Shown here piece by piece: positions 1-64,000 of a DNA stretch of 64,000 nucleotides (position 1 is its first letter; each line of letters begins with the position of its first letter). The stretch is from Micromonospora sp. R77 (lineage in GTDB: Bacteria; Actinomycetota; Actinomycetes; Mycobacteriales; Micromonosporaceae): NCBI RefSeq assembly GCF_022747945.1, contig NZ_JALDST010000001.1, positions 6,634,001 to 6,698,000 of the forward strand, in the 5' to 3' direction. The notes under the pieces are model-generated. The model made no database searches. It had not been told where the DNA came from and saw only the letters and a list, made by a program, of their open reading frames with translations. The position numbers and the translations under genes are program-made.

Positions 1-461
1 TCCAGCGGACCGAAGGCCTTCGCGCGCACCACGACCACGCGTTCCCCGTCGGCGAAGAGCCGGTCCGCGAGCATGTGGGCGAACTGGGAGTCGCCGCAGA
101 CCAGCACGTGGTCCCGGGCCCGCCGGGCGCGCAGGCGGCGGCTCTCGGCGGCCAGCAGCAGCCGGCCGGCCTCGGCCACGGCCAGCAGGGTGAACAGCGG
201 GGCGGCGAACCGGGCGACCTGCAGCTGCCACGGGTAGGGGCCCGGGTTCTGGAAGGGCTCGGCACCGAAGACGAACAGTTGCAGGTCGTAGTAGAGCACG
301 TCGTAGGTGTCGTGGACGAGATCCGGCCGGATCCGCAGCAGGCGCGCGAACCCGACGTAGCCGAGAACGAGAGCGGCCAGCCCGATGACCCCGAAGAGGA
401 TCCTCAGCCACCAGCCGGCCGCGCGGGACGAGCCGGCGACCGGGTCTGTCATGGGGCTCAT
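1..461 (-). CDS. N-terminal fragment of a two-helix membrane protein with Rossmann NAD-binding domain
   Basis: Partial gene running off the left edge; about 153 residues are visible. The start ATG at 461 is followed in frame by a second ATG at 452 (MSPMTDPV). Two hydrophobic stretches are seen: about residues 14-38 (LRILFGVIGLAALVLGYVGF) and 75-100 (around ARFAAPLFTLLAVAEAGRLL). After them comes a beta-alpha-beta start, DHVLVCGDSQFAHMLADRL, ending the strand with VVVVRA, which looks like a TrkA-N/Rossmann nucleotide-binding fold. The layout (short membrane anchor then cytosolic NAD-binding domain) resembles ion-channel regulatory or RyR-type actinobacterial proteins, but the missing C-terminus prevents naming. 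It lies 70 bp downstream of the STAND gene in the same direction and may be cotranscribed with it. Confidence 0.6.
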   Translation of the reverse strand, partial: MSPMTDPVAGSSRAAGWWLRILFGVIGLAALVLGYVGFARLLRIRPDLVHDTYDVLYYDLQLFVFGAEPFQNPGPYPWQLQVARFAAPLFTLLAVAEAGRLLLAAESRRLRARRARDHVLVCGDSQFAHMLADRLFADGERVVVVRAKAFGPL

Positions 462-531
462 GGTATTTGACGAGGTCGATCGGGACCGCGCTCGACGCGC
501 ACCCCGCTCGACACCGGCGACCCGGGCGGCG

Positions 532-3500
532 TCACGGGAAGTCGTCGGGCCCGGTGTCGGGGAGCGTGGCCAGCAGCTGCCCGGCCAACCGCCGTACGGT
601 GTCGTCGTCCTCCTGGTGGGCGAGCCGCACCAGGACCTGCCGGGTCCGGATGTCCCGGTAGTGGTGGCGGGTCAAGGCGAGCAGCGCCGTCCGGCGGATC
701 TCCCAGTCGGTGTCGTCGGCCAGCCGCAGCAGCAGCTCCGGCACCCCCGCCCGGCCGGCCAGGGTGGCGCCCAACTGTTCCACCGCCCGGCGCCGGACCT
801 CGAGGTCCGGGTCGTCGCGGACCAGCCCCACCAGCAGCACCTGGACCTCCGGGTCGGCGCCGAAGTGCTCGCCGAGCGCGGCGGCGATGCGGGCGCGGAT
901 CGCCGGGTCCTGGTCCGCCAGGCGGCGCATGAGCCGCAGGGTCACCGCCATGGACGCCGAGCCCTGCTCGGTCAGGCAGCACACCGCCGCGTCGAAGACG
1001 GCCGGATCGGTGTCCGACTCGACGCACTCCAGCAGCACGTCGGTCGCGACGTCGGGTTTGCCGTACCGGCAGAGGGTCCGCACGGCGGCCAGCCGGATGC
1101 CGACGTAGCTGTCCCGGCGGGCCCGCCGGCACAGCGTCTCCAGCAGGCCCGCGGCCTCGCCGTGGCCGGCGAGCGCCTGGGCGGCGGCGCGCAGCACGTT
1201 CGGGTCGGGATCCCGGCTGACCTGTTCGGCCAGGCACTCCCGCACCGCGGCGTCGGGCGGTTCGGCGAGGCGGGTCAGACTGCGGGTGACCCGCAGCCGG
1301 ACGATCGGGTCCCGCTCCTGGAAGGCCCGGCTGATGAGCAGGTCACGGGTGGCGTGGCCGAACGGTGACCGGCCGGTGAGCAGGTCGATCGCGGCGAGCC
1401 GGACGCTCGCGGTGGGGTCTCGCCGGGCGCTGTCCAGCAGCAGTTCCCCGGTGCGGTGGTCGGGGTAGGCCTCGGCCAGCCCGCGCACCGCGGCGAGGCG
1501 GACCGTGGCGTCCTCGTCGACGCGCGCCGCGTGCGCCACCACCGTCCAGCCGGTGTCGTCGACGCGGTCCTGGTCGATCAGCGCGGTGACCGCGGCGGCC
1601 CGCACCGAGGCGTCCTCGTCCTGCTCGATCCGATCGACCAACCGGGCCCGGCAGCGCCCGTCCGGGTCCGGTACGAGCGCCAGCCGCTGCACCGCGACGG
1701 CGCGCAGCCGCGCGGAGCTGTCCGAACCGGCCAGCTTCAGCAGCAGTTCGGTGCTCTCCGGGCCGGGCGGGCCGGGCAGCAGTCTGGTCACCACGCAGCG
1801 CCGCACCTCGTCCGGTGCGTCCCCGGCCACCCGCTGCAACGCCCGGGCGCGGGCGGTCTCGGCGTGTGCGGTCAGGGCCAGCAGGCCCTCCAGCGCACCC
1901 TGCACCACGCCGGGGTCGCTGTCGGTGGCCAGCAGCCGGTGCAGGGTCCCCGGCGCGTCCGGCAGGTCGGCGCACCGCGCGGTGAGCACCCCGACGGCGG
2001 CGCGGCGGACCGCGGTGGCGGGGTCCTCGGTGGCCTGGTCCAGCAGCCGGCGGACGTCGCCCGACAGGTCCGCCCGCCCGCCGAGGGACTGCACGGCCAA
2101 CGCGCGTACGGCGGGATCGGGTGAGGCGGCGAGGTCGCGCAGCACGTCGGCGAGGTCGGGATCGGCGCCGAAGTGGGCGACCAGGGCCCGCGCGGCGGCC
2201 TGCCGCACGGCGGTGGAGACGTCCGCCTGCGCCTCGGCGAGCAGCAGGTCCCGGCATCGGCGACGGCCGCGGCCGGTGGCGTCCATCCGGCCGGCGGCCT
2301 CGGCCAGCCCGGCGACCAGGGTGAGGTGGGCCTGCCGCTCCCGGCCCTGCCCGAGCTCGTGGACCAGCAGTTCCTCCAGCTGCTCCTCGTCGGTGGAGAG
2401 CAGGACGGCGATCCGGGTGGCGAACGCGGAGCCGGAGCGCCAGCTGGTCCGCACCCCGCGGCGGCGGTACCAGTGCAGGAAGGGCCCGCGTCCCGGCCAG
2501 TTCGGCCCGAGCGCCCGGATCGCCGACAGCAGCTCCTGCTCGGTGAGGTCGACGAGGTTGGGGTCGTCCACGGAGATGCCGTGTTCGACCAGCAGCACGA
2601 TCCGGCACAGCACGGCGTCACCCGCGTCGGTCAGCTCGGCGGGCTGCGGGGCCTCCGCCACGCACTGCGCGGCGAGCACCAGGTTCCAGGGCGGGCCGGC
2701 CAGGTTGAGCGGCGGCCAGGGCTGGGTGGCCTCGGTGGCGAGCAGGGTGACCAGCTCGTTGGCGGTCCGGGCGGGCAGCGCGCCGGCGACCAGCCGGAGC
2801 ACCTCCCGCCAGGACGGGTCGGCCCAGTGGTCGCAGAAGAGCGCGCGCAGTTGCTCCAGCCCCCAGGCGTCGGGATCGTGCTCGATTCTGTCCACGATCT
2901 CCTCGGCACAGAAGAACTCCAGGAACGCGCGGTGCACGAACCCGAACAGTCGCAGTCCGTACCGTTCCAGGATGAAACTTCGCTGGCGCAATTTGTCGAT
3001 CATCGAGTAGGCCATGGCGAGCGCCCGCTCGTTCTCGAACCCGTAGAACGCGACGAGATGCTCCGAGAAGATGCGCGCCAGTTCGTCGGACTCAATGTAG
3101 TTACCGGCCGGGCCGGACTCCCGGAACTGCATCCGATATGCCAGGTGGCGCAGCAACCGGCGCTTCGCCTGCAGGTCCAGCGACGGCACGTCGCCGTGGC
3201 TCTCCCGCAGTTGTTTGGTCACGTCCCACTCGGAGATCAGGACGTCCGTGACGTGCGCGTAGAGCCGGCGCCGGTTGCGCGGCAACGGGTGGCCCCGCCC
3301 GACGATCGCCATGAGCATCAGCAGCAGGGGGTTGCCGGCGATCTCGTGCATGGCCCGGGAACTGCGGACCACGTCGAGGATCTGCCGCCGCTGCCGTTCC
3401 GCCTCCGCCGCCGGGGTGGGCATCACGTAGCGGTACCAGTTGCCGAGGAACCGGGCGATCTGCTCGTCGTCCAGGTCCTCCAGGGTGAAGTGGTCGAAGC

Positions 3501-4746
3501 CGGCGTTGGCGAAGGTGTGCCGCAGGTAACCGGCCGCCCGCGAGGTGACCACCGTCAGCACGCCGGGGTACTCGTTGGCGAAGGTGGCGATCTGGGCGGC
3601 CACCTCCTCCCGCTGCGCCGGGTCGAACACCTCGTCCAGGCCGTCGAACAGGAACAGCGCCTGGCCGCCCTGGCGCAGATAGGACTCCAGCACGTCCCGG
3701 TCGATGCCGGTCAGTCCCTGCTGGTGGCGGTGGCCGACGTAGTCCAGCAGGCCGTCGCAGCGCCCGTCGCCACGGTGCACGGCGTAGGAGCGCAACTCGA
3801 TCAGGACCGGCAGGTGCCGGTCCAGCGCCGCCAGCCGGGGCTCGACGCAGGCCCCGGCCAGCGCCAGCGCCAGGTAGCGGGCCGCCGCCGACTTGCCGGA
3901 GCCGGGGTCGCCGAGCAGCACGATGGTCCGCCGGCCCGGGTCGCACACCACGTCGAAGAGTGAGAGGGCGTCCTTGGCCGCGTACTCCTCCCAGAGCCGC
4001 TCGACCTCCTCCGGGTTGACCACCCCGGGCAGTCCGCCGGTGTCGCCGCCCGGGGTGGAGCCGGCCCAGCGCCACCAGGCCAGCGGCATCTCCGGCCGGG
4101 CGTCCTCGTGCACCCGGGGCTCCACGAACACCTTCGGCAGCCCGACGGTGAGATAGCCGATGGTGGGACGTGGGGAGACCGCGTCCACCGGAACGGCCTG
4201 ATATCGCAGCGCCAGCTGCTTGTAGTAGTGACTGCGCACGGCGGGTGGCAGGTGGGTGCCGGGGTCGGCGGGCTCACGCGCCGGGGAGCGCCCGCTGCGC
4301 ACGTCCGCCAGGGCGGCGGTCACCTTGGCGGTGAGGTCGTCCACCCCGGAGAAGAACGCGCACAGGTGGCGTTCCTTGAGCTCCCGGCGCAGGGCGACGA
4401 TCTGCTGCCAGTCGGCGTCCCGGTCGATCATGTCGACCGGCCAGGGCGTGTCCTCGGCGAGCAGGAACACCAGGCAGGGCTTTCCCGCAGCGAGCGCCTC
4501 GCGGTACTCCAGTTCGGTGATGGAGGACTCCTGGCCGGGCGGGCGGAACCCGTACCGCCAGGCGAACAGTCCCACGTAGAGGTCGCACCGGCGCACGTCG
4601 GCCAGACAACGGTCCAGGGGTGGCCGGACGTCGGCGCCGTACGCCTCCATGGCGACGTCCTCGATCTGCAGCCGACGTGCCACGGCGTGCACGGCAGCGC
4701 GATATTCCAGCAGGTCCTTTTGGGTGGCCGAAATGTAGACCTTCAT
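532..4746 (-). CDS. DUF4062-NACHT-HEAT repeat protein (STAND NTPase)
   Basis: A 1404-residue signalling NTPase. I chose the ATG at 4746 (MKVYISATQKDLLEYR) over one 12 codons upstream because DUF4062 proteins begin with this strand and a GGAG lies 10 nt before it. Residues 1-90 are a DUF4062 domain, a TIR-like sensor/effector fold. Around 276-284 is a Walker A (LLGDPGSGKSAAARY) and near 365 a Walker B (LFLFDGLDEVFD) typical of NACHT ATPases. From about 815 to the end are tandem HEAT-like repeats, with recurring patterns such as VRRAAVGVL and VRLAAVRGL. In the family, the C-terminal repeats sense a ligand, the NACHT domain oligomerises, and the N-terminal domain signals or acts. Several STAND proteins of this build are anti-phage or conflict effectors; others regulate. 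Which applies here cannot be told. No signal peptide; cytosolic. Confidence 0.85.
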   Translation of the reverse strand: MKVYISATQKDLLEYRAAVHAVARRLQIEDVAMEAYGADVRPPLDRCLADVRRCDLYVGLFAWRYGFRPPGQESSITELEYREALAAGKPCLVFLLAEDTPWPVDMIDRDADWQQIVALRRELKERHLCAFFSGVDDLTAKVTAALADVRSGRSPAREPADPGTHLPPAVRSHYYKQLALRYQAVPVDAVSPRPTIGYLTVGLPKVFVEPRVHEDARPEMPLAWWRWAGSTPGGDTGGLPGVVNPEEVERLWEEYAAKDALSLFDVVCDPGRRTIVLLGDPGSGKSAAARYLALALAGACVEPRLAALDRHLPVLIELRSYAVHRGDGRCDGLLDYVGHRHQQGLTGIDRDVLESYLRQGGQALFLFDGLDEVFDPAQREEVAAQIATFANEYPGVLTVVTSRAAGYLRHTFANAGFDHFTLEDLDDEQIARFLGNWYRYVMPTPAAEAERQRRQILDVVRSSRAMHEIAGNPLLLMLMAIVGRGHPLPRNRRRLYAHVTDVLISEWDVTKQLRESHGDVPSLDLQAKRRLLRHLAYRMQFRESGPAGNYIESDELARIFSEHLVAFYGFENERALAMAYSMIDKLRQRSFILERYGLRLFGFVHRAFLEFFCAEEIVDRIEHDPDAWGLEQLRALFCDHWADPSWREVLRLVAGALPARTANELVTLLATEATQPWPPLNLAGPPWNLVLAAQCVAEAPQPAELTDAGDAVLCRIVLLVEHGISVDDPNLVDLTEQELLSAIRALGPNWPGRGPFLHWYRRRGVRTSWRSGSAFATRIAVLLSTDEEQLEELLVHELGQGRERQAHLTLVAGLAEAAGRMDATGRGRRRCRDLLLAEAQADVSTAVRQAAARALVAHFGADPDLADVLRDLAASPDPAVRALAVQSLGGRADLSGDVRRLLDQATEDPATAVRRAAVGVLTARCADLPDAPGTLHRLLATDSDPGVVQGALEGLLALTAHAETARARALQRVAGDAPDEVRRCVVTRLLPGPPGPESTELLLKLAGSDSSARLRAVAVQRLALVPDPDGRCRARLVDRIEQDEDASVRAAAVTALIDQDRVDDTGWTVVAHAARVDEDATVRLAAVRGLAEAYPDHRTGELLLDSARRDPTASVRLAAIDLLTGRSPFGHATRDLLISRAFQERDPIVRLRVTRSLTRLAEPPDAAVRECLAEQVSRDPDPNVLRAAAQALAGHGEAAGLLETLCRRARRDSYVGIRLAAVRTLCRYGKPDVATDVLLECVESDTDPAVFDAAVCCLTEQGSASMAVTLRLMRRLADQDPAIRARIAAALGEHFGADPEVQVLLVGLVRDDPDLEVRRRAVEQLGATLAGRAGVPELLLRLADDTDWEIRRTALLALTRHHYRDIRTRQVLVRLAHQEDDDTVRRLAGQLLATLPDTGPDDFP

Positions 4747-4945
4747 GAACGGCAAACTCCAGGGGGTGGCTGGCGACCGCATCTTTGAAAATATCAGCCG
4801 CCGTCACCTGCGTCCGACCCGCGAACCCTCACCACGCCCTTGTCACGCATGGGATTCCCATCGACGTCGGGCCTATGATGGCACCGGAGCGAGACAGATC
4901 CGGGCGGGCCGAATTCTCGCGTTTTCCGTTGATGCGGAGGAAGCC
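4747..4945. promoter_or_regulatory. Divergent promoter region, STAND gene / SCO2521-like gene
   Basis: About 200 bp between two divergent starts, less GC-rich than its surroundings. A 13-bp palindrome, ATGGGATTCCCAT, lies at 4849-4861. A -10-like TATGAT lies at 4874-4879 reading rightward, about 67 bp before the SCO2521-like start, but no matching -35 is obvious. A GGAGG lies just before the start at 4946. The palindrome is a candidate operator only. Confidence 0.35.
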
Positions 4946-5902
4946 ATGCTCACGGTCGGTGAGGTGCACACCAGCCTGTTGCAGCACAGCACGGCGCTGA
5001 CCCAGGAGCAGAGCTCCGAGGTGCTGAGCCTGGTCGAGGGCGAGTCCGTGCTGACCTCCCGACGTCCGTCGCTCTACGCGGTCTCCCCCGACGTCCGTAC
5101 CGGCGTGGACTGCTGGCTGCCCAGCGCCAGCAGGCGGCAACTACGCGGCGTCGGCGCGGTGGTCACCCGGGCCGTCATCACCGGCGGCCGGATCGTGCAG
5201 GCCTCCTCGGTCATCCAGGTCGTCGCCGGAGAGCGCCGTCAGCCCTGGTCGCACTACCTGGCCAACCCCGGTGTCCTGGAGACGGTCGGCAAGCTGAACC
5301 CGGCGGACCTGACCTCGGGCTTCCTGCACGGCAACAACGCGGACGTGCTGAACCTGGAGGCGATCACCGGCCGGGTGCTCGACGGGGTACAGATGTCCGA
5401 CCTGCTGGACCGACGTCCGCCACTGCGGGCGGCGCGGACCCGACTGCGCTGGACGGCGCGGGTCGGCCGGCTGCCGGACCAGGACGCGTCGGCCGTGGTC
5501 ACCGTGGACTCCCCCACCCTGCGTACGGTCGAACTCGTGCTCGACCCGCAGGACGTACCGGCCGCCGTGGCCGGCCTCTGCGAGGACCTGGCGCTGCACG
5601 ACTGGCTGCTCACCATGCTGTCCTCGCTGGTGGAGGCGGCGGTCACCCGGTCGACCTCCGGGCAGGAACACATCGAGCGGCTGCGGCCGGTGCTGGAGCA
5701 CCTGCTGCACCTGTGGCTGCCCGGCGCGCGGGTCCACCCGCGGCTGCGGCCGATCTGGGACCGGCTGGAGCAGGTGCCCGGATTCAGCCGGCAGTGGAAC
5801 TCGTCGGTCAACTGGATCCGGGACCAGATCAGCGTGGGCAACATGGCCCTGCTGCGCGACCTGGCCGGCCGGACCACGGGCAACCAGTCGTGCGGGCGCT
5901 GA
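4946..5902 (+). CDS. SCO2521 family protein
   Basis: A 318-residue protein starting at ATG 4946 (MLTVGEVHTSLLQHS) with GGAGG 4 nt upstream. It matches in order and content the actinobacterial protein family named after S. coelicolor SCO2521. No catalytic motif, signal peptide or membrane helix is visible. It faces the SCO2522-like gene tail to tail with only 6 bp between stop codons. The five SCO2521-2525 families travel together in actinobacteria, here with the first gene on the opposite strand from the other four. The function of the set is not established; assignment rests on recognition of the family and on the neighbouring P-loop and methyltransferase genes. Confidence 0.7.
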   Translation: MLTVGEVHTSLLQHSTALTQEQSSEVLSLVEGESVLTSRRPSLYAVSPDVRTGVDCWLPSASRRQLRGVGAVVTRAVITGGRIVQASSVIQVVAGERRQPWSHYLANPGVLETVGKLNPADLTSGFLHGNNADVLNLEAITGRVLDGVQMSDLLDRRPPLRAARTRLRWTARVGRLPDQDASAVVTVDSPTLRTVELVLDPQDVPAAVAGLCEDLALHDWLLTMLSSLVEAAVTRSTSGQEHIERLRPVLEHLLHLWLPGARVHPRLRPIWDRLEQVPGFSRQWNSSVNWIRDQISVGNMALLRDLAGRTTGNQSCGR

Positions 5903-5908
5903 GCCCGC

Positions 5909-6871
5909 TCACCCGCCGATGAACACGTAGCTCAACCGGTCGACCAGCTCGCTGGGCAGCTGCAGGCCCTCGCCGCCGGCCCGCGTGGCGACCTGCTGGG
6001 CGACCGCCGGCGGCACCGCCACCTGACCGAGGATGGTCCGGACGGCGAGCTCCACCGGCAGGTACTGGGTGTCCATCAGGGTCAGCGTCCGGTACGCGCA
6101 GAACGGCGCGGCGGCCGGGTTCAGCTGGACGATCGCCGGCAGCTCGTCCCAGTCGGTGGGCAACTCCCCGGCGAGCCGGCACGGCCGCATCAGCGTCTCG
6201 CCGCGGTGCCGCAGGACGCCCAGCCGGGTCATCTGCCAGACCGAGGCCAGCAGCGCGCAGGCCCACACCCGCTTCGGCTCGTCGGACCACAGCTCGACGT
6301 CGACGAAGATGGAGTGCCGGGGATCGCCGGACTGCACCGGCGGGGACCACGGCCGGGGCAGGGTCATCGCCGGCGCGTCGACGTGCGGCGGCGTCCGCTT
6401 GCCGTTGGACAGCCAGCCCGACTCGCTCAACGGCGGGCGGCTCCCGGTGGTGTTCCGGGGCGGCTCCACCACCAGGGTGTCGACGACCATCTGCGCCAGC
6501 TCGACCCCGTCGTGGCGGGCGAAGCTGGACTCCCGCGCCACGTAGTCCAGCAGCAGACCGTGCTCCGCCGCGGCGCTCTGCACCTGCGGGATCACCTCAC
6601 GCGGGGTGCCGAAGCGGTGGAAGTAGTCGTCCAGCATGAAGCAGGTGCTGATCCGCGGCTGCCGACGCCCCGGCAGGCCCCGCCGGGCCAGCGCCGGGAT
6701 CGCGGCCGACCAGTGCGCGATCTGCTCGAACTTGCGGCGCAGCTCCTGGCACCCGTCGCCGAAGTCCTCGGCGTAGAAGTGCCCCAACTCCACCGACAGG
6801 TGCGAGTACGGCACGCTCTCTGTACGACGCACCGCAGCTGCCTCCTGGAACCTGACATCCACGCTGATCAC
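5909..6871 (-). CDS. SCO2522 family protein
   Basis: About 320 residues. I prefer the GTG at 6871 (reads VISVDVRFQEAAAVR), which overlaps the upstream P-loop gene's stop by 4 bp (GTGA) and has GGGA 5 nt before it. An ATG at 6883 in the same frame is the alternative but lacks a Shine-Dalgarno. The protein contains the stretch VPYSHLSVELGHFYAEDF and ends LPSELVDRLSYVFIGG. It has no recognisable enzyme motif. It is the third gene of a tight minus-strand run 2524-2523-2522, so translation is probably coupled. It belongs to the SCO2522 family by content and context; the role is unknown. Confidence 0.68.
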   Translation of the reverse strand: MISVDVRFQEAAAVRRTESVPYSHLSVELGHFYAEDFGDGCQELRRKFEQIAHWSAAIPALARRGLPGRRQPRISTCFMLDDYFHRFGTPREVIPQVQSAAAEHGLLLDYVARESSFARHDGVELAQMVVDTLVVEPPRNTTGSRPPLSESGWLSNGKRTPPHVDAPAMTLPRPWSPPVQSGDPRHSIFVDVELWSDEPKRVWACALLASVWQMTRLGVLRHRGETLMRPCRLAGELPTDWDELPAIVQLNPAAAPFCAYRTLTLMDTQYLPVELAVRTILGQVAVPPAVAQQVATRAGGEGLQLPSELVDRLSYVFIGG

Positions 6872-7797
6872 ACGGTTTCCCATGCCGTCTCGTCGAAGAG
6901 CTTCTCGGTCAGACCCACGAAGGCGTCCACGGTCCTGGAGTTCGCGATCTTGGTCTGTACGTCGTGGTCCGAGATGAGCTGCTCCCGCCACTGCAACATG
7001 GGATCCAACGGCACCGCGCCGAGCTGGGTGGTGCGCCCGACGCCGCGGCGGCGGGCCAGCGCCGACAGCTCCGCGTCGCACTTGCGCAGGAAGGCCTGCT
7101 GCGCGAGGTCGAGGTGACCGACCTCGGGGCCACGCGAGTCGATCACCGCGGTGCGGACGAACCGCAGCGACTCCCGCAACCGGTCCGGCTCGTGGCCGTA
7201 CTCCTTGCCCATGGCCACGATCCCGCCCGCCTCGAAGGCCAGGTCCGCCGCCGCGGTGACGTGCTGCGGGGTCCACCGGTGAAAGACCAGCCAGCGTACG
7301 GCGACCTTGCGCAGGGTCGGGGTCGCGGTCGCGGCCAGCGCGATCTGGCTCGCGTACGACCGGCCGGCGCTGAGGTCGACCAGGGTCAGGTCGAACTCTT
7401 CCTCCAGCCGGAGGAAGAGTTCGGCGCAGCGCTTGGCGATGGCGTCGGTGAACCCGAACTCGCTGCCGTTGCGCTGCCCGGGCACGAGTACCAACGGACC
7501 GGACCCGATGGGACGCTGGCGCAGGCTGGCCCGCTCCGAGGTGCCCCAGACGTCCAACTGCTCCGGGGACGGGATCTCCCCGCGCAGATAGCGGTGCAGG
7601 CCGCCGCCGTTGGGCCCGACGCCCTCCACCCCGTTGACCGCCTGCGGGATCTGGAACGTGATGCCGGCCGTCGGCGAGCCGAAGTCGTAGTCCAGGTAGC
7701 AGGTGGGACGGCCGGACAGCGCGCTGCGGTAGGCGATGTTCGCCGCGGTCACCGAGCGCCCGGTGCCGCCCTTGTGGGAGGTGACGAAGACCAGCAT
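6868..7797 (-). CDS. SCO2523 family variant P-loop protein (ParA/MinD-like)
   Basis: A 309-residue ParA/MinD-like ATPase fold. It opens MLVFVTSHKGGTGRSVTAAN. This is the deviant Walker A of the ParA class, except that the usual GK(T/S) is GRS: the P-loop lysine is arginine. The signature lysine at the start of the loop (HKGG) is kept. DYDFGSPTAG (the Walker A' region) and TLVDLSAGRSY follow. Whether it still hydrolyses ATP is doubtful; it may bind nucleotide as a switch. Its ATG immediately follows the stop of the SCO2524-like gene (TGAATG), and its own stop overlaps the next gene, so the three are almost certainly cotranslated. Confidence 0.8.
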   Translation of the reverse strand: MLVFVTSHKGGTGRSVTAANIAYRSALSGRPTCYLDYDFGSPTAGITFQIPQAVNGVEGVGPNGGGLHRYLRGEIPSPEQLDVWGTSERASLRQRPIGSGPLVLVPGQRNGSEFGFTDAIAKRCAELFLRLEEEFDLTLVDLSAGRSYASQIALAATATPTLRKVAVRWLVFHRWTPQHVTAAADLAFEAGGIVAMGKEYGHEPDRLRESLRFVRTAVIDSRGPEVGHLDLAQQAFLRKCDAELSALARRRGVGRTTQLGAVPLDPMLQWREQLISDHDVQTKIANSRTVDAFVGLTEKLFDETAWETV

Positions 7798-9639
7798 TCA
7801 GATCCCCTCGCTGGCTTTCTGCTGCCCGGTGGTGACGTCGTTGAGCAGCAGCAGCACGGTGTTCGCCAGGGCGGCCGCCGTGCCGGGCCGTTCGTCCACC
7901 AGCAGCTGGGCCTGGCGCAGGCTGGCCCGGATGCCGCGCATGCTGCGCTGCATCGCCTCACCGGCGAACATGCCGCGCATCAGCTCCCGGTCGAAGAGGT
8001 ACTCCGCCTCGTCGATGAGGTCCTGCGCGTACCCGGCGAGCCGGGCGGCGCGCGGGAACGGCCGCTCCCAGAGCAGTTGGCCGGCGCTGACCAACGCGTG
8101 CACCACCCGCTCGGTCAGGTACCACGACGGCGCGTCCGGCTTCGGCGCCAGCCCGGGGAAGGCACCGCCCGCGTGGTCCCACAGCCCCCGGTGCCGGCCG
8201 TCCGGGATCCGCCGCAGCAGCAGGTGGTCCCACACCTCGTCGGCCAGCTCGAGCAGCTCACTGCGGCGCCGGGCGTTGCTCAGCAGCCCGGCGACGGTGG
8301 CCGCCCGGTGCAGCAGCACGGTGGAGAACTCGTTCACGTTCCACGTCATGATCGGCTTCGACGTGGCGTCGTTCAGGGTGACCCGTTTGCCCGGCGAGTG
8401 CACGAGCAGCGCCGGCTCGCCCGGGGACGCCCGCCGGGTGACCCGGGCCCGCTGCGCCAGCTCCACCAGCACCGAGGCGATCCGGCCGAGCTCCTCGTCA
8501 CCGCCCCGGCCGACGGCGATCAGGCCCTTCACCGCCAGCGACGTCGCCTGGAGGGTGTAGTAGTCGGTCCGGTCACCGTCGGTCGTCCGCCACGGGATGT
8601 CCTCGATGGGCCACCGCCGCCGGTTGCCGAAGGTCGCCACCGTCGCCCAGTACGTCCGGGTCAGTTCCCAGCGCAGCTGCAGCGCGCGGGACAGCCGCTG
8701 CTGCTCCTCGTTGAGCAACCCGAGCAGGCGGGTCCGTTCGGAGTTCAGGTCCTCGATGGCGTCCATCGCGATGACCGTGAAGTAGAGGTAGGGGGCGTTC
8801 TCCGCCGACCCCGCGCGCTGCCGGCCGATCGGCTCGGTGGTCGGGACCTCCTCGGCCCCGGCGATGATCCCCCACGACCAGCCGCACTCGAACAGCATCT
8901 CGCTGTTGTCGAGATCCTCGGTCACCCGGCCCGACCCGATGACCACGCTGCGCAGACTGGCCATGGTGTCCCGCAGCTGCTCGCGCAGCGCGTCGACGAG
9001 CTCGCGGCGCGGCAGCTCGTCCTGGTTGACCATGTCGCACAGCCGCAGGCCGTACTCGTCGGTGGCGGTGAAGACGAAGGTGCTGAAGCTGCGCAGCAGG
9101 CCGACCATGGCCGCGGTCAGTCGGGTGCTGGCCATCGCCTCCAGCTCGTCCAGCTGGGCGAGCAGGTCACGCCGCTGGGTGGAGCCGCGGTAGACCTTGA
9201 CGAAACCGATCGTCGCCAGCGTGAGCGTGACCGAGACCGCGAACGAGTCGACGATGTCCGTGCCGCGCTGCTCGTCGGTGAGCTCCCCGCCGCCCTCGAC
9301 CGGGGTGAGGTAGCTTCCGCCGCTGAAGATCGGCGTGCCGGTCTCGTCGGTGTGCCGCCGGAAATAGTCGATCATCACGCTGACCAGTCGACGGGGAATC
9401 TCGATCGCACCGCCGATCGGGCCGAGCGCCTCGATCACCTCTTCGTCGGTGCGGTCCGGGTCGTCGAGCGACAGGACGGGGACCTTGGCGGCGGGCAGCA
9501 GCAGGGTCAGCAGTTGCTCCGCGTCGCTGATCGAATTGCTGCCGCTGCGGCCACCCCAGTGCCATTCACCGTTGTCCCAACAACTGCGCACCGAGGCCCG
9601 CCAGATGTCGAGGATCTCCTGGCGCGGCTGCATCCGCAT
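7798..9639 (-). CDS. SCO2524 family protein
   Basis: A 613-residue protein starting at ATG 9639 (MRMQPRQEILDIWRASV), with a second in-frame ATG at 9633. Both have only a weak GGTGG upstream. It is acidic, apparently soluble and largely helical; I see no nucleotide-binding or catalytic motif. It is the first gene of the 2524-2523-2522 run, its stop abutting the start of the P-loop gene with no gap. By analogy with other ParA-like partners it may be the large effector or scaffold of the P-loop switch; that is inference from adjacency only. Confidence 0.68.
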   Translation of the reverse strand: MRMQPRQEILDIWRASVRSCWDNGEWHWGGRSGSNSISDAEQLLTLLLPAAKVPVLSLDDPDRTDEEVIEALGPIGGAIEIPRRLVSVMIDYFRRHTDETGTPIFSGGSYLTPVEGGGELTDEQRGTDIVDSFAVSVTLTLATIGFVKVYRGSTQRRDLLAQLDELEAMASTRLTAAMVGLLRSFSTFVFTATDEYGLRLCDMVNQDELPRRELVDALREQLRDTMASLRSVVIGSGRVTEDLDNSEMLFECGWSWGIIAGAEEVPTTEPIGRQRAGSAENAPYLYFTVIAMDAIEDLNSERTRLLGLLNEEQQRLSRALQLRWELTRTYWATVATFGNRRRWPIEDIPWRTTDGDRTDYYTLQATSLAVKGLIAVGRGGDEELGRIASVLVELAQRARVTRRASPGEPALLVHSPGKRVTLNDATSKPIMTWNVNEFSTVLLHRAATVAGLLSNARRRSELLELADEVWDHLLLRRIPDGRHRGLWDHAGGAFPGLAPKPDAPSWYLTERVVHALVSAGQLLWERPFPRAARLAGYAQDLIDEAEYLFDRELMRGMFAGEAMQRSMRGIRASLRQAQLLVDERPGTAAALANTVLLLLNDVTTGQQKASEGI

Positions 9640-9783
9640 GATCCACCGCCGTCTGTTGTAGTCGTCGACTCGAAACCGCTGGTGTTGCCGTTGCGCACGA
9701 TGGTCTGCGGTGATCCAGAATGGCGTGCGACATCATGGTAGCGGCCCGGTCGAGCGCCACTTGCGACGCTTCGACGGCCGCGT

Positions 9784-9808
9784 GTCGGCGGGTCGCCGTC
9801 CCGCCGGC
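9784..9808 (-). terminator. Hairpin downstream of the SCO2525-like gene
   Basis: A 9-bp stem (GTCGGCGGG / CCCGCCGGC, one G-T pair) with a 7-nt loop, 28 bp past the methyltransferase stop. There is no T-tract. Likely a terminator separating this gene from the SCO2524-2522 run. Confidence 0.45.
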
Positions 9809-9835
9809 GGCACCCGCCATGATCAGGCATCGATC

Positions 9836-10627
9836 TCAGCCCCGGGTCCGGCCGGTGGTCAGCAGCATGCTGAGGTATCCGTCGCGCAGCGGCGGCCTGG
9901 GCAGCACCTCGTGGACGTCCAGGTCGTACGCGCCGGCCGCGATGCTGGCCACCACCTCGGCGCGCTGCAGTGCCACGGCCGGGAACGCGCACCGGCCGAC
10001 CCGGTAGCCGCGGGAACCGAGCATGACCGCCACGGCGAAGGGCGAGCCGGGCCGCAGCGCGTCGAGGAACCGGCCGATGGCCCGCTCGGCCTCCGCCCGG
10101 TCGGCCGAGATGGAGCAGGCCACGAAGAACATCGTGCCGGCACCCCAGGCGCGCCTGGGCAGGTCGAAGACGCTGGTCCTGCGCACCCGGCCGACCTGTG
10201 CCAGGCGACCGCGCGGATCGGTCAGCGCCGCGTACGCCGGGTGCTCCGCGCACACCTGCCAGTACGGGTCCCAGAGGTCGTCGTACCCGTCGACCTGCGT
10301 GCGCAGCCAGCGCACATTCGAGGCGGAGAACTCGCACAGGTCGACGGTCCGCGCGAACGGCAGCAGCGACAGCGCCGGATAGAGGTTCGCTCCCGATCCC
10401 ACGTCGACGCAGCGCGCGTCGGAGAGCTTCGACTCGGCGAAGAAGTCTCTGGTACGGCGCAGGATCTCCCGGTCGTCGGCGCGCAGGTCCGCGTAGTTGT
10501 GCCGGACGTACGCCTGGGGGTCGAACCCGTCCCACTCGACATCGGCATTGGCCGACCGAGGGAACCGTGCCGGTGGGGGCGATGCCGACGACTCGCCACC
10601 ACCGCCGGCCGCCGGGGTCAACGCCAT
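9836..10627 (-). CDS. SCO2525 family SAM-dependent methyltransferase
   Basis: 263 residues from ATG 10627 (MALTPAAGGGG), with GGAGG 7 nt upstream. A Gly/Ser/Pro-rich N-terminus of about 25 residues precedes the catalytic domain. The SAM-binding motif I is DVGSGANLYPAL near residue 72, followed by the acidic strand end VDLCEF. The fold and motif spacing resemble the NNMT/PNMT/TEMT group of small-molecule N-methyltransferases, to which SCO2525-type proteins belong. The late segment ends with YLSMLLTTGRTRG. It is the fifth member of the SCO2521-2525 set but separated from SCO2524 by 196 bp and a hairpin, so it probably has its own transcript. The substrate is unknown. Confidence 0.75.
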   Translation of the reverse strand: MALTPAAGGGGESSASPPPARFPRSANADVEWDGFDPQAYVRHNYADLRADDREILRRTRDFFAESKLSDARCVDVGSGANLYPALSLLPFARTVDLCEFSASNVRWLRTQVDGYDDLWDPYWQVCAEHPAYAALTDPRGRLAQVGRVRRTSVFDLPRRAWGAGTMFFVACSISADRAEAERAIGRFLDALRPGSPFAVAVMLGSRGYRVGRCAFPAVALQRAEVVASIAAGAYDLDVHEVLPRPPLRDGYLSMLLTTGRTRG

Positions 10628-10897
10628 GGACGTGCCTCCATCGATGTCGGCGGACGACAGCGGGCCGTCACGGAACGCGCTCGGCCCACTGCCCATTGTG
10701 TATCGAAGGTGACCTCGGCTGGCAAGGGGCGGCACCGCGCCGATTCCTCGGGGGACGGGCGCCGACGGAGGCTGGACCGTCCCGGCTCCGGGAACGAGGA
10801 CGACACCGGGCCCGGGCGCAAGCTGCACGGTCGGGGTGGCCGGTTGTCGGGTTGACCGGGGATCGGCGATCCGCCCCCGCCGGTGTGGCATGGCGAC
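10628..10897. promoter_or_regulatory. Divergent intergenic region, methyltransferase / oxoamine synthase
   Basis: 270 bp between divergent starts. It must hold both promoters. A less GC-rich patch (TTCGATACACAATG on the minus strand, around 10695-10710) may contain the methyltransferase -10. No convincing -35 or operator was found, and no obvious Shine-Dalgarno precedes the ATG at 10898. Confidence 0.3.
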
Positions 10898-12151
10898 ATG
10901 AGTGGAGATCTGTTCGCCAAGGTTCGCCGGTACGAGTCGTACGCCTTCCGTCAGGAGCTGGAGGCGCAGGGCGAGCTGCCCTACTTCCGGGTCATGCAGG
11001 GACCACCGACAGCGGTGACGATGATGGGTGGCGCCCCCCGGGTGAACCTGGGCTCCAGCAACTACCTCGGCCTCAGCGGCGACGCGCGGCTCACCGCCGC
11101 GGCCCACGGCGCCCACCAGCGGTACGGGACCTCGATCAACGGTTCCCGGCTGATGAACGGCACCACCGAGCTGCACCTGCGGGCCGAGGAGGCGATCGCC
11201 GACTGGTTCGGCGAGGAGGACGCGCTCGTCTTCGGCAGCGGCTACACGGCCAATCTGGGCGTGATCGGCGCCCTCGTCGGCGAGGGCGACGTCGCGGTCT
11301 GCGACGCCGGCGACCACGCGTCCATCCTGGACGGCGCGCGGCTCGCGCCGGGGCGGCTGCTGGCGTTCCGGCACAACCGGATGGACCGGTTGGAGACGCT
11401 GCTGCGCCGGGCGAGCGCCACCGAGGCGGGCGTGCTGGTGGTCGTCGACACCGTCTACTCCATGCAGGGCGACCTGTCGGACCTGGTCACGGTCACCGGG
11501 CTGGCCCGCCGGTACGGCGCCCGGCTGCTGGTCGACGAGGCGCACGCCGTCGGCGTGCTCGGACCCGACGGCCAGGGGGTCACCGCGCTGGCCGGCCTCG
11601 CCGACGGTGTCGACCTGCGGATGGGCACGTTCTCCAAGGCGCTCGGCGGGGCGGGCGGCTTCGTCACCGGACCGGCCGACGTGATCGACTTCCTCCGGGT
11701 GCAGGCCCGCTCGTTCCTGTTCACCGCGGCCGCTCCGGCCGGTGGCGTCGCGGCCGCCCTGACCGGCATCGAGATCGTCCGTTCCGCCGAGGGTGAGGAG
11801 CGGCGCGGGCGGCTCGCGGCCAACACGGCCCGGCTGCGGGAGGCGCTGACGGGTCTGGGCTTCGACCTGGCGCCCGTGCCGGTGACCGCGCACGGCGTGC
11901 CGGTGCAGACGCCCATCCTGCGGGTCCCGGCGCCCGACGACGCGACCGCCGCCCGGATGTGGAAGCTCCTCTACGACGAGGGCGTCTACGTCAACGTCGC
12001 GCTCTATCCGGCGGTGCCGCGCGGTCAGGCGCAGCTGCGGGTCAGTGTGATGGCCACGCACACCGACGAGCAGCTGGAGCGGGTGGAGGCGGCGTTCGCG
12101 GTGCTGGCCCGGAAGCTGGCCGTACACCCGGTGGACATGGTCGCGGGGTGA
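10898..12151 (+). CDS. Alpha-oxoamine synthase family PLP enzyme (BioF/KBL-like)
   Basis: 417 residues from ATG 10898 (MSGDLFAKVRRYESYAF); an in-frame ATG 5 codons upstream is less likely. Fold-type I PLP enzyme: NLGSSNYLGLSGDARL near the N-terminus, VVVDTVYSMQGDLSDL, the cofactor Asp/His region LLVDEAHAVGVLGPDG, and the PLP lysine in TFSKALGGAGGF. The family condenses an amino acid with an acyl thioester, with loss of CO2, to give an alpha-amino ketone (8-amino-7-oxononanoate, 2-amino-3-ketobutyrate, CqsA-type and prodiginine-type products). No biotin or threonine-degradation genes adjoin it, so a role in specialised metabolism is plausible but unproved. It converges on a HisC-like aminotransferase 66 bp away. 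Confidence 0.85.
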   Translation: MSGDLFAKVRRYESYAFRQELEAQGELPYFRVMQGPPTAVTMMGGAPRVNLGSSNYLGLSGDARLTAAAHGAHQRYGTSINGSRLMNGTTELHLRAEEAIADWFGEEDALVFGSGYTANLGVIGALVGEGDVAVCDAGDHASILDGARLAPGRLLAFRHNRMDRLETLLRRASATEAGVLVVVDTVYSMQGDLSDLVTVTGLARRYGARLLVDEAHAVGVLGPDGQGVTALAGLADGVDLRMGTFSKALGGAGGFVTGPADVIDFLRVQARSFLFTAAAPAGGVAAALTGIEIVRSAEGEERRGRLAANTARLREALTGLGFDLAPVPVTAHGVPVQTPILRVPAPDDATAARMWKLLYDEGVYVNVALYPAVPRGQAQLRVSVMATHTDEQLERVEAAFAVLARKLAVHPVDMVAG

Positions 12152-12170
12152 GCCCGGCGCGACGCCGGGC
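12152..12170. terminator. Hairpin between convergent genes
   Basis: Perfect 8-bp stem GCCCGGCG / CGCCGGGC with a 3-nt loop, starting at the base after the oxoamine synthase stop codon. Likely a terminator serving both converging genes; no T-tract. Confidence 0.5.
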
Positions 12171-12217
12171 GGGCGGCGGCGGTCCGTCGGTCCGGCGCCG
12201 CACCGTCCGGCCGGTCC

Positions 12218-13228
12218 TCAACCGCGCACGAACTCGCCGGAGCGGGCCACCTCCAGCAGCACGTCGTTGCTCTCGGGCGGGCCGACGGTGACCCGGACAC
12301 CCTCACCGGGGAAGGCGTGCACCAGCAGCCCTCGGGTCCGGCAGGCCGCCGCGAACCCGGCGGTCCGGTCGCCCAGCGGCAACCAGACGAAGTTCCCCTC
12401 GCTCGCCGGCACCTCGATGCCGGCGGCGCGCAGCGCGGCCGTCACCCGGTCCCGCTCGGCGGCGACCGCCCGCCGCCGGGCGCCGTACTCCGGCTCGGCG
12501 GCCAGCGCGGCAATCGCGGCGGCCTGGGCGGTCTCCGGCACCAGGAAGGGCATGGTGACCCCGCGCAGCGCGGCGATCGGCCCGGGGTGCCCGAGCGCGT
12601 AACCCACCCGCAGCCCGGCCAGGCCGTACGCCTTGGAGAAGCTGCGCAGCACGATCAGGTTGGGGTGGCCGGGCAGGGTCGCCGGGCCGTCGGCGGTGGC
12701 CGGATCGGTGGCGAAGTCCCGGTAGACCTCGTCGAGGACGACGAAGACCCGCCGGGGCACCCGGGTCAGGAACCGGTCCAGGTCGTCCTGGCGGATCGGC
12801 ACGCCGGTCGGGTTGTTGGGACTGCACAGGAAGACCAGCTTCGTCCGCCGGCGCACGGCCTTCGCCATCGCGGTCAGGTCGTGCGCGTGGCCCCGCAGCG
12901 GCACCCGTCGCAGCGGCACGCTCATGCCCTCGGCGATCAGCGGATAGCCCTCGAAGGAGCGCCAGGCGGCGAGCACCTCCCCCCGCCGTCGGCCCCGGGC
13001 CACCAGGTGCAGCATCTGCTGGATCAGGCCGGCACCGCCCGCGCCGACCGCCACCCGGTCGACCGGCACCCGATGGTGCGCGGCGATCGCCTCGGCCAGC
13101 GCGGTCGGATAGACCTGTGGATAGCGGTTGACCCGGGCCGCCGCCTCGACGATCGCGTCCAGGACCGCCGGCACCGGCGGGTACGGGCTCTCGTTGGCGT
13201 CCGCCCGGTGGAGCTGCTGTTGCGACAT
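12218..13228 (-). CDS. HisC-like class I/II aminotransferase
   Basis: 336 residues from ATG 13228 (MSQQQLHRADANESPY), with GAGGAGG 5 nt upstream. Features of histidinol-phosphate aminotransferase-type PLP enzymes: N-terminal ANESPYPP, FLCSPNNPTGVP, VVLDEVYRDFA, the PLP lysine in RSFSKAYGLAGLRVGYA, and a C-terminal VRVTVGPPESND where the phosphate-contacting Arg sits. No his genes adjoin it. The family also makes amino-acid precursors and works in secondary metabolism. Divergent from the MFS exporter and convergent with the oxoamine synthase; together they could form or modify an amino ketone, but this is inference. Confidence 0.83.
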   Translation of the reverse strand: MSQQQLHRADANESPYPPVPAVLDAIVEAAARVNRYPQVYPTALAEAIAAHHRVPVDRVAVGAGGAGLIQQMLHLVARGRRRGEVLAAWRSFEGYPLIAEGMSVPLRRVPLRGHAHDLTAMAKAVRRRTKLVFLCSPNNPTGVPIRQDDLDRFLTRVPRRVFVVLDEVYRDFATDPATADGPATLPGHPNLIVLRSFSKAYGLAGLRVGYALGHPGPIAALRGVTMPFLVPETAQAAAIAALAAEPEYGARRRAVAAERDRVTAALRAAGIEVPASEGNFVWLPLGDRTAGFAAACRTRGLLVHAFPGEGVRVTVGPPESNDVLLEVARSGEFVRG

Positions 13229-13432
13229 GTCGCCTCCTCGGCCCGACGCTATGCCCGGTCCGGGCGGCGGCAAGCGGCCGGACGGCGCGGTCACCGGGGC
13301 GCGGCAGGGCTGCCCGGTCGGGCACCCCGGTCGAGGCGGTCGCCGTCGGCTGGCCGGCCGGGGCGCGCGGTGGCAGCGTCGCCGGCCGGGGCACCGCCCC
13401 GCCGATCGGACCCCCGACGACAGGAGACACCC

Positions 13433-15031
13433 GTGGCGGCCGGATCCGCGCGACCCACGCCCTCCCGCACCGCCGTGCTGGTGGTGGTCTGCCTGGCGCT
13501 GTTCATGGCGCTGCTGGACAGCACCGCGATCAGCCTCACCCTGCCCGCGATGCGGGCCGACCTCGACGCCGACCTGACCGGCCTCGTCTGGATCGCCGAC
13601 GGGTACGTGCTGATCTTCGCGGCGCTGCTGCTGACCTCGGGCAGCCTGGGTGACCGGCTCGGCCGGGCCCCGATGTTCCTCGCCGGGCTGGCGGTCTTCA
13701 CCCTCGGCTCGGCGCTGTGCGCCGCCGCGCCCCGGCTGGAGCTGCTGGTGGCCGGTCGGGTCGTGCAGGGGCTCGGGGCGGCCCTGGTGACCCCGCAGAC
13801 CCTGGCGATCCTCTCGCACACCTTCCCCACCCCCCGCGAGCGGGCGCGGGCCTTCGGCGTGTGGTCGGGGGTGTCCGCGCTGGCCCTGCTGCTCGGGCCG
13901 GTGCTCGGCGGGATGCTCACCGCGCGGTGGGGGTGGCGGTCGGTGTTCCTGGTCAACCTGCCGGTCGGCGCCCTGGCGCTGCTGCTGGGCGCGCGGGCGC
14001 TGCTCGGCCGGGACGGCACCGCCCGGCCCGCCGGTCCGCTGCGCCGGGTGATCGACCTGCCCGGTCAGCTGCTCGCGGTGCTCTGGCTCGGCACCCTCAC
14101 CGTCGCGCTGGTGGAGGGCGGCCGGTACGGCTGGGGCTCGCCGCTGATCCTCGGCCTGTTCGTCGCCTCGGTGGTCGCGCTGGCGGCGCTGCTGGTCGTG
14201 GAGTCGCGGGCACCGCACCCGATGCTGCACCTGGAGCTGTTCCGGTCGGCCACCTTCGCCGCGAGCACCCTGGTGATCGGTCTCGTCGCGTTCGGCATGT
14301 ACGCCTCGTTCTTCCTGGTCAGCCTCTTCCTCCAGCAGACGCAGGGCTATTCGGCGGCGGCGGCGGGGGTGCGCTTCCTGCCGGCGATGGCCGCGGTGAT
14401 GGTGGCCTCCCCGCTGGCCGGGCTGCTGGCCGGGCGGGTGGGCGCCCGGGTGCCGGTGGGTGCCGGCGCGCTGCTGATGGGCGCGGCGCTGCTGCTGTTG
14501 GCCCGGGTCGGCGCCGACGACCCGTACGGCGGGTGGTGGCCGTTGCTGGTGCTCTTCGGCGTGGGCATCGGGCTGGCCATTCCGCCGGTGAACAGCGCAC
14601 TGATGGGCAGCGTCCGGCCCGACCGGGCGGGGCTGGCGTCGGCCACCGGGGAGACCGGGCAGCAGATCGGCGCGCTGGTCGGCATCGCGGTGCTGGGCGC
14701 CCTGGTCACCGGCGGGTTCCGCCGGGTGGTGGCCGACGGCGCGGGTGCGGTCGGCCTCTCCGGCGCGGACTCGGCCGAGCTGGCCCGGCGACTCTTCGCG
14801 CAGGACGGCGACCTCCCCGGCACGGCGACCCCGGCCGTCCACGCCCTGGTGGACCGGGCGCTCACCACCGGCGTCCACCTGGGTCTCACCGCCGCGGGGA
14901 TCGCCGCCCTGGTCGCGGCGGCGGTGGCCGTCCTGATCCGCGAGCCCCGGACCTCGGCCGGTCAGCCGCCGTCCGCAGTGGCAGCGGAGCCCCGGCACGC
15001 GGCGGCGGCGCGGGAGGGCGGTAACGGGTGA
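13433..15031 (+). CDS. MFS drug exporter, DHA2 (14-helix) family
   Basis: 532 residues from GTG 13433 (reads VAAGSARPTPSRTAVLV), with AGGAG 6 nt upstream. The first helix carries LFMALLDSTAISLTLPAM, a version of the DHA2 motif around the first transmembrane segment. Helix 2 and its loop hold GSLGDRLGRAPMF (MFS motif A). GVWSGVSALALLLGPVLGGML fits the antiporter motif C in helix 5. About 14 hydrophobic segments are visible. The family exports hydrophobic drugs by proton antiport in the cytoplasmic membrane. It is the only exporter seen, so it is the best candidate for product efflux or self-resistance if it belongs to the cluster. Confidence 0.87.
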   Translation: MAAGSARPTPSRTAVLVVVCLALFMALLDSTAISLTLPAMRADLDADLTGLVWIADGYVLIFAALLLTSGSLGDRLGRAPMFLAGLAVFTLGSALCAAAPRLELLVAGRVVQGLGAALVTPQTLAILSHTFPTPRERARAFGVWSGVSALALLLGPVLGGMLTARWGWRSVFLVNLPVGALALLLGARALLGRDGTARPAGPLRRVIDLPGQLLAVLWLGTLTVALVEGGRYGWGSPLILGLFVASVVALAALLVVESRAPHPMLHLELFRSATFAASTLVIGLVAFGMYASFFLVSLFLQQTQGYSAAAAGVRFLPAMAAVMVASPLAGLLAGRVGARVPVGAGALLMGAALLLLARVGADDPYGGWWPLLVLFGVGIGLAIPPVNSALMGSVRPDRAGLASATGETGQQIGALVGIAVLGALVTGGFRRVVADGAGAVGLSGADSAELARRLFAQDGDLPGTATPAVHALVDRALTTGVHLGLTAAGIAALVAAAVAVLIREPRTSAGQPPSAVAAEPRHAAAAREGGNG

Positions 15032-15132
15032 GGCGCCCGCCGCCGGGGTGGCGCTGGAATCCACGGCGGACACCGGCGGTGACCGGGCGCGGGCTGTTCC
15101 GTAACGGACGGACCCTGACTAGCGTTGGCGGC

Positions 15133-15984
15133 GTGCAGATTGGCGTGAACGTACCGAACTTCGCCCCGGGCACCGATCCGGACGTGCTGCGGCGGTGGGC
15201 GCAGACGGTCGAGGGCCTCGGTTTCGACCTGCTGATGGTCTCCGACCACATCGCCGTGACGCCGGACGTGGCCGCGCAGTACCCGGCGCCGTTCTATGAG
15301 CCGTTCACCACGCTGTCCTGGCTGGCCGGGGTGACCCACCGGGTCCGGCTCGGCACCACCGTGCTCATCGTCCCGTACCGGCATCCGCTGCTCACCGCCC
15401 GGATGGCGGCGAACCTCCAGCGGCTCAGCGGCGGCCGGCTCGTCCTGGGCGTCGGCGTCGGCTGGGCCCGGCAGGAGTTCGAGGCGCTCGGCGTGCCGTT
15501 CCGACGGCGCGGCGCGCTGACCGACGCGCACCTGCGTGCCATGAGCGACGCCTGGCGGGACACCGCCGACTACGACACGCCCGCGATCCCAATCTGGGTG
15601 GGCGGCAACAGCGACGCCGGGATACGTCGGGCGACGCTCCACGGCGACGCCTGGCACCCGCTGCGGATGACCCCCGGATGGCTGGCCGAGGCGGCCGGAC
15701 GCCTGAAGGCCACCGCCGACGAGCTGGGCCGCCCGGTGCCCGCGTTGGCGCCGCGCATCGCCCTGCGGCAGACCCGGGAACCGGTCACCGCCGCCGACCG
15801 GCTCGCCGGTGTCGGCACCATCGACCAGATCGTCGCCGACCTCGACCAGCTCCGCCTGCTCGGCGCGGAGACGGTGGTGCTCGACCCGTTCAACGGCGAC
15901 CTGACCGAGATCCGCCACCCCGAGCGCGCCTGGCGGACCCTCGCGGCCGTGGCCGCCCACCACAATTCCCAGGAGGACCGGTGA
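15133..15984 (+). CDS. LLM-class F420-dependent oxidoreductase
   Basis: 283 residues. I chose GTG 15133 (reads VQIGVNVPNFAPGTDP) because the family begins with this first beta strand. A GTG at 15028 overlapping the exporter stop would add 35 Arg/Pro-rich residues unlike any family member. No Shine-Dalgarno precedes 15133, but TAGCGT ends 8 nt before it, so a leaderless transcript is possible. Luciferase-like TIM barrel: LLMVSDHIAV, LGTTVLIVPYRHPLL, GGRLVLGVGVGWARQEFEALG and IPIWVGGNSDAGIRRA. These proteins transfer hydride from F420H2 (or FMNH2) to small substrates. Its stop overlaps the next start by 4 bp. Confidence 0.85.
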   Translation: MQIGVNVPNFAPGTDPDVLRRWAQTVEGLGFDLLMVSDHIAVTPDVAAQYPAPFYEPFTTLSWLAGVTHRVRLGTTVLIVPYRHPLLTARMAANLQRLSGGRLVLGVGVGWARQEFEALGVPFRRRGALTDAHLRAMSDAWRDTADYDTPAIPIWVGGNSDAGIRRATLHGDAWHPLRMTPGWLAEAAGRLKATADELGRPVPALAPRIALRQTREPVTAADRLAGVGTIDQIVADLDQLRLLGAETVVLDPFNGDLTEIRHPERAWRTLAAVAAHHNSQEDR

Positions 15985-16406
15985 CCCCCGACGACGAGAC
16001 GTTTCTCCGCCGTGCCGTGGAACTCGCCAGCAGGGCCGGGGCGTCCGGCGAGCGGCCGTTCGGCTCGTTGCTGGTCGGCGCGGACGGCACCGTCCTGATC
16101 GAGGACCACAACACCGTGGTCTCCGACTCGGACATCACCGCTCATCCGGAGCTCAAGCTGGCCCGCTGGGCCGCCCGGGAACTCGCCCCCGAGGTGGCCG
16201 CGCGGACCACCATGTTCACCAGCTGCCAGCCCTGCCCGATGTGCGCGACCGCGATCGACCGGTCCGGCCTCGGCCGGGTCGTGTACGCGCTCTCCGCCGA
16301 ACAGTTCGAGCAGGTCAGACCGGCCAGCGCGCCGCTGCCCCCGGTACGGTACGAGGGGCCGTTCCTGTTCGACGAGGCACGCCGGCCGATCGAGGACCAC
16401 TACTAG
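15981..16406 (+). CDS. CMP/dCMP-type zinc nucleoside deaminase
   Basis: 141 residues from GTG 15981 (reads VTPDDETFLRRAVELAS), with AGGAGG 4 nt upstream and a GTGA overlap with the oxidoreductase stop. Zinc-deaminase signatures: TAHPELKLAR, where the usual HAE is HPE (His ligand and general-base Glu retained), and TSCQPCPMCATAI supplying the PCxxC ligands. It is the size of guanine/cytosine/adenosine deaminases. The family hydrolyses amino groups from bases or nucleosides; a tailoring role cannot be excluded. Translation is coupled to the F420 oxidoreductase. Its stop overlaps the stop of the convergent FAD monooxygenase by 4 bp. Confidence 0.82.
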   Translation: MTPDDETFLRRAVELASRAGASGERPFGSLLVGADGTVLIEDHNTVVSDSDITAHPELKLARWAARELAPEVAARTTMFTSCQPCPMCATAIDRSGLGRVVYALSAEQFEQVRPASAPLPPVRYEGPFLFDEARRPIEDHY

Positions 16407-17605
16407 ACCGGGCCGGCGTCGGGCACCGGGGCGGCGAGCTGCGGCGGGCGCTGCATCTCCTGCCACATCTTCGGCGCACTGCGCGCCACCACCACCTTCG
16501 CCACCTGGCCCACCGCCCAGCGCAGCGCCTTGTTGCGGACCGGCTTGAACCGGCTGACCCGCAGCACCCGCTCCCGGATCCAGAAGACGCGTTCCCGGCG
16601 GCGGCGCTCGTACTCGCGCAGGCCGGCGGTGACGTCGGTGGCGGTGGCGAGGCAGTCGCCGAGCACCACGCCGTCCTCGATGGCCATGCAGGCGCCCTGG
16701 CCCAGGTCGGTGGGGAGGGCGTGGGCGGCGTCGCCGAGCAGGGTCACCGGTCCCTCGCCCCACCGGTCGTGCCACTCGTGGTAGTAGACGTCGAGCCGGC
16801 TGATCCTCTCGGGCGGGGTGGTGCCGACGAAGACGGGCGCCGGCCCGCCGACCGACGCGGCCAGTTCCTCCGCCCGGGCCGCGCTGCCGCCGGGGTCCTC
16901 GCCGCCGGGCTCGCGCTCGCAGGAGAGCGTCCACACCACCCGGTCGCCGCCGACCAGCCAGGCACCACCACCGATCCGGGTGTCCGGGTTGGTGAACAGG
17001 TGCACCACGCCCCGGCTGAGTCCGCAGGTGCCCGGGGCGATGCCCCGATAGGTGGACCGTCCGGTGTGCACGACGGGCAACTCACCGCGCAGCTGGGTGA
17101 GGATCGTCGAGCGGATCCCGTCGGCGGCCACCAGGGCGGCGCCGCTCACCGTCCGCCCGTCGCCGAGTTTCAGGGTCACCCCGTCGGCGGTGAGCTCGTA
17201 CCCGGTGGCGCGCTGCCCGTACTCGGGGTGCACGCCGTGTTCGGCGCACGCCTCGCGCAGCAGTTCGATGAGGTCACCGCGGCCGATGCCCACGGCAGGG
17301 GTGCCGCCGGGCGAGATGCTCTCCGCGATGGCCATCCGGAACATCACCCGTTGGTGCTGGTCGCGGCTCTCCGAGCCGGTCAGCACCTCCGCGCGGTCCA
17401 GCAACCGCCGCTTGAGCCCCAGCGACGCCAGGGAGGTCGTCGCGTTGCTCCAGATGGTGTGGCCGAACCCGGCGTTGGTGACGATCTCGGCCAGGTCGCG
17501 CCGCTCGTACACCTGCACGGGGATGCCGTGCCGGGCCAGGGCCAGGGCGGCGGTGAGGCCGCCGACCCCGGCGCCGGCGATGAGGATCGGTGCGGTGGTG
17601 GTCAT
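16403..17605 (-). CDS. FAD-dependent aromatic monooxygenase (group A), copy 1
   Basis: 400 residues from ATG 17605 (MTTTAPILIAGAGVGG). Group A flavin monooxygenase: dinucleotide motif GAGVGGLTAALALARHG at the N-terminus, LVAADGIRS (DG motif) near 160, and GDAALPTDLGQGAC-type sequence (GDAAH then LGQGAC) near 290, which binds the FAD ribityl/pyrophosphate. These enzymes hydroxylate or epoxidise aromatic or electron-rich substrates with NAD(P)H and O2 (salicylate hydroxylase, kynurenine 3-monooxygenase, TetX relatives). Last gene of the minus-strand operon, 15 bp after the methyltransferase. It is clearly paralogous to the monooxygenase at 34093-35304. With tryptophan 2,3-dioxygenase in the cluster, hydroxylation of a kynurenine-like residue is one possibility, but the substrate cannot be read from sequence. 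Confidence 0.87.
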   Translation of the reverse strand: MTTTAPILIAGAGVGGLTAALALARHGIPVQVYERRDLAEIVTNAGFGHTIWSNATTSLASLGLKRRLLDRAEVLTGSESRDQHQRVMFRMAIAESISPGGTPAVGIGRGDLIELLREACAEHGVHPEYGQRATGYELTADGVTLKLGDGRTVSGAALVAADGIRSTILTQLRGELPVVHTGRSTYRGIAPGTCGLSRGVVHLFTNPDTRIGGGAWLVGGDRVVWTLSCEREPGGEDPGGSAARAEELAASVGGPAPVFVGTTPPERISRLDVYYHEWHDRWGEGPVTLLGDAAHALPTDLGQGACMAIEDGVVLGDCLATATDVTAGLREYERRRRERVFWIRERVLRVSRFKPVRNKALRWAVGQVAKVVVARSAPKMWQEMQRPPQLAAPVPDAGPV

Positions 17606-17620
17606 GGTGTGCTCCTCGGG

Positions 17621-18220
17621 TCAGCGCCGGGTCATCAGCAGCATCACGGTGCGCGGGCGGGTCGGCAGGTATTCCAGGTCGAAGGCGTCGCCGAAGAGCT
17701 CCTTCTCCTCGCCGGGAGCGATCATCGGCGCCATCTTCGCGCCCCCCTTCAGCTCGCTCTTGTCGCCCTGGAAGCACCAGAGCAGCACCCGACCGCCGGG
17801 CCGGCTGAGCCGGTGGATGGCCCGGGCCACCGCCTGCCGCTGCTCTCCCTCGGTGTCGTTGAGCGCGCCGAAGTCGCAGATCAGGTCGTAGCAGTCGGCG
17901 AGGCCGGGGATCGGGCCGGCGGTGATGTCGGCCTCGGTGAAGGTGCACCGGTCGGCGACCCCGGCGGCCGTCGCGCGGGCCCGGGCCCGGCGCAGCGCCA
18001 CCGGCGAGAAGTCCACCCCGACGACCGGGCCGAAGCCCTGCGAGGCCAGGTAGACGGCCTCGGCGCCGGTGCCACAGCCGAGGTCCAGCGCGCGGGGCAG
18101 CTCGGTCGGGGTGAGGCGGCCGGACTCGACCAGCTCGGCGAGCTGGGGCCGGACCTCCTTGTCCCAGGGGGCCAGGTTGAACCGGTAGAGGGTGTTGTAG
18201 AAACCGGGGCGCAGCCGCAT
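17621..18220 (-). CDS. SAM-dependent methyltransferase
   Basis: 199 residues from ATG 18220 (MRLRPGFYNTLYRFNL), with AAGGA 8 nt upstream and a 1-nt TGATG overlap with the thioesterase stop. Class I Rossmann methyltransferase: motif I LDLGCGTGAEAVYLASQG, acidic residue at the end of strand 2 (VGVDFSP), motif II YDLICDFGALND, then GGRVLLWCFQGD. It is short, like thiopurine or small-molecule methyltransferases. As part of the biosynthetic operon it probably O-, N-, C- or S-methylates the product or a precursor. The assembly-line subunits here contain no embedded methyltransferase domain, so any methyl group would come from this enzyme. Confidence 0.86.
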   Translation of the reverse strand: MRLRPGFYNTLYRFNLAPWDKEVRPQLAELVESGRLTPTELPRALDLGCGTGAEAVYLASQGFGPVVGVDFSPVALRRARARATAAGVADRCTFTEADITAGPIPGLADCYDLICDFGALNDTEGEQRQAVARAIHRLSRPGGRVLLWCFQGDKSELKGGAKMAPMIAPGEEKELFGDAFDLEYLPTRPRTVMLLMTRR

Positions 18221-18960
18221 CAGGACGTCCTTCCGTTCTCCGCCGGCGCCGTCCGCGCCGGTTCCAGGTCCGCGGCGATCCCCTTGAGCACGGTCGCCTG
18301 TTCGTCGTTGAGGAAGAAGTGGCCGCCGGGCAGGACCCGTACGTCGCACGGGCCGGTGCTGAGCGGGGCCCAGTCCGGCAGCGTGGACGGTGGGGCCTCC
18401 GGGTCGTCCGCGCCGCCGTAGACGGTCAGCGGTGGGCTGATCCGCGGGCCGGGTCGCCACCGGTAGGTGTCGGCGGCCTCGAAGTCGGCGCGCAGGACGG
18501 GGATCACCAGGTCCAGCAGCTCGTCGTGGGCGAGCACCTCCTCCGGGGTGCCGGCCAGCTCGCGCAGCCGCTCGCGGAACTGCGCGTCGGGCAGCCGGTA
18601 GTCGTACCGGCCGGCGGGCTGGGGGTGCTGCGGCGGGAGGTGACCGGAGACGAACAGGTGCGTCGCGGGCCGCCCGTGCAGGTGTTCCAGCCGGCGGGCC
18701 AGCTCGAACGCGACCAGCGCGCCGAGGCTGTGGCCGAAGAGGGCGTAGGGGCGGTCGATGCGGTCGAGCACCGGCCCGAGGACGTCCGCGGTGATGGCGT
18801 CCACGCTGGTCAGCGGCGTCTCGACGATCCGGGCGCCGCGACCGGCCAGCTCCACCGGCACCACCTCGACGCTGTCCGGCAGCTCGCGCTGCCAGCGGCC
18901 GTAGACGCGCATCGCGGAGCCGCCGGCGTACGGCAGGCAGAACAACAGGACCCGGCTCAC
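18220..18960 (-). CDS. Type II thioesterase of NRPS/PKS systems
   Basis: 246 residues from ATG 18960 (MSRVLLFCLPYAGGSA). The FCLPYAGGSA opening is diagnostic of the GrsT/RifR-like type II thioesterases. The nucleophile elbow is FGHSLGALVAFELA (Ser near 95), the acid is in VYGGADDPEAP, and the catalytic His is in PGGHFFLNDE. The family removes aberrant acyl or aminoacyl groups from carrier proteins, and in some clusters supplies the only hydrolytic release activity. That matters here because the KS-AT subunit has no thioesterase domain. It lies 3 bp downstream of the acyl-CoA dehydrogenase. Confidence 0.92.
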   Translation of the reverse strand: MSRVLLFCLPYAGGSAMRVYGRWQRELPDSVEVVPVELAGRGARIVETPLTSVDAITADVLGPVLDRIDRPYALFGHSLGALVAFELARRLEHLHGRPATHLFVSGHLPPQHPQPAGRYDYRLPDAQFRERLRELAGTPEEVLAHDELLDLVIPVLRADFEAADTYRWRPGPRISPPLTVYGGADDPEAPPSTLPDWAPLSTGPCDVRVLPGGHFFLNDEQATVLKGIAADLEPARTAPAENGRTS

Positions 18961-18963
18961 CGG

Positions 18964-20142
18964 TCAGCCCTCCGCCGGGGCGGGGCCCCGGTCCTGGGTG
19001 GCGGCGATGGTACGGAACTGCATGTTGGAGGTCCCCTCGTAGATCTTGCCGACCTTGGCGTCCCGGTAGAACTTCTCCACCCCGTGCTCGGGGACGAAAC
19101 CGTTGGCACCGAGCGTCTCCACGGCCAACGCGGCGGCCCGCTCGGCCACCTCCGAGGCGACGTACTTGGCCATGGCGGTGGCGCGCAGCCGCTGGGCGGG
19201 CGAGCCGCCGTGCTGGAGCAGCCGGGTGGTGTCGTAGAGCAGCGCGCGGGCGGCCTGGAGTTCGGCGGCGATCCGGGCCAGCGGGAACGCCACCCCCTGG
19301 TACGTGCCGATCGGCTGGCCGAACTGGTGGCGGCGGGCCGCGTAGCCGGTCGCGGCGTCCAGCACCCCCTGGGCCAGCCCGACGAGCTGGGCGGCGATGC
19401 CGACCTTGCCGACGTTGAGCGTCTCCACCGCCAGCAACTCCCCCGCGCCGGGGCGGCCGAGCAGGTCCCGCCGGCCGACCCGGACGCCGTCGAAGGTGAC
19501 GTCGCAGGTGGAGCTGGCCCGGATACCCATCTTGGCCACCGGCGGACCGACGGTCAGGCCGGGGGCGTCCCGGTCGACCAGGAACGCGGTGAGGCCGGCG
19601 TCGGCGAGCCGGGCGAAGACCACGAAGAGGCCGGCCTCGGCGGCGCTGCTGATCCAGCGTTTCGCCCCGTCGATGACGTATCCACCGCCGTCGGCGACGG
19701 CCCGGGTGCGGCCGTTGAACGCGTCACTGCCGGTGTCCGGCTCGCTGATCGCGTACGCGCCGACGGTGCCGTTGGCCAGCCGGGGCAGGTGCCGGCGGCG
19801 GGTGTCCCCGTCGCCGTGGTGCAGCAGCGCGCTGGCCACCAGGGCGTTCTGCACGTCGACCAGGACGGCCACCGACGGGTCGACCCGGGCAATCTCCTCG
19901 ACGGCGAGGACCACGGCGAACAGGTCCCGCCCCGCTCCCCCGTACACCTCGGGGATCTCGATGCCCAACAGCCCGGCGGCGAAGAGTTCCCGGACCAGGT
20001 CGGGGTCGATCCGGGCGGCGTCGTCCATGGCCCGGACCCGGGGGGCGACGACCTCGGCGGCGACGCCACGGACGGTGTCGCGCCACTTCTGGTCCTCGGG
20101 CGGCAGCCAGGTCACCGGCTGCGGCACGGTGGCGACGGTCAT
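18964..20142 (-). CDS. Acyl-CoA/acyl-carrier dehydrogenase, copy 1
   Basis: 392 residues from ATG 20142 (MTVATVPQPVTWLPPE); ATGA overlap with the stop of the KS-containing synthase. Standard acyl-CoA dehydrogenase: YAISEPDTGSDAF (flavin/substrate binding), RWISSAAEAG, RRHQFGQPIGTYQGV, and the catalytic Glu in KIYEGTSNMQFRT near residue 375. FAD-dependent alpha,beta-desaturation is the family reaction. In NRPS/PKS clusters such enzymes often act on carrier-bound acyl or aminoacyl groups, such as prolyl-PCP. Tight coupling to the azole/PKS subunit suggests it desaturates the starter acyl chain or the heterocyclic intermediate; the substrate is inferred. Confidence 0.88.
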   Translation of the reverse strand: MTVATVPQPVTWLPPEDQKWRDTVRGVAAEVVAPRVRAMDDAARIDPDLVRELFAAGLLGIEIPEVYGGAGRDLFAVVLAVEEIARVDPSVAVLVDVQNALVASALLHHGDGDTRRRHLPRLANGTVGAYAISEPDTGSDAFNGRTRAVADGGGYVIDGAKRWISSAAEAGLFVVFARLADAGLTAFLVDRDAPGLTVGPPVAKMGIRASSTCDVTFDGVRVGRRDLLGRPGAGELLAVETLNVGKVGIAAQLVGLAQGVLDAATGYAARRHQFGQPIGTYQGVAFPLARIAAELQAARALLYDTTRLLQHGGSPAQRLRATAMAKYVASEVAERAAALAVETLGANGFVPEHGVEKFYRDAKVGKIYEGTSNMQFRTIAATQDRGPAPAEG

Positions 20143-23100
20143 CGTGGGCTCCCCTCGGTGTCGGCGGCGGTGCCGTCGGCCGGGTCCACCGGGGTCGCGG
20201 CGGAGTCCGGGGCGGCCGTTCGGCGGCCGGTCACGGCGGTGAGGAAGGCGGTGAGGTCGGCGCCGCCGAGGCCGGCGAGCGGGAAGTCGCTCGGGCTGAC
20301 CGTGCCGGCGCCCGGCCAGGCGCAGTGCGCGGCCAGCTCGCCCAGGGCGGCGTCCAGCCCGTCGGCCAGGGCGTCCAGGGTGGCGGTGTCGGCCGGGTCG
20401 GCACCGGGGGCGTGCAGCTCCACCAGCAGGTCACCGGCGGCCAGGTGTCCGGTGACCAGCACCCGGTGCCCGGGTCCGTCGCCCACGCCGAGGGCGCCCG
20501 CGGGTTCGCCGGCCGCGCCGGTGCGCCGTTGAGGTCGCCGAGGTGACGCAGCAGCAGCAGTTGCGCGGACCGGTCGGTCGGCACCGGCCGCGCGGCCGCC
20601 CGGCGGTGGTGTTCCTTGACCGCCGGCACCAGCTCCGTCAGGTCGTCGGTGAGCGTCAGGGCGAGCGGGGCGACGGCGGCGTACAGGCCGACCGCGCCGG
20701 TGACGTCGAGGTCGGCGACCCCGTCGGCGCGCAGGTCGTGCTCGACGTCCAGCACCACCCGGTCGACGCCGGTGCCGGCCTGCGCGGGCGAGCGCGACCA
20801 GCACCACCTCGTCGGCGGCCAGCCGGTACGCCCGCGACGCCGCGTCGAGCAACGCCCGCGACTCCGGCACCCGCAGCAGCCGCCGGTAGTCGGCTCCCGG
20901 CGTGGCGGCGCCCAGCGGAGCAGGTCGGCGTCCCCGGCCGCGCGCTGCGGTGGATCGACCGGCGGCCGGTCGACGGCGGCCAGCCGGTCCGCCCAGCGGG
21001 CCAGCGGGACGGGTGGGGCGGGCAGGTCCGGCTCGGCGCCGGTGGCGGCCCGGTCCAGGACCCGGCGCAGGTCGGCCCAGAGCGGGCCAGGAGCGGGCGT
21101 CCACCGCGAGGTCGGCGACCAGCAGCACCAGCCGGCGGTCCCCGCCGCCGAGGTCGAACAGGACGGCCCGGGTCAGCGGCCCGTCGACCGGGTCGAGTTC
21201 GGCGCGGATGTCGGCGACCATCTGGTCGCGGGCCGCCGCCCGCCGGGCCTCGGGCAGCGGCGCGAGGTCGATCAGCGGCACGTACGCCTCCTCCGCCCCG
21301 CCGATCCGCTGCCGCCAGCCGTCCGGTCCGTCGACGAGGCGCAGCCGCAGCGCGGGGTGGGCGGCGAGCAGGGCGGCCAGCACCCGGCCGGCGGTGTCGG
21401 CGTCCAGATCGGCGGGCACCGGCACGTCGAGCACCTGCACGCCGAGCGGGGCGGGTCGGCCCGTCCGGCCCGAGCAGGGCCCGCTGCCAGGGGGTGAGCG
21501 GGAAGCTGTCGTCGGTGGTGTCCCGGCCGGCGGCGGTGGCCCGGGCCTCGGCGACCGCCGCGAGGTCGGCGACGATCTGGTGGGCGAACAGGTCGGCGGG
21601 GGTGATGTCGAGGCCCTCGGCGGTGGCCCGGCCGATGATCTGGATGCCGGTGATGGAGTCCCCGCCGATGGCGAAGAAGTTGTCGAACGGCCCCACCCCG
21701 GGCTGGCCGAGGACCTCCCCGACCAGTCGGGCCAGCAGCAGCGCGGTGGGGGTCGCCTCGCCGGTCGGCGCGTCCGGGCCGGCCGTCCGGGCCGGGTCGG
21801 GCAACGCCGTCCGGTCCACCTTGCCGTTGGCCGACAGCGGCAGCCGGTCCAGCGCCACCACCACGGTCGGCACCATGTACGCCGGCAGCACCCGGGCGGC
21901 CTCCTGCCGGACCGCCTCGACGAGGGCGTCCCGGTCGGCGGTCGGGTCGGCCGGCACCACGTACCCGACGAGGCGGCGGTGGTGGCGATCGCCGGGCGCG
22001 GCGGCGACCGCGGTGGCCACCCCGGGGTGGCGGGTCAGCGCCGCCTCGATCTCGCCCAGCTCGATCCGGTAGCCGCCGACCTTGACCTGGAAGTCCTCCC
22101 GGCCGAGGAACTCGATCGTCCCGTCCGGCCGCCACCGTCCCAGGTCACCGGTGCGATAGAGGCGCTCCCCCGTCACCGGGTGGGTGACGAACCGCGTTGC
22201 GGTCCTCTCCTCGTCGCGCCAGTACCCGTCGGCCAGGCCGGCGCCGCCGATGAACAGCTCGCCGGTCACCCAGACCGGGCACTCCTGCCACCGGTCGTTG
22301 AGCACGTGGAAGGTCTGGTTGCGCAGCGCCCGGCCGTACGGGACGGACTCCCAGGCGGGATCCACCTCGTCGATCTCGTGGCAGATCGACCAGATGGACG
22401 CCTCGGTGGCGCCGCCGAGGCTCACCGGCAGACAGTGCCGGGCGAGCTCGCGCAGTCGGCCCGGCAGGTCGACCGGGATCCAGTCGCCGGACATCAGGAA
22501 CAGCCGCACCGGTTCCAGCGCACCCGCCGGCCCGTTCGCGGCCACCTGGTCGGCGAGCATCTGGGCCAGCGCCGGCACCGAGTTCCACACGGTCACCCGG
22601 TGCGCGGCGACCAACTCCGCCCAGTGGCCGGGGTCGCGGTTGCTGCCGGGCCGGGGCAGCACCAGCCGACCGCCCGCGCCGAGCAGCCCGAACACGTCGT
22701 AGACGGAGAGGTCGAAGCTGAGCGAGGACAACCCGAGCGCGGCGTCGTCCGGACCCACCCGGTAGCGGGCGTTGATGTCGTCGATGGTGTTGCGGGCCGC
22801 CCGGTGGCGGATCATCACGCCCTTCGGGGTGCCCGTGGAGCCGGAGGTGAAGATGACGTAGGCGAGGTCGTCGGGGCCGGCGATCTGCTCCGGCGCGGTC
22901 TCCGTACCGGCCGGTGGGTCGGCGGCGAGATCCACCACCAGCTCGGTCACCCCGTCCGGCCAGGACCTCCTCGGGCCGCCGGCGCGGGTCAGCACCGCTC
23001 GGCAGCCGCCGAACGACACCAGGTGGTCCTGCCGGTCGGCGGGCAGGTCCGGGTCCACCGGCAGGTACGCCGCGCCGGCCAGCAGCACCCCGAGCGCCGC

Positions 23101-26100
23101 GGCGACCTGGGCGGCGGACTTGTCCACCGCGACGGCGACCAGCTCGCCGGAGCGTACCCCCAGCTCCCGCAGCCGGTGCGCGATGGCGCAGGCGTGCCGG
23201 TGCAGCCGGCCGTAGCTGACGCTCCCCTCGGCGGTGACCACCGCCGGGCGGTCCGGCTCGCGGGTGGCCCAGTCGACGAACGGGGCGTGCAGCAGCCCGT
23301 CGGCGGGCGGCCCGGCGGTGTCGTTCGCCGCCGCGACGAGTTCCCGGTGGGCGGCCGGGCGCAGGTCGCCGGGGTCGGCCTGCCAGGCGGACTCGTCCTC
23401 GGCGAGCGCGGTGGTGAGCCGGCCGAAGGCGGCGAAGACGGCGTCGAGCACCCCGTCGGGGAAGAGCTGCCGGACGCCGTGCCAGCTCATCCGGACCCCG
23501 TCGGCGGTCTCCAGCAGGGCGAAGTCGAGCCACACCTGCGGGGTCTGGGCGACCTCGTGGACCATCTCGCCGAGCCAGCCGAACCAGGTCTCGTCGCCCG
23601 GTTCGCTCTCCTGCACGACGGTGCTGGTGAAGACCACCGGCAGCACCGCGCCGGCGGCCCCGCCGCGGGCGCGGGCCATCTCGCGCAGCACCTCGACGCC
23701 GCTGACGTAGCGGTGTTCCAGGTCCTGCCAGCTCTGCTCCTGCAGGTGGCGGGCCAGCCCGGCCACGCTGCCGGCGGCGGTCAGGTCGACCGGGAGCAGG
23801 TCGAACGAGGCGAACTCGCCGACCAGGTCACCGACGTGCGGGTGGACCGGCAGTCGGTTGGTGACGGTGACGTTGACGGTGAACCGCCCGGCCCGGCACC
23901 AGGCGCCCACCGCGTACGCGTAGACGGCGAGCAGCACCGACGACGGGGTCAGCCCGTGACCGCCGGCCCGGTCGGTGATCCGCTTCCAGGTGGCCCGGTC
24001 CAGTTCCAGGTCGAAGGAGACCGGCTCGGGTCGGGTGACGGCGGCGGGCGCGACGGCGAGCGGCAGGTCCGGCCGGGGCGGCAGCTGTGCGATCCGCTCC
24101 CGCCAGTACGCCAGCGACCGCTGGTGCAGCGGGCTGCCGCGCAGCTCCTCGGTGGCCAGCACGTAGTCGCGGTAGGTGAGCTCCAGCGGGGCGAGACCGC
24201 CGGCCTCCTGGTAGATGCGGCGCCAGTCGCGGGAGACCAGCCGGATGCTGCCGATGTCGGCGATCATCAGGTCGAAGCCGAGGTGCAGCCGGGTCCGTCC
24301 GCCGGGCAGCAGGGTGGCCCGGACGTCCCACAGCGGCCACACGTCCACCGGCCGCATCTGGTGCGACAGGGTCTCGCGCCGTTCGGCGAGCACCCGTTCC
24401 ACCTCGTCGGCGGGGCGGTCGCGCAGGTCGGTGGCCTCGATGACGTACGGGCCCGGGTCGGGCAGGATCCGCTGCCGGCCGTCGTCGCCGACGACCGCGC
24501 GGAGCATGCCGTGCCGGCGCACCACCTCCCGCCACGTCTCGGTGAGCCGGTCCAGGTCGACCTCGCCGGTCTCCACCTCCCAGTAGACGTGCGCGGCGAC
24601 GTTGCCGCCCTCGACGCTGCCGAGCCGGCCCAGCCACTGGGCCTGCTGGATCTCGGCCAGCGGGAACGGCTCGTGCGCCTGGTCCGGTGCGGGCACGGCG
24701 AGCGGCAGGCCGGGCGCCGGCTCGTCGGTCTCCTCGGACCGGCCGGCGGCGACCAGGGCGGCCACCCCGGCGACGGTCGGCGCGGCGAGCATCTCGCGCA
24801 GCCCGATCCGGCTGCCGAACGCCTCGTTCACCCGGGCGACGACCCGGGTGGCCAGCAGCGAGTGCCCGCCGAGTTCGACGAAGTTGTCGTCCACCCCGAT
24901 CGGGGCCGCGCCGAGCAGGTCCTGCCAGATGGCGGCGACCAGCCGCTCCCGGTCGTCGCGGGGGGCGACGTACGGGGTCTGCACCGGGGGGCGTCCGTCC
25001 AGGCCGGTGGGGTCGGCGTCCGGTTCCGGTGCGCCGCCGGACAGTCCGGCGAGGTCCAGCGGGCCGCCGCCCCCGCTCGGGGTGATCCAGTAGCGGCGGC
25101 GCTGGAACGGGTAGCCGGGCAGGGAGACCCGTCGGCGTGGCCCGTCGGTGAGGTCGACGTCGACGCCGGCGGCCCAGAGCCGGCCGAGCAGGGCCGGTCC
25201 CGGGTGCGGCCCGACCGGCGGGTCGCCGGGGGCGGGCAGGCTGGCCAGCACGGTGGCCTCCCGGCTGACCTGCCGGGCCAGGGTGCCCAGGGTCCGGCCG
25301 GGGCCGACCTCCAGCAGCACCGCGTCGGGACCGGCGACCAGCGCCACGGACGCGCCGAAGCGGACGGTGTCCCGGACGTGCCCGGCCCAGTAGGTCGGGT
25401 CGGTGGCCTCCCGGTCGGTGATCCACTCGCCGGTGCGGTTGGCGACGAACGGCAGGGTCGGCGGGGCGAGCCGGATCCCGGCCAGCGCGGCGGCGAAGGG
25501 CTCGCGGACCGGGTCCATCATCGCCGAGTGGAAGGCGTGTGAGGTGTGCAGCCGCCGGTGGGACACGCCCCGCTCGGCGAGAACCGCCGCGAGGGCGGCG
25601 ACGTCCTCGTCGGGGCCGGAGACCACGCACAGGTCGGGGGCGTTCGCCGCGGCCAGGGCCAGGGTCGGGGGAAGCAGGGGGCGGACCTCGCCCTCGCCGA
25701 GGGCGACCGAGAGCATCGCGCCGGGCGGCATCGCCGCCATCAGCCGGCCCCGGGTGGCGACCAGGCGGGCCGCGTCGGCCCGGTCCAGGACGCCGGCCAG
25801 GCAGGCGGCGGTCAGCTCGCCGACGCTGTGGCCGATCATCGCGTCCGGGAGGATCCCGTACGAGGCGAGCAGGGCGGCGGTGGCGTACTCGACGGCGAAC
25901 AGGGCCGGCTGGGCCAGGTCGGTGGACTCCAGCCGGCGGGCCGCCTCGGCGGGGTCGACGTCGGCGGCCGGGTACAGCACGGTACGCAGGTCCAGGCCGA
26001 GGTGCGGGGCCAGGTCGGCGGCGACCGCGTCGAGGGCGTCGCGCCAGGCCGGTTCGGTGGCGTACAGGTCGGCGCCCATGCCCGGGTGCTGGCTGCCCTG

Positions 26101-27699
26101 GCCGGGGAAGAGGAAGACCAGCCGGGGCCGGTCGACGGCCGTACCGGTGACGGCGCGGGCCAGGTCGGCCAGCGCGGCGGCGGCCTCGCCCGCGTCGGCG
26201 GCGACCACCGCGCGGCGGTACCGGGCCGGCACCCGGCCCCGGTGCAGGGTCCAGGCCGCGTCGGCCAGCGGCGGGGCGTCGGGCGCGGCGAGGGCCGCGG
26301 CGAGTTGCGCGCCGGCCGCGTCCAGCGCCTCGGGGGTACGCGCGGAGATCGTGATCACCTGCGCGGCGCGCTCCGGCGGCGGCAGCGGGACGGGGGCGGG
26401 TGCCTCCTCGACGACGACGTGGGCGTTGGTGCCGCCCATGCCGAAGGAGCTCACCCCGATCCGGCGCGGCACGTCGTCGACCGTCCACTCGCGCAGCTCG
26501 GTGTTGACCCGGAACGGCGAGCTGTCGAAGTCGATCTCCGGGTTGGGCTTGTCGTAGTGCAGGCTCGGCACCAGCTCCCGGTGCCGGAGCTGGAGCACCG
26601 CCTTGATCAGGCCGGTCACCCCGGCGGCGGTGTCCAGGTGTCCCACGTTGGACTTCACCGAGGCCAGGGCGATCCCGCCGCGTTCGCGCATCCGGGGGGC
26701 GAAGACCCGGTTCAGGGCGGTCACCTCGATCGGGTCGCCCAGCGGGGTGCCGGTGCCGTGCGCCTCGACGGCGGTGACGGTGGCCGGGTCGATCCCGGCC
26801 AGGCCCAGCGCGGTCGCCACGGCGCGGGCCTGACCGTCCACCCCGGGCGCGGTGTAGCCGACCTTCGCCGACCCGTCGTTGGTGACCGCGCTGCCCTTGA
26901 TGACGGCGTCGACGTGGTCGCCGTCGGCGAGGGCGTCCTCGAGTCGCTTGAGCACCACCACGCCGACGCCGCTGCCGAAGACGGTGCCGGTGGCGGCGGC
27001 GTCGAACGGCCGGCAGTGCCCGTCCCGGGAGAAGATCAGCCCCTCCTGCCACAGGTAGCCACTGGGCTGGGGCAGCCGGATCGCCGCGCCGCCGGCCAGC
27101 GCGACGTCGCACTCCCCCTCCAGCAGGGCCTGCGCGGCGACGTGCACCGCGACCAGCGAGGACGAGCAGGCCGTCTGCACGGCCACGGCCGGCCCGCCCA
27201 GGCCCAGCTTGAAGGCGACCCGGTTGGGCAGGTAGTCCTTGTCGTTGGTGACCAGCAGTTCGAGGGTCTCGCCGATGGTGCCCGCCACCCGACCGGCCAG
27301 CACGTTGCCGAGCAGGTACGTGGACAGCGCGCTGCCGGCGTACACGCCGACGGTGGCGTCGACGGCGCCGGGGGCGTACCCGGCGTCCTCCAGGGCGTGC
27401 CAGGCGCACTCCAGGAAGAGGCGTTGCTGCGGGTCGATCAGCGCCGCCTCGCGGGCGTGGTAGCCGAAGAACGCGGCGTCGAACTGCTCGATGCCGTCGA
27501 GCACCGAGGCGGCCCGCACGTACGCCGGGTCGGCCAGGGTCTCCTCGGTGATGCCCGCGGCGCGCAGGGTGTCGGTGTCCCAGAAGGTGACCGACTCGAC
27601 GCCGCCGCGCAGGTTGCGCCAGAAGGTGGCCACGTCGGGGGCGCCGGGGAACCGGCCGGCCATGCCGACGATCGCGATGTCGCCGCTCGACGGGCTCAC
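20139..27699 (-). CDS. Hybrid PKS-NRPS: KS-AT-ACP-Cy-A(Cys)-PCP-E-like
   Basis: About 2520 residues once frameshifts are allowed for. Start GTG 27699 overlaps the upstream subunit's stop (GTGA). KS 5-430: active Cys in QTACSSSL (about 178), HGTGTPLGD, SVKSNVGHLD. AT 520-815: FPGQGSQ, GHSVGE (about 625), HAFHS, the malonyl-type pattern. ACP near 943 (ELGGHSLLA). There is no KR, DH or ER, so the beta-keto group should remain. Cy 1000-1430 has DLMIADIGS near 1147, the DxxxxDxxS cyclisation motif. The A domain 1450-1940 has specificity positions I read as DLYNLSLIW(K), the classic cysteine code. PCP near 2014 (IGGDSITG). The last 450 residues are epimerase-like (LTPWQRALL at the start, SPSDFPLAGL near the end), but HHxxxDxxSW reads ADLAVDARSW. 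Five frameshifts lie in this last domain. The product is a ketide-linked thiazoline on the PCP. Confidence 0.9.
20515..21460 (-). other. Cluster of five frameshifts in the E-like domain
   Basis: Conserved protein continues in a different frame after shifts near 21455, 21087, 20908, 20787 and 20520. The first is in a G/C-rich stretch after PWQRALLGPDG; the second follows DARSWPAL. E-family sequence is good between breaks (VLDVEHDLRADG, VTGAVGLYAAV), which favours sequence error over old decay. Five in 0.95 kb is nevertheless a high density. Confidence 0.75.
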
Positions 27700-30600
27700 C
27701 GGGACACCTCCGCCGGACGGCCGGCGCGCCGGCCACGGCGGGCGGCGGCCCGGCTGAACGCGGCGTCCACGGCGTCGCCGTCGGCACCGCCACCGCCGTC
27801 GAGTCCCGCCGCGAGGCGCCGGATCGTGGGGTGTTCGAACATGTGCATCAGCGGGAAGGTGCGGCCCAGCGCGGCGCAGAGCTGACGGTAGACCTTCACG
27901 ATGGTCACCGAGTCGGCGCCGAGGTCGAAGAAGCGGTCGTCCACGCCGATCCGGTCGACCCCGAGGACGGTGCGGAACACCTCGGTCGCGGTCCGCTCCA
28001 CCTCGGAGGTCGGGGCGGCGTACGCGGCGCCGCCGCCGCGGCCGGTCTCCGTGGCGGAGTCGGCGAGCCGTGCCAGGGCGGCCCGGTCGACCTTGCCCCG
28101 GGCGGTCAGCGGCAGCCGGTCCACGGTGACCACGGTGGCCGGGACCATGTAGTGCGGCAGCGTCTCGGCGACGTACGCACGCAGCCGCTCGGCCGGGCTG
28201 CCGCCGCCGGCGCCCGCCTGCGGCGTCGGGTCGAGCACCCCGCCGAGCAGGCTGTGCAGCACCTGGTCGTCGTCGGCGAGGGCGAGCAGGTCCCGGACGG
28301 CGGGCTCGTCGGCGATCAGGCCGAGCTGGCAGAGCCCGAGGTCGAGGCCGGGGGCCGTCTCGTCGAGCAGTTGACTCATCTCGCCCGCCTCCAACAGGCA
28401 GAAGTGCAGCGCCCGGGTGCCGTAGAGCGGGCTGACCGCCGACATCCGGCCGACCAGGAAGATCTCGAAGGCGCTGCCGTCGTAGGCGGGCTGGTTGGTG
28501 GAGACGTGCGCGGCGCGGTCCAGGTCGGTGTCGAGGCGGACCGGGACCAGCCGGTGCGCCACCGGATCGTGGTAGTAGCTGCCGCCGGCCAGGCCCTCGA
28601 CCCGCCCGGGCCGCACGTGCACGTACGTCTGCACCGGGTAGAGGGCGCCGGCCGAGGCGTACCGGTACTTCGGCAGCACCTCGCCGTCGCGGCTGCGCAG
28701 GCTCTCCAGCAGCCGGGCCAGGTCGGTCAGCGGCACCGGCCGGTCGGCGAAGGCGCGTCGGCTGGCCCGCCGGGCCCAGACCGCGTCGGCCGCCGCGCCG
28801 TCCGGGTCGGACGGCAGGTCGACGGGCGGGCCGGTCAGGTCGGTGCGCAGACCGCGCCGGGCCAGGGTGAACTCCACCCGGCGGACCGGGTCGGCCTCCA
28901 CGTCGCCGAGGACCCGCTTCTCGGCGACCTTCGGGTCGAGGTCGGTGCCGGCCGGTGCGGCGTCCGCGCCGTCGGGGACCACGAAGGCGACCAGCCGGCG
29001 GCGGTGCCGGTCCGGGCCGGCGGCCAGCACGGCGGCCTCGCGTACCCGGGGGTGCCGGGTGAGGGTGGCCTCGATCTCGCCGAGTTCGATGCGGAACCCG
29101 CCGATCTTCACCTGGAAGTCGTCACGGCCGAGGATCTGCAGGGTGCCGTCGGGCAACCACCGGCCCAGGTCGCCGGAGCGGTAGAGCCGCTCGCCGGTCT
29201 CCGGGTGGGTGACGAAGGCGGCGGCGGTCAGCTCCGGGTCGCGCCAGTACCCGTCGGCGAGGCCGGCGCCGCCGATGAACATCTCCCCCGGCACCCCGAC
29301 CGGGCAGGGCTGCATCCGGTCGTTGAGCACGTGGATGCGGTGGTTGGCCAGCGGCCGGCCGTACGGGACGGACTCCCAGGTCGGGTCGGCGTGTTCGACG
29401 TCGTAGGCGACGCACCAGATGGCGGTCTCGGTGGGGCCGCCGGAGGCGACGAACCGGACGTCCGGGGCGAGCGCCCGGACCTGGTCCGGCAGGTCCACCG
29501 GGATCCAGTCGCCGGAGAGCCACATCAGCCGCAGCCGGGCCAGTCCCGGGTGTCCACCTTCCGCGTGCTCGACCAGCATCCGGGCCAGCGCGGGCACCGA
29601 GTTCCAGGTGGTGACCCCGTGGGTGGCCATCAGCTCCAGCCAGCGGCCCGGGTCGCGGGCGGCGGCCGGCTCCGGCAGCACCAGGGTCGCCCCGGCGCCG
29701 AGGACGCCGAAGACGTCCCAGACCGACAGGTCGAAGCTCAGCGCGGAGAGGCCCAGGGCGACGTCGTCGGGGCCCAGACCGACGCGCTCGCGCACCTGGG
29801 CGACGGTGGTGAGGGTGGCCCGGTGCGACAGCATCACCCCCTTCGGGGCGCCGGTGGAGCCGGAGGTGAACAGCACGTACGCCAGGTCCGTCGGCCGCTG
29901 CGCGGGCACCAGGTCGGTGACGTCGCCGTCGGGGTCGACGGTGGCGTCGACGGGCACCACCCGCACACCGTCCGGCCAGTCGTCCCGGTCCGGGCCGCCG
30001 GCGCGTACCAGCACGATCGCCACCTCACCGCGGCGCAGCTGGTGGTCCTGGCGGGCCGGCGGCAGGTCCGGGTCGACCGGCAGGTACGCCCCGCCGGCCA
30101 GTTGCACGCCGAGGGCGGCGACGAGCTGGGCGGCGCTCTTGTCGGCGGCGACCGCGAAGAGCTGGTCGGGGCGTACCCCGTCGGCGCGCAGCGCCCGGCC
30201 CAGCGCGGTGGCCCGCCGCCACAGCTGCCCGTACGTCAGGGTGGTGTCGGCGGCGACCACGGCGGTGCGCTCGGGATGCGCGGCGGCCTGCCGGCCGATC
30301 GCGGTGAAGAGCAGCTCGTCGGGGATCTCCGCGGTGGCCGCGTGCGCGGCGGCGACCAGCTCCCGCTGGGCGGCCGGCAGCGGGTCCGACGCGCCCGGCG
30401 CCCACGCGTCGTCGCTCGCGGCGAGGCGTTCCAGCAGCTCGGTGTAGGCGGCGAAGAGGTCGTCGAGCATCGCGTCGGGGAAGAGGTCCTCGATCACGTC
30501 CCAGTGGTACGACAGGGCGCCGTGGTCCTCGTAGACCTGGTGGTCGAAGAGGACCTGCGGGGTCTGGGAGATCACCGAGACGGTGTCGCCGAGCCAGGCC

Positions 30601-33600
30601 GCCCCGAGCGCGCCCTGCGCGCCCTCCTGGTCGCGGCCCTGCTCGCGGGCGCTGGCGAAGACGACGGTGGCGAAGGTGCCGGGCGGGACACCGCGCTGGC
30701 GGCTCAGCTCCCGCATCACCTCGACCCCGGAGAAGTAGCGGTGTTCCAGGTCCTGCCAGAGCTGGCGCTGGATGCGCTCGGCGAGCCCGCCCAGGCCGTC
30801 GCGCGGGGTCACGTCGATCTCCAGCAGGGTGACCGCCGTGAAGTCGCCGATCACGTCGTCGATGCGCGGGTGCAGCGGCATCCGGTTGAACAGCGGCACG
30901 TTGACGGTGAACCGGCCGGTGCGGCTCCACCGGCCGAGCACCTCGGCGAACGCGGCGAGCTGCACCACCGACGGGGTGACGCCGCGCCGGGCGGCCCGGG
31001 CCCGCAGTCGGGCCCACTTCTCGGCGTCGAGCAGGTGGGAGCGGCGGCGCCGGCCCCGCCGGTCCGTCCCCGCCACCAGCGGCAGGTCCGGCCCGGGGGG
31101 TAGGTCCGGGATCCGGGCCAGCCAGTACTCCCGGGACCGCCGGTACGCCTCGGATTCGGTGACCTGGTCCAGGGCCAGCACGTAGTCACGGAAGGAGACC
31201 GGCAGCGGGTCGGGGTGGGCGTCCGGGTCGGCGTAGTGGTCGCCCCACTCCAGGAAGAAGAGCCGGACGCTGGCCACGTCGGCGACCAGCAGGTCGAGGC
31301 TGACGTGCACCCGGGTGACGCCGCCGGGCAGTCGGCTGGCCCGCACCTCGAACATCGGCCAGTGGTCCATCGGCAGGACCTGGTGGCTCAGCTCGTCGCG
31401 GGTTCCGGCGAGTCGGGCGTCGCGTTCCGCCGGGTCCATCTCGGACAGGTCGGCGCACGCGATCCCGACCGGGGGGACCTCGTCGGCGGGGAGGATCCGC
31501 TGGGTGCCGTCGGAACGGACCACCGCGCGCAGCATCTCCTGCCGGGCCACGAGCCGGTTCAGTGCCCGGGTGAGCCGGTCCAGGTCGAGATCGGCGGCGT
31601 CGATCTCCACGTAGATGTGGATGGAGACCTCACCGAGGTCGTAGCCGGCGCTGCGGCCGACGAAGTAGGCGTACTGCTGCTCGGTCAGGGGGAACGGCTC
31701 GTGCCGGTGCGCCGGGTCGGCGACCACCGGCCGCCAGGCGATGTCCCGCCCGCCGGGGGCGGCGTCGAGCTGCCCGGTGACCAGGCCGGCCAGGGCGGTC
31801 ACCGTGCCGCGCATGAACTCGGCGATGGGGATGCCGACGCCGAGGTCGCGTTCCAGGTCGCGGCGCAGCTCGATGGCACGCAGCGACTCCAGGCCCAGCC
31901 CGGCCAGCGGCAGGTCGGTGGCGATCCGGTCGGTGCCGGTGCCGAGCAACCCGGCCAGCCGGCGGCGCAGCTCGGCGACGAGCACCGGGGCGCGCAGCGC
32001 CTCGTCGAGGGCGACAACATGTCCCGCATCGGCGCGGCGGCCGGCTGCGGGCCGGCCGGCACGCGGTGGCGGTGAGGCGGCGGCCCGGCCAGCAGGCGCA
32101 GTTCCCCGGCGAGGTAGCGGTCCCGGCAGGCGCCCCGCTGCACCTTGCCGCTGACGGTCTTGGCGACCCCGTCCGGGCCGACCAGCAGCACCTCGTACGT
32201 CTCGACCTCGTGGTCGTCGGTGACGGCGGCGCGCAGCCGGCCGGCCAGGTCGTCGAGGTCGACGCCGGTGGTGTCCGGGACGGACTGGACCACGACGAGG
32301 CGTTCCTCGCCGTCGAGGTCGACGGCGAACGCGGCGGCCGGGGCACCGGCCAGCGCCGGGTGCACCCGCTCGCAGGTCAGCTCGACGTCCTGCGGATAGA
32401 GGTTCCGCCCCCGGATGATGATCATTTCCTTGAGCCGGCCGCAGAGCACCAGGTCGCCGTCGTGCCGGAAACCCAGGTCGCCGGTACGCAGGAAGGGCCC
32501 GGTCCCGTCCGCGAGCCGGGCGCCGAAGGTCTCCTCGGACAGCTCCGGACGCCGCCAGTAGCCCTGGCAGACCACCTCGCCGCGCACCCACAGCTCGCCC
32601 ACCCGGTCGTCGGCGACCACCTGCCGGGTCTCCGGGTCGACCACCAGGATCTCGCAGTGCGGCCCGGCCGGGCCGACCCCGACCAGGGTGAGGCTGCGGT
32701 CGCCCGGGTCGGCGGGCACCACCCGGCCCCGCTCCAGCTCGGCGGCGTCGACGTGCAGCACCCGCGGTTCCGGGTCGGCGTGCCGGCCGGTGAGGAAGAG
32801 CATCGCCTCGGTCATCCCGAAGCCGGGCCCCATCGTCTCGGGCCGGAACCCGTACGGGCCGAACTCCTCGGCGAAGCGGGCGATGGTGCTCGCCCGGACC
32901 CGCTCGGCGGCGTTGAACGTGGTGTGCCAGCCGGAGAGGTCCAGACCGGTGCGCCGCGCGGCCGGCACCTGGCTCAGGCAGCGCTCGAAGGCGAAGTTCG
33001 GGGCGCAGCCGAAGACCGGCCCGGGGGTGTCGGAGATGGCCCGCAGCCAGCGCAGCGGGTCGGCGACGAAGTCCTCCGGGGTGAGGAAGACGGCCCGGCC
33101 ACCGAGGTACTGGGACAGCAGCAGGTGCCCGGCCACCCCGAGCGCGTGGTACGGGGAGATCCAGCTGACCACGTTCGCCCCGGCGGGCAGCCCGGCCAGC
33201 GCGACGGTCTGGTCGATCTGGTGCAGCAGGTTGCGGTGGCTGACCATGACCCCCTTGGGCGCCCCGGTGGAGCCGGAGGTGTACTGCAGCAACGCCAGGT
33301 CGTCGCCGGTCAGCCCGGGCGGGGTCCACCCGTCGGCGGCGGACTCGTCGATCCCGTCCACGGCGAGCCACGGCACGTCCGGGCCGAGCCGGTCGCGCAG
33401 CTCGCCGAGGCGGTCGACCAGCGCGGCGGTGGTCACCACGGCGGTCACCTCGGCGTTGCCGGCGATCTGCACGGCCCGCTCGGTGCGCGGGTCGCCCGCG
33501 CCGTCGACCGGGGGCGGGCAGGCCACGGCGACGCCGCCGGCGTACAGCACGCCGGTCAGCCCGACCAGGAAGTCCAGGCCGGGGGCGAGCAGCACCAGCA

Positions 33601-33835
33601 CTCGACCGGCCGGGGCCAGCCGGGGGGCGAGGACGGCCGCGAGGGCGGCGGAGCGGCGGTCGTACGCCCCCCGGGTGAGTTCCCGCACGACGCCGCGACC
33701 GTCGGAGGTGTCGGTGCCGGCGGGGAAGGACAGCTGCGCGAAGGCGACCGCGTCGGGATCGGCCGTGGCGTTGGCCCGGAGGATGTCGAGCAGGGTGGTC
33801 GCCTGGATGCCGCCGTCGATGGCAAGGTCGGTCAT
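27696..33835 (-). CDS. FAAL-ACP-Cy-A(Ox)-PCP azole-forming loading subunit
   Basis: About 2046 residues with one frameshift. ATG 33835 (MTDLAIDGGIQATTLL), AGGAG 6 nt upstream. FAAL 1-600: YTSGSTGAPKGVM near 188, CAPNFAFE, NLYPQDVELT; activates a carboxylic acid as acyl-AMP and passes it to the ACP (about 648, LGLESLRA, Asp before Ser replaced by Glu). Cy 710-1140: DLLVADVAS. A domain from about 1150: FTSGSTGAPKGVM near 1326. The specificity positions read about DLWNWSSIW, not the usual cysteine code. An FMN-oxidase of the McbC/SagB type is inserted at about 1660-1890 within the A domain (RRASRRAFADRP, RYASAGALYPVQTY, LLEAGEMSQLL). PCP near 1971 (LGADSVTI). Expected result: an acyl chain joined to an oxidised azole (thiazole or oxazole). 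Followed with 4-bp overlap by the KS subunit. Confidence 0.9.
32000..32060 (-). other. Frameshift in the FAAL-ACP linker
   Basis: The FAAL frame runs through PAAAPMRDM, then good sequence resumes one frame over at GHVVALDEALRAPVL, just before the ACP. The region is G/C-rich. Either a single-base sequencing error or a true split into separate FAAL and ACP-NRPS proteins. I favour error because no start codon with a Shine-Dalgarno precedes the ACP. Confidence 0.7.
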
Positions 33836-34092
33836 GCGCGCTCCTGGCTGGAAGTCGTTCGGTCCGGCGCGGCGCCGCCCGGTGACGGCGGGCGCGTCGC
33901 GTCGGCGGACCGGTGCTGATCTCGCGGAGTTCCCTCACCGTGCCAATGCCCGCGCCGCCGGTCGGCCCTCCAACGGCCCGTCCGCCCGGGCACCCCCCGT
34001 CCCGACCGCCCCGCCCACCCCCGCCGGAGTACCCATCCGGGCACCCGGCGGGACAGGAAAGGCCCGCGTACCGCAGGTGTGGGGCCGTCCGC
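33836..34092. promoter_or_regulatory. Intergenic gap within the NRPS operon
   Basis: 257 bp between the upstream monooxygenase stop and the FAAL start, the largest gap in the core operon, so an internal promoter is likely. It carries GGGTACTCCG on the minus strand (34025-34034), a 10-mer also found in the repeat region at 55806-55815. No clear -10/-35 pair is seen. Confidence 0.35.
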
Positions 34093-35304
34093 TCAGGAGA
34101 CGGCGGGGGCGGGATGGGTGAGTGCGGGGGGCTGCTGCATCCGTTGCCACATGCCCTTCTCGGCCACCGCGAGGTAGACGCGGGTGAGCTTGCCCATCGC
34201 CCAGCGGGCCAGCGCACCGCGTGGCTCGGCGGCGGTCGCCACCTGCACGGACTGCTGGCGTACCCACTTCACCCGGTCGAGGCGGCGGCGCTCGTAGTCG
34301 CGCAGCGCGGCGGCGACCCCGGCCGGGGTGTTCGGGTCACCGGCGGCCAGCGCGTCGGCGAGCACCACCGCGTCCTCGACGGCCTGGCAGGCGCCCTGGC
34401 CGAGGTCGTTGGGCATCGCGTGGGCGGCGTCGCCGAGCAGGGTGACCGGGCCGTCGCCCCAGGTCTCGTGCCACTCGTGGTACCAGATGTCGGTCCGGAC
34501 GAGGGCGTCCGGATCGGTCCGGGCGACCCGGTCGCGCAGCACCGCCGGCAGCACCCGGGCCAGGTGTACGGCGTGCGCGTGCGCGCGGCCGGGCTGCTCC
34601 CGCTCTCCGGCCGGGGCCTTCCAGGACAGCGTCCACGCCGCCCGGTCCCCGCCGATCGGATAGACCCCGCCGCCGACCCGGGTGGCCTCGTCGTGGAAGA
34701 GCAGTGGCACCTCGGGGACGAGGCCGTCGGTGCCGGCGCACACCCCCCGGTAGGTGCTCCGGCCCAAATAGATGCCGGGCACCTCGCCGCGCAGCTGACG
34801 CAGCACGGTGGAGCGGACCCCGTCCGCGCCGATCAGGGCCGACCCGGTGACGGTTTCGTCGTCGAGGCGGACCTCCACGCCGTCGCCGGTCCGCCGGTAG
34901 CCGGTGACCCGCCGGCCGTGGTGCACCGGCACACCACGCTCCGCGCAGGCCGACAGCAGGATCGCCGCCAGGTCCATCCGGCCGATCGACAGCGACGGCA
35001 GCGCGTCCGGCCAGATGTACGGGTGGGTACGCATGGTGAACCGGATCCGCCCCCGGGAGTCGAAGTTGCGGATCTCCACCACCCGCTCGGCGGCGGCCAG
35101 CAGCCGGTCGCCGAGTCCGAGCCGGCCCAGCGGGGTGGACGCGTTGCTCCACAGGGTCAGGCCGCTGCCGGGCGCGTCGAGGATCTCGTCGGCGGTGCGG
35201 CGCTCGTACACCTCGACGGGGAGGCCGTGGCGGGCCAGGGCGAGGGCCGCGGTGAGGCCGCCCACCCCCGCCCCGGCGACGACGATCGGGTCATGCGGAA
35301 CCAT
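34093..35304 (-). CDS. FAD-dependent aromatic monooxygenase (group A), copy 2
   Basis: 403 residues from ATG 35304 (MVPHDPIVVAGAGVGG), with GGAGG upstream. Same build as the copy at 16403-17605: GAGVGGLTAALALARHG, LIGADGVRSTVL, WYHEWHETWGDGPVTLL, GDAAHAMPNDLGQGACQ, and a near-identical C-terminal MWQRMQQPPAL (copy 1: MWQEMQRPPQL). The shared C-terminal motif and the YHEWH segment mark the two as paralogues of one specialised subfamily. Its start lies inside the end of NRPS-B (14-bp overlap). Two paralogous hydroxylases in one operon suggest two successive or alternative oxidations of related positions; substrates unknown. Confidence 0.87.
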   Translation of the reverse strand: MVPHDPIVVAGAGVGGLTAALALARHGLPVEVYERRTADEILDAPGSGLTLWSNASTPLGRLGLGDRLLAAAERVVEIRNFDSRGRIRFTMRTHPYIWPDALPSLSIGRMDLAAILLSACAERGVPVHHGRRVTGYRRTGDGVEVRLDDETVTGSALIGADGVRSTVLRQLRGEVPGIYLGRSTYRGVCAGTDGLVPEVPLLFHDEATRVGGGVYPIGGDRAAWTLSWKAPAGEREQPGRAHAHAVHLARVLPAVLRDRVARTDPDALVRTDIWYHEWHETWGDGPVTLLGDAAHAMPNDLGQGACQAVEDAVVLADALAAGDPNTPAGVAAALRDYERRRLDRVKWVRQQSVQVATAAEPRGALARWAMGKLTRVYLAVAEKGMWQRMQQPPALTHPAPAVS

Positions 35305-38300
35305 CGGTGCTCCCTCCGTCGGGGTGGTGCGGACCGTCGCCGGGGGGCGGCGGGAGGACGCCGTCGGCGACCAGCACGTCGAGGTAGTGGCCCAGCAGCG
35401 CGGTGTCCACCGGGGGCGGCGGCAGCTGCGCGCCGATCAGCTCCCGGGTGTTCCGGTCGTCGAAGGTCGGTTCGCCGGGGCCGGTGACCCGCCCCTCGGC
35501 CAGCGGGGCGTACATCGCCAGGACCGGGCCGAGCTGGTCGTCGCCGGCCCGGGCGGCGGCGGTGACCGCGTCGTACCACTGGGCCAGCGGGACGCGGCGG
35601 ACCGGCCAGCCCCGCTCGGCGAGCGCGTCGGCGAGGCGGACCAGCGGCACCTTGGCGTCCAGCGCGAAGTGGAAGGTACGGCCCAGCGCGTCGCGCCGCC
35701 GGGCCAGGCCGGTGACGGCGGCGGCGATGTGGTCGACCGGCACCAGGTCGGTGGCGAGCCCGGTGTCCGGCACCAGCCCGGTGGCCACGCAGGCCCGGAT
35801 CACCTGGCAGACCAGGTCGTCGCCGCGCCAGGTGCCGGTGCGGGTGTCGCCGGCGATGCGGCCGGGCCGGTACACGGCGACCGGGACGCCCCGGGCCCGG
35901 GCCAGGGCCACCACCTGCTCGGCGACCCACTTGCTGTGGTTGTAGCCGGTGTCGGTGGCCGGCGGCGGGTCGTCGGGCAGGGTGTCCTCGCGCAGCACCA
36001 CACCGGTGGCGTCGGCGGGACCCGCTGCCCCGGGTCGGGCCAGCCCGCCGAAGACCGACATGGTGGAGACGTAGTGCACCGGGACCGGACGGTCCAGCGT
36101 GGCCAGCCGGAGGATCTCCACCGTGCCGGCGACGTTGCCGGCGCGCAGCGCCGCGTACGGCCGCAGGAAGTGCACCACCGCGCCGCAATGGTAGATCTCG
36201 TCCACCTCCCGGGCCAGCGCGGCGAACCGGTCCGGGGTGAGGCCCAGCCGGGGCGCGGCGAGGTCACCGGGGATCGCCCGGAACCGGTCGGCCCACTCGT
36301 CGCGCCAGCACCGGTACCGGCGCAGCTGCTCGGTCAGCCGGCGCTGGGCGTCGGCCTCGTCGCGGCCGCGCACCAGGCAGAGCACCGTCACGCCCGCCTC
36401 GGCGAGCTGCCGGGCCAGGTAAGCCCCGAGGAACCCGGTGGCCCCGGTGAGCAGCACGGTGCCGGGCCGGTCGGTCCAGCGCAGCTCGCCGACGGGCCGG
36501 ACGTCCTCGGGGAGCACCACGTCGGCGCGCAGCGCGGCGGCGTGCTCGGCCTCGGCGGCGGCCACGTCGATGCTGCCCTGCTCGTCGAGCAGGTCGGCGA
36601 GGGACCCGATCCGGGAGCGTTCGAAGAGCACCCGCACCGGCAGGTCCACCCCCCACAGCCGACGGATGGTGGCGTGCAGCCGGGCGGCGAGCAGGGAGTG
36701 GCCGCCGAGGGCGAAGAAGTCGTCGTCCAGGCCGACCCGGTCCACCCCGAGCGCCTCGGCGACCAGCCGGGTCAGCCGGTGCTCGGTGGGGGTGGTCGGT
36801 GCGACGTACCCGTCGTCGTCGCCGGTGCCGGCGGGGGCGGGCAGCGCCCGGCGGTCGACCTTGCCGTTGGGGTTGAGCGGCAGGGCGGGCAGCGCGACCA
36901 CGGCGGCCGGCACCATGTACTGCGGCAGCCGGGTGGCGACGGCGTCCCGGGCGGCCCGGGTCAGCTCCGCCTCGGCGCGCAGGTCCGTGCCGGGGTCGGC
37001 GGGGACGACGTAGCCGACGAGGCGCTTGTCCCCGGGCCGGTCCTCGCGGACCACGGCCACCGCGTCGGTGACCCCGGGCGCGGCGCGCAGGGCGGCGGCG
37101 ACCTCCCCCAGCTCGATCCGGAAACCGCGCAGCTTCACCTGGTCGTCGGTGCGGCCGATGAACTCCAGGTTGCCGTCGGGCAGGTAGCGCACCAGGTCGC
37201 CGGTGCGGTAGAGGCGTTCGGAGGTCACCGGGTGCCGGACGAACGCCGCCTCGGTCAGCTCGGGCCGGTGCAGATAGCCACGGGCCAGCCCGGGGCCGCC
37301 GAGGTACAGCTCGCCGGGGGCCCCGATCGGGCGGGGACGCAGCCGCTCGTCGAGCACCCGGACCACGGTGTTGGCCACCGGCCGGCCGATCGGGGGGTGC
37401 CCGCCGCCGACGATCTCGTCGGTGACCGTGGCGTAGACGGTGGCCTCGGTCGGGCCGTACCCGATCAGGAAGCGTTTCTTGCCGCCCCACCGCTCGGCGA
37501 CCTCGGCCGGACAGTCCTCGCCGCCGGAGCCGAGCACCTCCAGGGTCGGTACGTGCTCCGGCGCGAGGTGGGCCAGCAGGGACGGCGGGATGAAGGTGAA
37601 GGTGACCCGCTGCCGGTTGATCAGCCCGACGATCTCCACCCCGCCGGCCAGGTCCGCCGGGGTGGGCACCACCAGCGGTACGCCGCCGAGCAGCGAGAGC
37701 ACCATCTCGAAGACGGAGACGTCGAAGCTGAACGGGGCGAACTGGAGCACCCGGCTGCCGGGGTGCAGGCCGGCCAGGTCGCGGGTGAGCCAGAGGTTCG
37801 TCACCGACCGGTGGGTGACCGCGACACCCTTCGGGGTGCCGGTGGAGCCGGAGGTGTAGATGACGTACGCCAGATCGTCGGGGCCGCTGCGGCGCGGCAG
37901 ATCGTCGTCGGGCAGCTCGCCCAGGTCCGGGGCGTCCACCGGGACGACCGTGGCGTCGGTGCCGGCGGCCCGGTCGGCGAGCGCGGTCGGGGTGAGCAGC
38001 AGGCGGGCCCCCGAGTCGGAGATCATGAAGGCCACCCGGTCGGCGGGCAGGCCCGGGTCGACCGGCAGGTAGGCGCCGCCGGCCTTGAGCACGGCGAGGA
38101 CCGCGACGACCATCTCCACGGACCGTTCGGCGAGCACCCCGACCAGGTGGTCCGCGCCGACGCCGGCGGCGACGAGCCGGTGGGCCAGACGGTTGGCCCG
38201 GGCGTTCAGCTGGGCGTACGTGACGGTCTCGTCGCCGAAGAGCACCGCCGGCCGGTCCGGCCCGGCGGCGACCTGGCGGGCGAACAGTTCCGGCCAGGTG

Positions 38301-41300
38301 GCGTCGGGCAGTTCCCGGGTCGGGCCGTGCGCCCACTCCGCCAGCTGTGCGGCCTCCTCGGCGGGCAGGTCCGACAGCGCGGTGACCGGGCGGTCCGGGT
38401 CGTCGGCGAACTCGGTGAGCAGCATGGTCAGGTGGGCCAGCATCCGGTCCACGGTGGCCGGGCTGAACAGGTCGGCGTCGTACTCGGCGAGCAGCCGCCA
38501 GCCGCCGTCGTCGGCGGGGACCACCGTGACGGTGAGGTCGGTCTTGGCGGTGCCCGGGTCGAACGGCAGCGGCTCGGCGCGTACCCCGGCGAACTCCCGG
38601 TCCGCGGCGTCGACCCGCTCGACCAGGGCGAACCCGGCCTGGGCGACGGGGGTGCGGGACAGGTCCCGGGTCAGGCCCAGCCGCTCGACCAGCACGTCGA
38701 ACGGCACGTCGGCGTGGGCGTACGCGCCGAGGCAGGTCTCGCGGACCCGGCCGATCAGCTCCCCGATGCCGGGGTCACCGGTCAGGTCGGCGCGCAGCAC
38801 GAGGGTGTTGGCGAGGAACCCGACGAGCCCGTCGAGTTCCGGCCGGTCCCGCCCGGCGACGGGGACGGCGATCCCGAAGTCGGTCTGGCCGGCATAGCGG
38901 GCGAGCATCAGCTGGTAGCCGGCGAGCGCCACCATGAACCCCGTGGCGTCGTGCCGCCGCGCCACCTCGGTCAGCCGGTCCACCACCGGGGCCGGCAGCG
39001 TGGCCTGCCGCTGGCCGCCCCGGTGGCCGCGGGTGGCCGGCCGGGTCCGGTCGGTGGGCAGCTCCAGCACGGGCAGCCCGGCCAGGCGTTCGGTCCACCA
39101 GGTCAGCTCCTCGTCGTGGTCGCCGCGGGCCAGCCGGTCGTGCTGCCAGGCCGCCACGTCGGCGTACCCGAGCGCCGGCGGCGGCAGGTCGGGGTCGGTG
39201 CCGGCGACCCTCGCCCGGTACGCGGCGACCAGGTCCCGGACGACGACCTGGGTGGAGGCCTGGTCGCCGACGGCGTGGTGCACGGCGAGCAGCAGGTGGT
39301 GCTCGTCGTCGGCGACCCGGGCCAGGGTGGCCCGGACCAGCGGCGCCGTGGCGAGGTCGAAGCCGGCGGTGAGCCGGTCCCGGGTGAGGGCGGCCAGGGC
39401 TGCCGGGTCGGGGACGTCGACGCGCTCCAGCGGCACGGTCAGGTCGGGGTGGATCCGTTGGACGGGTTCCCCGTCGAGCACGTCGAGGCTGGTGCGCAGC
39501 GCCTCGTGCCGGGCCACCACGTCGGCGAACGCCGCCTCCAGCGCCGCCGGGTCGAGCGGACCGGTCAGCCGGACCGCGCTGCCGATGACGTACGCGGCGG
39601 CGCTGGCCGGGTCGAGCTGGTGCAGCAGCCAGAGCCGGCGCTGCGCCGGGGCGGCCGGCAGCGGTCCGGTGCGGGCCACGGTCGGGATCGGGGCGTCGGC
39701 GGTGCCGCGCAGTCCGCGCAGCCGGTCGGCGAGACCGGCCACGGTGGGGTGGTCGAAGAGGTCGCGGACGCCGGTGTCGACGCCGAGCGCGGCCCGGGTG
39801 CGGCTCATCGCCCGGGTGGCCAGCAGGGAGTGCCCGCCGAGGTCGAAGAAGTTGTCGTGCACGCCGACGGTGTCGACGTCGAGGACCTGCCGCCAGAGGT
39901 CGGCGAGGGTGGCCTCCAGCTCGTCGCGGGGGGCGACGTGGCCGGTGTCGTCGGTGCCGCGTCGGGGTCGGGGCAGGGCCCGCACGTCGAGCTTGCCGTT
40001 GGCGGTGCGGGGCAGCGCGTCGAGCCGGGTGAGGGTGGCCGGCACGAGGTATTCCGGCAGCAGCCGGCGGGCGTGGGCGCGCAGGTCGGCGGGGCTGGGG
40101 TCGGTGCCGGGGCGGGGCACCAGGTAGCCGGCGAGTTCGGTGTCGTCGGCGCGGCCGGGCCGGGCCACCACCACCGCGTCGGCGACGTCCGGGTGTTCGC
40201 GCAGCACCGCCTCCACCTCGCCCGGTTCGACCCGGAAGCCGCGGATCTTCACCTGGGCGTCGGTGCGGCCGAGGAAGTCCAGGGTGCCGTCGGGCAGCCA
40301 GCGGGCCAGGTCCCCGGTCCGGTAGAGCGGTCCGTCGGCGTACGGGCCGGTGACGAAGCGGTCGGCGGTCAGCTCGGGTCGGCCGGCATAGCCGAGGGAG
40401 ACCCCGGGGCCGCCGATGGTCACCTCGCCGGGGGCGCCCAGCGGCACCGGTCGCCGGTCCGCGTCGAGCAGCACGATCCGCAGGTCGGGCAGGGGCCGGC
40501 CGATCCGGTTGCGGCCGGGCTCGGCGAGTTCCGCGGCCCGGACCCGGTGGAACGTGGCGTGCACGGTGGTCTCCGTGGTGCCGTACATGTTGACCAGCTC
40601 GGGTCGGGCGTCGCCGTAGCGGTCGAGCCAGCCGGCCAGGGCGCGCACGTCGAGCGCCTCTCCCGCGAAGATCACGTAACGCAGCGCGTCGAGGCGGTCG
40701 GGTGCGCCGGCATCGGCGGCGGCGAGTTGGCGGAACGCCGTCGGGGTCTGGCTGAGCACGGTGACCCGGTGCCGGGCCAGCAGCGCCCGCAGTTCGGCCG
40801 GTTCCCGGCCGGCCAGGTAGGGCACGACGACCACCCGGGCGCCGGTCAGCCAGGCGCCCCACAGCTCGAAGACCGACACGTCGAAGGCGACCGAGTGGAA
40901 CAGGCTCCACACGTCGTCGGGGCCGAACCGGAAGCGGGTCGCCGCGCCGGTGACGAGGCGGACCACGTTGCGGTGGGTCACCATGACGCCCTTGGGGCGG
41001 CCGGTGGAGCCGGAGGTGTAGATCAGGTAGGCCACGTCGTCCGGTTCGGCGGTCGCGTCGGGCAACGGGTCCGCCGGGTCGCCGGCCGGGGGCAGCACCG
41101 GGCCGGTGAAGCCGGGCAGCGGCCGGTCGGCCACCAGCGCCCGTACCGCCGCGTCGGCGAGGACGTAGGCCATCCGGTCGGTCGGCCAGCCGGGGTCGAG
41201 CGGCACGTAGGCCGCTCCGGCCGCGAGCACGCCGAGCACCGCGACCGGCAGGTCGAGGGTCCGGTCGAGGTGGATGCCCACCCGGTCGCCCCGGGTCACC

Positions 41301-44300
41301 CCGGCGGCGCGCAGCCGAGCGGCCAGGCCGTTGGCCCGGGCCAGCAGGTCGGCGTACGTGAGGTGCGCGTCGCCGCACTCCACGGCCACCGCGTCGGGGG
41401 TACGTCCCGCCTGGTCCCGGAACCGGGCGACGAGCCCGGGGTGGTCCGGTTGCGGGGTCTGCCGGACCCACTCGTCCAGCAGCAGCCGCTCCTCGTCGGC
41501 GGTGAGCGGGGCGAGGTCGCCGATCCGACGGTCCGGGTCACCGGCCAGCTCGCCCAGGAGCAGCCGGAACTGGGCGGCCATCCGGTCCACGGTGGCCGGG
41601 TCGAACAGTTCGGTGTCGTACTCGATGCGCAGCCGCAGGTCGCCGCGGTCCGGGTCGGGCACCAGCATGATCGACAGGTCGAACTGGGTGGTGCCGACGC
41701 GCAGGTCGACCGGGGTGACGTCGACCGGACCCATGGACCGGGTCGCGGCCGGGGTGTTCTGCACCGCGAAGAGGACGGTGAACAGCGGGGTCTGGGCGCG
41801 GTCGCGGACCGGGCGCAGCTCGTCGACGAGCCGGTCGAACGGCACGTCGGCGTGGGCGTACGCGTCGAGGCAGGTGGCGCGCACCCGGTCCAGCAGCTCC
41901 CCGACGGTCGGTTCGCCGGTCAGGTCGGCGCGCAGCACCAGGTTGTTGACGAAGAACCCGACCAGCGGCTCCAGTTCGGTGCGCGGCCGGCCGGCGACCG
42001 GCGAGCCGACCGCGAAGTCCCGCTGGCCGCTGTAGCGGGCCAGCATCAGCTGGCAGGCGGCGAGCCCGACCATGAACACGGTGGCGGACCGGCGGCGGCC
42101 GGCCTCGGTGACCCGGGTGACCAGCTCGGCGGGGACGGTGTCCCAGCGCAGGTCGCCGCGCCAGGCGCGGACCGCCGGGCGGGGCCGGTCGGTGGGCAGT
42201 TCCAGGGCGGGCAGGTCGACCAGCCGGTCCCGCCAGTGCGCGAGCTGCGCCGCCGCGTGCGGGCCGGCGCTCCACTGCCGCTGCCAGGCGGCGTAGTCGC
42301 CGTACTGCACCGGCAGGGCGGGCAGCGCGGCACCGTCGGCGGTGTACGCGGCGACCAGGTCCCGGGCCAGCGCCTGCACCGACCAGCGGTCACAGACGGC
42401 GTGGTGCACGGCCAGGTGCAGGACGTGCCGGTCGGCGGCGAGGCGGATCAGGGTGGCCCGCAGCAGCGGCGCGGTCCGCAGGTCGATCGGGTTGCCGGAG
42501 AGCGCGGCCAGGGTGTCGTCGAGCTCGGCCGGGTCGGTCAGCTCCACCCGCGCCAGCGGCACGTCCACGGTGGGGGCGACCACCTGCACCGGCTCCCCGT
42601 CGACCTCGTGGAACGAGGTGCGCAGCGTCTCGTGCCGGGCGGCGACGGCGTGCAGGGCGGCGTGCAGGGCGTCCGGGTCCAGCGGCCCGTCCAGCCGGAC
42701 CGCACTGTCCACCGTGTACGCGTCCGCCCCGTCCGGGGTGAGCTGGGCGAGGAACCACAGTCGACGCTGCCCGGAGGAGGCCGGCAGCACGTACCGGCCG
42801 GCCAGCTCGCCGCCGACCTGCGGCATCCGGAACTGCGCCGCGATCGGCGGCAGCGCCACAGTCGGGTCGACACCGGCCGGCGCACCGGTGGCCGGGTCGG
42901 CGGGGCGGGCGTCGGTGCCGGAGGGTCGGGGCAGGGCGGCGGCGAGGCCGGCGACGGTGGGGTCGGCGAAGACGGCCCGCACGGGCAGGTCGACGTCGAG
43001 GGCGTCGCGGATCCGGGCGACCACCCGGGTGGCGAGCAGGGAGTGCCCGCCGAGGGCGAAGAAGTCGTCGTCCCGGCCCACCCGGTCCAGCCCGAGCACG
43101 GCGGCGAAGATCCCGGCCAGGGTCTCCTCGACGTCCCCGCGCGGGGCGTCGTACGCGCCGACGTCCGGCCGCAGCCCGTCCGGCGCGGGCAGCTTCGCCC
43201 GGTCCACCTTGTTGCGGTTGGCGGTCAGCGGCAGCGCGTCGAGCAGCGTCAACGCCGACGGCACCATGTAGTCGGGCAGCCGCTCCCGGCAGGCGGCGTG
43301 CAGGGCCGCGACGAGCGCGGGCCGGTCGGTGTCGGGGCGATGCAGGTCGGCGTAGCCGACGAGCCGCTGGTCGCCGGGGGTGTCCTCGCGGACCACCACC
43401 ACCGCGTCGCGGACCTGGTCGTGGGCGCGCAGGATCGACTCGATCTCGCCCAGCTCGATCCGGTGGCCGCGCAGCTTCACCTGGAAGTCGATCCGGCCGA
43501 GGAACTCCAGCCGACCGTCGGCGCGCCAGCGCACCAGGTCACCGGTGCGGTACACCCGGGAGCCGGGCGCCTCGGGGTGGGCCACGAAGCGTTGCGCGGT
43601 CAGCTCGTCGCGCCGCCAGTAGCCGGCCGCGACGCCGGCGCCGCCGATCCACAGCTCCCCCGGTACGCCCACCGGCACCCGCCGGCCCGCGTCGTCGACC
43701 ACCAGCAGCTCGGTGTTCGCCACCGGCCCGCCCAGCGGCAGTGGGTCCTCACCACCGGTCACCCGGTGGGCCGTCGACCAGACGGTGGTCTCGGTCGGCC
43801 CGTACAGGTGCCAGACGCGGGCGCCGGCGTCGTGCAGCCAGTGCGCCAGGTCGGCGGGGACCTTCTCCGCGCCGGCCAGGGCGGTGAACCCGGCCGGGGG
43901 TCGCCAGCCGGCCTGCTGGAGCAGCCGCCAGGTGGTCGGCGTGCCCTGGAGGTAGCTGACCGCGCTGCGGCGCAGCCGGTCGGCGAGCCGCTCGCCGTCC
44001 ACGACGCCTGCGTGCGGGATCATCTCGATCCGCGCGCCGACCAGCAGCGGCAGGTACATGTCCAGGACCGGCATGTCGCAGGAGACGGTGTTGGCCGCGC
44101 CGACCACGTCGGCGGCGTCCATCCCGGGCCTCTCGGCCATGCTGAGCAGGAAGTTCACCACCGGCCGGTGCGGCAGCGCGACACCCTTGGGGCGGCCGGT
44201 GGAGCCAGAGGTGTAGATCAGGTACGCCAGGTCGTCCGGCTCCGGCCCGTCCGGCACCGGGTCGGTGGGGTGGGCGTCGAGCGCCGGTCGGTCGGCGTCC

Positions 44301-47300
44301 AGCCGCACCACGGTCACCGTCGCCTGCAGGTCGGGCAGCAGGTCGACCAGGCCGGCCTGGGTGAGCACCACGGATGCGCCGGAGTCGGCGAGGATGAACG
44401 CCACCCGTTCGGCGGGGAAGTCGACGTCCACCGGCACGTACGCGGCCCCGGCGCGGAGCGCGCCGAGGAGGGCGACCAGCACGTCGCAGCCGCGCTCGGC
44501 GAAGAGCGCCACCCGGTCGCCCCGGGTCACCCCGAGCGCCCGCAGGTGGTGGGCGAGTTGGTGGGCGCGGGCGTCCAGCTCGGCGTAGGTCAGCGTGGTG
44601 TTCTCGTCGGCGACCGCGACCCGGTCGGCGAACTCGGCGAACCGGGCGGTGACGTACCGGTCGAGGCTGGTCGACGGCACGGGCGGCCGGACGCCGGTGC
44701 CCCAGGCGGTGAGCCGGGCCCGTTCCCGGGCCGGCAGGGCGGGCAGCTCGGCCAGCCGCCGGTCCGGGCCGGCGGCGAGGGCGTCGAGGACCAGCCGGTA
44801 GTGGTCGAGCAGCCGGTCCACGGTGGCCGCGTCGAACAGGTCGGTGTTGTGCTCGGCGACCACCCGCTGGGCGGTGGTGTCCGGGCCGGCGGGGAAGACG
44901 GTGAAGGTGAGGTCGTACTTGGCGGCGGTCTCCGGGGCGCGCAGCGCGGTGGCGGTGACCGTGCCGAGGCGCAGCGACGGCGCGGGCAGCGGGGCGGCGA
45001 TGAACATCACCTGGAACAGCGGCGAGTGCGCGAGGTCGCGCTCGGGGCGCAGCCGCTGCACCAGCCGCTCGAACGGCACGTCGGCGTTGGCGTAGGCGTC
45101 CAGGCAGGTGTCGCGGACCCGGTCGAGCAGCTCGCCGACGGTGGGGTCGCCGGTGAGGTCGGTGCGCAGCACCAGGTTGTTGGTGAAGTAGCCGACCAGC
45201 GGCTCCAGCTCGGGGCGGTACCGGCCGGAGATCGGCGAGCCGACCGGCACGTCGAGGGTGCGCGCGTAGCGGGACAGGGTGAGCGCGTAGCCGGCCAGCA
45301 GCGCCATGAACAGGGTGCCGCCCCGCCCGGCGGCCAGCGCGGTCAGGCCGGCGACCAGCTCGGCGGGGAGTTCGGCGGTGCGGGTGGCGCCCCGGTAGGT
45401 CTGCACCGCCGGGCGGGGCCGGTCGGTGGGCAGGTCCAGCACCGGCAGGTCGGCGAGCGCCGGGGGCGCCAGTGGTCGAGCTGCCGCTGCTCGGTTGGCC
45501 GCCGGCCCAGCGCTGCTGGGCGACGGCGTAGTCGCCGTACTGCACTGGCAGGTCGGGCAGCTCCGGCCGCGTCCTGGCCGCCAGCGCGGTGTACGCGGCC
45601 GACAGCTCCCCGGTCAGCGCCTCCACGGCGAGCCGGTCGCCGACGGCGTGGTGCAGGGTGACCAGCAGGGCCGCGTCGTCGTCGCCGAGGCTGGCCAGGA
45701 CGATCCGCAGCAGCGGCGGGACGGCCAGGTCGAACGGCCGGCGGGCGGCGTCGTCGAGCAGCTCGGCCAGGGCGGCGTCCCGGTCGGCGGCCCCGGTCAG
45801 GTCCACCTCGGACAGCGGGCTGGGCACCTCGGGGTGGATCACCTGCACGGGTTCGCCGTCCACGGCGGCGAAGCCGGTACGCAGCGTCTCGTGCCGGCGG
45901 ACCACCAGGTCGACGGCGGCACGCAGCGCGTCGTGGTCGAGCCGGCCGTGCAGCCGCAGCCCGCCGTACAGGTGGTAGGCGGCGGCGGTGTCCGGCTCGA
46001 ACTGGGCGAGGAACCAGACACGGCGCTGCTGGAACGAGGCGGGCAGCCGGACCAGCCCGTCGGCGTCCGGTCGACGCTCGACGGGGGTGAGGTCCCCGGC
46101 GGCGGGCGGTGCGCCGAGACCGAGGACGGCGGCGAGCCGGGCCACGGTGGGCTGCGCGAAGACCGCCCGGACCGGCACCTCGACGCCCAGCTCGGCGGCG
46201 ATCCGGCCGACCAGGGCGGTGGCGAGCAGGGAGTGCCCGCCGAGGGCGAAGAAGTCGTCGTCCCGGCCGACCCGGTCCAGCCGGAGCAGGTCGGCGAAGA
46301 TGCCGGCGAGGCGTTCCTCCGCGTCGCCCCGCGGCGGGTCGTACGCGCCGGCCCGGCGGGCCGGGTCGGGGGCGGGCAGGCCTGCCGGTCGACCTTGCCG
46401 TTAGCGGTGAGCGGCAGGGCGGGCAGCGCCACGAACACCGCCGGCACCAGATACCCGGGGAGCCGCTCGACGCAGGCGTCCCGCAGCGCGTCGGCGGCGG
46501 CGCCCCCGACGTGGTACGCCACCAGCCGCTGGTCGCCGGGGACGTCCTCGCGGACCACCACCACCGCGTCGTCGACGCCGTCGTGGGCCCGCAGCACCGA
46601 CTCGATCTCGCCCAGCTCGATCCGGTGCCCGCGCAGCTTCACCCAGTCGCGCCGGCCGAGGAACTCCAGCCGGCCGTCGGCGCGCCAGCGCACCAGGTCA
46701 CCGGTGCGGTACACCCGCGCGTCCGGGCGCTCCGGATGCGGCACGAAGCGCTGCGCGGTCAGCTCGTCGCGCCGCCAGTAGCCGGCCGCCACCCCCGCGC
46801 CGCCGATCCACAGCTCCCCCGGCACGCCGACCGGCACCCGCCGGCCCGCGTCGTCGACCACCAGCAGCTCGGTGTTCGCCACCGGCCCGCCCAACGGCAC
46901 CGGGTCCTCGTCCCCCGTCACCCGGTACGCCGTCGACCAGACCGTCGTCTCCGTCGGCCCGTACAGGTTCCACACCGGCGCGCCGGTGGCGGCCAGGGCC
47001 TGGGCCAGGTCGGCGGGGAACGCCTCCCCGCCGCACCACACCGCCACGTCGGGGTCGGGACGCCAGCCGGCGGCGAGCAGCAGCCGCCAGGTGGTCGGGG
47101 TGGCCTGCACCACGGTCGCGCCCACCTCGGCCAGGTGGGCGGCGAGCCGGGACCCGTCGGCGGCGACCGGCCGGGGCACCACGTCCACCCGGCCGCCCAC
47201 GGTCAACGGCCCGAACAGCTCCAGGGCGGCGATGTCGAAGGAGAGGGTGGTGACGGCGGCCAGCACGGTGTCCGGGCCGAGGCCGGGCCGCTCGACGAGG

Positions 47301-49230
47301 GTGGCGAGCAGGTTGCCCAGGGCGCGGTGCGGCACCGCGATCGCGCTCTTCGGCACGCCGGTCGACCCGGAGGTGTGCACGTACGCCAGGCCGGGGACCG
47401 CCGGCCACTCCGGCTGCCTTCGGGTAGGTCACCGTCGACGCGCAGCACCGGCAGCCCCCGGGCAGGGCGTCGACGGTGCCGGCGTCGGCGAGCACCAGCG
47501 CGGCCTCGCCGTCGGCGAGCACGAACGCACGGCCTGGCCGGCAGCGCCACGTCCACCGGCAGGTACGCCGCGCCGCAGCCGAGCACGCCGAGCAGGGCGG
47601 CGGGCAGGTCGACGTCGCGGTCCACGGCGACGCCGACGAGCTGCCCGGGGCGTACCCCGGCGGTGTGCAGGGCGGTGGCGATCCGCTGGGCCCGGGCGAC
47701 CAGGTCGGCGTACCCCAGTCGGCCGGAACGCCCGGTGACCGCGACCCGGCCGGGGTGGGCGGCGGCGCGCGCGGCGACCAGGGCCGGCAGGGTGTCGGCC
47801 GGCACCTCCCGGGTGGGGCCGCTCCCCCACTCCACCAGCCGCGCCCGGTCGGCGTCGGTGAGCAGCGGCAGGTCGGACAGCGCCCGGTCGGGGTCGGCGA
47901 CCGCCGCGTCGAGCACCAGCCGCAGGTGGGTCAGGAGCCGCCGGGCGGTGGCCGGGTCGAACAGGGCGGTGTTGTGCTCGACGGTGACGGTGAGCCCGCC
48001 GTCGGCGCGGGGCACGCAGGTGACGAAGAGGTCGAACTTGGCGGTGCCCGGGTCGATGCGGAACAGCTCGGCGGTGATGCCGGTGGCGGTCAGCGCGGGC
48101 AGCGGCACGTTGCCGAAGACGAACATCACCTGGAACAGCGGGCTGCGGGCCAGGTCCCGGTCGGGGCGCAGCCGCTCCACCACCCGCTCGAACGGCACGT
48201 CGGCGTGGGCGTACGCGTCGAGGCAGGTGCCGCGGACCCGGTCGAGCAGGTCGGCGAAGCGGGGGTCGCCGTCGGCGTCGACGCGCAGCACCAGGTTGTT
48301 GACGAAGAAGCCGACCAGGTGTTCCAGCTCCGGGGCGCGTCGCCCGGCGACCGGCGTGCCGATGGCCAGGTCGGCCTGGCGGGTGTGCCGGGCCAGCACG
48401 GCGGCGAAACCGGTCAGCACCGTCATGAAGAGGGTGGCCTGGTGCGCGCGGCCGAGCCGGTCCAGCCCGGCGACCAGCTCGGCGGGGAGCACGGTGTCGA
48501 CGGTGCCGCCGGCGAAGGTCTGGGTGGCCGGTCGGGGCCGGTCGGTGGGCAGCTCCAGCGGCGGCAGCCCGGCCAGCCGCTGCTCCCAGTACCGCAGCTG
48601 ACCGGCCTCCTCGTCGCCGCCGACCCACTCCCGCTGCCAGGCGGCGAAGTCGCCGTACTGCACGGGCAGCTCGGGCAGCTCCGGTTCCGTCCCGGCCACC
48701 GCGGCGTCGTAGCAGGCCAGCAGCTCCCGGACGAAGACCGCGCCGGACCACTGGTCGTAGACGGCGTGGTGGAAGGCGACGACCAGGACGTGGTCGCCTT
48801 CGCCGAGGCGGTACAGCACCACCCGGAACAGCGGCGGCCGGGTCAGGTCGAACGGCTGTCGCAGCAGCTCCCGCAGCTCGTCGGCGAGGGCGGCGTGCAC
48901 CGTCGGGGTGTCCGCGCCGGCGGGCACCCGGCCGGCGGCGTCGACCTGCTCCACCGGCACGGCCAGGTCGGTGGCGACGGCCTGCACCGGCTCGCCGTCG
49001 ACCAGGACCAGGCCGGTGCGCAGCGTCTCGTGCCGGGCCACCATGGCCGCGACCGCGGTGGTCAGCGCGGCCACGTCCAGCTCACCGGTGATCCGCAGGG
49101 CGCCGTGCTCGGTGTACGACGCGGCGCTGCCCGGTTCGAGCAGGTCGAGGAACCAGAGCCGGCGCTGCCCGTACGACGTGGGCAGCAGGTACGCCTCCCG
49201 GGTGGAGACCGGGTTGTCATCGACACTCAC
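35291..49230 (-). CDS. Four-module NRPS with terminal thioester reductase (NRPS-B)
   Basis: About 4646 residues allowing for frameshifts. GTG 49230 (reads VSVDDNPVSTREAYLL), AGGAG 7 nt upstream. Modules C-A-PCP x4, then R. PCPs near 1001, 2061, 3133 and 4176 (each GGHSLLA). A1 reads D-I-L-Q-?-G-L-V-W with NLYGPTETTVWST; A2 reads D-M-L-Q-L-G-L-V-W; both resemble the glycine code DILQLGLIWK. A3 (FDVSVFELWG, LSQTPTAF, MYGTTETTVHAT) and A4 (FDVSVFEMVL, GYGPTEATVYAT) are unassigned; A3 resembles the NRPS-A domain. The four C domains carry HHAVYDQ, HHAVGDR, HHAVCDR and HHAVGDQ. The last 400 residues are a reductase: LLTGATGFLGAYLA near 4258 and YNHSKWVAEQ (YxxxK). The family releases an aldehyde or alcohol with NAD(P)H. 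No E domain or TE. Stop overlaps copy 2 of the monooxygenase. Confidence 0.9.
43671..43734 (-). repeat. 64-bp exact repeat, module 2 copy
   Basis: Identical to 46830-46893, offset 3159 bp, inside the A8-region coding for GRRVPVGVPG of NRPS-B module 2. It sits in a longer stretch (about 43430-43800) that stays highly similar to module 1. Suggests recent module duplication or gene conversion. Confidence 0.85.
45450..47540 (-). other. Frameshift cluster in NRPS-B modules 1-2
   Basis: Six shifts: about 47533 (after VDVALPA, resuming FVLADGE), 47457 (a G5 run, resuming LPVLRVDGD), 47415 (resuming EWPAVPGLAYVHTSG), 46381 (after KVDRQA, a missing C restores LPAPDPARRAG), 45505 (resuming QRQLDHWR) and 45465 (C5 run, one C short, resuming ALADLPVLDLPTD). 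Domain sequence is intact on each side, so the gene is treated as one CDS. Confidence 0.8.
46830..46893 (-). repeat. 64-bp exact repeat, module 1 copy
   Basis: Identical to 43671-43734, in the corresponding part of the module 1 A domain. The surrounding segment (about 46590-46960) is near-identical to module 2 at DNA level, including third positions. Confidence 0.85.
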
Positions 49231-49274
49231 GCGGACACTCCTCGCTGTGGTGACACGGACGGTGCGGGGCCGGG

Positions 49275-52200
49275 TCAGACCCGCTGGGCCCGGCGCGGCT
49301 GGCGGGCGATCACCGGCACGGCGGCGGCCGGGCGCCGGGTCAGCTCGTCGATCGCGGTGGCCAGCCGCTCCAGCACGGGGTGGTCGAAGATCGCCCGGAC
49401 CGGCACCTCGACGCCGAGCACGCCACGCAGCCGGAACGCCACCCGGGTGGCGAGCAGGGAGTGCCCGCCGAGGGCGAAGAAGTCGTCGTGCACGCCGGCC
49501 TTCTCCACCCCGAGCATCTCCCGCCACGCGGCGGCGACCGCCTCCTCGGTGGGGGTGCGCGGGGCGACGTACTCCCGGTCCAGGTCGGGGCGGGCGCCGT
49601 CGAAGTCGGGCAGCGCGGCCCGGTCGGTCTTGCCGTTCGGGGTGAGCGGGAACCGGTCCAGGGTGACCAGGTGGGCGGGGACCATGTATTCGGGCAGCAC
49701 CGCGCGCAGGGCGGCGGTCACGTCGGCGTCGGCCACCGTCGCCCCGTCGGCCGGGACGAGGTACGCCACCAGCCGGGTGTCCCCGGCGATCGTGCGGGGC
49801 AGCACCACCGCGTCGGCGATGTCCGGCCGGTCGCGCAGCGCGGCCTCGATCTCGCCGGGCTCGACCCGGAAGCCGCGGATCTTGACCTGGTGGTCGGCGC
49901 GGCCGAGGAACTCCAGTTCCCCGTCGTCGGTCCACCGGGCCAGGTCGCCGGAGCGGTACATCCGCTGGTCGCCCTCGCCGGCGTAGAGGTCGGGCACGAA
50001 CCGCGCGGCGGTCAGCTCGGGCAGGTTCCGGTAGCCGAGGGTGACGCCGGCGCCGGCCACCCAGATCTCCCCGCGCACCCCGGGCGGCACCGGCATGCCG
50101 CGCTCGTCGAGCAGATAGATCCGCAGGTCGGGCAGGGGACGTCCGATGTTGCTGCGGACCGGGCCGGTGAGGTCGGCACGGGTGATCCGCCGGTAGGTGG
50201 AGTGCACCGTGGTCTCGGTGATGCCGTACATGTTGACCAGGTGGGGCTGCTCGTCGCCGTACCGGTCGACCCAGGGCGCGAGCGCCGGGATGTCCAGGTA
50301 CTCGCCGGCGAAGATCACGTACCGCAGCGGTAGCCGGGGCGCGTCGTCGGCCAGCGCCGGGGCCATGAACTGGCGGAACGCCGACGGGGTCTGGCTGAAC
50401 ACGGTGACCCGCTCGGCGTCGAGCAGGCGCAGCAGGGCCTCCGGGTCGCGGATGGTGTCGTGCGGGACGACCACCAGCCGGGCGCCGGTGCCGAACGCGC
50501 CCCACATCTCGAACACCGACACGTCGAAGGCGTACGAGTGGACCATGCTCCACGCGTCGTCGGCGGTGAACTCCATCCGGGTGCCCGCCCCGGCGACCAG
50601 CCGGGCCACGTTGGCGTGGCTGACCAGCACCCCCTTGGGGTGACCGGTGGAGCCGGAGGTGTAGATCAGGTAGGCGACGTCGTCCGGGGCGGGGCCGTCG
50701 TCCGGTGGGGTGGCCGGCCGGGCGGCGATCGCCTCGGCGTCGGTGTCGAGGTTCACCACGGTGCCGGCGAAGTCCGGGACGGAGTCGGCCACCGCGTCGT
50801 GGGTGACCAGGGCGGCGACGTCGGCGTCGGCGAGGATCCAGCGCATCCGCTCGACCGGGTGTCCCAGGTCCAACGGCACGTACGCGGCCCCGGCGGTGAG
50901 CACGCCGAGCACCCCGATGACGGTGTCCAGGGAGCGTTGCAGGCAGAGCCCGACCCGGTCGCCGGGGCGCACCCCGGACCCGCGCAGGTGGTGGGCGAGC
51001 CGGTTGGCCCGCGCGGCCAGGTCGGCGTAGCTGAGCCGGGCACCCTCGCAGACCACCGCGACGGCGTCCGGGGTGGCGGCGGCGGAGCGGGCGAACAGCT
51101 CCGGCAGGGCGGCCACCGGTTGCGGCTCGGTACGGTTCCAGTCCAGCAGGACCTGCCGCCACTGGTCGGTGGGCATGATGTCCACGTCGCCCAGCCGCAG
51201 CTCGGGGTAGCGCGTCAGGTTGGTCAGGGTGGTGGAGAACTGGTCGACCAGCCGGCGGACGGCGGCCTCGGTGAACCGGGTCTGGTCGTAGACCATCCGG
51301 GGCACCGGCATCGCCTCACCCGGCATGACGATCATGGTGATCGGGAAGTGCGGGCGACCGTCGTAGGTGGACTCCAGCAGCTCCACCTCGTGCAGGGCCA
51401 TGTCCGGCACCGGCACGTTCTCGAAGGCCAGGTCGACCTCGAACAGCGGCCGGTTGCCGGGCAGGTCGGCCAGGGCGCGCAGGTCGGTCAGGGAGATGTC
51501 GGCGTGGTCGCGGGCCCGGGCCATGTCGTTCTGCAGCTCGCGCAGCCACCCGATCAGGTCGGCGTCGTCGCGGACCCGACCGCGGACCGGCATGGTGGCC
51601 AGCATCGGCCCCATGATGCGTTCGCTGCCGGTGAGCGTCGGCGGGCGCTGGGTGCCGGTGGAGCCGACCAGGACGTCCGCCCGGCCCAGGTGGCGGCTCA
51701 GCACGATCATCCAGGCGCCCTGCATCAGGGTGTTCAGGGTCAGCCCGTGTTCCCGGCCGAACGCGGTCAGCGGCGGCAGCAGTTCCAGCAGTTCCGGGGT
51801 GGGCAGCACCGCGTGGGTGGGCTCGCCGTCGGGCAGCGGCCCGACCGGGGCGGGGCCCAGTTCCAGGGTGTCCGGGGCGGAGTAGCCGGCCAGGTGCTCG
51901 CGCCAGAACGCCTCGGTGGTGGTCCGGTCCTGCCGGGCCCACCAGGACAGGTACGACCGGTACGGCCGGGCCGGCGGCAGGTCCGCCGCCGTCCCGGTGG
52001 CGAACGCGTTGTACAGGGCGGTCAGCTCGGCGAAGGCCAGCCCGAACGACCAGCCGTCCATCAGCAGGTGGGAGAAGCTCCAGAAGAACTCCCACTCGTC
52101 GTCGGCGAAGCGGATCAGCCTGGCCCGCATCAGTGGCGCGTCGGCGTAGTCGAAGCCGGTCATCCGGTCGTCGTGGGCGAACCGGGCGTACCGCTCGGCC

Positions 52201-52499
52201 TGCCCGGCCGGGTCGGCGTCCCGCCAGTCCAGCACCTCGATCGGGAACTCCACGTCCCGGTGCACCACCTGGAGGGCCTTGTCGACGCCCTCCCAGTGGA
52301 AGCTGGTGCGCAGCACCGCGTGCCGGTCCACGATGGCCTGCCACGCCGCCCGGTACGCGGCCACGTCCAGCGCCCCGCGCATCCGCATGGTGACCTGTTC
52401 CAGATAGATGCCACTGCCGGGCGAGTACAGGTTGTGGAAGAGCAGCCCTTCCTGGATGGGGGACAGCTCGTAGACGTCCTCGATGCCCTCGTGCTCCAT
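49275..52499 (-). CDS. Single-module NRPS C-A-PCP (NRPS-A)
   Basis: 1074 residues from ATG 52499 (MEHEGIEDVYELSPIQ), GGGAGGAG upstream; TGATG overlap with the upstream AT-like gene. C domain 8-440: the opening ELSPIQEGLLFHN resembles C domains that follow an epimerase-ended partner; active site SHLLMDGWS near 145 (second His and DG kept). A domain 463-950: YTSGSTGHPKGVL, specificity region FDVSVFEMWG, FSQTPSAF, FAGEYLDI, MYGITETTVHST, roughly D-V-F-S-?-G-M-V-H, which I cannot assign. It closely matches module 3 of NRPS-B, so both should load the same or a related residue. PCP near 1011 (LGGHSLLA). It has no loading domain, so it must receive a chain from another subunit. 44 bp before NRPS-B. 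Confidence 0.92.
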   Translation of the reverse strand: MEHEGIEDVYELSPIQEGLLFHNLYSPGSGIYLEQVTMRMRGALDVAAYRAAWQAIVDRHAVLRTSFHWEGVDKALQVVHRDVEFPIEVLDWRDADPAGQAERYARFAHDDRMTGFDYADAPLMRARLIRFADDEWEFFWSFSHLLMDGWSFGLAFAELTALYNAFATGTAADLPPARPYRSYLSWWARQDRTTTEAFWREHLAGYSAPDTLELGPAPVGPLPDGEPTHAVLPTPELLELLPPLTAFGREHGLTLNTLMQGAWMIVLSRHLGRADVLVGSTGTQRPPTLTGSERIMGPMLATMPVRGRVRDDADLIGWLRELQNDMARARDHADISLTDLRALADLPGNRPLFEVDLAFENVPVPDMALHEVELLESTYDGRPHFPITMIVMPGEAMPVPRMVYDQTRFTEAAVRRLVDQFSTTLTNLTRYPELRLGDVDIMPTDQWRQVLLDWNRTEPQPVAALPELFARSAAATPDAVAVVCEGARLSYADLAARANRLAHHLRGSGVRPGDRVGLCLQRSLDTVIGVLGVLTAGAAYVPLDLGHPVERMRWILADADVAALVTHDAVADSVPDFAGTVVNLDTDAEAIAARPATPPDDGPAPDDVAYLIYTSGSTGHPKGVLVSHANVARLVAGAGTRMEFTADDAWSMVHSYAFDVSVFEMWGAFGTGARLVVVPHDTIRDPEALLRLLDAERVTVFSQTPSAFRQFMAPALADDAPRLPLRYVIFAGEYLDIPALAPWVDRYGDEQPHLVNMYGITETTVHSTYRRITRADLTGPVRSNIGRPLPDLRIYLLDERGMPVPPGVRGEIWVAGAGVTLGYRNLPELTAARFVPDLYAGEGDQRMYRSGDLARWTDDGELEFLGRADHQVKIRGFRVEPGEIEAALRDRPDIADAVVLPRTIAGDTRLVAYLVPADGATVADADVTAALRAVLPEYMVPAHLVTLDRFPLTPNGKTDRAALPDFDGARPDLDREYVAPRTPTEEAVAAAWREMLGVEKAGVHDDFFALGGHSLLATRVAFRLRGVLGVEVPVRAIFDHPVLERLATAIDELTRRPAAAVPVIARQPRRAQRV

Positions 52500-53572
52500 C
52501 AGCGTCTCCTCCCGGGCCGGGGCACGCCGGCTTCCGTCTGGTCGGGCAGGTGGGGTGAGTCCCGGCGGGCGGCCAGCAGCGCCCGGACCGCGCGGACGGG
52601 ATCGGGGTGGGACGGCGGCCGACCCTCCGCGTCGGTGGGCAGCACGGCCCGCGCCGGCAGGTCGGGGTTGCTCTGGCGGAGCAGGCCGGTGAGCGTGCCG
52701 CCGGGGCCCACCTCCACCAGCCGGTCCCCGGCGCGGAGTTGGCCGGCGGCGTCGGCGAAGCGCACCGGGTGCAGCGGCTGGCGCAGCCAGTGCTCCCGGT
52801 CGACGGCCTCGTCGGCGCTGACCGGACGACCGCTGACGCTGCTCAGCCAGCGGATCCGTGGGGTTCGGGGCGCCACCCCGACCAGCGCCCCCGCCACCGG
52901 AGCGAGCCGGGACGGCACGTCGTCGGGATGCCCGGCGACCGGCGTCGGCGGCCGGTGGCAGGTGACGTAGAGCTGGGCGAGGTCGCGTTCCCAGCGCCGC
53001 AGCTCCGGCTCGGGGCCGGCCACGACACAGGACTCCGGGGTGTCGACCGCGACCAGCCGCACCCCGGGGGGCAGCTGCCGGGTCACCTCGGCGGGCGGCA
53101 GCCCGACGCTCATCGTGGCGGTCGGCGGCAGGTCGGCGGCGAGCCGGCCGTACCCGACCGCCAGCCGCAGCGCGTCCGCCGGGTCGAGGACCCCGGCCGC
53201 GCAGGCAGCGGTGACCTCGCCGACGCCGTACCCGAGGACCGTGTCGGGGGCCAGTCCCGCGTCGGTGAGCAGCCGGGTCAGGGCGTGCTCCAGGACGAAC
53301 AGCGCCGGGTCGGCGGCGTCGGGTGGCACCGGGCCGCCGGGCGGCCCGAACAGCACCGCGTGCACCCGGCCGGCCAGCGCACCGTCCAGGGCGGCGAGCG
53401 TCGTGTCGATCCCGGCCCGGACCACCGGTGCGGCGTACGCGCCACGGCCCATGCCGGTGGCGGCGGCGGCCCGTCCGGGGAAGAGGAACACCAGTCGGTC
53501 GGGCCGGTAGGACGACGGGGCGGCGGTGGGTGCCCCGCCCACCGTGGTGGTGGTCGGCGACGTCTCGGTCAT
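52499..53572 (-). CDS. Acyltransferase-fold protein lacking catalytic residues (pseudo-AT)
   Basis: 357 residues from ATG 53572 (MTETSPTTTTVGGAPT). From about residue 26 it follows a PKS acyltransferase throughout: RLVFLFPGRAA (normally FPGQGSQ), ALFVLEHALTRLL, LGYGVGEVTAACAAGVLDP, VAVDTPESCVVAGPEP, LVEVGPGGTLTGLL. But the nucleophile motif GHSxGE is GYGVGE (Ser to Gly, His to Tyr), the oxyanion-loop Gln is gone, and the HAFHS motif with the catalytic His is replaced by AGHPDD. It therefore cannot form an acyl-enzyme by the known mechanism. It precedes NRPS-A with a 1-nt overlap, in an intact frame without the shifts seen elsewhere. It may be a docking or scaffold protein, or a non-acylating binder; inference only. 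Confidence 0.85.
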   Translation of the reverse strand: MTETSPTTTTVGGAPTAAPSSYRPDRLVFLFPGRAAAATGMGRGAYAAPVVRAGIDTTLAALDGALAGRVHAVLFGPPGGPVPPDAADPALFVLEHALTRLLTDAGLAPDTVLGYGVGEVTAACAAGVLDPADALRLAVGYGRLAADLPPTATMSVGLPPAEVTRQLPPGVRLVAVDTPESCVVAGPEPELRRWERDLAQLYVTCHRPPTPVAGHPDDVPSRLAPVAGALVGVAPRTPRIRWLSSVSGRPVSADEAVDREHWLRQPLHPVRFADAAGQLRAGDRLVEVGPGGTLTGLLRQSNPDLPARAVLPTDAEGRPPSHPDPVRAVRALLAARRDSPHLPDQTEAGVPRPGRRR

Positions 53573-53746
53573 CGGGTCCCCTCTCCGCCGTACGCGGCGC
53601 CGGTCGCTCCGGCGGACGGCGTCGGTCGCCGGGACGCCGCCCGTCGATCACGTTGCCGCCCGGTTCCCCGCCGGGCCGCCCTCGGACGGAGACTCCGCCC
53701 GGGCACGGTCCGGCGGGGTCGGCCGGCGGTGCCCGAACGGCTACCC

Positions 53747-53762
53747 GGCCGACCGGTCGGCC
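53747..53762 (-). terminator. Palindrome after the tryptophan dioxygenase gene
   Basis: Perfect 16-bp palindrome GGCCGACCGGTCGGCC, 6 bp beyond the dioxygenase stop, in a 196-bp gap before the AT-like gene. Could be an attenuator or terminator, or an operator for a promoter in the gap. No T-tract. Confidence 0.35.
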
Positions 53763-53768
53763 CGCCGG

Positions 53769-54536
53769 TCACAGCTGGCTCCGCCACTGCCACAGCTCCG
53801 GGAAGAACCGCTCGTCCCGCCGGGACCGCAGGTACGCCACCCCGGCGGAGCCACCCGTGCCCGCCTTGTGCCCGATCAGCCGCTCGACCGCCACCGCGTG
53901 CCGGGCCCGCCACATCGCCCACGCCTCGTCGTGGTCGAGCAGCGTCTCGGCGACCGCCAGCAGCGCGCTGTCCGGCCGGCCGCTGCGCAGCAGCCGTACC
54001 GGATCGGTCACGCCGTGCCGGTGCAGCAGCAGCCGGAAGGTCTCGGCGAGGCTCGGTTCCCGCAGCCGCCGGTCGAGCCGGGCCGCGGCGGCGCTGCCCG
54101 GCGGCGCGACCACCGCGTGGCCCCGGCCGCGCAGGCCGGAGAGGTACTCGATCTCCCGGTAGCGCACCGACTGGAAGCCGCTGGCGGTGCCGAGGTGCGG
54201 GCGGAGGCCGGCGAACCCGGCCGGGCTGATCGTGGTCAGGGTGTCCAGCTGGGTGACGAGCAGCCGGTCCACCGCCACCACCCGGCGCAACCGGTGCAGG
54301 GCGTCGGGCAGGGCGTCGGTGTGCAGCGCGGTCCGGGCGGCCACCAGCTCGTGCACGATGAGCTCGAACCACACCTCGAACGCCTGGTGCACGAGGACGA
54401 AGAACCGTCCGTCGGGGTGGTCCGGCACCTGTTCGGTGGCCGCCAGCAACGCGTCGAGGTGCAGGAAGGTGGCATAGTCGGCGGGCGCCGGCGTGACCAC
54501 CGCCGACTCCGCGCGCGGGTCCTGGTGGATGGTCAT
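53769..54536 (-). CDS. kynA: Tryptophan 2,3-dioxygenase
   Basis: 255 residues from ATG 54536 (MTIHQDPRAESAVVTP), overlapping the racemase stop by 4 bp (ATGA). Heme dioxygenase opening the indole ring of L-Trp to N-formylkynurenine. Family marks: FFVLVHQAFEVWFEL (active-site His near 55), TASGFQSVRYREIEYLSG (substrate-binding Arg), and the heme-ligand His in LIGHKAGTGGSAGVAYLR near the end. Length is slightly shorter than primary-metabolism copies (about 280). No formamidase or kynureninase gene is in the window, so it probably serves the assembly line by supplying kynurenine, as DptJ does for daptomycin and TioF for the thiocoraline chromophore. Confidence 0.93.
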   Translation of the reverse strand: MTIHQDPRAESAVVTPAPADYATFLHLDALLAATEQVPDHPDGRFFVLVHQAFEVWFELIVHELVAARTALHTDALPDALHRLRRVVAVDRLLVTQLDTLTTISPAGFAGLRPHLGTASGFQSVRYREIEYLSGLRGRGHAVVAPPGSAAAARLDRRLREPSLAETFRLLLHRHGVTDPVRLLRSGRPDSALLAVAETLLDHDEAWAMWRARHAVAVERLIGHKAGTGGSAGVAYLRSRRDERFFPELWQWRSQL

Positions 54537-55647
54537 CGCAGGTCGCCTCCTCGGTAGACCCGGCGCACCCGGGGACCGACCCGGGTGAGCAGTTCGTTGG
54601 GGATGGTGCCGGCGGCCGCCGCCCACTCGGCCAGGGTCGGCTCGCCCGAGGTGCCCGGCCCGAACAGGACGACCGGGTCACCGGCCAGAACCGGGGCGTC
54701 GGGCACGTCCAGCACGAACTGGTCCATGCAGACCCGCCCGCTGATCCGCCGTCGGCGCCCGGCGAGCAGCACCTCGGCGCGGTTGCCGGCGGCCCGGGGC
54801 ACCCCGTCGGCGTATCCGGCGGCGACCAGGGCCAGGGTGGTCGGGCCGGGGGTGACGTACTCGTGGCCGTAGGAGACCGGGGTGCCCCCGGGGACCTGGC
54901 GGGCCAGCACGACGGGCGCCCGCAGGGTCATCGCCGGTACCAGGGTCACCGGCGGTGGCACCGGCAACGGGTTGATGCCGTAGATCGCGATGCCGGGCCG
55001 GATCAGGTCGTACGTGGCGGCCGGCACGGCCAGCGCGCCGGCCGAGTTCGCCAGGTGCCGCAGCCGGGGGACGACGCCGTGCGCCGCCGCCACCTCCAGC
55101 GCCTCGTCGAAGAGCGCCAGCTGCCGGGCGGTGGACGGGTGGCCCGGCTGGTCGGCGTTGGCCAGGTGGCTCCACACCCCCACCACGTCCAACTCCTCCC
55201 CCGCCGTCTTCCCGGCGGCGAGCACCAGGGTCGCCCGCGCCGGGGTGCGGCTGGCCTGCGCGCAGCCGGTGTCCACCTTGAGGTGCACCCGGGCCGGCCG
55301 GCCGACCCGCGGGCCGCGGCGAGCAGGTCGTCGAGGGTGCCGGGGTCGGAGACGGAGAGGTCGACGCCGGCCCGCACGGCCGCGTCCAGCTCCTCGCCGG
55401 GGCGGGGCAGCCAGCACAGCACGGGGGCGGTGATGCCGGCAGCGCGCAGCGCCATCGCCTCCGGCAGGTACGCCACCCCGAGCCAGGTGGCCCCCGCGTC
55501 GAGGGCGGCCCGGGCGACGGGGACCAGGCCGTGGCCGTACCCGTCGGCCTTGACCACCGCCATCACCTCGACCCGGCGCAGCCGGCGCAGGACGGAGACG
55601 TTGTGCGCGACGGCCGCCAGATCGATCTCCGCTTCGCACCCGACCAT
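54533..55647 (-). CDS. alr: Alanine racemase (frameshifted)
   Basis: About 371 residues with one frameshift near 55310-55325. ATG 55647 (MVGCEAEIDLAAVAHN); no strong Shine-Dalgarno. PLP lysine in VMAVVKADGYGHGLVP, then VHLKVDTGCAQ, WSHLANADQP, HLANSAGALA, RPGIAIYGINPL, the catalytic-Tyr region PVSYGHEYVTPGP and AAGYADGVPRAAGN, VCMDQFVLDV. The set is complete for a fold-type III racemase. It is the first gene of the core operon and translationally coupled to tryptophan dioxygenase. It may be the housekeeping enzyme or a cluster copy giving a D-amino acid; D-Ala or D-Ser would suit an NRPS without a functional epimerase, but that is inference. Confidence 0.88.
55310..55325 (-). other. Frameshift in alanine racemase
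   Basis: The N-terminal frame ends DDLLAAARG; the C-terminal frame resumes GRPARVHLKVDTG. The break is in a run of alternating G and C. Sequence on both sides is well conserved, so error is likely. Confidence 0.7.
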
Positions 55648-55962
55648 GCGGCGAGTCTGTCGACCGGTCCGGGACGACGCAGTGCCTGATCGGGCCGTCC
55701 GAGGTGGGGGCCCGCGTGACCGGCGACGCAGGGCGGCGGGTCGGCCCGCGGTGGTCGGCACACCGGAGGTGCCGGCACGATCCGGTACCCCGACCGGGCC
55801 CGGTCGGGTACTCCGACCGCGACGGTCGACCGGTGGCGGCGAAGAGGGTCCCTCTTCCGGGGGTCCGGGCTCGCGGCGGCGGGCCTAGCGTCCGGGATGC
55901 GGCCCGCCGTCCGAGGTGGGCCGGCCGACGGATCCGCTCGTGGCAACCGGTGGGAGCGTGTG
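55648..55962. promoter_or_regulatory. Divergent promoter region of the two biosynthetic operons
   Basis: 315 bp separating the racemase/NRPS operon (leftward) from the ACP/diiron/FAAL cassette (rightward), hence probably the main control region. It contains the inverted repeat at 55785-55811 and the direct repeat GTACYCCGACCG at 55785 and 55809. A GGGAG lies 6 nt before the ACP start. No textbook -35/-10 pair was recognised. Confidence 0.55.
55785..55811. repeat. Near-perfect 27-bp inverted repeat, candidate operator
   Basis: Left arm GTACCCCGACCGGG pairs with right arm CCCGGTCGGGTAC with one unpaired base. A second copy of the half-site, GTACTCCGACCG, begins at 55809, about 24 bp (two helical turns) after the first GTACCCCGACCG. 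Position between divergent operons fits a regulator site. Confidence 0.5.
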
Positions 55963-56211
55963 ATGGACGAACAACAGGCGATGGAGCTGGTCACCCGGCT
56001 GGTGGCCCGGGGCCGTGGGGTGGACCCCCGCGCGCTGGAACCGGGCACCAATCTGGTGGACGACCTGGGATTCGATTCCCTGGACGCCTCCGAACTGCTC
56101 GCCGCCCTGCACAGCGAGACCGGCACCCAGCTGCCGCTGTCCGACCTGTCCGAGCTGCGCACGATCGGTGACATCGGTCGCGCGCTGAGCACCGAGGAGG
56201 TCGCCCGGTGA
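55963..56211 (+). CDS. Stand-alone acyl carrier protein
   Basis: 82 residues from ATG 55963 (MDEQQAMELVTRLVAR), GGGAG 6 nt upstream. Carrier motif DDLGFDSLDASELLAAL near 36-50, with the phosphopantetheine Ser in GFDSLD; acidic, single helical-bundle size. Its stop overlaps the GTG of the diiron gene (GTGA) and a FAAL gene follows, so it most likely carries the acyl chain loaded by that ligase while the diiron enzyme acts on it. It could then feed the N-terminal C domain of an NRPS subunit or the FabH-type enzyme further right. Confidence 0.9.
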   Translation: MDEQQAMELVTRLVARGRGVDPRALEPGTNLVDDLGFDSLDASELLAALHSETGTQLPLSDLSELRTIGDIGRALSTEEVAR

Positions 56212-56855
56212 TCGGCGTCAGCGGCCGGCACATCGACCCCGAGGACCCGGTCTGGATCCTCAACCAGTACCGGGCGGCGGAGGTGCACGGCGCGGGGGCC
56301 ATCATGCGGATGGCCCGGTTGGCCGACACCGCCCAGCTGCGCAGCGATCTCTCCCGGCACCTGCGGGACGAGGCGGTGCACGCCTGGCTGTGGACCCGGG
56401 CCATCGAGGACTTCGGCGGCGAGGTGGCGGAGGTGGCGCAGCCGTACCAGGCGCGGCTGTCGGCGCACTTCGGCATCCCGAAGTCGCTCACCGACATGCT
56501 GGCGCTGACCCTGGTGTCGGAGAAGCGCGGCCTGGCCGAGTACGAGCTGCACGTCGACCAGACGGACCTGCCGCACGCGGTGCGCCGCCCGTTGCGGGCG
56601 ATCATCCGCGACGAGGCCTGGCACGTGTCCTACATCGAGGACGCGCTGCGGGAGCGGGCCCGGGCGGACCGGCGGGTGGACGACGTCATCGCGCGCGCCG
56701 AGCGGGCGGACGTGCTGGCCGTGGCCGAACTGGAGACCGAGGCGGCGGGCAGCGACCGGCGGAGGCGCCGGCTCGGTGCCGGCGCGGCCCGCACCGGCCG
56801 GTGTCCGCGGCCGGCTGACCCTGCACAGCCCCGACGACGATTGGCGACCCCGTGA
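56208..56855 (+). CDS. Ferritin-like diiron oxygenase or desaturase
   Basis: 215 residues from GTG 56208 (reads VIGVSGRHIDPEDPVW), GAGGAGG 7 nt upstream. Four helices carry the diiron ligand set E, ExxH, E, ExxH: RAAEVHGAG (about 25), LRDEAVHAWLW (about 53), LVSEKRGLAEYEL (about 108) and IIRDEAWHVSYIED (about 138). This is the ferritin/rubrerythrin/MiaE-like arrangement, without a membrane segment. The C-terminal 40 residues are Arg/Pro-rich and unlike the rest; a frameshift there is possible. Sitting between ACP and FAAL genes, it probably uses O2 to hydroxylate, desaturate or N-oxygenate an acyl-ACP. Reaction inferred. Confidence 0.82.
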   Translation: MIGVSGRHIDPEDPVWILNQYRAAEVHGAGAIMRMARLADTAQLRSDLSRHLRDEAVHAWLWTRAIEDFGGEVAEVAQPYQARLSAHFGIPKSLTDMLALTLVSEKRGLAEYELHVDQTDLPHAVRRPLRAIIRDEAWHVSYIEDALRERARADRRVDDVIARAERADVLAVAELETEAAGSDRRRRRLGAGAARTGRCPRPADPAQPRRRLATP

Positions 56856-58464
56856 CCCAGCTCGATCTTCCCCACCCTGCCGCCGTCACCTGCTCCGAGC
56901 ACTACGCCACCGCGCCGGGCCTGTCGTCGAGGAGATCGTCCGGCCGTGGCCGGGTCGTCGGCGGTCACCTCGTGGCCGGCGACGGCACCCGCGACACGGC
57001 CGGCTACGACGTGCTGGCCCGGCGGATCGCCACCGGCGCGCACCGGTTGCGGGCCGTCGGCCTGCGCCCCGGTGACCCGGTGGCGGTGACCCTGGCCAAC
57101 GACCTGCCGACGGTGACCGCCGCGCTGGCGGTCTGGCCGCCGGCGGCACCCTCGTCTCGCTGCCGCCGCCCCCGCGTCGGGGCCGGGAGGAGCACGCGCA
57201 GCGCTTCGGCCCGGTGCTCGACGCGATGGACTGCCGGTTGCACCTCACCGAGACGGTCGACACGCCGGCCCTGACCGGCCGGGCGCGGGCGGTGCCGATC
57301 GCCGCGCTGCAGGGCGAGGAGCGGGTCCCCGACCCGGAGCCGGCCGTGCCGCGCACCGCCCTGGTGCAGTTCACCTCGGGCAGCCTCGGCTCCCCCAAGG
57401 GCGTGGCGGTACGCGGCGACATCTTCGCCGGGCACCTCAAGATGATCAGTCGGTGCTTCGACCTGGATCCGTCCCGCGACACCGTGGCGACCTGGCTGCC
57501 GCTCTACCACGACCTCGGGTTCGTCTGCTTCTTCGGCTCGGCGCTCTATGCCCGGACCACCCAGACGCACGCCGATCCGAGGTCGTTCGTGCTGGACCCG
57601 TCCCGCTGGCTGACCATGCTGGCGCAGGAACGGGCCACGGTCAGCGGCGCACCGAACTTCGGCTTCCGGCTGGCCGCCCGGGTGCCGTACCCCGAAGGGC
57701 TGGACCTGTCGGCGATGCGCGCCTGCCTCAACGCCGCCGAGCGGGTGATCTGGCCGGACCTGCTCGACTTCCACCGGGTGGCCGGGCCGCTCGGCTTCCG
57801 GTGGGAGGCGCTCATGCCGGCGTACGGGTTGGCCGAGGGCACCGTGGGGGTGTCCTGCACCCCGCTCGACCGGGGCCCGGTGCTCGGGCCGGACGGGCAC
57901 GTCTCCCTCGGCCCACCGCTGCCCGGCAACCGGTACGCCGTCGCGTCCGGCGAGACGCCGGGAAGCCTGGTGCTCGACTCCGACTGGCTCTTCGAGGGCT
58001 ACTGGACCGCCGACGGCTTCCGGCCGCGCGGGCCGGGCGCGTTCGACACCGACGACGCGGCCTTCGTCCACGACGGAGAGTTGTACGTGATTGGCCGGCG
58101 GGCCGACGTGGCGTCCGTCTCCGGGCACAACGTCTTCGCCGAGGACGTCGAGGCGGTGGCCCTGAGCACCGCCGGGCCGGCCCTGCTGGGCTGCGCGGCG
58201 TTCAAGCACCGCGGCGACGCCGGCGAACGGTTCGGGCTGGTGCTGGAGGTGTCGCCGCGGGCCCGCGCGCTCGCGCCGGAGCTGGCCCGGGCGGCGCGGC
58301 GGGCGGTGACCGAGGCGCTCGGCACCCGACCGGATCCGGTCCTGGTGGTGCAGCAGGGGGCGATTCCCCGGACCACCTCGGGCAAGCCTCGCCGGCCGGT
58401 GCTGCGCGACGCGGTCCTCGGCGGTGAGCTGCCACCGCGCCGCGTCCTCACCGCGCTGGCCTGA
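56852..58464 (+). CDS. Stand-alone fatty acyl-AMP ligase (FAAL), frameshifted
   Basis: About 537 residues. GTG 56852 (reads VTQLDLPHPAAVTCSE) overlaps the diiron gene's stop by 4 bp. ANL-family ligase of the FAAL branch: LVQFTSGSLGSPKGVAV (A3 loop), TWLPLYHDLGFVCFFG, SGAPNFGFRLAAR, YGLAEGTVGVSC, IGRRADVASVSGHNVFAEDVE, and the C-terminal lysine in PRTTSGKPRRP. FAALs make acyl-AMP and pass it to an ACP, here presumably the one encoded at 55963. Shifts near 56920, 56960 and 57140 disturb the first 100 residues; VTLANDLPTVTAALAV and TLVSLPPPPRRG flank the last one. It is distinct from the FAAL domain of the azole subunit, so the locus has two acyl-activation points. Confidence 0.87.
56915..57145 (+). 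other. Frameshifts in the stand-alone FAAL N-terminus
   Basis: Reading frames change near 56920, 56960 and 57140; GPVVEEIVR and then HLVAGDG and TLVSLPPPPR lie in different frames. G/C-run errors are the simplest explanation. Confidence 0.6.
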
Positions 58465-58470
58465 AGGCGC

Positions 58471-58502
58471 GGGGTGGGGCACGCCGGCGCGGGCCCCACC
58501 CC
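58471..58502. terminator. Bidirectional terminator between FAAL and dehydrogenase
   Basis: Perfect 10-bp stem GGGGTGGGGC / GCCCCACCCC with a 12-nt loop in the 43-bp convergent gap. A strong hairpin that would serve both genes; no T-tract. Confidence 0.6.
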
Positions 58503-58507
58503 GGATC

Positions 58508-59692
58508 TCACGGGTGGGGCAGGTCCGCGTCGAGCAGCCGGTCCAGTTCGGCGTCGTACCGGGGGTCGGCCCGGGTCAGCCGACCGGCGACCAGCTCGGT
58601 CAGCACCTCGTCGGCGCCGCCGCCGATCCGCGCCAGGCGCACGTCCCGCCACCAGCCCTCGAGCGGGAAGTTCGTGGTGTAGCCCCGCGCGCCGAAGACC
58701 TGGAGGCAGTCGTCGGTGACCTGCTCCACGGTGTCGCAGACGACCAGCTTCAGCGCGGCGACCTCGTGCGCGAAGCCCTCCCCCGCGGTGGCCCGGGCGA
58801 CGGTGTCGCGCAGCGCCGACGCGGCCACCCCGAGACGTGCGTGGGCGAGCGCCAGCCGGTGCCGGACGGCCTGCTTGTCCAGCAGCGGGCCGTCGCCGAT
58901 CACCCGCCGCCGGGCGTACGCGGCGGCCAGGCCGAGCGCCTGCCGGCCGGCGGTGAGCAGCTGGGCGCAGATGGACAGTCGCTCGAACTGGAGCAGCCGG
59001 CTGGCGTAGGCCAGGCCCATGCCGGGTGCGCCGAGCAGCGCCTCGGGGCCGAGCAGGGTGTCCATGCCGACCTCGCCGACGTCGCAGGAGCGCAGGCCGG
59101 CGGTGCCGAAGAAGCCCTCGACCCGGACGCCGGGGGCGTCCAGCGGGACGAGGAAGAGGGCCAGGTCGCGGGGGCCGCTGCCGGCCACCCGGGCCACCGC
59201 GAGCAGGTGGGTGGCGCCGCCCAGGTTGGACACGTACCGCTTGCGGCCGACCAGCCGCCAGCCGCGCGGGTGCGGGGTGGCGGTGCTGCGCAGACCCGCC
59301 AGGTCGGATCCGCCCTGCGGTTCGGTGGCCCCGAAGCAGCCGACGGCCCGCCCGTCGAGCGCGTCGTCGAGCAGCGCCCGCTGCGCGGCATCGGCGGCGA
59401 GCCACTGCAGCGCGCCGATGAAGACCTCGCTGTGCCCCATCGCGGCCAGGGCGAGGCCGCTGTCGAACTCGCTGAGTTCCTCCGCCATGGCGACCAGCCG
59501 GGGCAGGCCGCCGGCGGCGCCGGGGGCCCACCGGTCGCGGAAGACCCCGTGGTCGGCCAGGGTGGTGAGCACGTCGCGGGGCAGGTGCCCGTCGGTCGTC
59601 CAGCCACGCCGCCGGTCCGGGTCGATGCCGGCGATCGCCGCCCGCACCCGGGCCCGGTGGTCCGGTTCGACCACAGCCGCCAGGGGGGTCAT
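58508..59692 (-). CDS. Acyl-CoA dehydrogenase, copy 2
   Basis: 394 residues from ATG 59692 (MTPLAAVVEPDHRARV), ATGA overlap with the aminotransferase stop. ACAD fold: GCFGATEPQGGSDLAGL, GRKRYVSNLGGATHLL, FGARGYTTNFPLEGWWRDVR. At the usual catalytic Glu site (YEGTSE in copy 1) it reads ARIGGGADEV, so that Glu is absent. LLQFERLSICAQ places a Glu at the alternative position used by isovaleryl-CoA and long-chain dehydrogenases, which probably serves as base. That suggests a branched or amino-acid-derived acyl substrate. Coexpression with a branched-chain-type aminotransferase fits. Confidence 0.86.
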   Translation of the reverse strand: MTPLAAVVEPDHRARVRAAIAGIDPDRRRGWTTDGHLPRDVLTTLADHGVFRDRWAPGAAGGLPRLVAMAEELSEFDSGLALAAMGHSEVFIGALQWLAADAAQRALLDDALDGRAVGCFGATEPQGGSDLAGLRSTATPHPRGWRLVGRKRYVSNLGGATHLLAVARVAGSGPRDLALFLVPLDAPGVRVEGFFGTAGLRSCDVGEVGMDTLLGPEALLGAPGMGLAYASRLLQFERLSICAQLLTAGRQALGLAAAYARRRVIGDGPLLDKQAVRHRLALAHARLGVAASALRDTVARATAGEGFAHEVAALKLVVCDTVEQVTDDCLQVFGARGYTTNFPLEGWWRDVRLARIGGGADEVLTELVAGRLTRADPRYDAELDRLLDADLPHP

Positions 59693-60591
59693 CCCACCAG
59701 CTCCCGCCAGGCGGCGTGCGCCGTGTTCCGACCGCTGGTGAGATCGGCGTACGCGGTGGCGAGCTGCTGGGTCAGCGGGCCGACCTTGCCGCCCCCGACG
59801 GGCCGGCGGTCCACGCCGAGCACAGGAACGATGCCGGCCGCGGTGCCGGTGAGGAAGCACTCGTCGGCGTGGTAGAGGTCGGTGCGGACCAGCACGTCGG
59901 CGCGGGCCGGCAGGCCGGCCTCCCGGGCCAGGGTGAGCACGGTGTCGCGGACCACCCCCTCCAGGGCGCCCGAGGCCAGGTGCGGGGTACGCAGCTCGCC
60001 GTCGCGGACGACGAAGAGGTTGTGCGCCCAGCCGTCGGTGACCTGTCCCTCGGTGTTGAGCATGATCGCCTCGTCGTAGCCGCTGGTGAGCGCCTCCATC
60101 TGGGCGAGGTAGGAGTTGAGGTACTGGCCGGTGGCCTTGGCCGCGGGCGGCAGCACCTGGGAGGGCATCCGCTGGAAGCTGGCGACCTTGGCCTGCACCC
60201 CGTCCTGCTTGGCGCCGCCGGCGAGCGGCCCGTCGGCGGAGGCCAGCACCGCCACCTGGTACGGGGCGGTGAGCGGGCTCTCCCCCGCGCCGAGGAACAC
60301 GATCGGTCGCAGGTACGCCTCGGTCAGCCCGTTGGCGCGCACCACGGCCCGGCACGCCTCCGCGAGATCCTCCACGGTGTAGGGCAGTTTCACCAGGTAG
60401 GTGGCCGCGGAGCGGGCCAGCCGCCGCAGGTGGTCGGTGAGCCGGAAGATCGCCGGCCCCTGCGGGGTGCCGTGGCAGCGGACGCCCTCGAAGAAACCGA
60501 TCCCGTAGTGCAGGCCGTGGGCGCTGACGTGCACCCGCGCGTCGTCCCAGTCGACCAGCGACCCGTCCAGCCACACTGTGCCGGTCATCAT
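59689..60591 (-). CDS. Branched-chain-type class IV aminotransferase
   Basis: 300 residues from ATG 60591 (MMTGTVWLDGSLVDWD), with GGGAGGGAGA immediately upstream; a start 7 codons earlier is possible but lacks family support. IlvE-like fold-type IV PLP enzyme: VHVSAHGLHYGIGFFEGVR, PPAAKATGQYLNSYLAQ (PLP Lys), GYDEAIMLNTEGQVTDG, CFLTGTAAGIVPVLGVD. It interconverts branched or aromatic amino and keto acids with glutamate. Its start overlaps the stop of the LuxR gene by 4 bp. With the adjacent dehydrogenase it could make an unsaturated or rare acyl precursor from an amino acid. Confidence 0.88.
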   Translation of the reverse strand: MMTGTVWLDGSLVDWDDARVHVSAHGLHYGIGFFEGVRCHGTPQGPAIFRLTDHLRRLARSAATYLVKLPYTVEDLAEACRAVVRANGLTEAYLRPIVFLGAGESPLTAPYQVAVLASADGPLAGGAKQDGVQAKVASFQRMPSQVLPPAAKATGQYLNSYLAQMEALTSGYDEAIMLNTEGQVTDGWAHNLFVVRDGELRTPHLASGALEGVVRDTVLTLAREAGLPARADVLVRTDLYHADECFLTGTAAGIVPVLGVDRRPVGGGKVGPLTQQLATAYADLTSGRNTAHAAWRELVG

Positions 60592-61358
60592 GCTCTCCCT
60601 CCCTTGCCCCACTGCTGGTGCTCCGGCACGGACGTGATGCGACGACGCAGGTTGACCACGGCGGGATCGGGTGGGGCCGTCCGCTCCTCGGTCAGCAGGC
60701 CGTGGTTGAGGGCGACCGTCACCGCCACCGTCCGGTTGGGACAGTTCAGCTTGGCCAGGACGTTGCCGACGTGCCGCTTCGCGCCGTGCTCGGAGATGCC
60801 GAGCCGCCGGGCGATCTGCTTGTTGCTGAGCCCTTCGGCCAGCAGCTTAAGGGCCTGCCGCTCCCGGGGCGTGAGCATGAACGGCGGGTCCGAGCGGGGC
60901 TTGCCAGCGGTGCGCAGCTCGTCGAGAATGCGCCGCGCGAGCGAGCCCGGGATGGGCATCTCGCCGTGGCGCAGCTTGTGCAGGCTGTCCGCCAGGATCG
61001 TCCGGGTCAGCCCGGGTTCGAGCAGGAACCCGTCCACCGAGAGGGCGGCGACCTCCGGCAACAGCGCGTCCTCCGCCTGACGCAGCAGGAACAGCGACGA
61101 CGTGCCGCCGCGGGCCGCGGCGGCGAGCAGCGCGTCGGCGCCGCCCGGCGGACCGTCCGCCGAGATGATCAGGATCTGGTACGCCCCGCTCTCCAGCAGC
61201 CGCGCGGTGACGTGTGGATCGTCTCCGGGCTGGACGGCGGTGACCATCGGCAGGTCGCCGAGCATCTGGCTGAGCCCGCATCGGGTCAGCTCGTTGTCGA
61301 TCGCCACCAGGACCGCCAGTCCGGCGGACTGTGGTGGCGCCTCGCTCACCTCGTGCAT
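60588..61358 (-). CDS. LuxR/NarL-type regulator with atypical receiver
   Basis: 256 residues from ATG 61358 (MHEVSEAPPQSAGLAV), GAGGAG upstream. The N-terminus resembles a receiver (LAVLVAIDNELTRCGLSQML, with the acidic pair reduced), but the strand that should end in the phospho-acceptor Asp reads QILIISADG, with Ser at that position. The C-terminal HTH (about 165-230) is canonical: LTPRERQALKLLAEGLSNKQIARRLGISEHGAKRHVGNV. It is therefore probably a DNA-binding regulator controlled by ligand or abundance rather than phosphorylation. No sensor kinase adjoins it. First gene of the aminotransferase-dehydrogenase operon and the only regulator in the window, so the likely cluster-situated controller. 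Confidence 0.87.
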   Translation of the reverse strand: MHEVSEAPPQSAGLAVLVAIDNELTRCGLSQMLGDLPMVTAVQPGDDPHVTARLLESGAYQILIISADGPPGGADALLAAAARGGTSSLFLLRQAEDALLPEVAALSVDGFLLEPGLTRTILADSLHKLRHGEMPIPGSLARRILDELRTAGKPRSDPPFMLTPRERQALKLLAEGLSNKQIARRLGISEHGAKRHVGNVLAKLNCPNRTVAVTVALNHGLLTEERTAPPDPAVVNLRRRITSVPEHQQWGKGGRA

Positions 61359-61689
61359 GCTTCTCCTCCCCCGGCCCCGTGGGGCCTCTCGCGCACCGGG
61401 GCGTGCGGCGGCCCCGGCCGGTTACGGCCGTGGCAGCTCGACGCCCTCCGAGAGCGGACATGATCGTCCGGGTCGACCGGACGGCCCACTGGAGATATCC
61501 GTCCGGGTCGATCATTTCTGCGAATGTTAACGGTCCTGAGCCGTCCGCACCACAAAAGGAGAATGACTAAGACGAGTTGGGCGATCGACCACCGGATGCG
61601 GGTGGCGTCTTGCACGACGCCCTTTGCCCGGTAACCTCGCCGTTGAACCACGCGTCGTGTCAGCGAATTCGACCACAGGGCAGGCCGTA
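61359..61689. promoter_or_regulatory. Divergent intergenic region, regulator / hydrolase
   Basis: 331 bp, with an AT-richer core around 61490-61570 (TTTCTGCGAATGTTAACGG, then CACAAAAGGAG). It should hold the promoters of both the LuxR operon and the hydrolase. TTAACAT on the minus strand (61522-61528) is a possible -10 for the regulator. No clear operator repeat was found. Confidence 0.4.
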
Positions 61690-62951
61690 ATGACCGTTGT
61701 GCGTATAGGCGGCGCATTAGCGTCCGTCATCGTGGGCATCGCCGTGGGATGGTCGGTGCTGTACGGGACAGCCCGCTTCACCGCCCGCCCGGCCGTCTTC
61801 CTCGCCGCCGGCCTGCTCGGCTACGCGGTCGTGACGGTGTGCGCCGGCTGGCTGCTGACCCGGCACCTGCGCCCCGAGCCGGCCGCCGGGCGAGGTGGTC
61901 GAGGTGGTAGCCGTCGCGGCCGCCTGGTGCTCGTGCCCGCCGCGTGGGCGGCGCTCAACCGGCACGCCGCGGGTCACCCCCGCCGGCCGGCACCCAGTTG
62001 TTTTCCGCCACGGCGTCCGGCTCGCTGCGGGTGCCGGGCCGGGGCGGCACCCCGGGGGATCCGGTGGTCTTCCTGCACGGCGGGCCCGGGGTGGCGGACA
62101 TGGACCACGACGCGCCGATCCTGGGCCGGCTGGCCGCCACCGGCCGCGACGTCTGGCTCTACGACCAGGTCGGGGCCGGCCGCTCCAGCCGCCTGGCCGA
62201 CCCCACCGGCTACTCGCTGGAGCGCGACGTGGCCGACCTGGAGCAGGTCCGGTTGCGGATCGGTACGCCCCGGATGGCGCTGGTCGGTCACTCCTATGGC
62301 GCCACCGTGGCCGCCACCTATCTGGCCCGGCATCCCGAGCACGTCTCGCGGGTGGTCTTCTCCTCACCGGGACGCCTGGTGCCCGAGGTGGGCGACGTGA
62401 GCGGGACCGGCATGGTGGGGCGGCTGGACCGGCGCCACCAGCTCGGCGTGGTGGGCACCGCGTTGCGACCCCGGGCGATGCTGACCTACAGCCTGATCAA
62501 GGCCAACCCGCGGGCGGCCCACGCGCTGTCCGGCGACGACGAGATGGACAGCCGGTTCGCCACGATGTACCGGCAGTCCGCACCCGGCCTGGTGTGCCCC
62601 GGCAACCCCGTACCGGCCGCGCCGGAACGGCCCGGCTTCTATGCCAACCAGGTGCCGCTGAACAGCACCCGCCCGGCCGCCGACATCCGTTCCGCGCTGG
62701 CCCGCCTGCGGGTGCCGGCGCTGATCGTCAAGGGCGGCTGCGACTACCTGCCCTGGTCGATCGCGGCCGACTACCGGCGCAGCGTCCCGGGCAGTGGCCT
62801 GGTCTACTTCGACGACTGCGGTCACCAGACCTACGCCGAGCGCCCGGAACGGTTCCTGGCGGTGGTCGGCGCGTTCCTGACCGACGCGGCCCCGCCGTGG
62901 CCGACCTGGTCGGGGCTGACGCCGCCGCCGACCTACCGGGGAGCCGTCTGA
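61690..62951 (+). CDS. Membrane-anchored alpha/beta hydrolase, proline iminopeptidase-like (frameshifted)
   Basis: About 420 residues. ATG 61690 (MTVVRIGGALASVIVG); weak GGCAGG upstream. Two hydrophobic helices in the first 60 residues (GGALASVIVGIAVGWSVL and VFLAAGLLGYAVVTV) anchor it; the hydrolase domain follows. Oxyanion motif FLHGGPGVADMDHD, nucleophile VGHSYGATVAATYLA, acid IVKGGCDYLPWS, catalytic His DCGHQTYAE. The HGGPG motif is typical of the proline iminopeptidase branch, which also includes esterases and lactonases. A C5 run at 61977-61981 appears one C short; adding one joins AAWAALNRHAAG to TQLFSATASG. Its place beside the cluster regulator might suggest product hydrolysis or resistance, but this is speculative. 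Confidence 0.8.
61977..61981 (+). other. Likely one-base deletion in a C5 run
   Basis: Adding one C to this run fuses the membrane-anchor frame to the hydrolase frame without any other change. The cleanest example of the homopolymer errors in this window. Confidence 0.7.
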
Positions 62952-62957
62952 CGGGGC

Positions 62958-63011
62958 GCCGCACGATCTCCCGTGCGGCAGGTCGAACCCGTCCGACCTG
63001 CCGTCTTTTCT
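62958..63011 (+). terminator. Tandem-hairpin intrinsic terminator
   Basis: Two overlapping hairpins follow the hydrolase stop: GCCGCACG / CGTGCGGC (62958-62979, 6-nt loop) and GCAGGTCG / CGACCTGC (62978-63001, 8-nt loop), then CGTCTTTTCT. The second stem plus T-rich tail is the only textbook intrinsic terminator seen here. Confidence 0.8.
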
Positions 63012-63380
63012 AACGTTGCAAATTGTGCGACAATGGGTCGCCGGCATCTGCTCGCCGACCACCCACGTGCAGCTTTGCCCACCACAGTCTGGAACCATTC
63101 CATTCGACCGGGAGGGCGAGCTCCCGTTCTTTACCAACTGTTAATCAACGCTCTGTCATAAGGGCTGGCCGGACGAGCGGGAGCCGATGCAACCGGTGCC
63201 GAATATTGACGATGCAACTATTCGACCGGCTGTCGGCCCCACCTTTCCGCGTGCCCGGTGAACCGCCGGTGCCGGTGTCGGCCGGGTGCCGGCTCGCACC
63301 GGGGTCGGTCGATGGCGGTGTCGGCCGACGTCGGTCGGTGCCGCTGTCGTCCGGCCGGCGGCTGCGGCCCGCGCCGCCGC
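63012..63380. other. AT-richer convergent intergenic region
   Basis: About 370 bp between the hydrolase terminator and the ketosynthase stop, much less GC-rich than the rest. I see no credible gene. It holds TTGTGCGACAA (a short palindrome near 63024), a weak GGGAG / CTCCC hairpin near 63110, and GATGCAAC repeated at 63186 and 63211 (25-bp period). Function unknown. Confidence 0.4.
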
Positions 63381-64000
63381 TCAGGGCAGCCGGACCACCT
63401 GGCCGGCGTAGAGCAGACCCGCACCGAACCCGAGCAGCAGCGCCGGGCCACCGCCGGCCTCCGGGGCCCGGCTCACCAGCCGGTCCAACGCCAACGGCAC
63501 CGACGCGGCCGCGGTGTTGCCCAACTCCGTCACGTCCCGCGCGACCAGCACGTCCGGGGGCAGCCCGAGCGCCTGCACCAGGGCGTCGGTGATCCGCTCG
63601 TTGGCCTGGTGCGGGACGAAGGCGACCAGGTCGGCGACGTCCACCCGGGCCGCCGCCAGCGCGGCGAGTGCCACCTCGCGCATCCGGGTCACCGCCCAGC
63701 GGAACACCGTCGGCCCCTGCATCCGCAGGTAGGGATAGCCCGCGTCGGGATCGTCGCGCAACCGCCCCCAGCCGTGGGGCTGCGCGATGGCGTCGCCGTG
63801 GTCGCTGTCGGAGCCCCAGACCACCGGAGCGATGCCGGGGATGTCCGAGGGTGACACCACCACCGCCCCGGCGCCGTCACCGAAGAGGAACGCCGACGTA
63901 CGGTCGTGCCGGTCGACGATGTCGCTCATCCGCTCCACCCCCACCACCAGCACGTGCTCGGCGGAGCCGGCGGCCACCAGGTCCCGGGCCAGGCCGAGCG
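63381..64000 (-). CDS. FabH-type ketosynthase III, C-terminal part
   Basis: Partial: about 205 C-terminal residues; the start and active-site Cys lie beyond the right edge. Seen here: SAFLFGDGAGAVVVSP, the catalytic His in FVPHQANERI, the catalytic Asn in TELGNTAAASVPLAL, and the GFGAGLLYAGQVVRL end. These are marks of beta-ketoacyl-ACP synthase III, which starts chains from acyl-CoA and malonyl-ACP or, in specialised clusters, makes esters, amides or unusual starters. Given a stand-alone ACP and FAAL 5 kb away, it may work on that carrier, or it may begin another operon. Confidence 0.88.
   Translation of the reverse strand, partial: LGLARDLVAAGSAEHVLVVGVERMSDIVDRHDRTSAFLFGDGAGAVVVSPSDIPGIAPVVWGSDSDHGDAIAQPHGWGRLRDDPDAGYPYLRMQGPTVFRWAVTRMREVALAALAAARVDVADLVAFVPHQANERITDALVQALGLPPDVLVARDVTELGNTAAASVPLALDRLVSRAPEAGGGPALLLGFGAGLLYAGQVVRLP

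Follow-up and report, generated by a model that had tools for sequence, protein, structure and literature searches.

The minus strand at ~16.4-55.6 kb of the window, the 64,000-nucleotide stretch of Micromonospora sp. R77 analysed here, encodes four multidomain subunits, NRPS-C, NRPS/PKS-D, NRPS-A and NRPS-B, which probably form one hybrid assembly line, read in the order C-D-A-B although NRPS-A and NRPS-B are transcribed first. This reading is supported by the domains and motifs of the subunits; by the gene order, start-stop overlaps and shared pocket code of a homologous line in Actinopolyspora mzabensis; by the co-occurrence of the four subunits in four genomes; by the E-type tail and COM joint between NRPS/PKS-D and NRPS-A; and by M. 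endolithica, in which the C-D pair stands with a C-PCP-R protein. The product of such a line is predicted to be a fatty acyl-azole-(beta-keto)ketide-thiazoline-X-Gly?-Gly?-X-Y aldehyde or alcohol.

Organisation of the assembly line

All the domains named below were found by Pfam in window pieces taken stop-to-stop or from a start codon, and the C and A domains were placed by family searches of the strain's own genome.

27696..33835, minus strand: NRPS-C, FAAL-ACP-Cy-A(Ox)-PCP (Pfam, family search, intact ortholog); AMP-binding part of FAAL 32555-33778, ACP ~31795-32000, Cy 30417-31592, A 29244-30293 with Ox/nitroreductase insert 28257-28772, PCP 27807-27986; frame break ~32017
20139..27699, minus strand: NRPS/PKS-D, KS-AT-ACP-Cy-A-PCP-E' (Pfam, motifs, intact ortholog); KS 26554-27681, AT 25288-26118 (HAFH), ACP 24751-24942, Cy 23662-24663, A 22219-23274, then PCP, then E' ~20190-21504; frame breaks ~21455, 20788 and 20525
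49275..52499, minus strand: NRPS-A, C-A-PCP with a COM-acceptor-like N terminus (Pfam); A 50031-51095
35291..49278, minus strand: NRPS-B, (C-A-PCP)x4-R (Pfam, intact 4688-aa ortholog; start approximate); C 47836-49182, 44711-46046 (split), 41480-42790 and 38342-39661; A 46775-47772 (split), 43616-44644, 40388-41422 and 37271-38284; R 35717-36451

The domain strings originally predicted for the four subunits are borne out by these assignments and by the active-site motifs in the window. The FAAL of NRPS-C is related over its full length to solved FAALs, with an ACP (LGLESL) fused behind it, and its best 15 of 23 PDB matches are polyketide synthase (7r7e-g), saframycin Mx1 synthetase B (3kxw), acyl-CoA synthase, FadD32, FadD23, FadD28 and fatty acyl-adenylate ligase, several of which presumably act as FAALs. 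In both Cy domains DxxxxDxxS replaces HHxxxDG (DLLVADVAS in NRPS-C, DLMIADIGS in NRPS/PKS-D), and an FMN nitroreductase-type domain (PF00881), of the azole-forming Ox kind, is inserted in the A domain of NRPS-C. PF00881 was not found by Pfam in NRPS/PKS-D, either in the window or in the intact ortholog; the latter does contain the second condensation-type domain. The window pieces of NRPS/PKS-D conserve the motifs of the KS (TACSSS and HGTGT) and AT (GHSVGE and HAFH), and the carrier serines are in place in the window pieces. HHxxxD is present in all four C domains of NRPS-B, the C domain of NRPS-A has SHxxxDG, and NRPS-B terminates in an SDR-type R domain for reductive release (PF07993), with TGATGFLG and GYNHSKW as its TGxxGxxG and YxxxK motifs.

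Conservation and homologous lines

The AT-like gene of the cluster occurs in 4 of 160 Micromonospora genomes, the window's own included, and NRPS-C, D, A and B are all present in these four (G000, G050, G100 and G119). G119 shares 93.8% DNA identity with the window over 16.4-63.2 kb. G119 and Micromonospora halophytica (G050) are free of the frame breaks of the window copy: each subunit is a single open frame there, and NRPS-B, NRPS-C and NRPS/PKS-D have stop-to-stop lengths (G119/G050) of 4658/4688, 2216/2137 and 3006/2743 aa. In NRPS-B of G050, Pfam finds four domains each of the C, A and PCP types and a single R domain. In G100 the first ~140 FAAL residues lie in another frame, and the fourth C domain of NRPS-B has DH instead of HH (DHTIGDQ, read by eye).

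The coding-frame path contains eight frame breaks in the window copy: three in NRPS-B (~47418, 46381 and 45500), one in NRPS-C, three in the E' part of NRPS/PKS-D and one in an alanine racemase-type gene. Such a number could mean that the breaks are real and that in strain R77 the genes have become pseudogenes in decay, but this is very improbable, since the broken genes are intact in G050 and in the closely similar G119, and C domains of other NRPS genes in the same assembly are also split between neighbouring matches (near 306.6/307.5, 5420.3/5421.0 and 5429.3/5429.8 kb of C1), a pattern that indel errors would produce.

Downstream lines were examined in the window and in G100, G119, M. halophytica, A. 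mzabensis and M. endolithica. The homologs of the four genes in A. mzabensis follow the order C, D, A, B, with start-stop overlaps between D and A (ATGA) and between A and B (GTGA). Among the clusters examined, this biosynthetic order is found only in this distant homolog, most of whose assembly-line pieces share ~36-58% identity with the window, E' having the lowest value. Its first peptide module has the pocket code DVFSIAMVH, identical to that of the window, its Cy2 reads DLLIADIGS by eye, and its shorter NRPS-B possesses one module before R, with the Gly-like code DILQLGLVW.

M. endolithica has the C-D pair and a C-PCP-R protein, starting NLDDVYELTPMQQGMLFH, that lacks an A domain. Read by eye, YxxxQ replaces YxxxK in its R domain, and Cy2 is ELMMADMGS, with the first Asp replaced; thus, its chemistry may differ. 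Ox (PF00881) is also absent from its NRPS-C homolog. Proteins of the FAAL-ACP-Cy-A(Ox)-PCP type, of ~2000-2090 aa and with the same Pfam content, are found in Micromonospora, Natronosporangium, Streptomyces and Actinokineospora, and we know of no product for these actinobacterial proteins.

The probable joint between NRPS/PKS-D and NRPS-A

NRPS/PKS-D ends in an E-type domain (E') and an SDFPLA tail, resembling an epimerase that carries a COM donor, and NRPS-A begins IEDVYELSPIQEGLLFH, like a COM acceptor. Judged by sequence, this is an E-COM-C interprotein joint, an SDFPL-tailed E-type C terminus facing a short acceptor before the C domain of the partner, on donor and acceptor motifs that we assume to mark such joints. 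The best solved-chain matches of the NRPS-A C domain are McyB C1, followed by PvdL E2-C3-A3 and the C domains of surfactin and bacitracin; several of these stand after E domains, a placement that we presume for McyB and surfactin. According to the available text of PMC12402864, E domains are invariably accompanied by a COM domain, a scaffold role has been proposed for COM domains, and their tie to E domains is called unexplained.

Both HHxxxDG and EGHGR, the motifs of catalytic epimerisation, are degenerate in E'. In the clusters inspected, the former is replaced by ADLAVDA, AELAVDA, SELVVDA or HELAVDT, and ERDLR aligns with the latter. Among the best 120 of 868 matches, the HH pair is missing in 12 of the 13 D-type proteins reaching E' (the first His is retained in two), which suggests that E' is probably a hinge rather than an epimerase; HHxxxDGxSW occurs somewhere in 102 of the 106 other proteins. 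An AlphaFold model of E' of low confidence (mean pLDDT 68, pTM 0.46, five sequences) matches E and C domains in the PDB, with E-values down to 6e-21 at TM-scores of ~0.3-0.4 only, lending weak support to a relation to E/C folds. This kinship, in sequence and in the model, would also suit an active epimerase, or a platform that recruits tailoring enzymes, as the X domain of glycopeptide synthesis does, rather than a joint only; oxygenase-recruiting non-catalytic C-type domains exist, and one longer D-type protein (P0113) of the 13 listed keeps HHLAVDG. Either role is rather unlikely, and epimerisation in particular is opposed by the two degenerate motifs and by a dN/dS of 0.48-0.55 in E' versus 0.13-0.22 in Cy.

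With E' taken as a hinge, it can be proposed, at slightly less than even confidence, that an actinobacterial family of assembly lines has a fixed fatty acyl-azole/azoline-ketide-azoline head, which is plugged, via a catalytically dead epimerase retained as COM scaffold, into peptide subunits that are interchangeable and end in reductive release. The partners found downstream of the head are NRPS-A plus one module in Actinopolyspora, NRPS-A plus four in Micromonospora, and the bare C-PCP-R protein in M. endolithica. If this is true, nature would have separated E-COM scaffolding from epimerisation in the dead E domain, and one head with three kinds of partner illustrates how subunits are exchanged naturally at a joint of this type. 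The histidines of the epimerase have been lost repeatedly with domain and COM tail kept, which provides a natural test for the scaffold role put forward in the available text of PMC12402864.

Accessory genes

The subunits are accompanied by the following genes:

52499..53572, minus strand: standalone AT-like protein, GYGVGE replacing GHSxGE (Pfam)
53769..54536, minus strand: tryptophan 2,3-dioxygenase-type protein, TDO (Pfam, NCBIfam below model cut-off, PDB alignment)
54533..55638, minus strand: alanine racemase-type gene, frame break ~55312, start approximate (Pfam)
34093..35304, minus strand: FAD-dependent aromatic hydroxylase-type monooxygenase 1 (Pfam, NCBIfam, PDB)
16403..17605, minus strand: FAD-dependent monooxygenase 2 (Pfam, NCBIfam)
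18964..20142, minus strand: acyl-CoA/acyl-ACP dehydrogenase (Pfam, NCBIfam)
18220..18960, minus strand: type II thioesterase (Pfam)
17621..18460, minus strand: SAM methyltransferase (Pfam)
13350..15028, plus strand: EmrB-type MFS exporter, start approximate (Pfam; NCBIfam on the G119 ortholog)

The first three belong to the same strand run and are additional to the original prediction. The nucleophile Ser of the AT-like protein is missing in all four copies, the alanine racemase ortholog of G050 is one frame, and the two FAD monooxygenases are about half identical. Homologs of TDO (44.6%), flavin monooxygenase, acyl-CoA dehydrogenase, type II thioesterase, methyltransferase and exporter lie beside the A. 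mzabensis line, and acyl-CoA dehydrogenase homologs also beside that of M. endolithica.

Proposed biosynthesis and product

It is proposed that the FAAL would adenylate a fatty acid, which the acyl-CoA dehydrogenase may desaturate, and load it onto the fused ACP. Cy1 would couple the acyl chain to Cys (or Ser) and close the ring, to be converted into an azole by Ox; the KS of NRPS/PKS-D would add one malonyl unit with no reduction, leaving a ketone, and Cy2 would join Cys to give a thiazoline, no Ox being present. The COM-type joint, formed by the tail of the non-epimerising E domain, would then hand the chain to the COM-acceptor C domain of NRPS-A, which would add X, and NRPS-B would incorporate two Gly-like residues, a second X and a final residue, after which the R domain would free the chain as an aldehyde or alcohol. 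TDO, the flavin monooxygenases and the methyltransferase may tailor precursor or product, and the MFS protein would export the latter.

Residues were assigned tentatively, by reading pocket codes with positional rules that we take to hold. The code of NRPS-C, DLWNWSSIW, deviates from the Cys code that other members have at this position, and ring 1 may therefore be an oxazole; DLYNLSLIW of NRPS/PKS-D is presumably a Cys code, and the AT motif HAFH presumably denotes malonyl. NRPS-A has DVFSIAMVH and NRPS-B has DILQWGLVW (read by eye in the window), DMLQLGLVW, DVFSIAMVH and DVFFGGGVY, the DILQ/DMLQ codes being read, by assumption, as Gly. Searched as words in the open-licence PMC literature, six of the pocket codes returned 0 papers. 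Kynurenine was considered for residue X, as suggested by TDO, but was rejected, since the Kyn pocket DAWTTTGVGK given in the available text of PMC9113097 does not match DVFSIAMVH. The acyl-azole-ketide-thiazoline with five residues, ending in an aldehyde or alcohol, that had been anticipated fits the domain string; product, residue identities and the choice between aldehyde and alcohol stay at the level of prediction.

The original prediction had fitted the two pairs end to end because the first has no release domain and the second no loading domain, a fit to which the A. mzabensis gene order, the co-occurrence in four genomes and the E-type/COM joint now give support. The same two absences, with supply in trans possible for both, would also be compatible with two lines in one operon, the C-D product being freed by the type II thioesterase or hydrolysis, and A-B self-starting via a starter C domain to make a separate peptide aldehyde; M. 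endolithica, moreover, retains C-D with a different NRPS set. This arrangement is improbable, given the D/A overlap in A. mzabensis, the presence of C-D in all four genomes with the AT marker, and an NRPS-A C domain that best matches elongating C domains, several of them placed after E domains. Counted against the single line are SH for HH in NRPS-A, DH in NRPS-B of G100, the biosynthetic order in distant A. mzabensis only, the M. endolithica deviations and the departure of DLWNWSSIW from the Cys code.

Comparison with described systems

No characterised cluster with the ordered domain string was found in the open-licence PMC literature, so that the novelty originally claimed for this order is not contradicted there; the string, however, is not unique to the strain. 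The nearest described logic found in that literature is the line for cyanochelin B (ccs) of Leptolyngbya sp. NIES-3755, which, in the available text of PMC12628792, combines a FAAL start, a PKS/NRPS hybrid and a Cys-specific Cy module giving an acyl-thiazoline with peptide extension and a reductive release that presumably converts a terminal Gly to ethanolamine. This cyanobacterial line differs in its single methyl-thiazoline, its KR and C-methyltransferase domains and its beta-OH-Asp residues, and no azole-ketide-thiazoline pair is seen in that text, as compared by published description only. In lusichelin (lus, Lusitaniella), Cys-Cy modules alternate with PKS units, and a thiazoline and a thiazole are joined via a two-carbon unit, but the starter is salicylate, the ketide has KR/DH and the end is a methyl ester; the word "reductase" is absent from the available text (PMC12210259). 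In daptomycin-type lipopeptide initiation, FAAL and ACP, sometimes with an acyl-CoA dehydrogenase, provide the lipid, and these three co-occur in lipopeptide clusters; there the lipid passes to the amino acid via a C-III domain, whereas in the window it would go directly to a Cy domain (available text of PMC9113097).

Both of the first two systems bring up the possibility that the product is a metallophore, its beta-keto azole-azoline and peptide donors binding iron, copper or zinc. Thus, cyanochelin B is a siderophore that combines acyl-thiazoline peptide, FAAL and reductive release (PMC12628792, in part), and iron and copper chelation is described for the lusichelins, which contain both thiazole and thiazoline rings (PMC12210259, in part). 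This function is nevertheless doubtful, since no siderophore receptor, binding protein or iron regulator is found among the genes annotated by Pfam/NCBIfam and the transporter is an EmrB-type exporter. General Pfam/NCBIfam annotation shows no aspartate beta-hydroxylase, as for cyanochelin-type beta-OH-Asp, among the genes that it covers. No described product with the predicted lipid-bis-heterocycle-peptide aldehyde/alcohol scaffold was found in the open-licence PMC literature, and the line is carried by cultivable type strains.

Organisation of the assembly line

In the 7.14 Mb genome of Micromonospora sp. R77 (window G000:C1:6634001-6698000), the minus strand carries coding-frame signal from 55.6 down to 16.4 kb, and Pfam, NCBIfam and motif searches recovered on it every domain of the string originally predicted, which is correct. 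The order of transcription is:

alanine racemase
53769-54536 (-), Trp 2,3-dioxygenase
52499-53572 (-), standalone AT-like protein
NRPS-A, C-A-PCP
NRPS-B, (C-A-PCP)x4-R
FAD monooxygenase
NRPS-C, FAAL-ACP-Cy-A(Ox)-PCP
NRPS/PKS-D, KS-AT-ACP-Cy-A-PCP-E', E' being epimerase-like
acyl-CoA dehydrogenase
type II thioesterase
methyltransferase
second FAD monooxygenase

The sequence was analysed as is, with the eight frame breaks of its coding-frame path uncorrected. These breaks are absent from M. halophytica (G050) and from a further Micromonospora genome, G119 (93.8% DNA identity over 16.4-63.2 kb), where B is a single frame of 4688 and 4658 aa, respectively; in another, G100, B and D are single-frame each, and the first ~140 FAAL residues lie in a different frame. 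C-domain matches are also split in further NRPS genes of the R77 assembly (G000:C1 306.6, 5420.3 and 5429.3 kb), pointing to indel errors, and the breaks probably stem from errors in sequencing or assembly.

Order of the subunits

The proposal that C-D and A-B fit end to end is supported by Actinopolyspora mzabensis, a member of another order, in which homologs of C, D, A and B follow directly on one another (G160:C19, from 62429 to 40864), with start-stop overlaps between D and A (ATGA) and between A and B (GTGA). B is followed there by homologs of the FAD monooxygenase, acyl-CoA dehydrogenase, thioesterase and methyltransferase and of an exporter, and a Trp 2,3-dioxygenase homolog adjoins the line on the opposite strand. 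The pocket codes of C, D and A are DLWNWSSIW, DLYNLSLIW and DVFSIAMVH in the window and DLWNWSSIW, DLWNLSLVW and DVFSIAMVH in A. mzabensis; thus, the head and first peptide codes match, save for drift in D, whereas tail lengths differ: B has DILQWGLVW (read by eye; identical in G100), DMLQLGLVW, DVFSIAMVH and DVFFGGGVY in the window, and DILQLGLVW, from a single module before R, in A. mzabensis. This gene order, together with the code agreement, is the strongest evidence for C-D-A-B.

In M. endolithica (G017/L042), C is kept without Ox and D is kept, while the further NRPS genes differ; the N terminus of its C-PCP-R protein is also COM-acceptor-like. Its second Cy domain reads ELMMADMGS and its R domain is without the Lys of YxxxK (by eye), and therefore the steps need not all be shared.

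The proposed epimerase-like joint

The C-terminal part of D gave matches to the E domains in the PvdL, BacC and TycA chains. In place of HHxxxDG it has ADLAVDA (window, G050, G119), AELAVDA (G100), SELVVDA (M. endolithica) or HELAVDT (A. mzabensis). Among the best 120 of 868 matches, 14 D-type proteins were picked, 13 with KS and one a KS-less fragment; the HH pair is missing from 12 of them, two of the 12 retaining the first His, while the longer P0113 retains HHLAVDG and another protein stops short of the domain. HHxxxDGxSW occurs somewhere in 102 of the 106 non-D-type proteins. The dN/dS of E' is 0.48-0.55 (three pairs), above the 0.13-0.22 of Cy, the 0.21-0.29 of NRPS-A and the 0.21 that KS and AT of D each gave in a single pair; selection on E' is relaxed, not neutral. 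According to PMC12402864, an E domain is invariably accompanied by a COM domain; the same paper suggests a scaffold role, which a dead E domain with a retained COM tail, as D probably has, would match.

The standalone AT-like protein is probably non-catalytic: GYG[VSA]GE replaces GHSxGE in all four copies, the window's GYGVGE lacking the catalytic Ser. Its gene is in frame in the four Micromonospora genomes (dN/dS 0.36-0.59), and it could be a scaffold that evolves fast, or else a remnant.

Distribution

The standalone AT was found in four of 160 Micromonospora genomes (E <= 1e-50; the window's own included), and each of the four carries the block in full; its conserved extent starts with a gene of BioF/serine palmitoyltransferase type near 10.86 kb and reaches the window's right end. 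NRPS-C of M. halophytica DSM 43171 is 90% identical to the window copy, and the Cy-A-Ox-PCP part of C found >60% identity in three of 101 genomes (G000, G050 and G100; G119 was outside that set). A protein-database search placed further D-type proteins in Micromonospora strains, M. citrea and M. mangrovi among them (best 120 of 868 matches), and a second search placed proteins with C's Pfam content in Natronosporangium, Streptomyces and Actinokineospora (best 120 of 190 matches); in the latter, the Ox family occurs in 28 of the 31 best rows, the remaining three being annotated partial. P0153 (2477 aa; AMP-binding, condensation, nitroreductase and thioester-reductase families) may represent the line in minimal form; a pattern search did not find its Cy motif.

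As originally proposed, the domain combination is not known to correspond to a characterised cluster, and it is apparently undescribed within the open-licence papers searched. The logic of the line is of a known kind, and orphan hybrid clusters are common; the collinear A. mzabensis relative and the probable dead-epimerase joint allow clear tests.

Predicted product and neighbouring genes

The predicted product is fatty acyl-azole-C(O)CH2-thiazoline-X-Gly?-Gly?-X-Y-CHO or -CH2OH, X being the residue of DVFSIAMVH modules. For ring 1, a thiazole and an oxazole are both possible: family members have at its position either DLWNWSSIW or near variants of it, or the Cys-like DLYNLSLIW or variants of that code. 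X modules and FAD monooxygenases number two and two in Micromonospora versus one and one in A. mzabensis, a hint at most. Despite the Trp 2,3-dioxygenase, the published kynurenine code is identical to none of the A codes that were read. By likeness to cyanochelin B and the lusichelins, a metallophore role is possible; no uptake genes were seen among the annotated genes here.

Conserved in the four Micromonospora genomes are a second FAAL, a second acyl-CoA dehydrogenase, a BCAT-type transaminase, a LuxR regulator, an alpha/beta hydrolase and a KAS III gene (57076-63998), which perhaps supply the starter. Also conserved there are a serine palmitoyltransferase/BioF-type synthase (10856-12148, +) and a HisC-type aminotransferase (about 12221-13420, -), neither having a match in the A. 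mzabensis stretch. Inside the block, an F420-type luciferase-like oxidoreductase (15025-15981, +) is window-only: it has no match in the G050 or G100 stretches, and in G119 just 184 nt separate the blocks flanking its position. Beyond the block lies a DUF4062-NACHT-HEAT repeat protein (532-4782, -), possibly a defence-type STAND protein.
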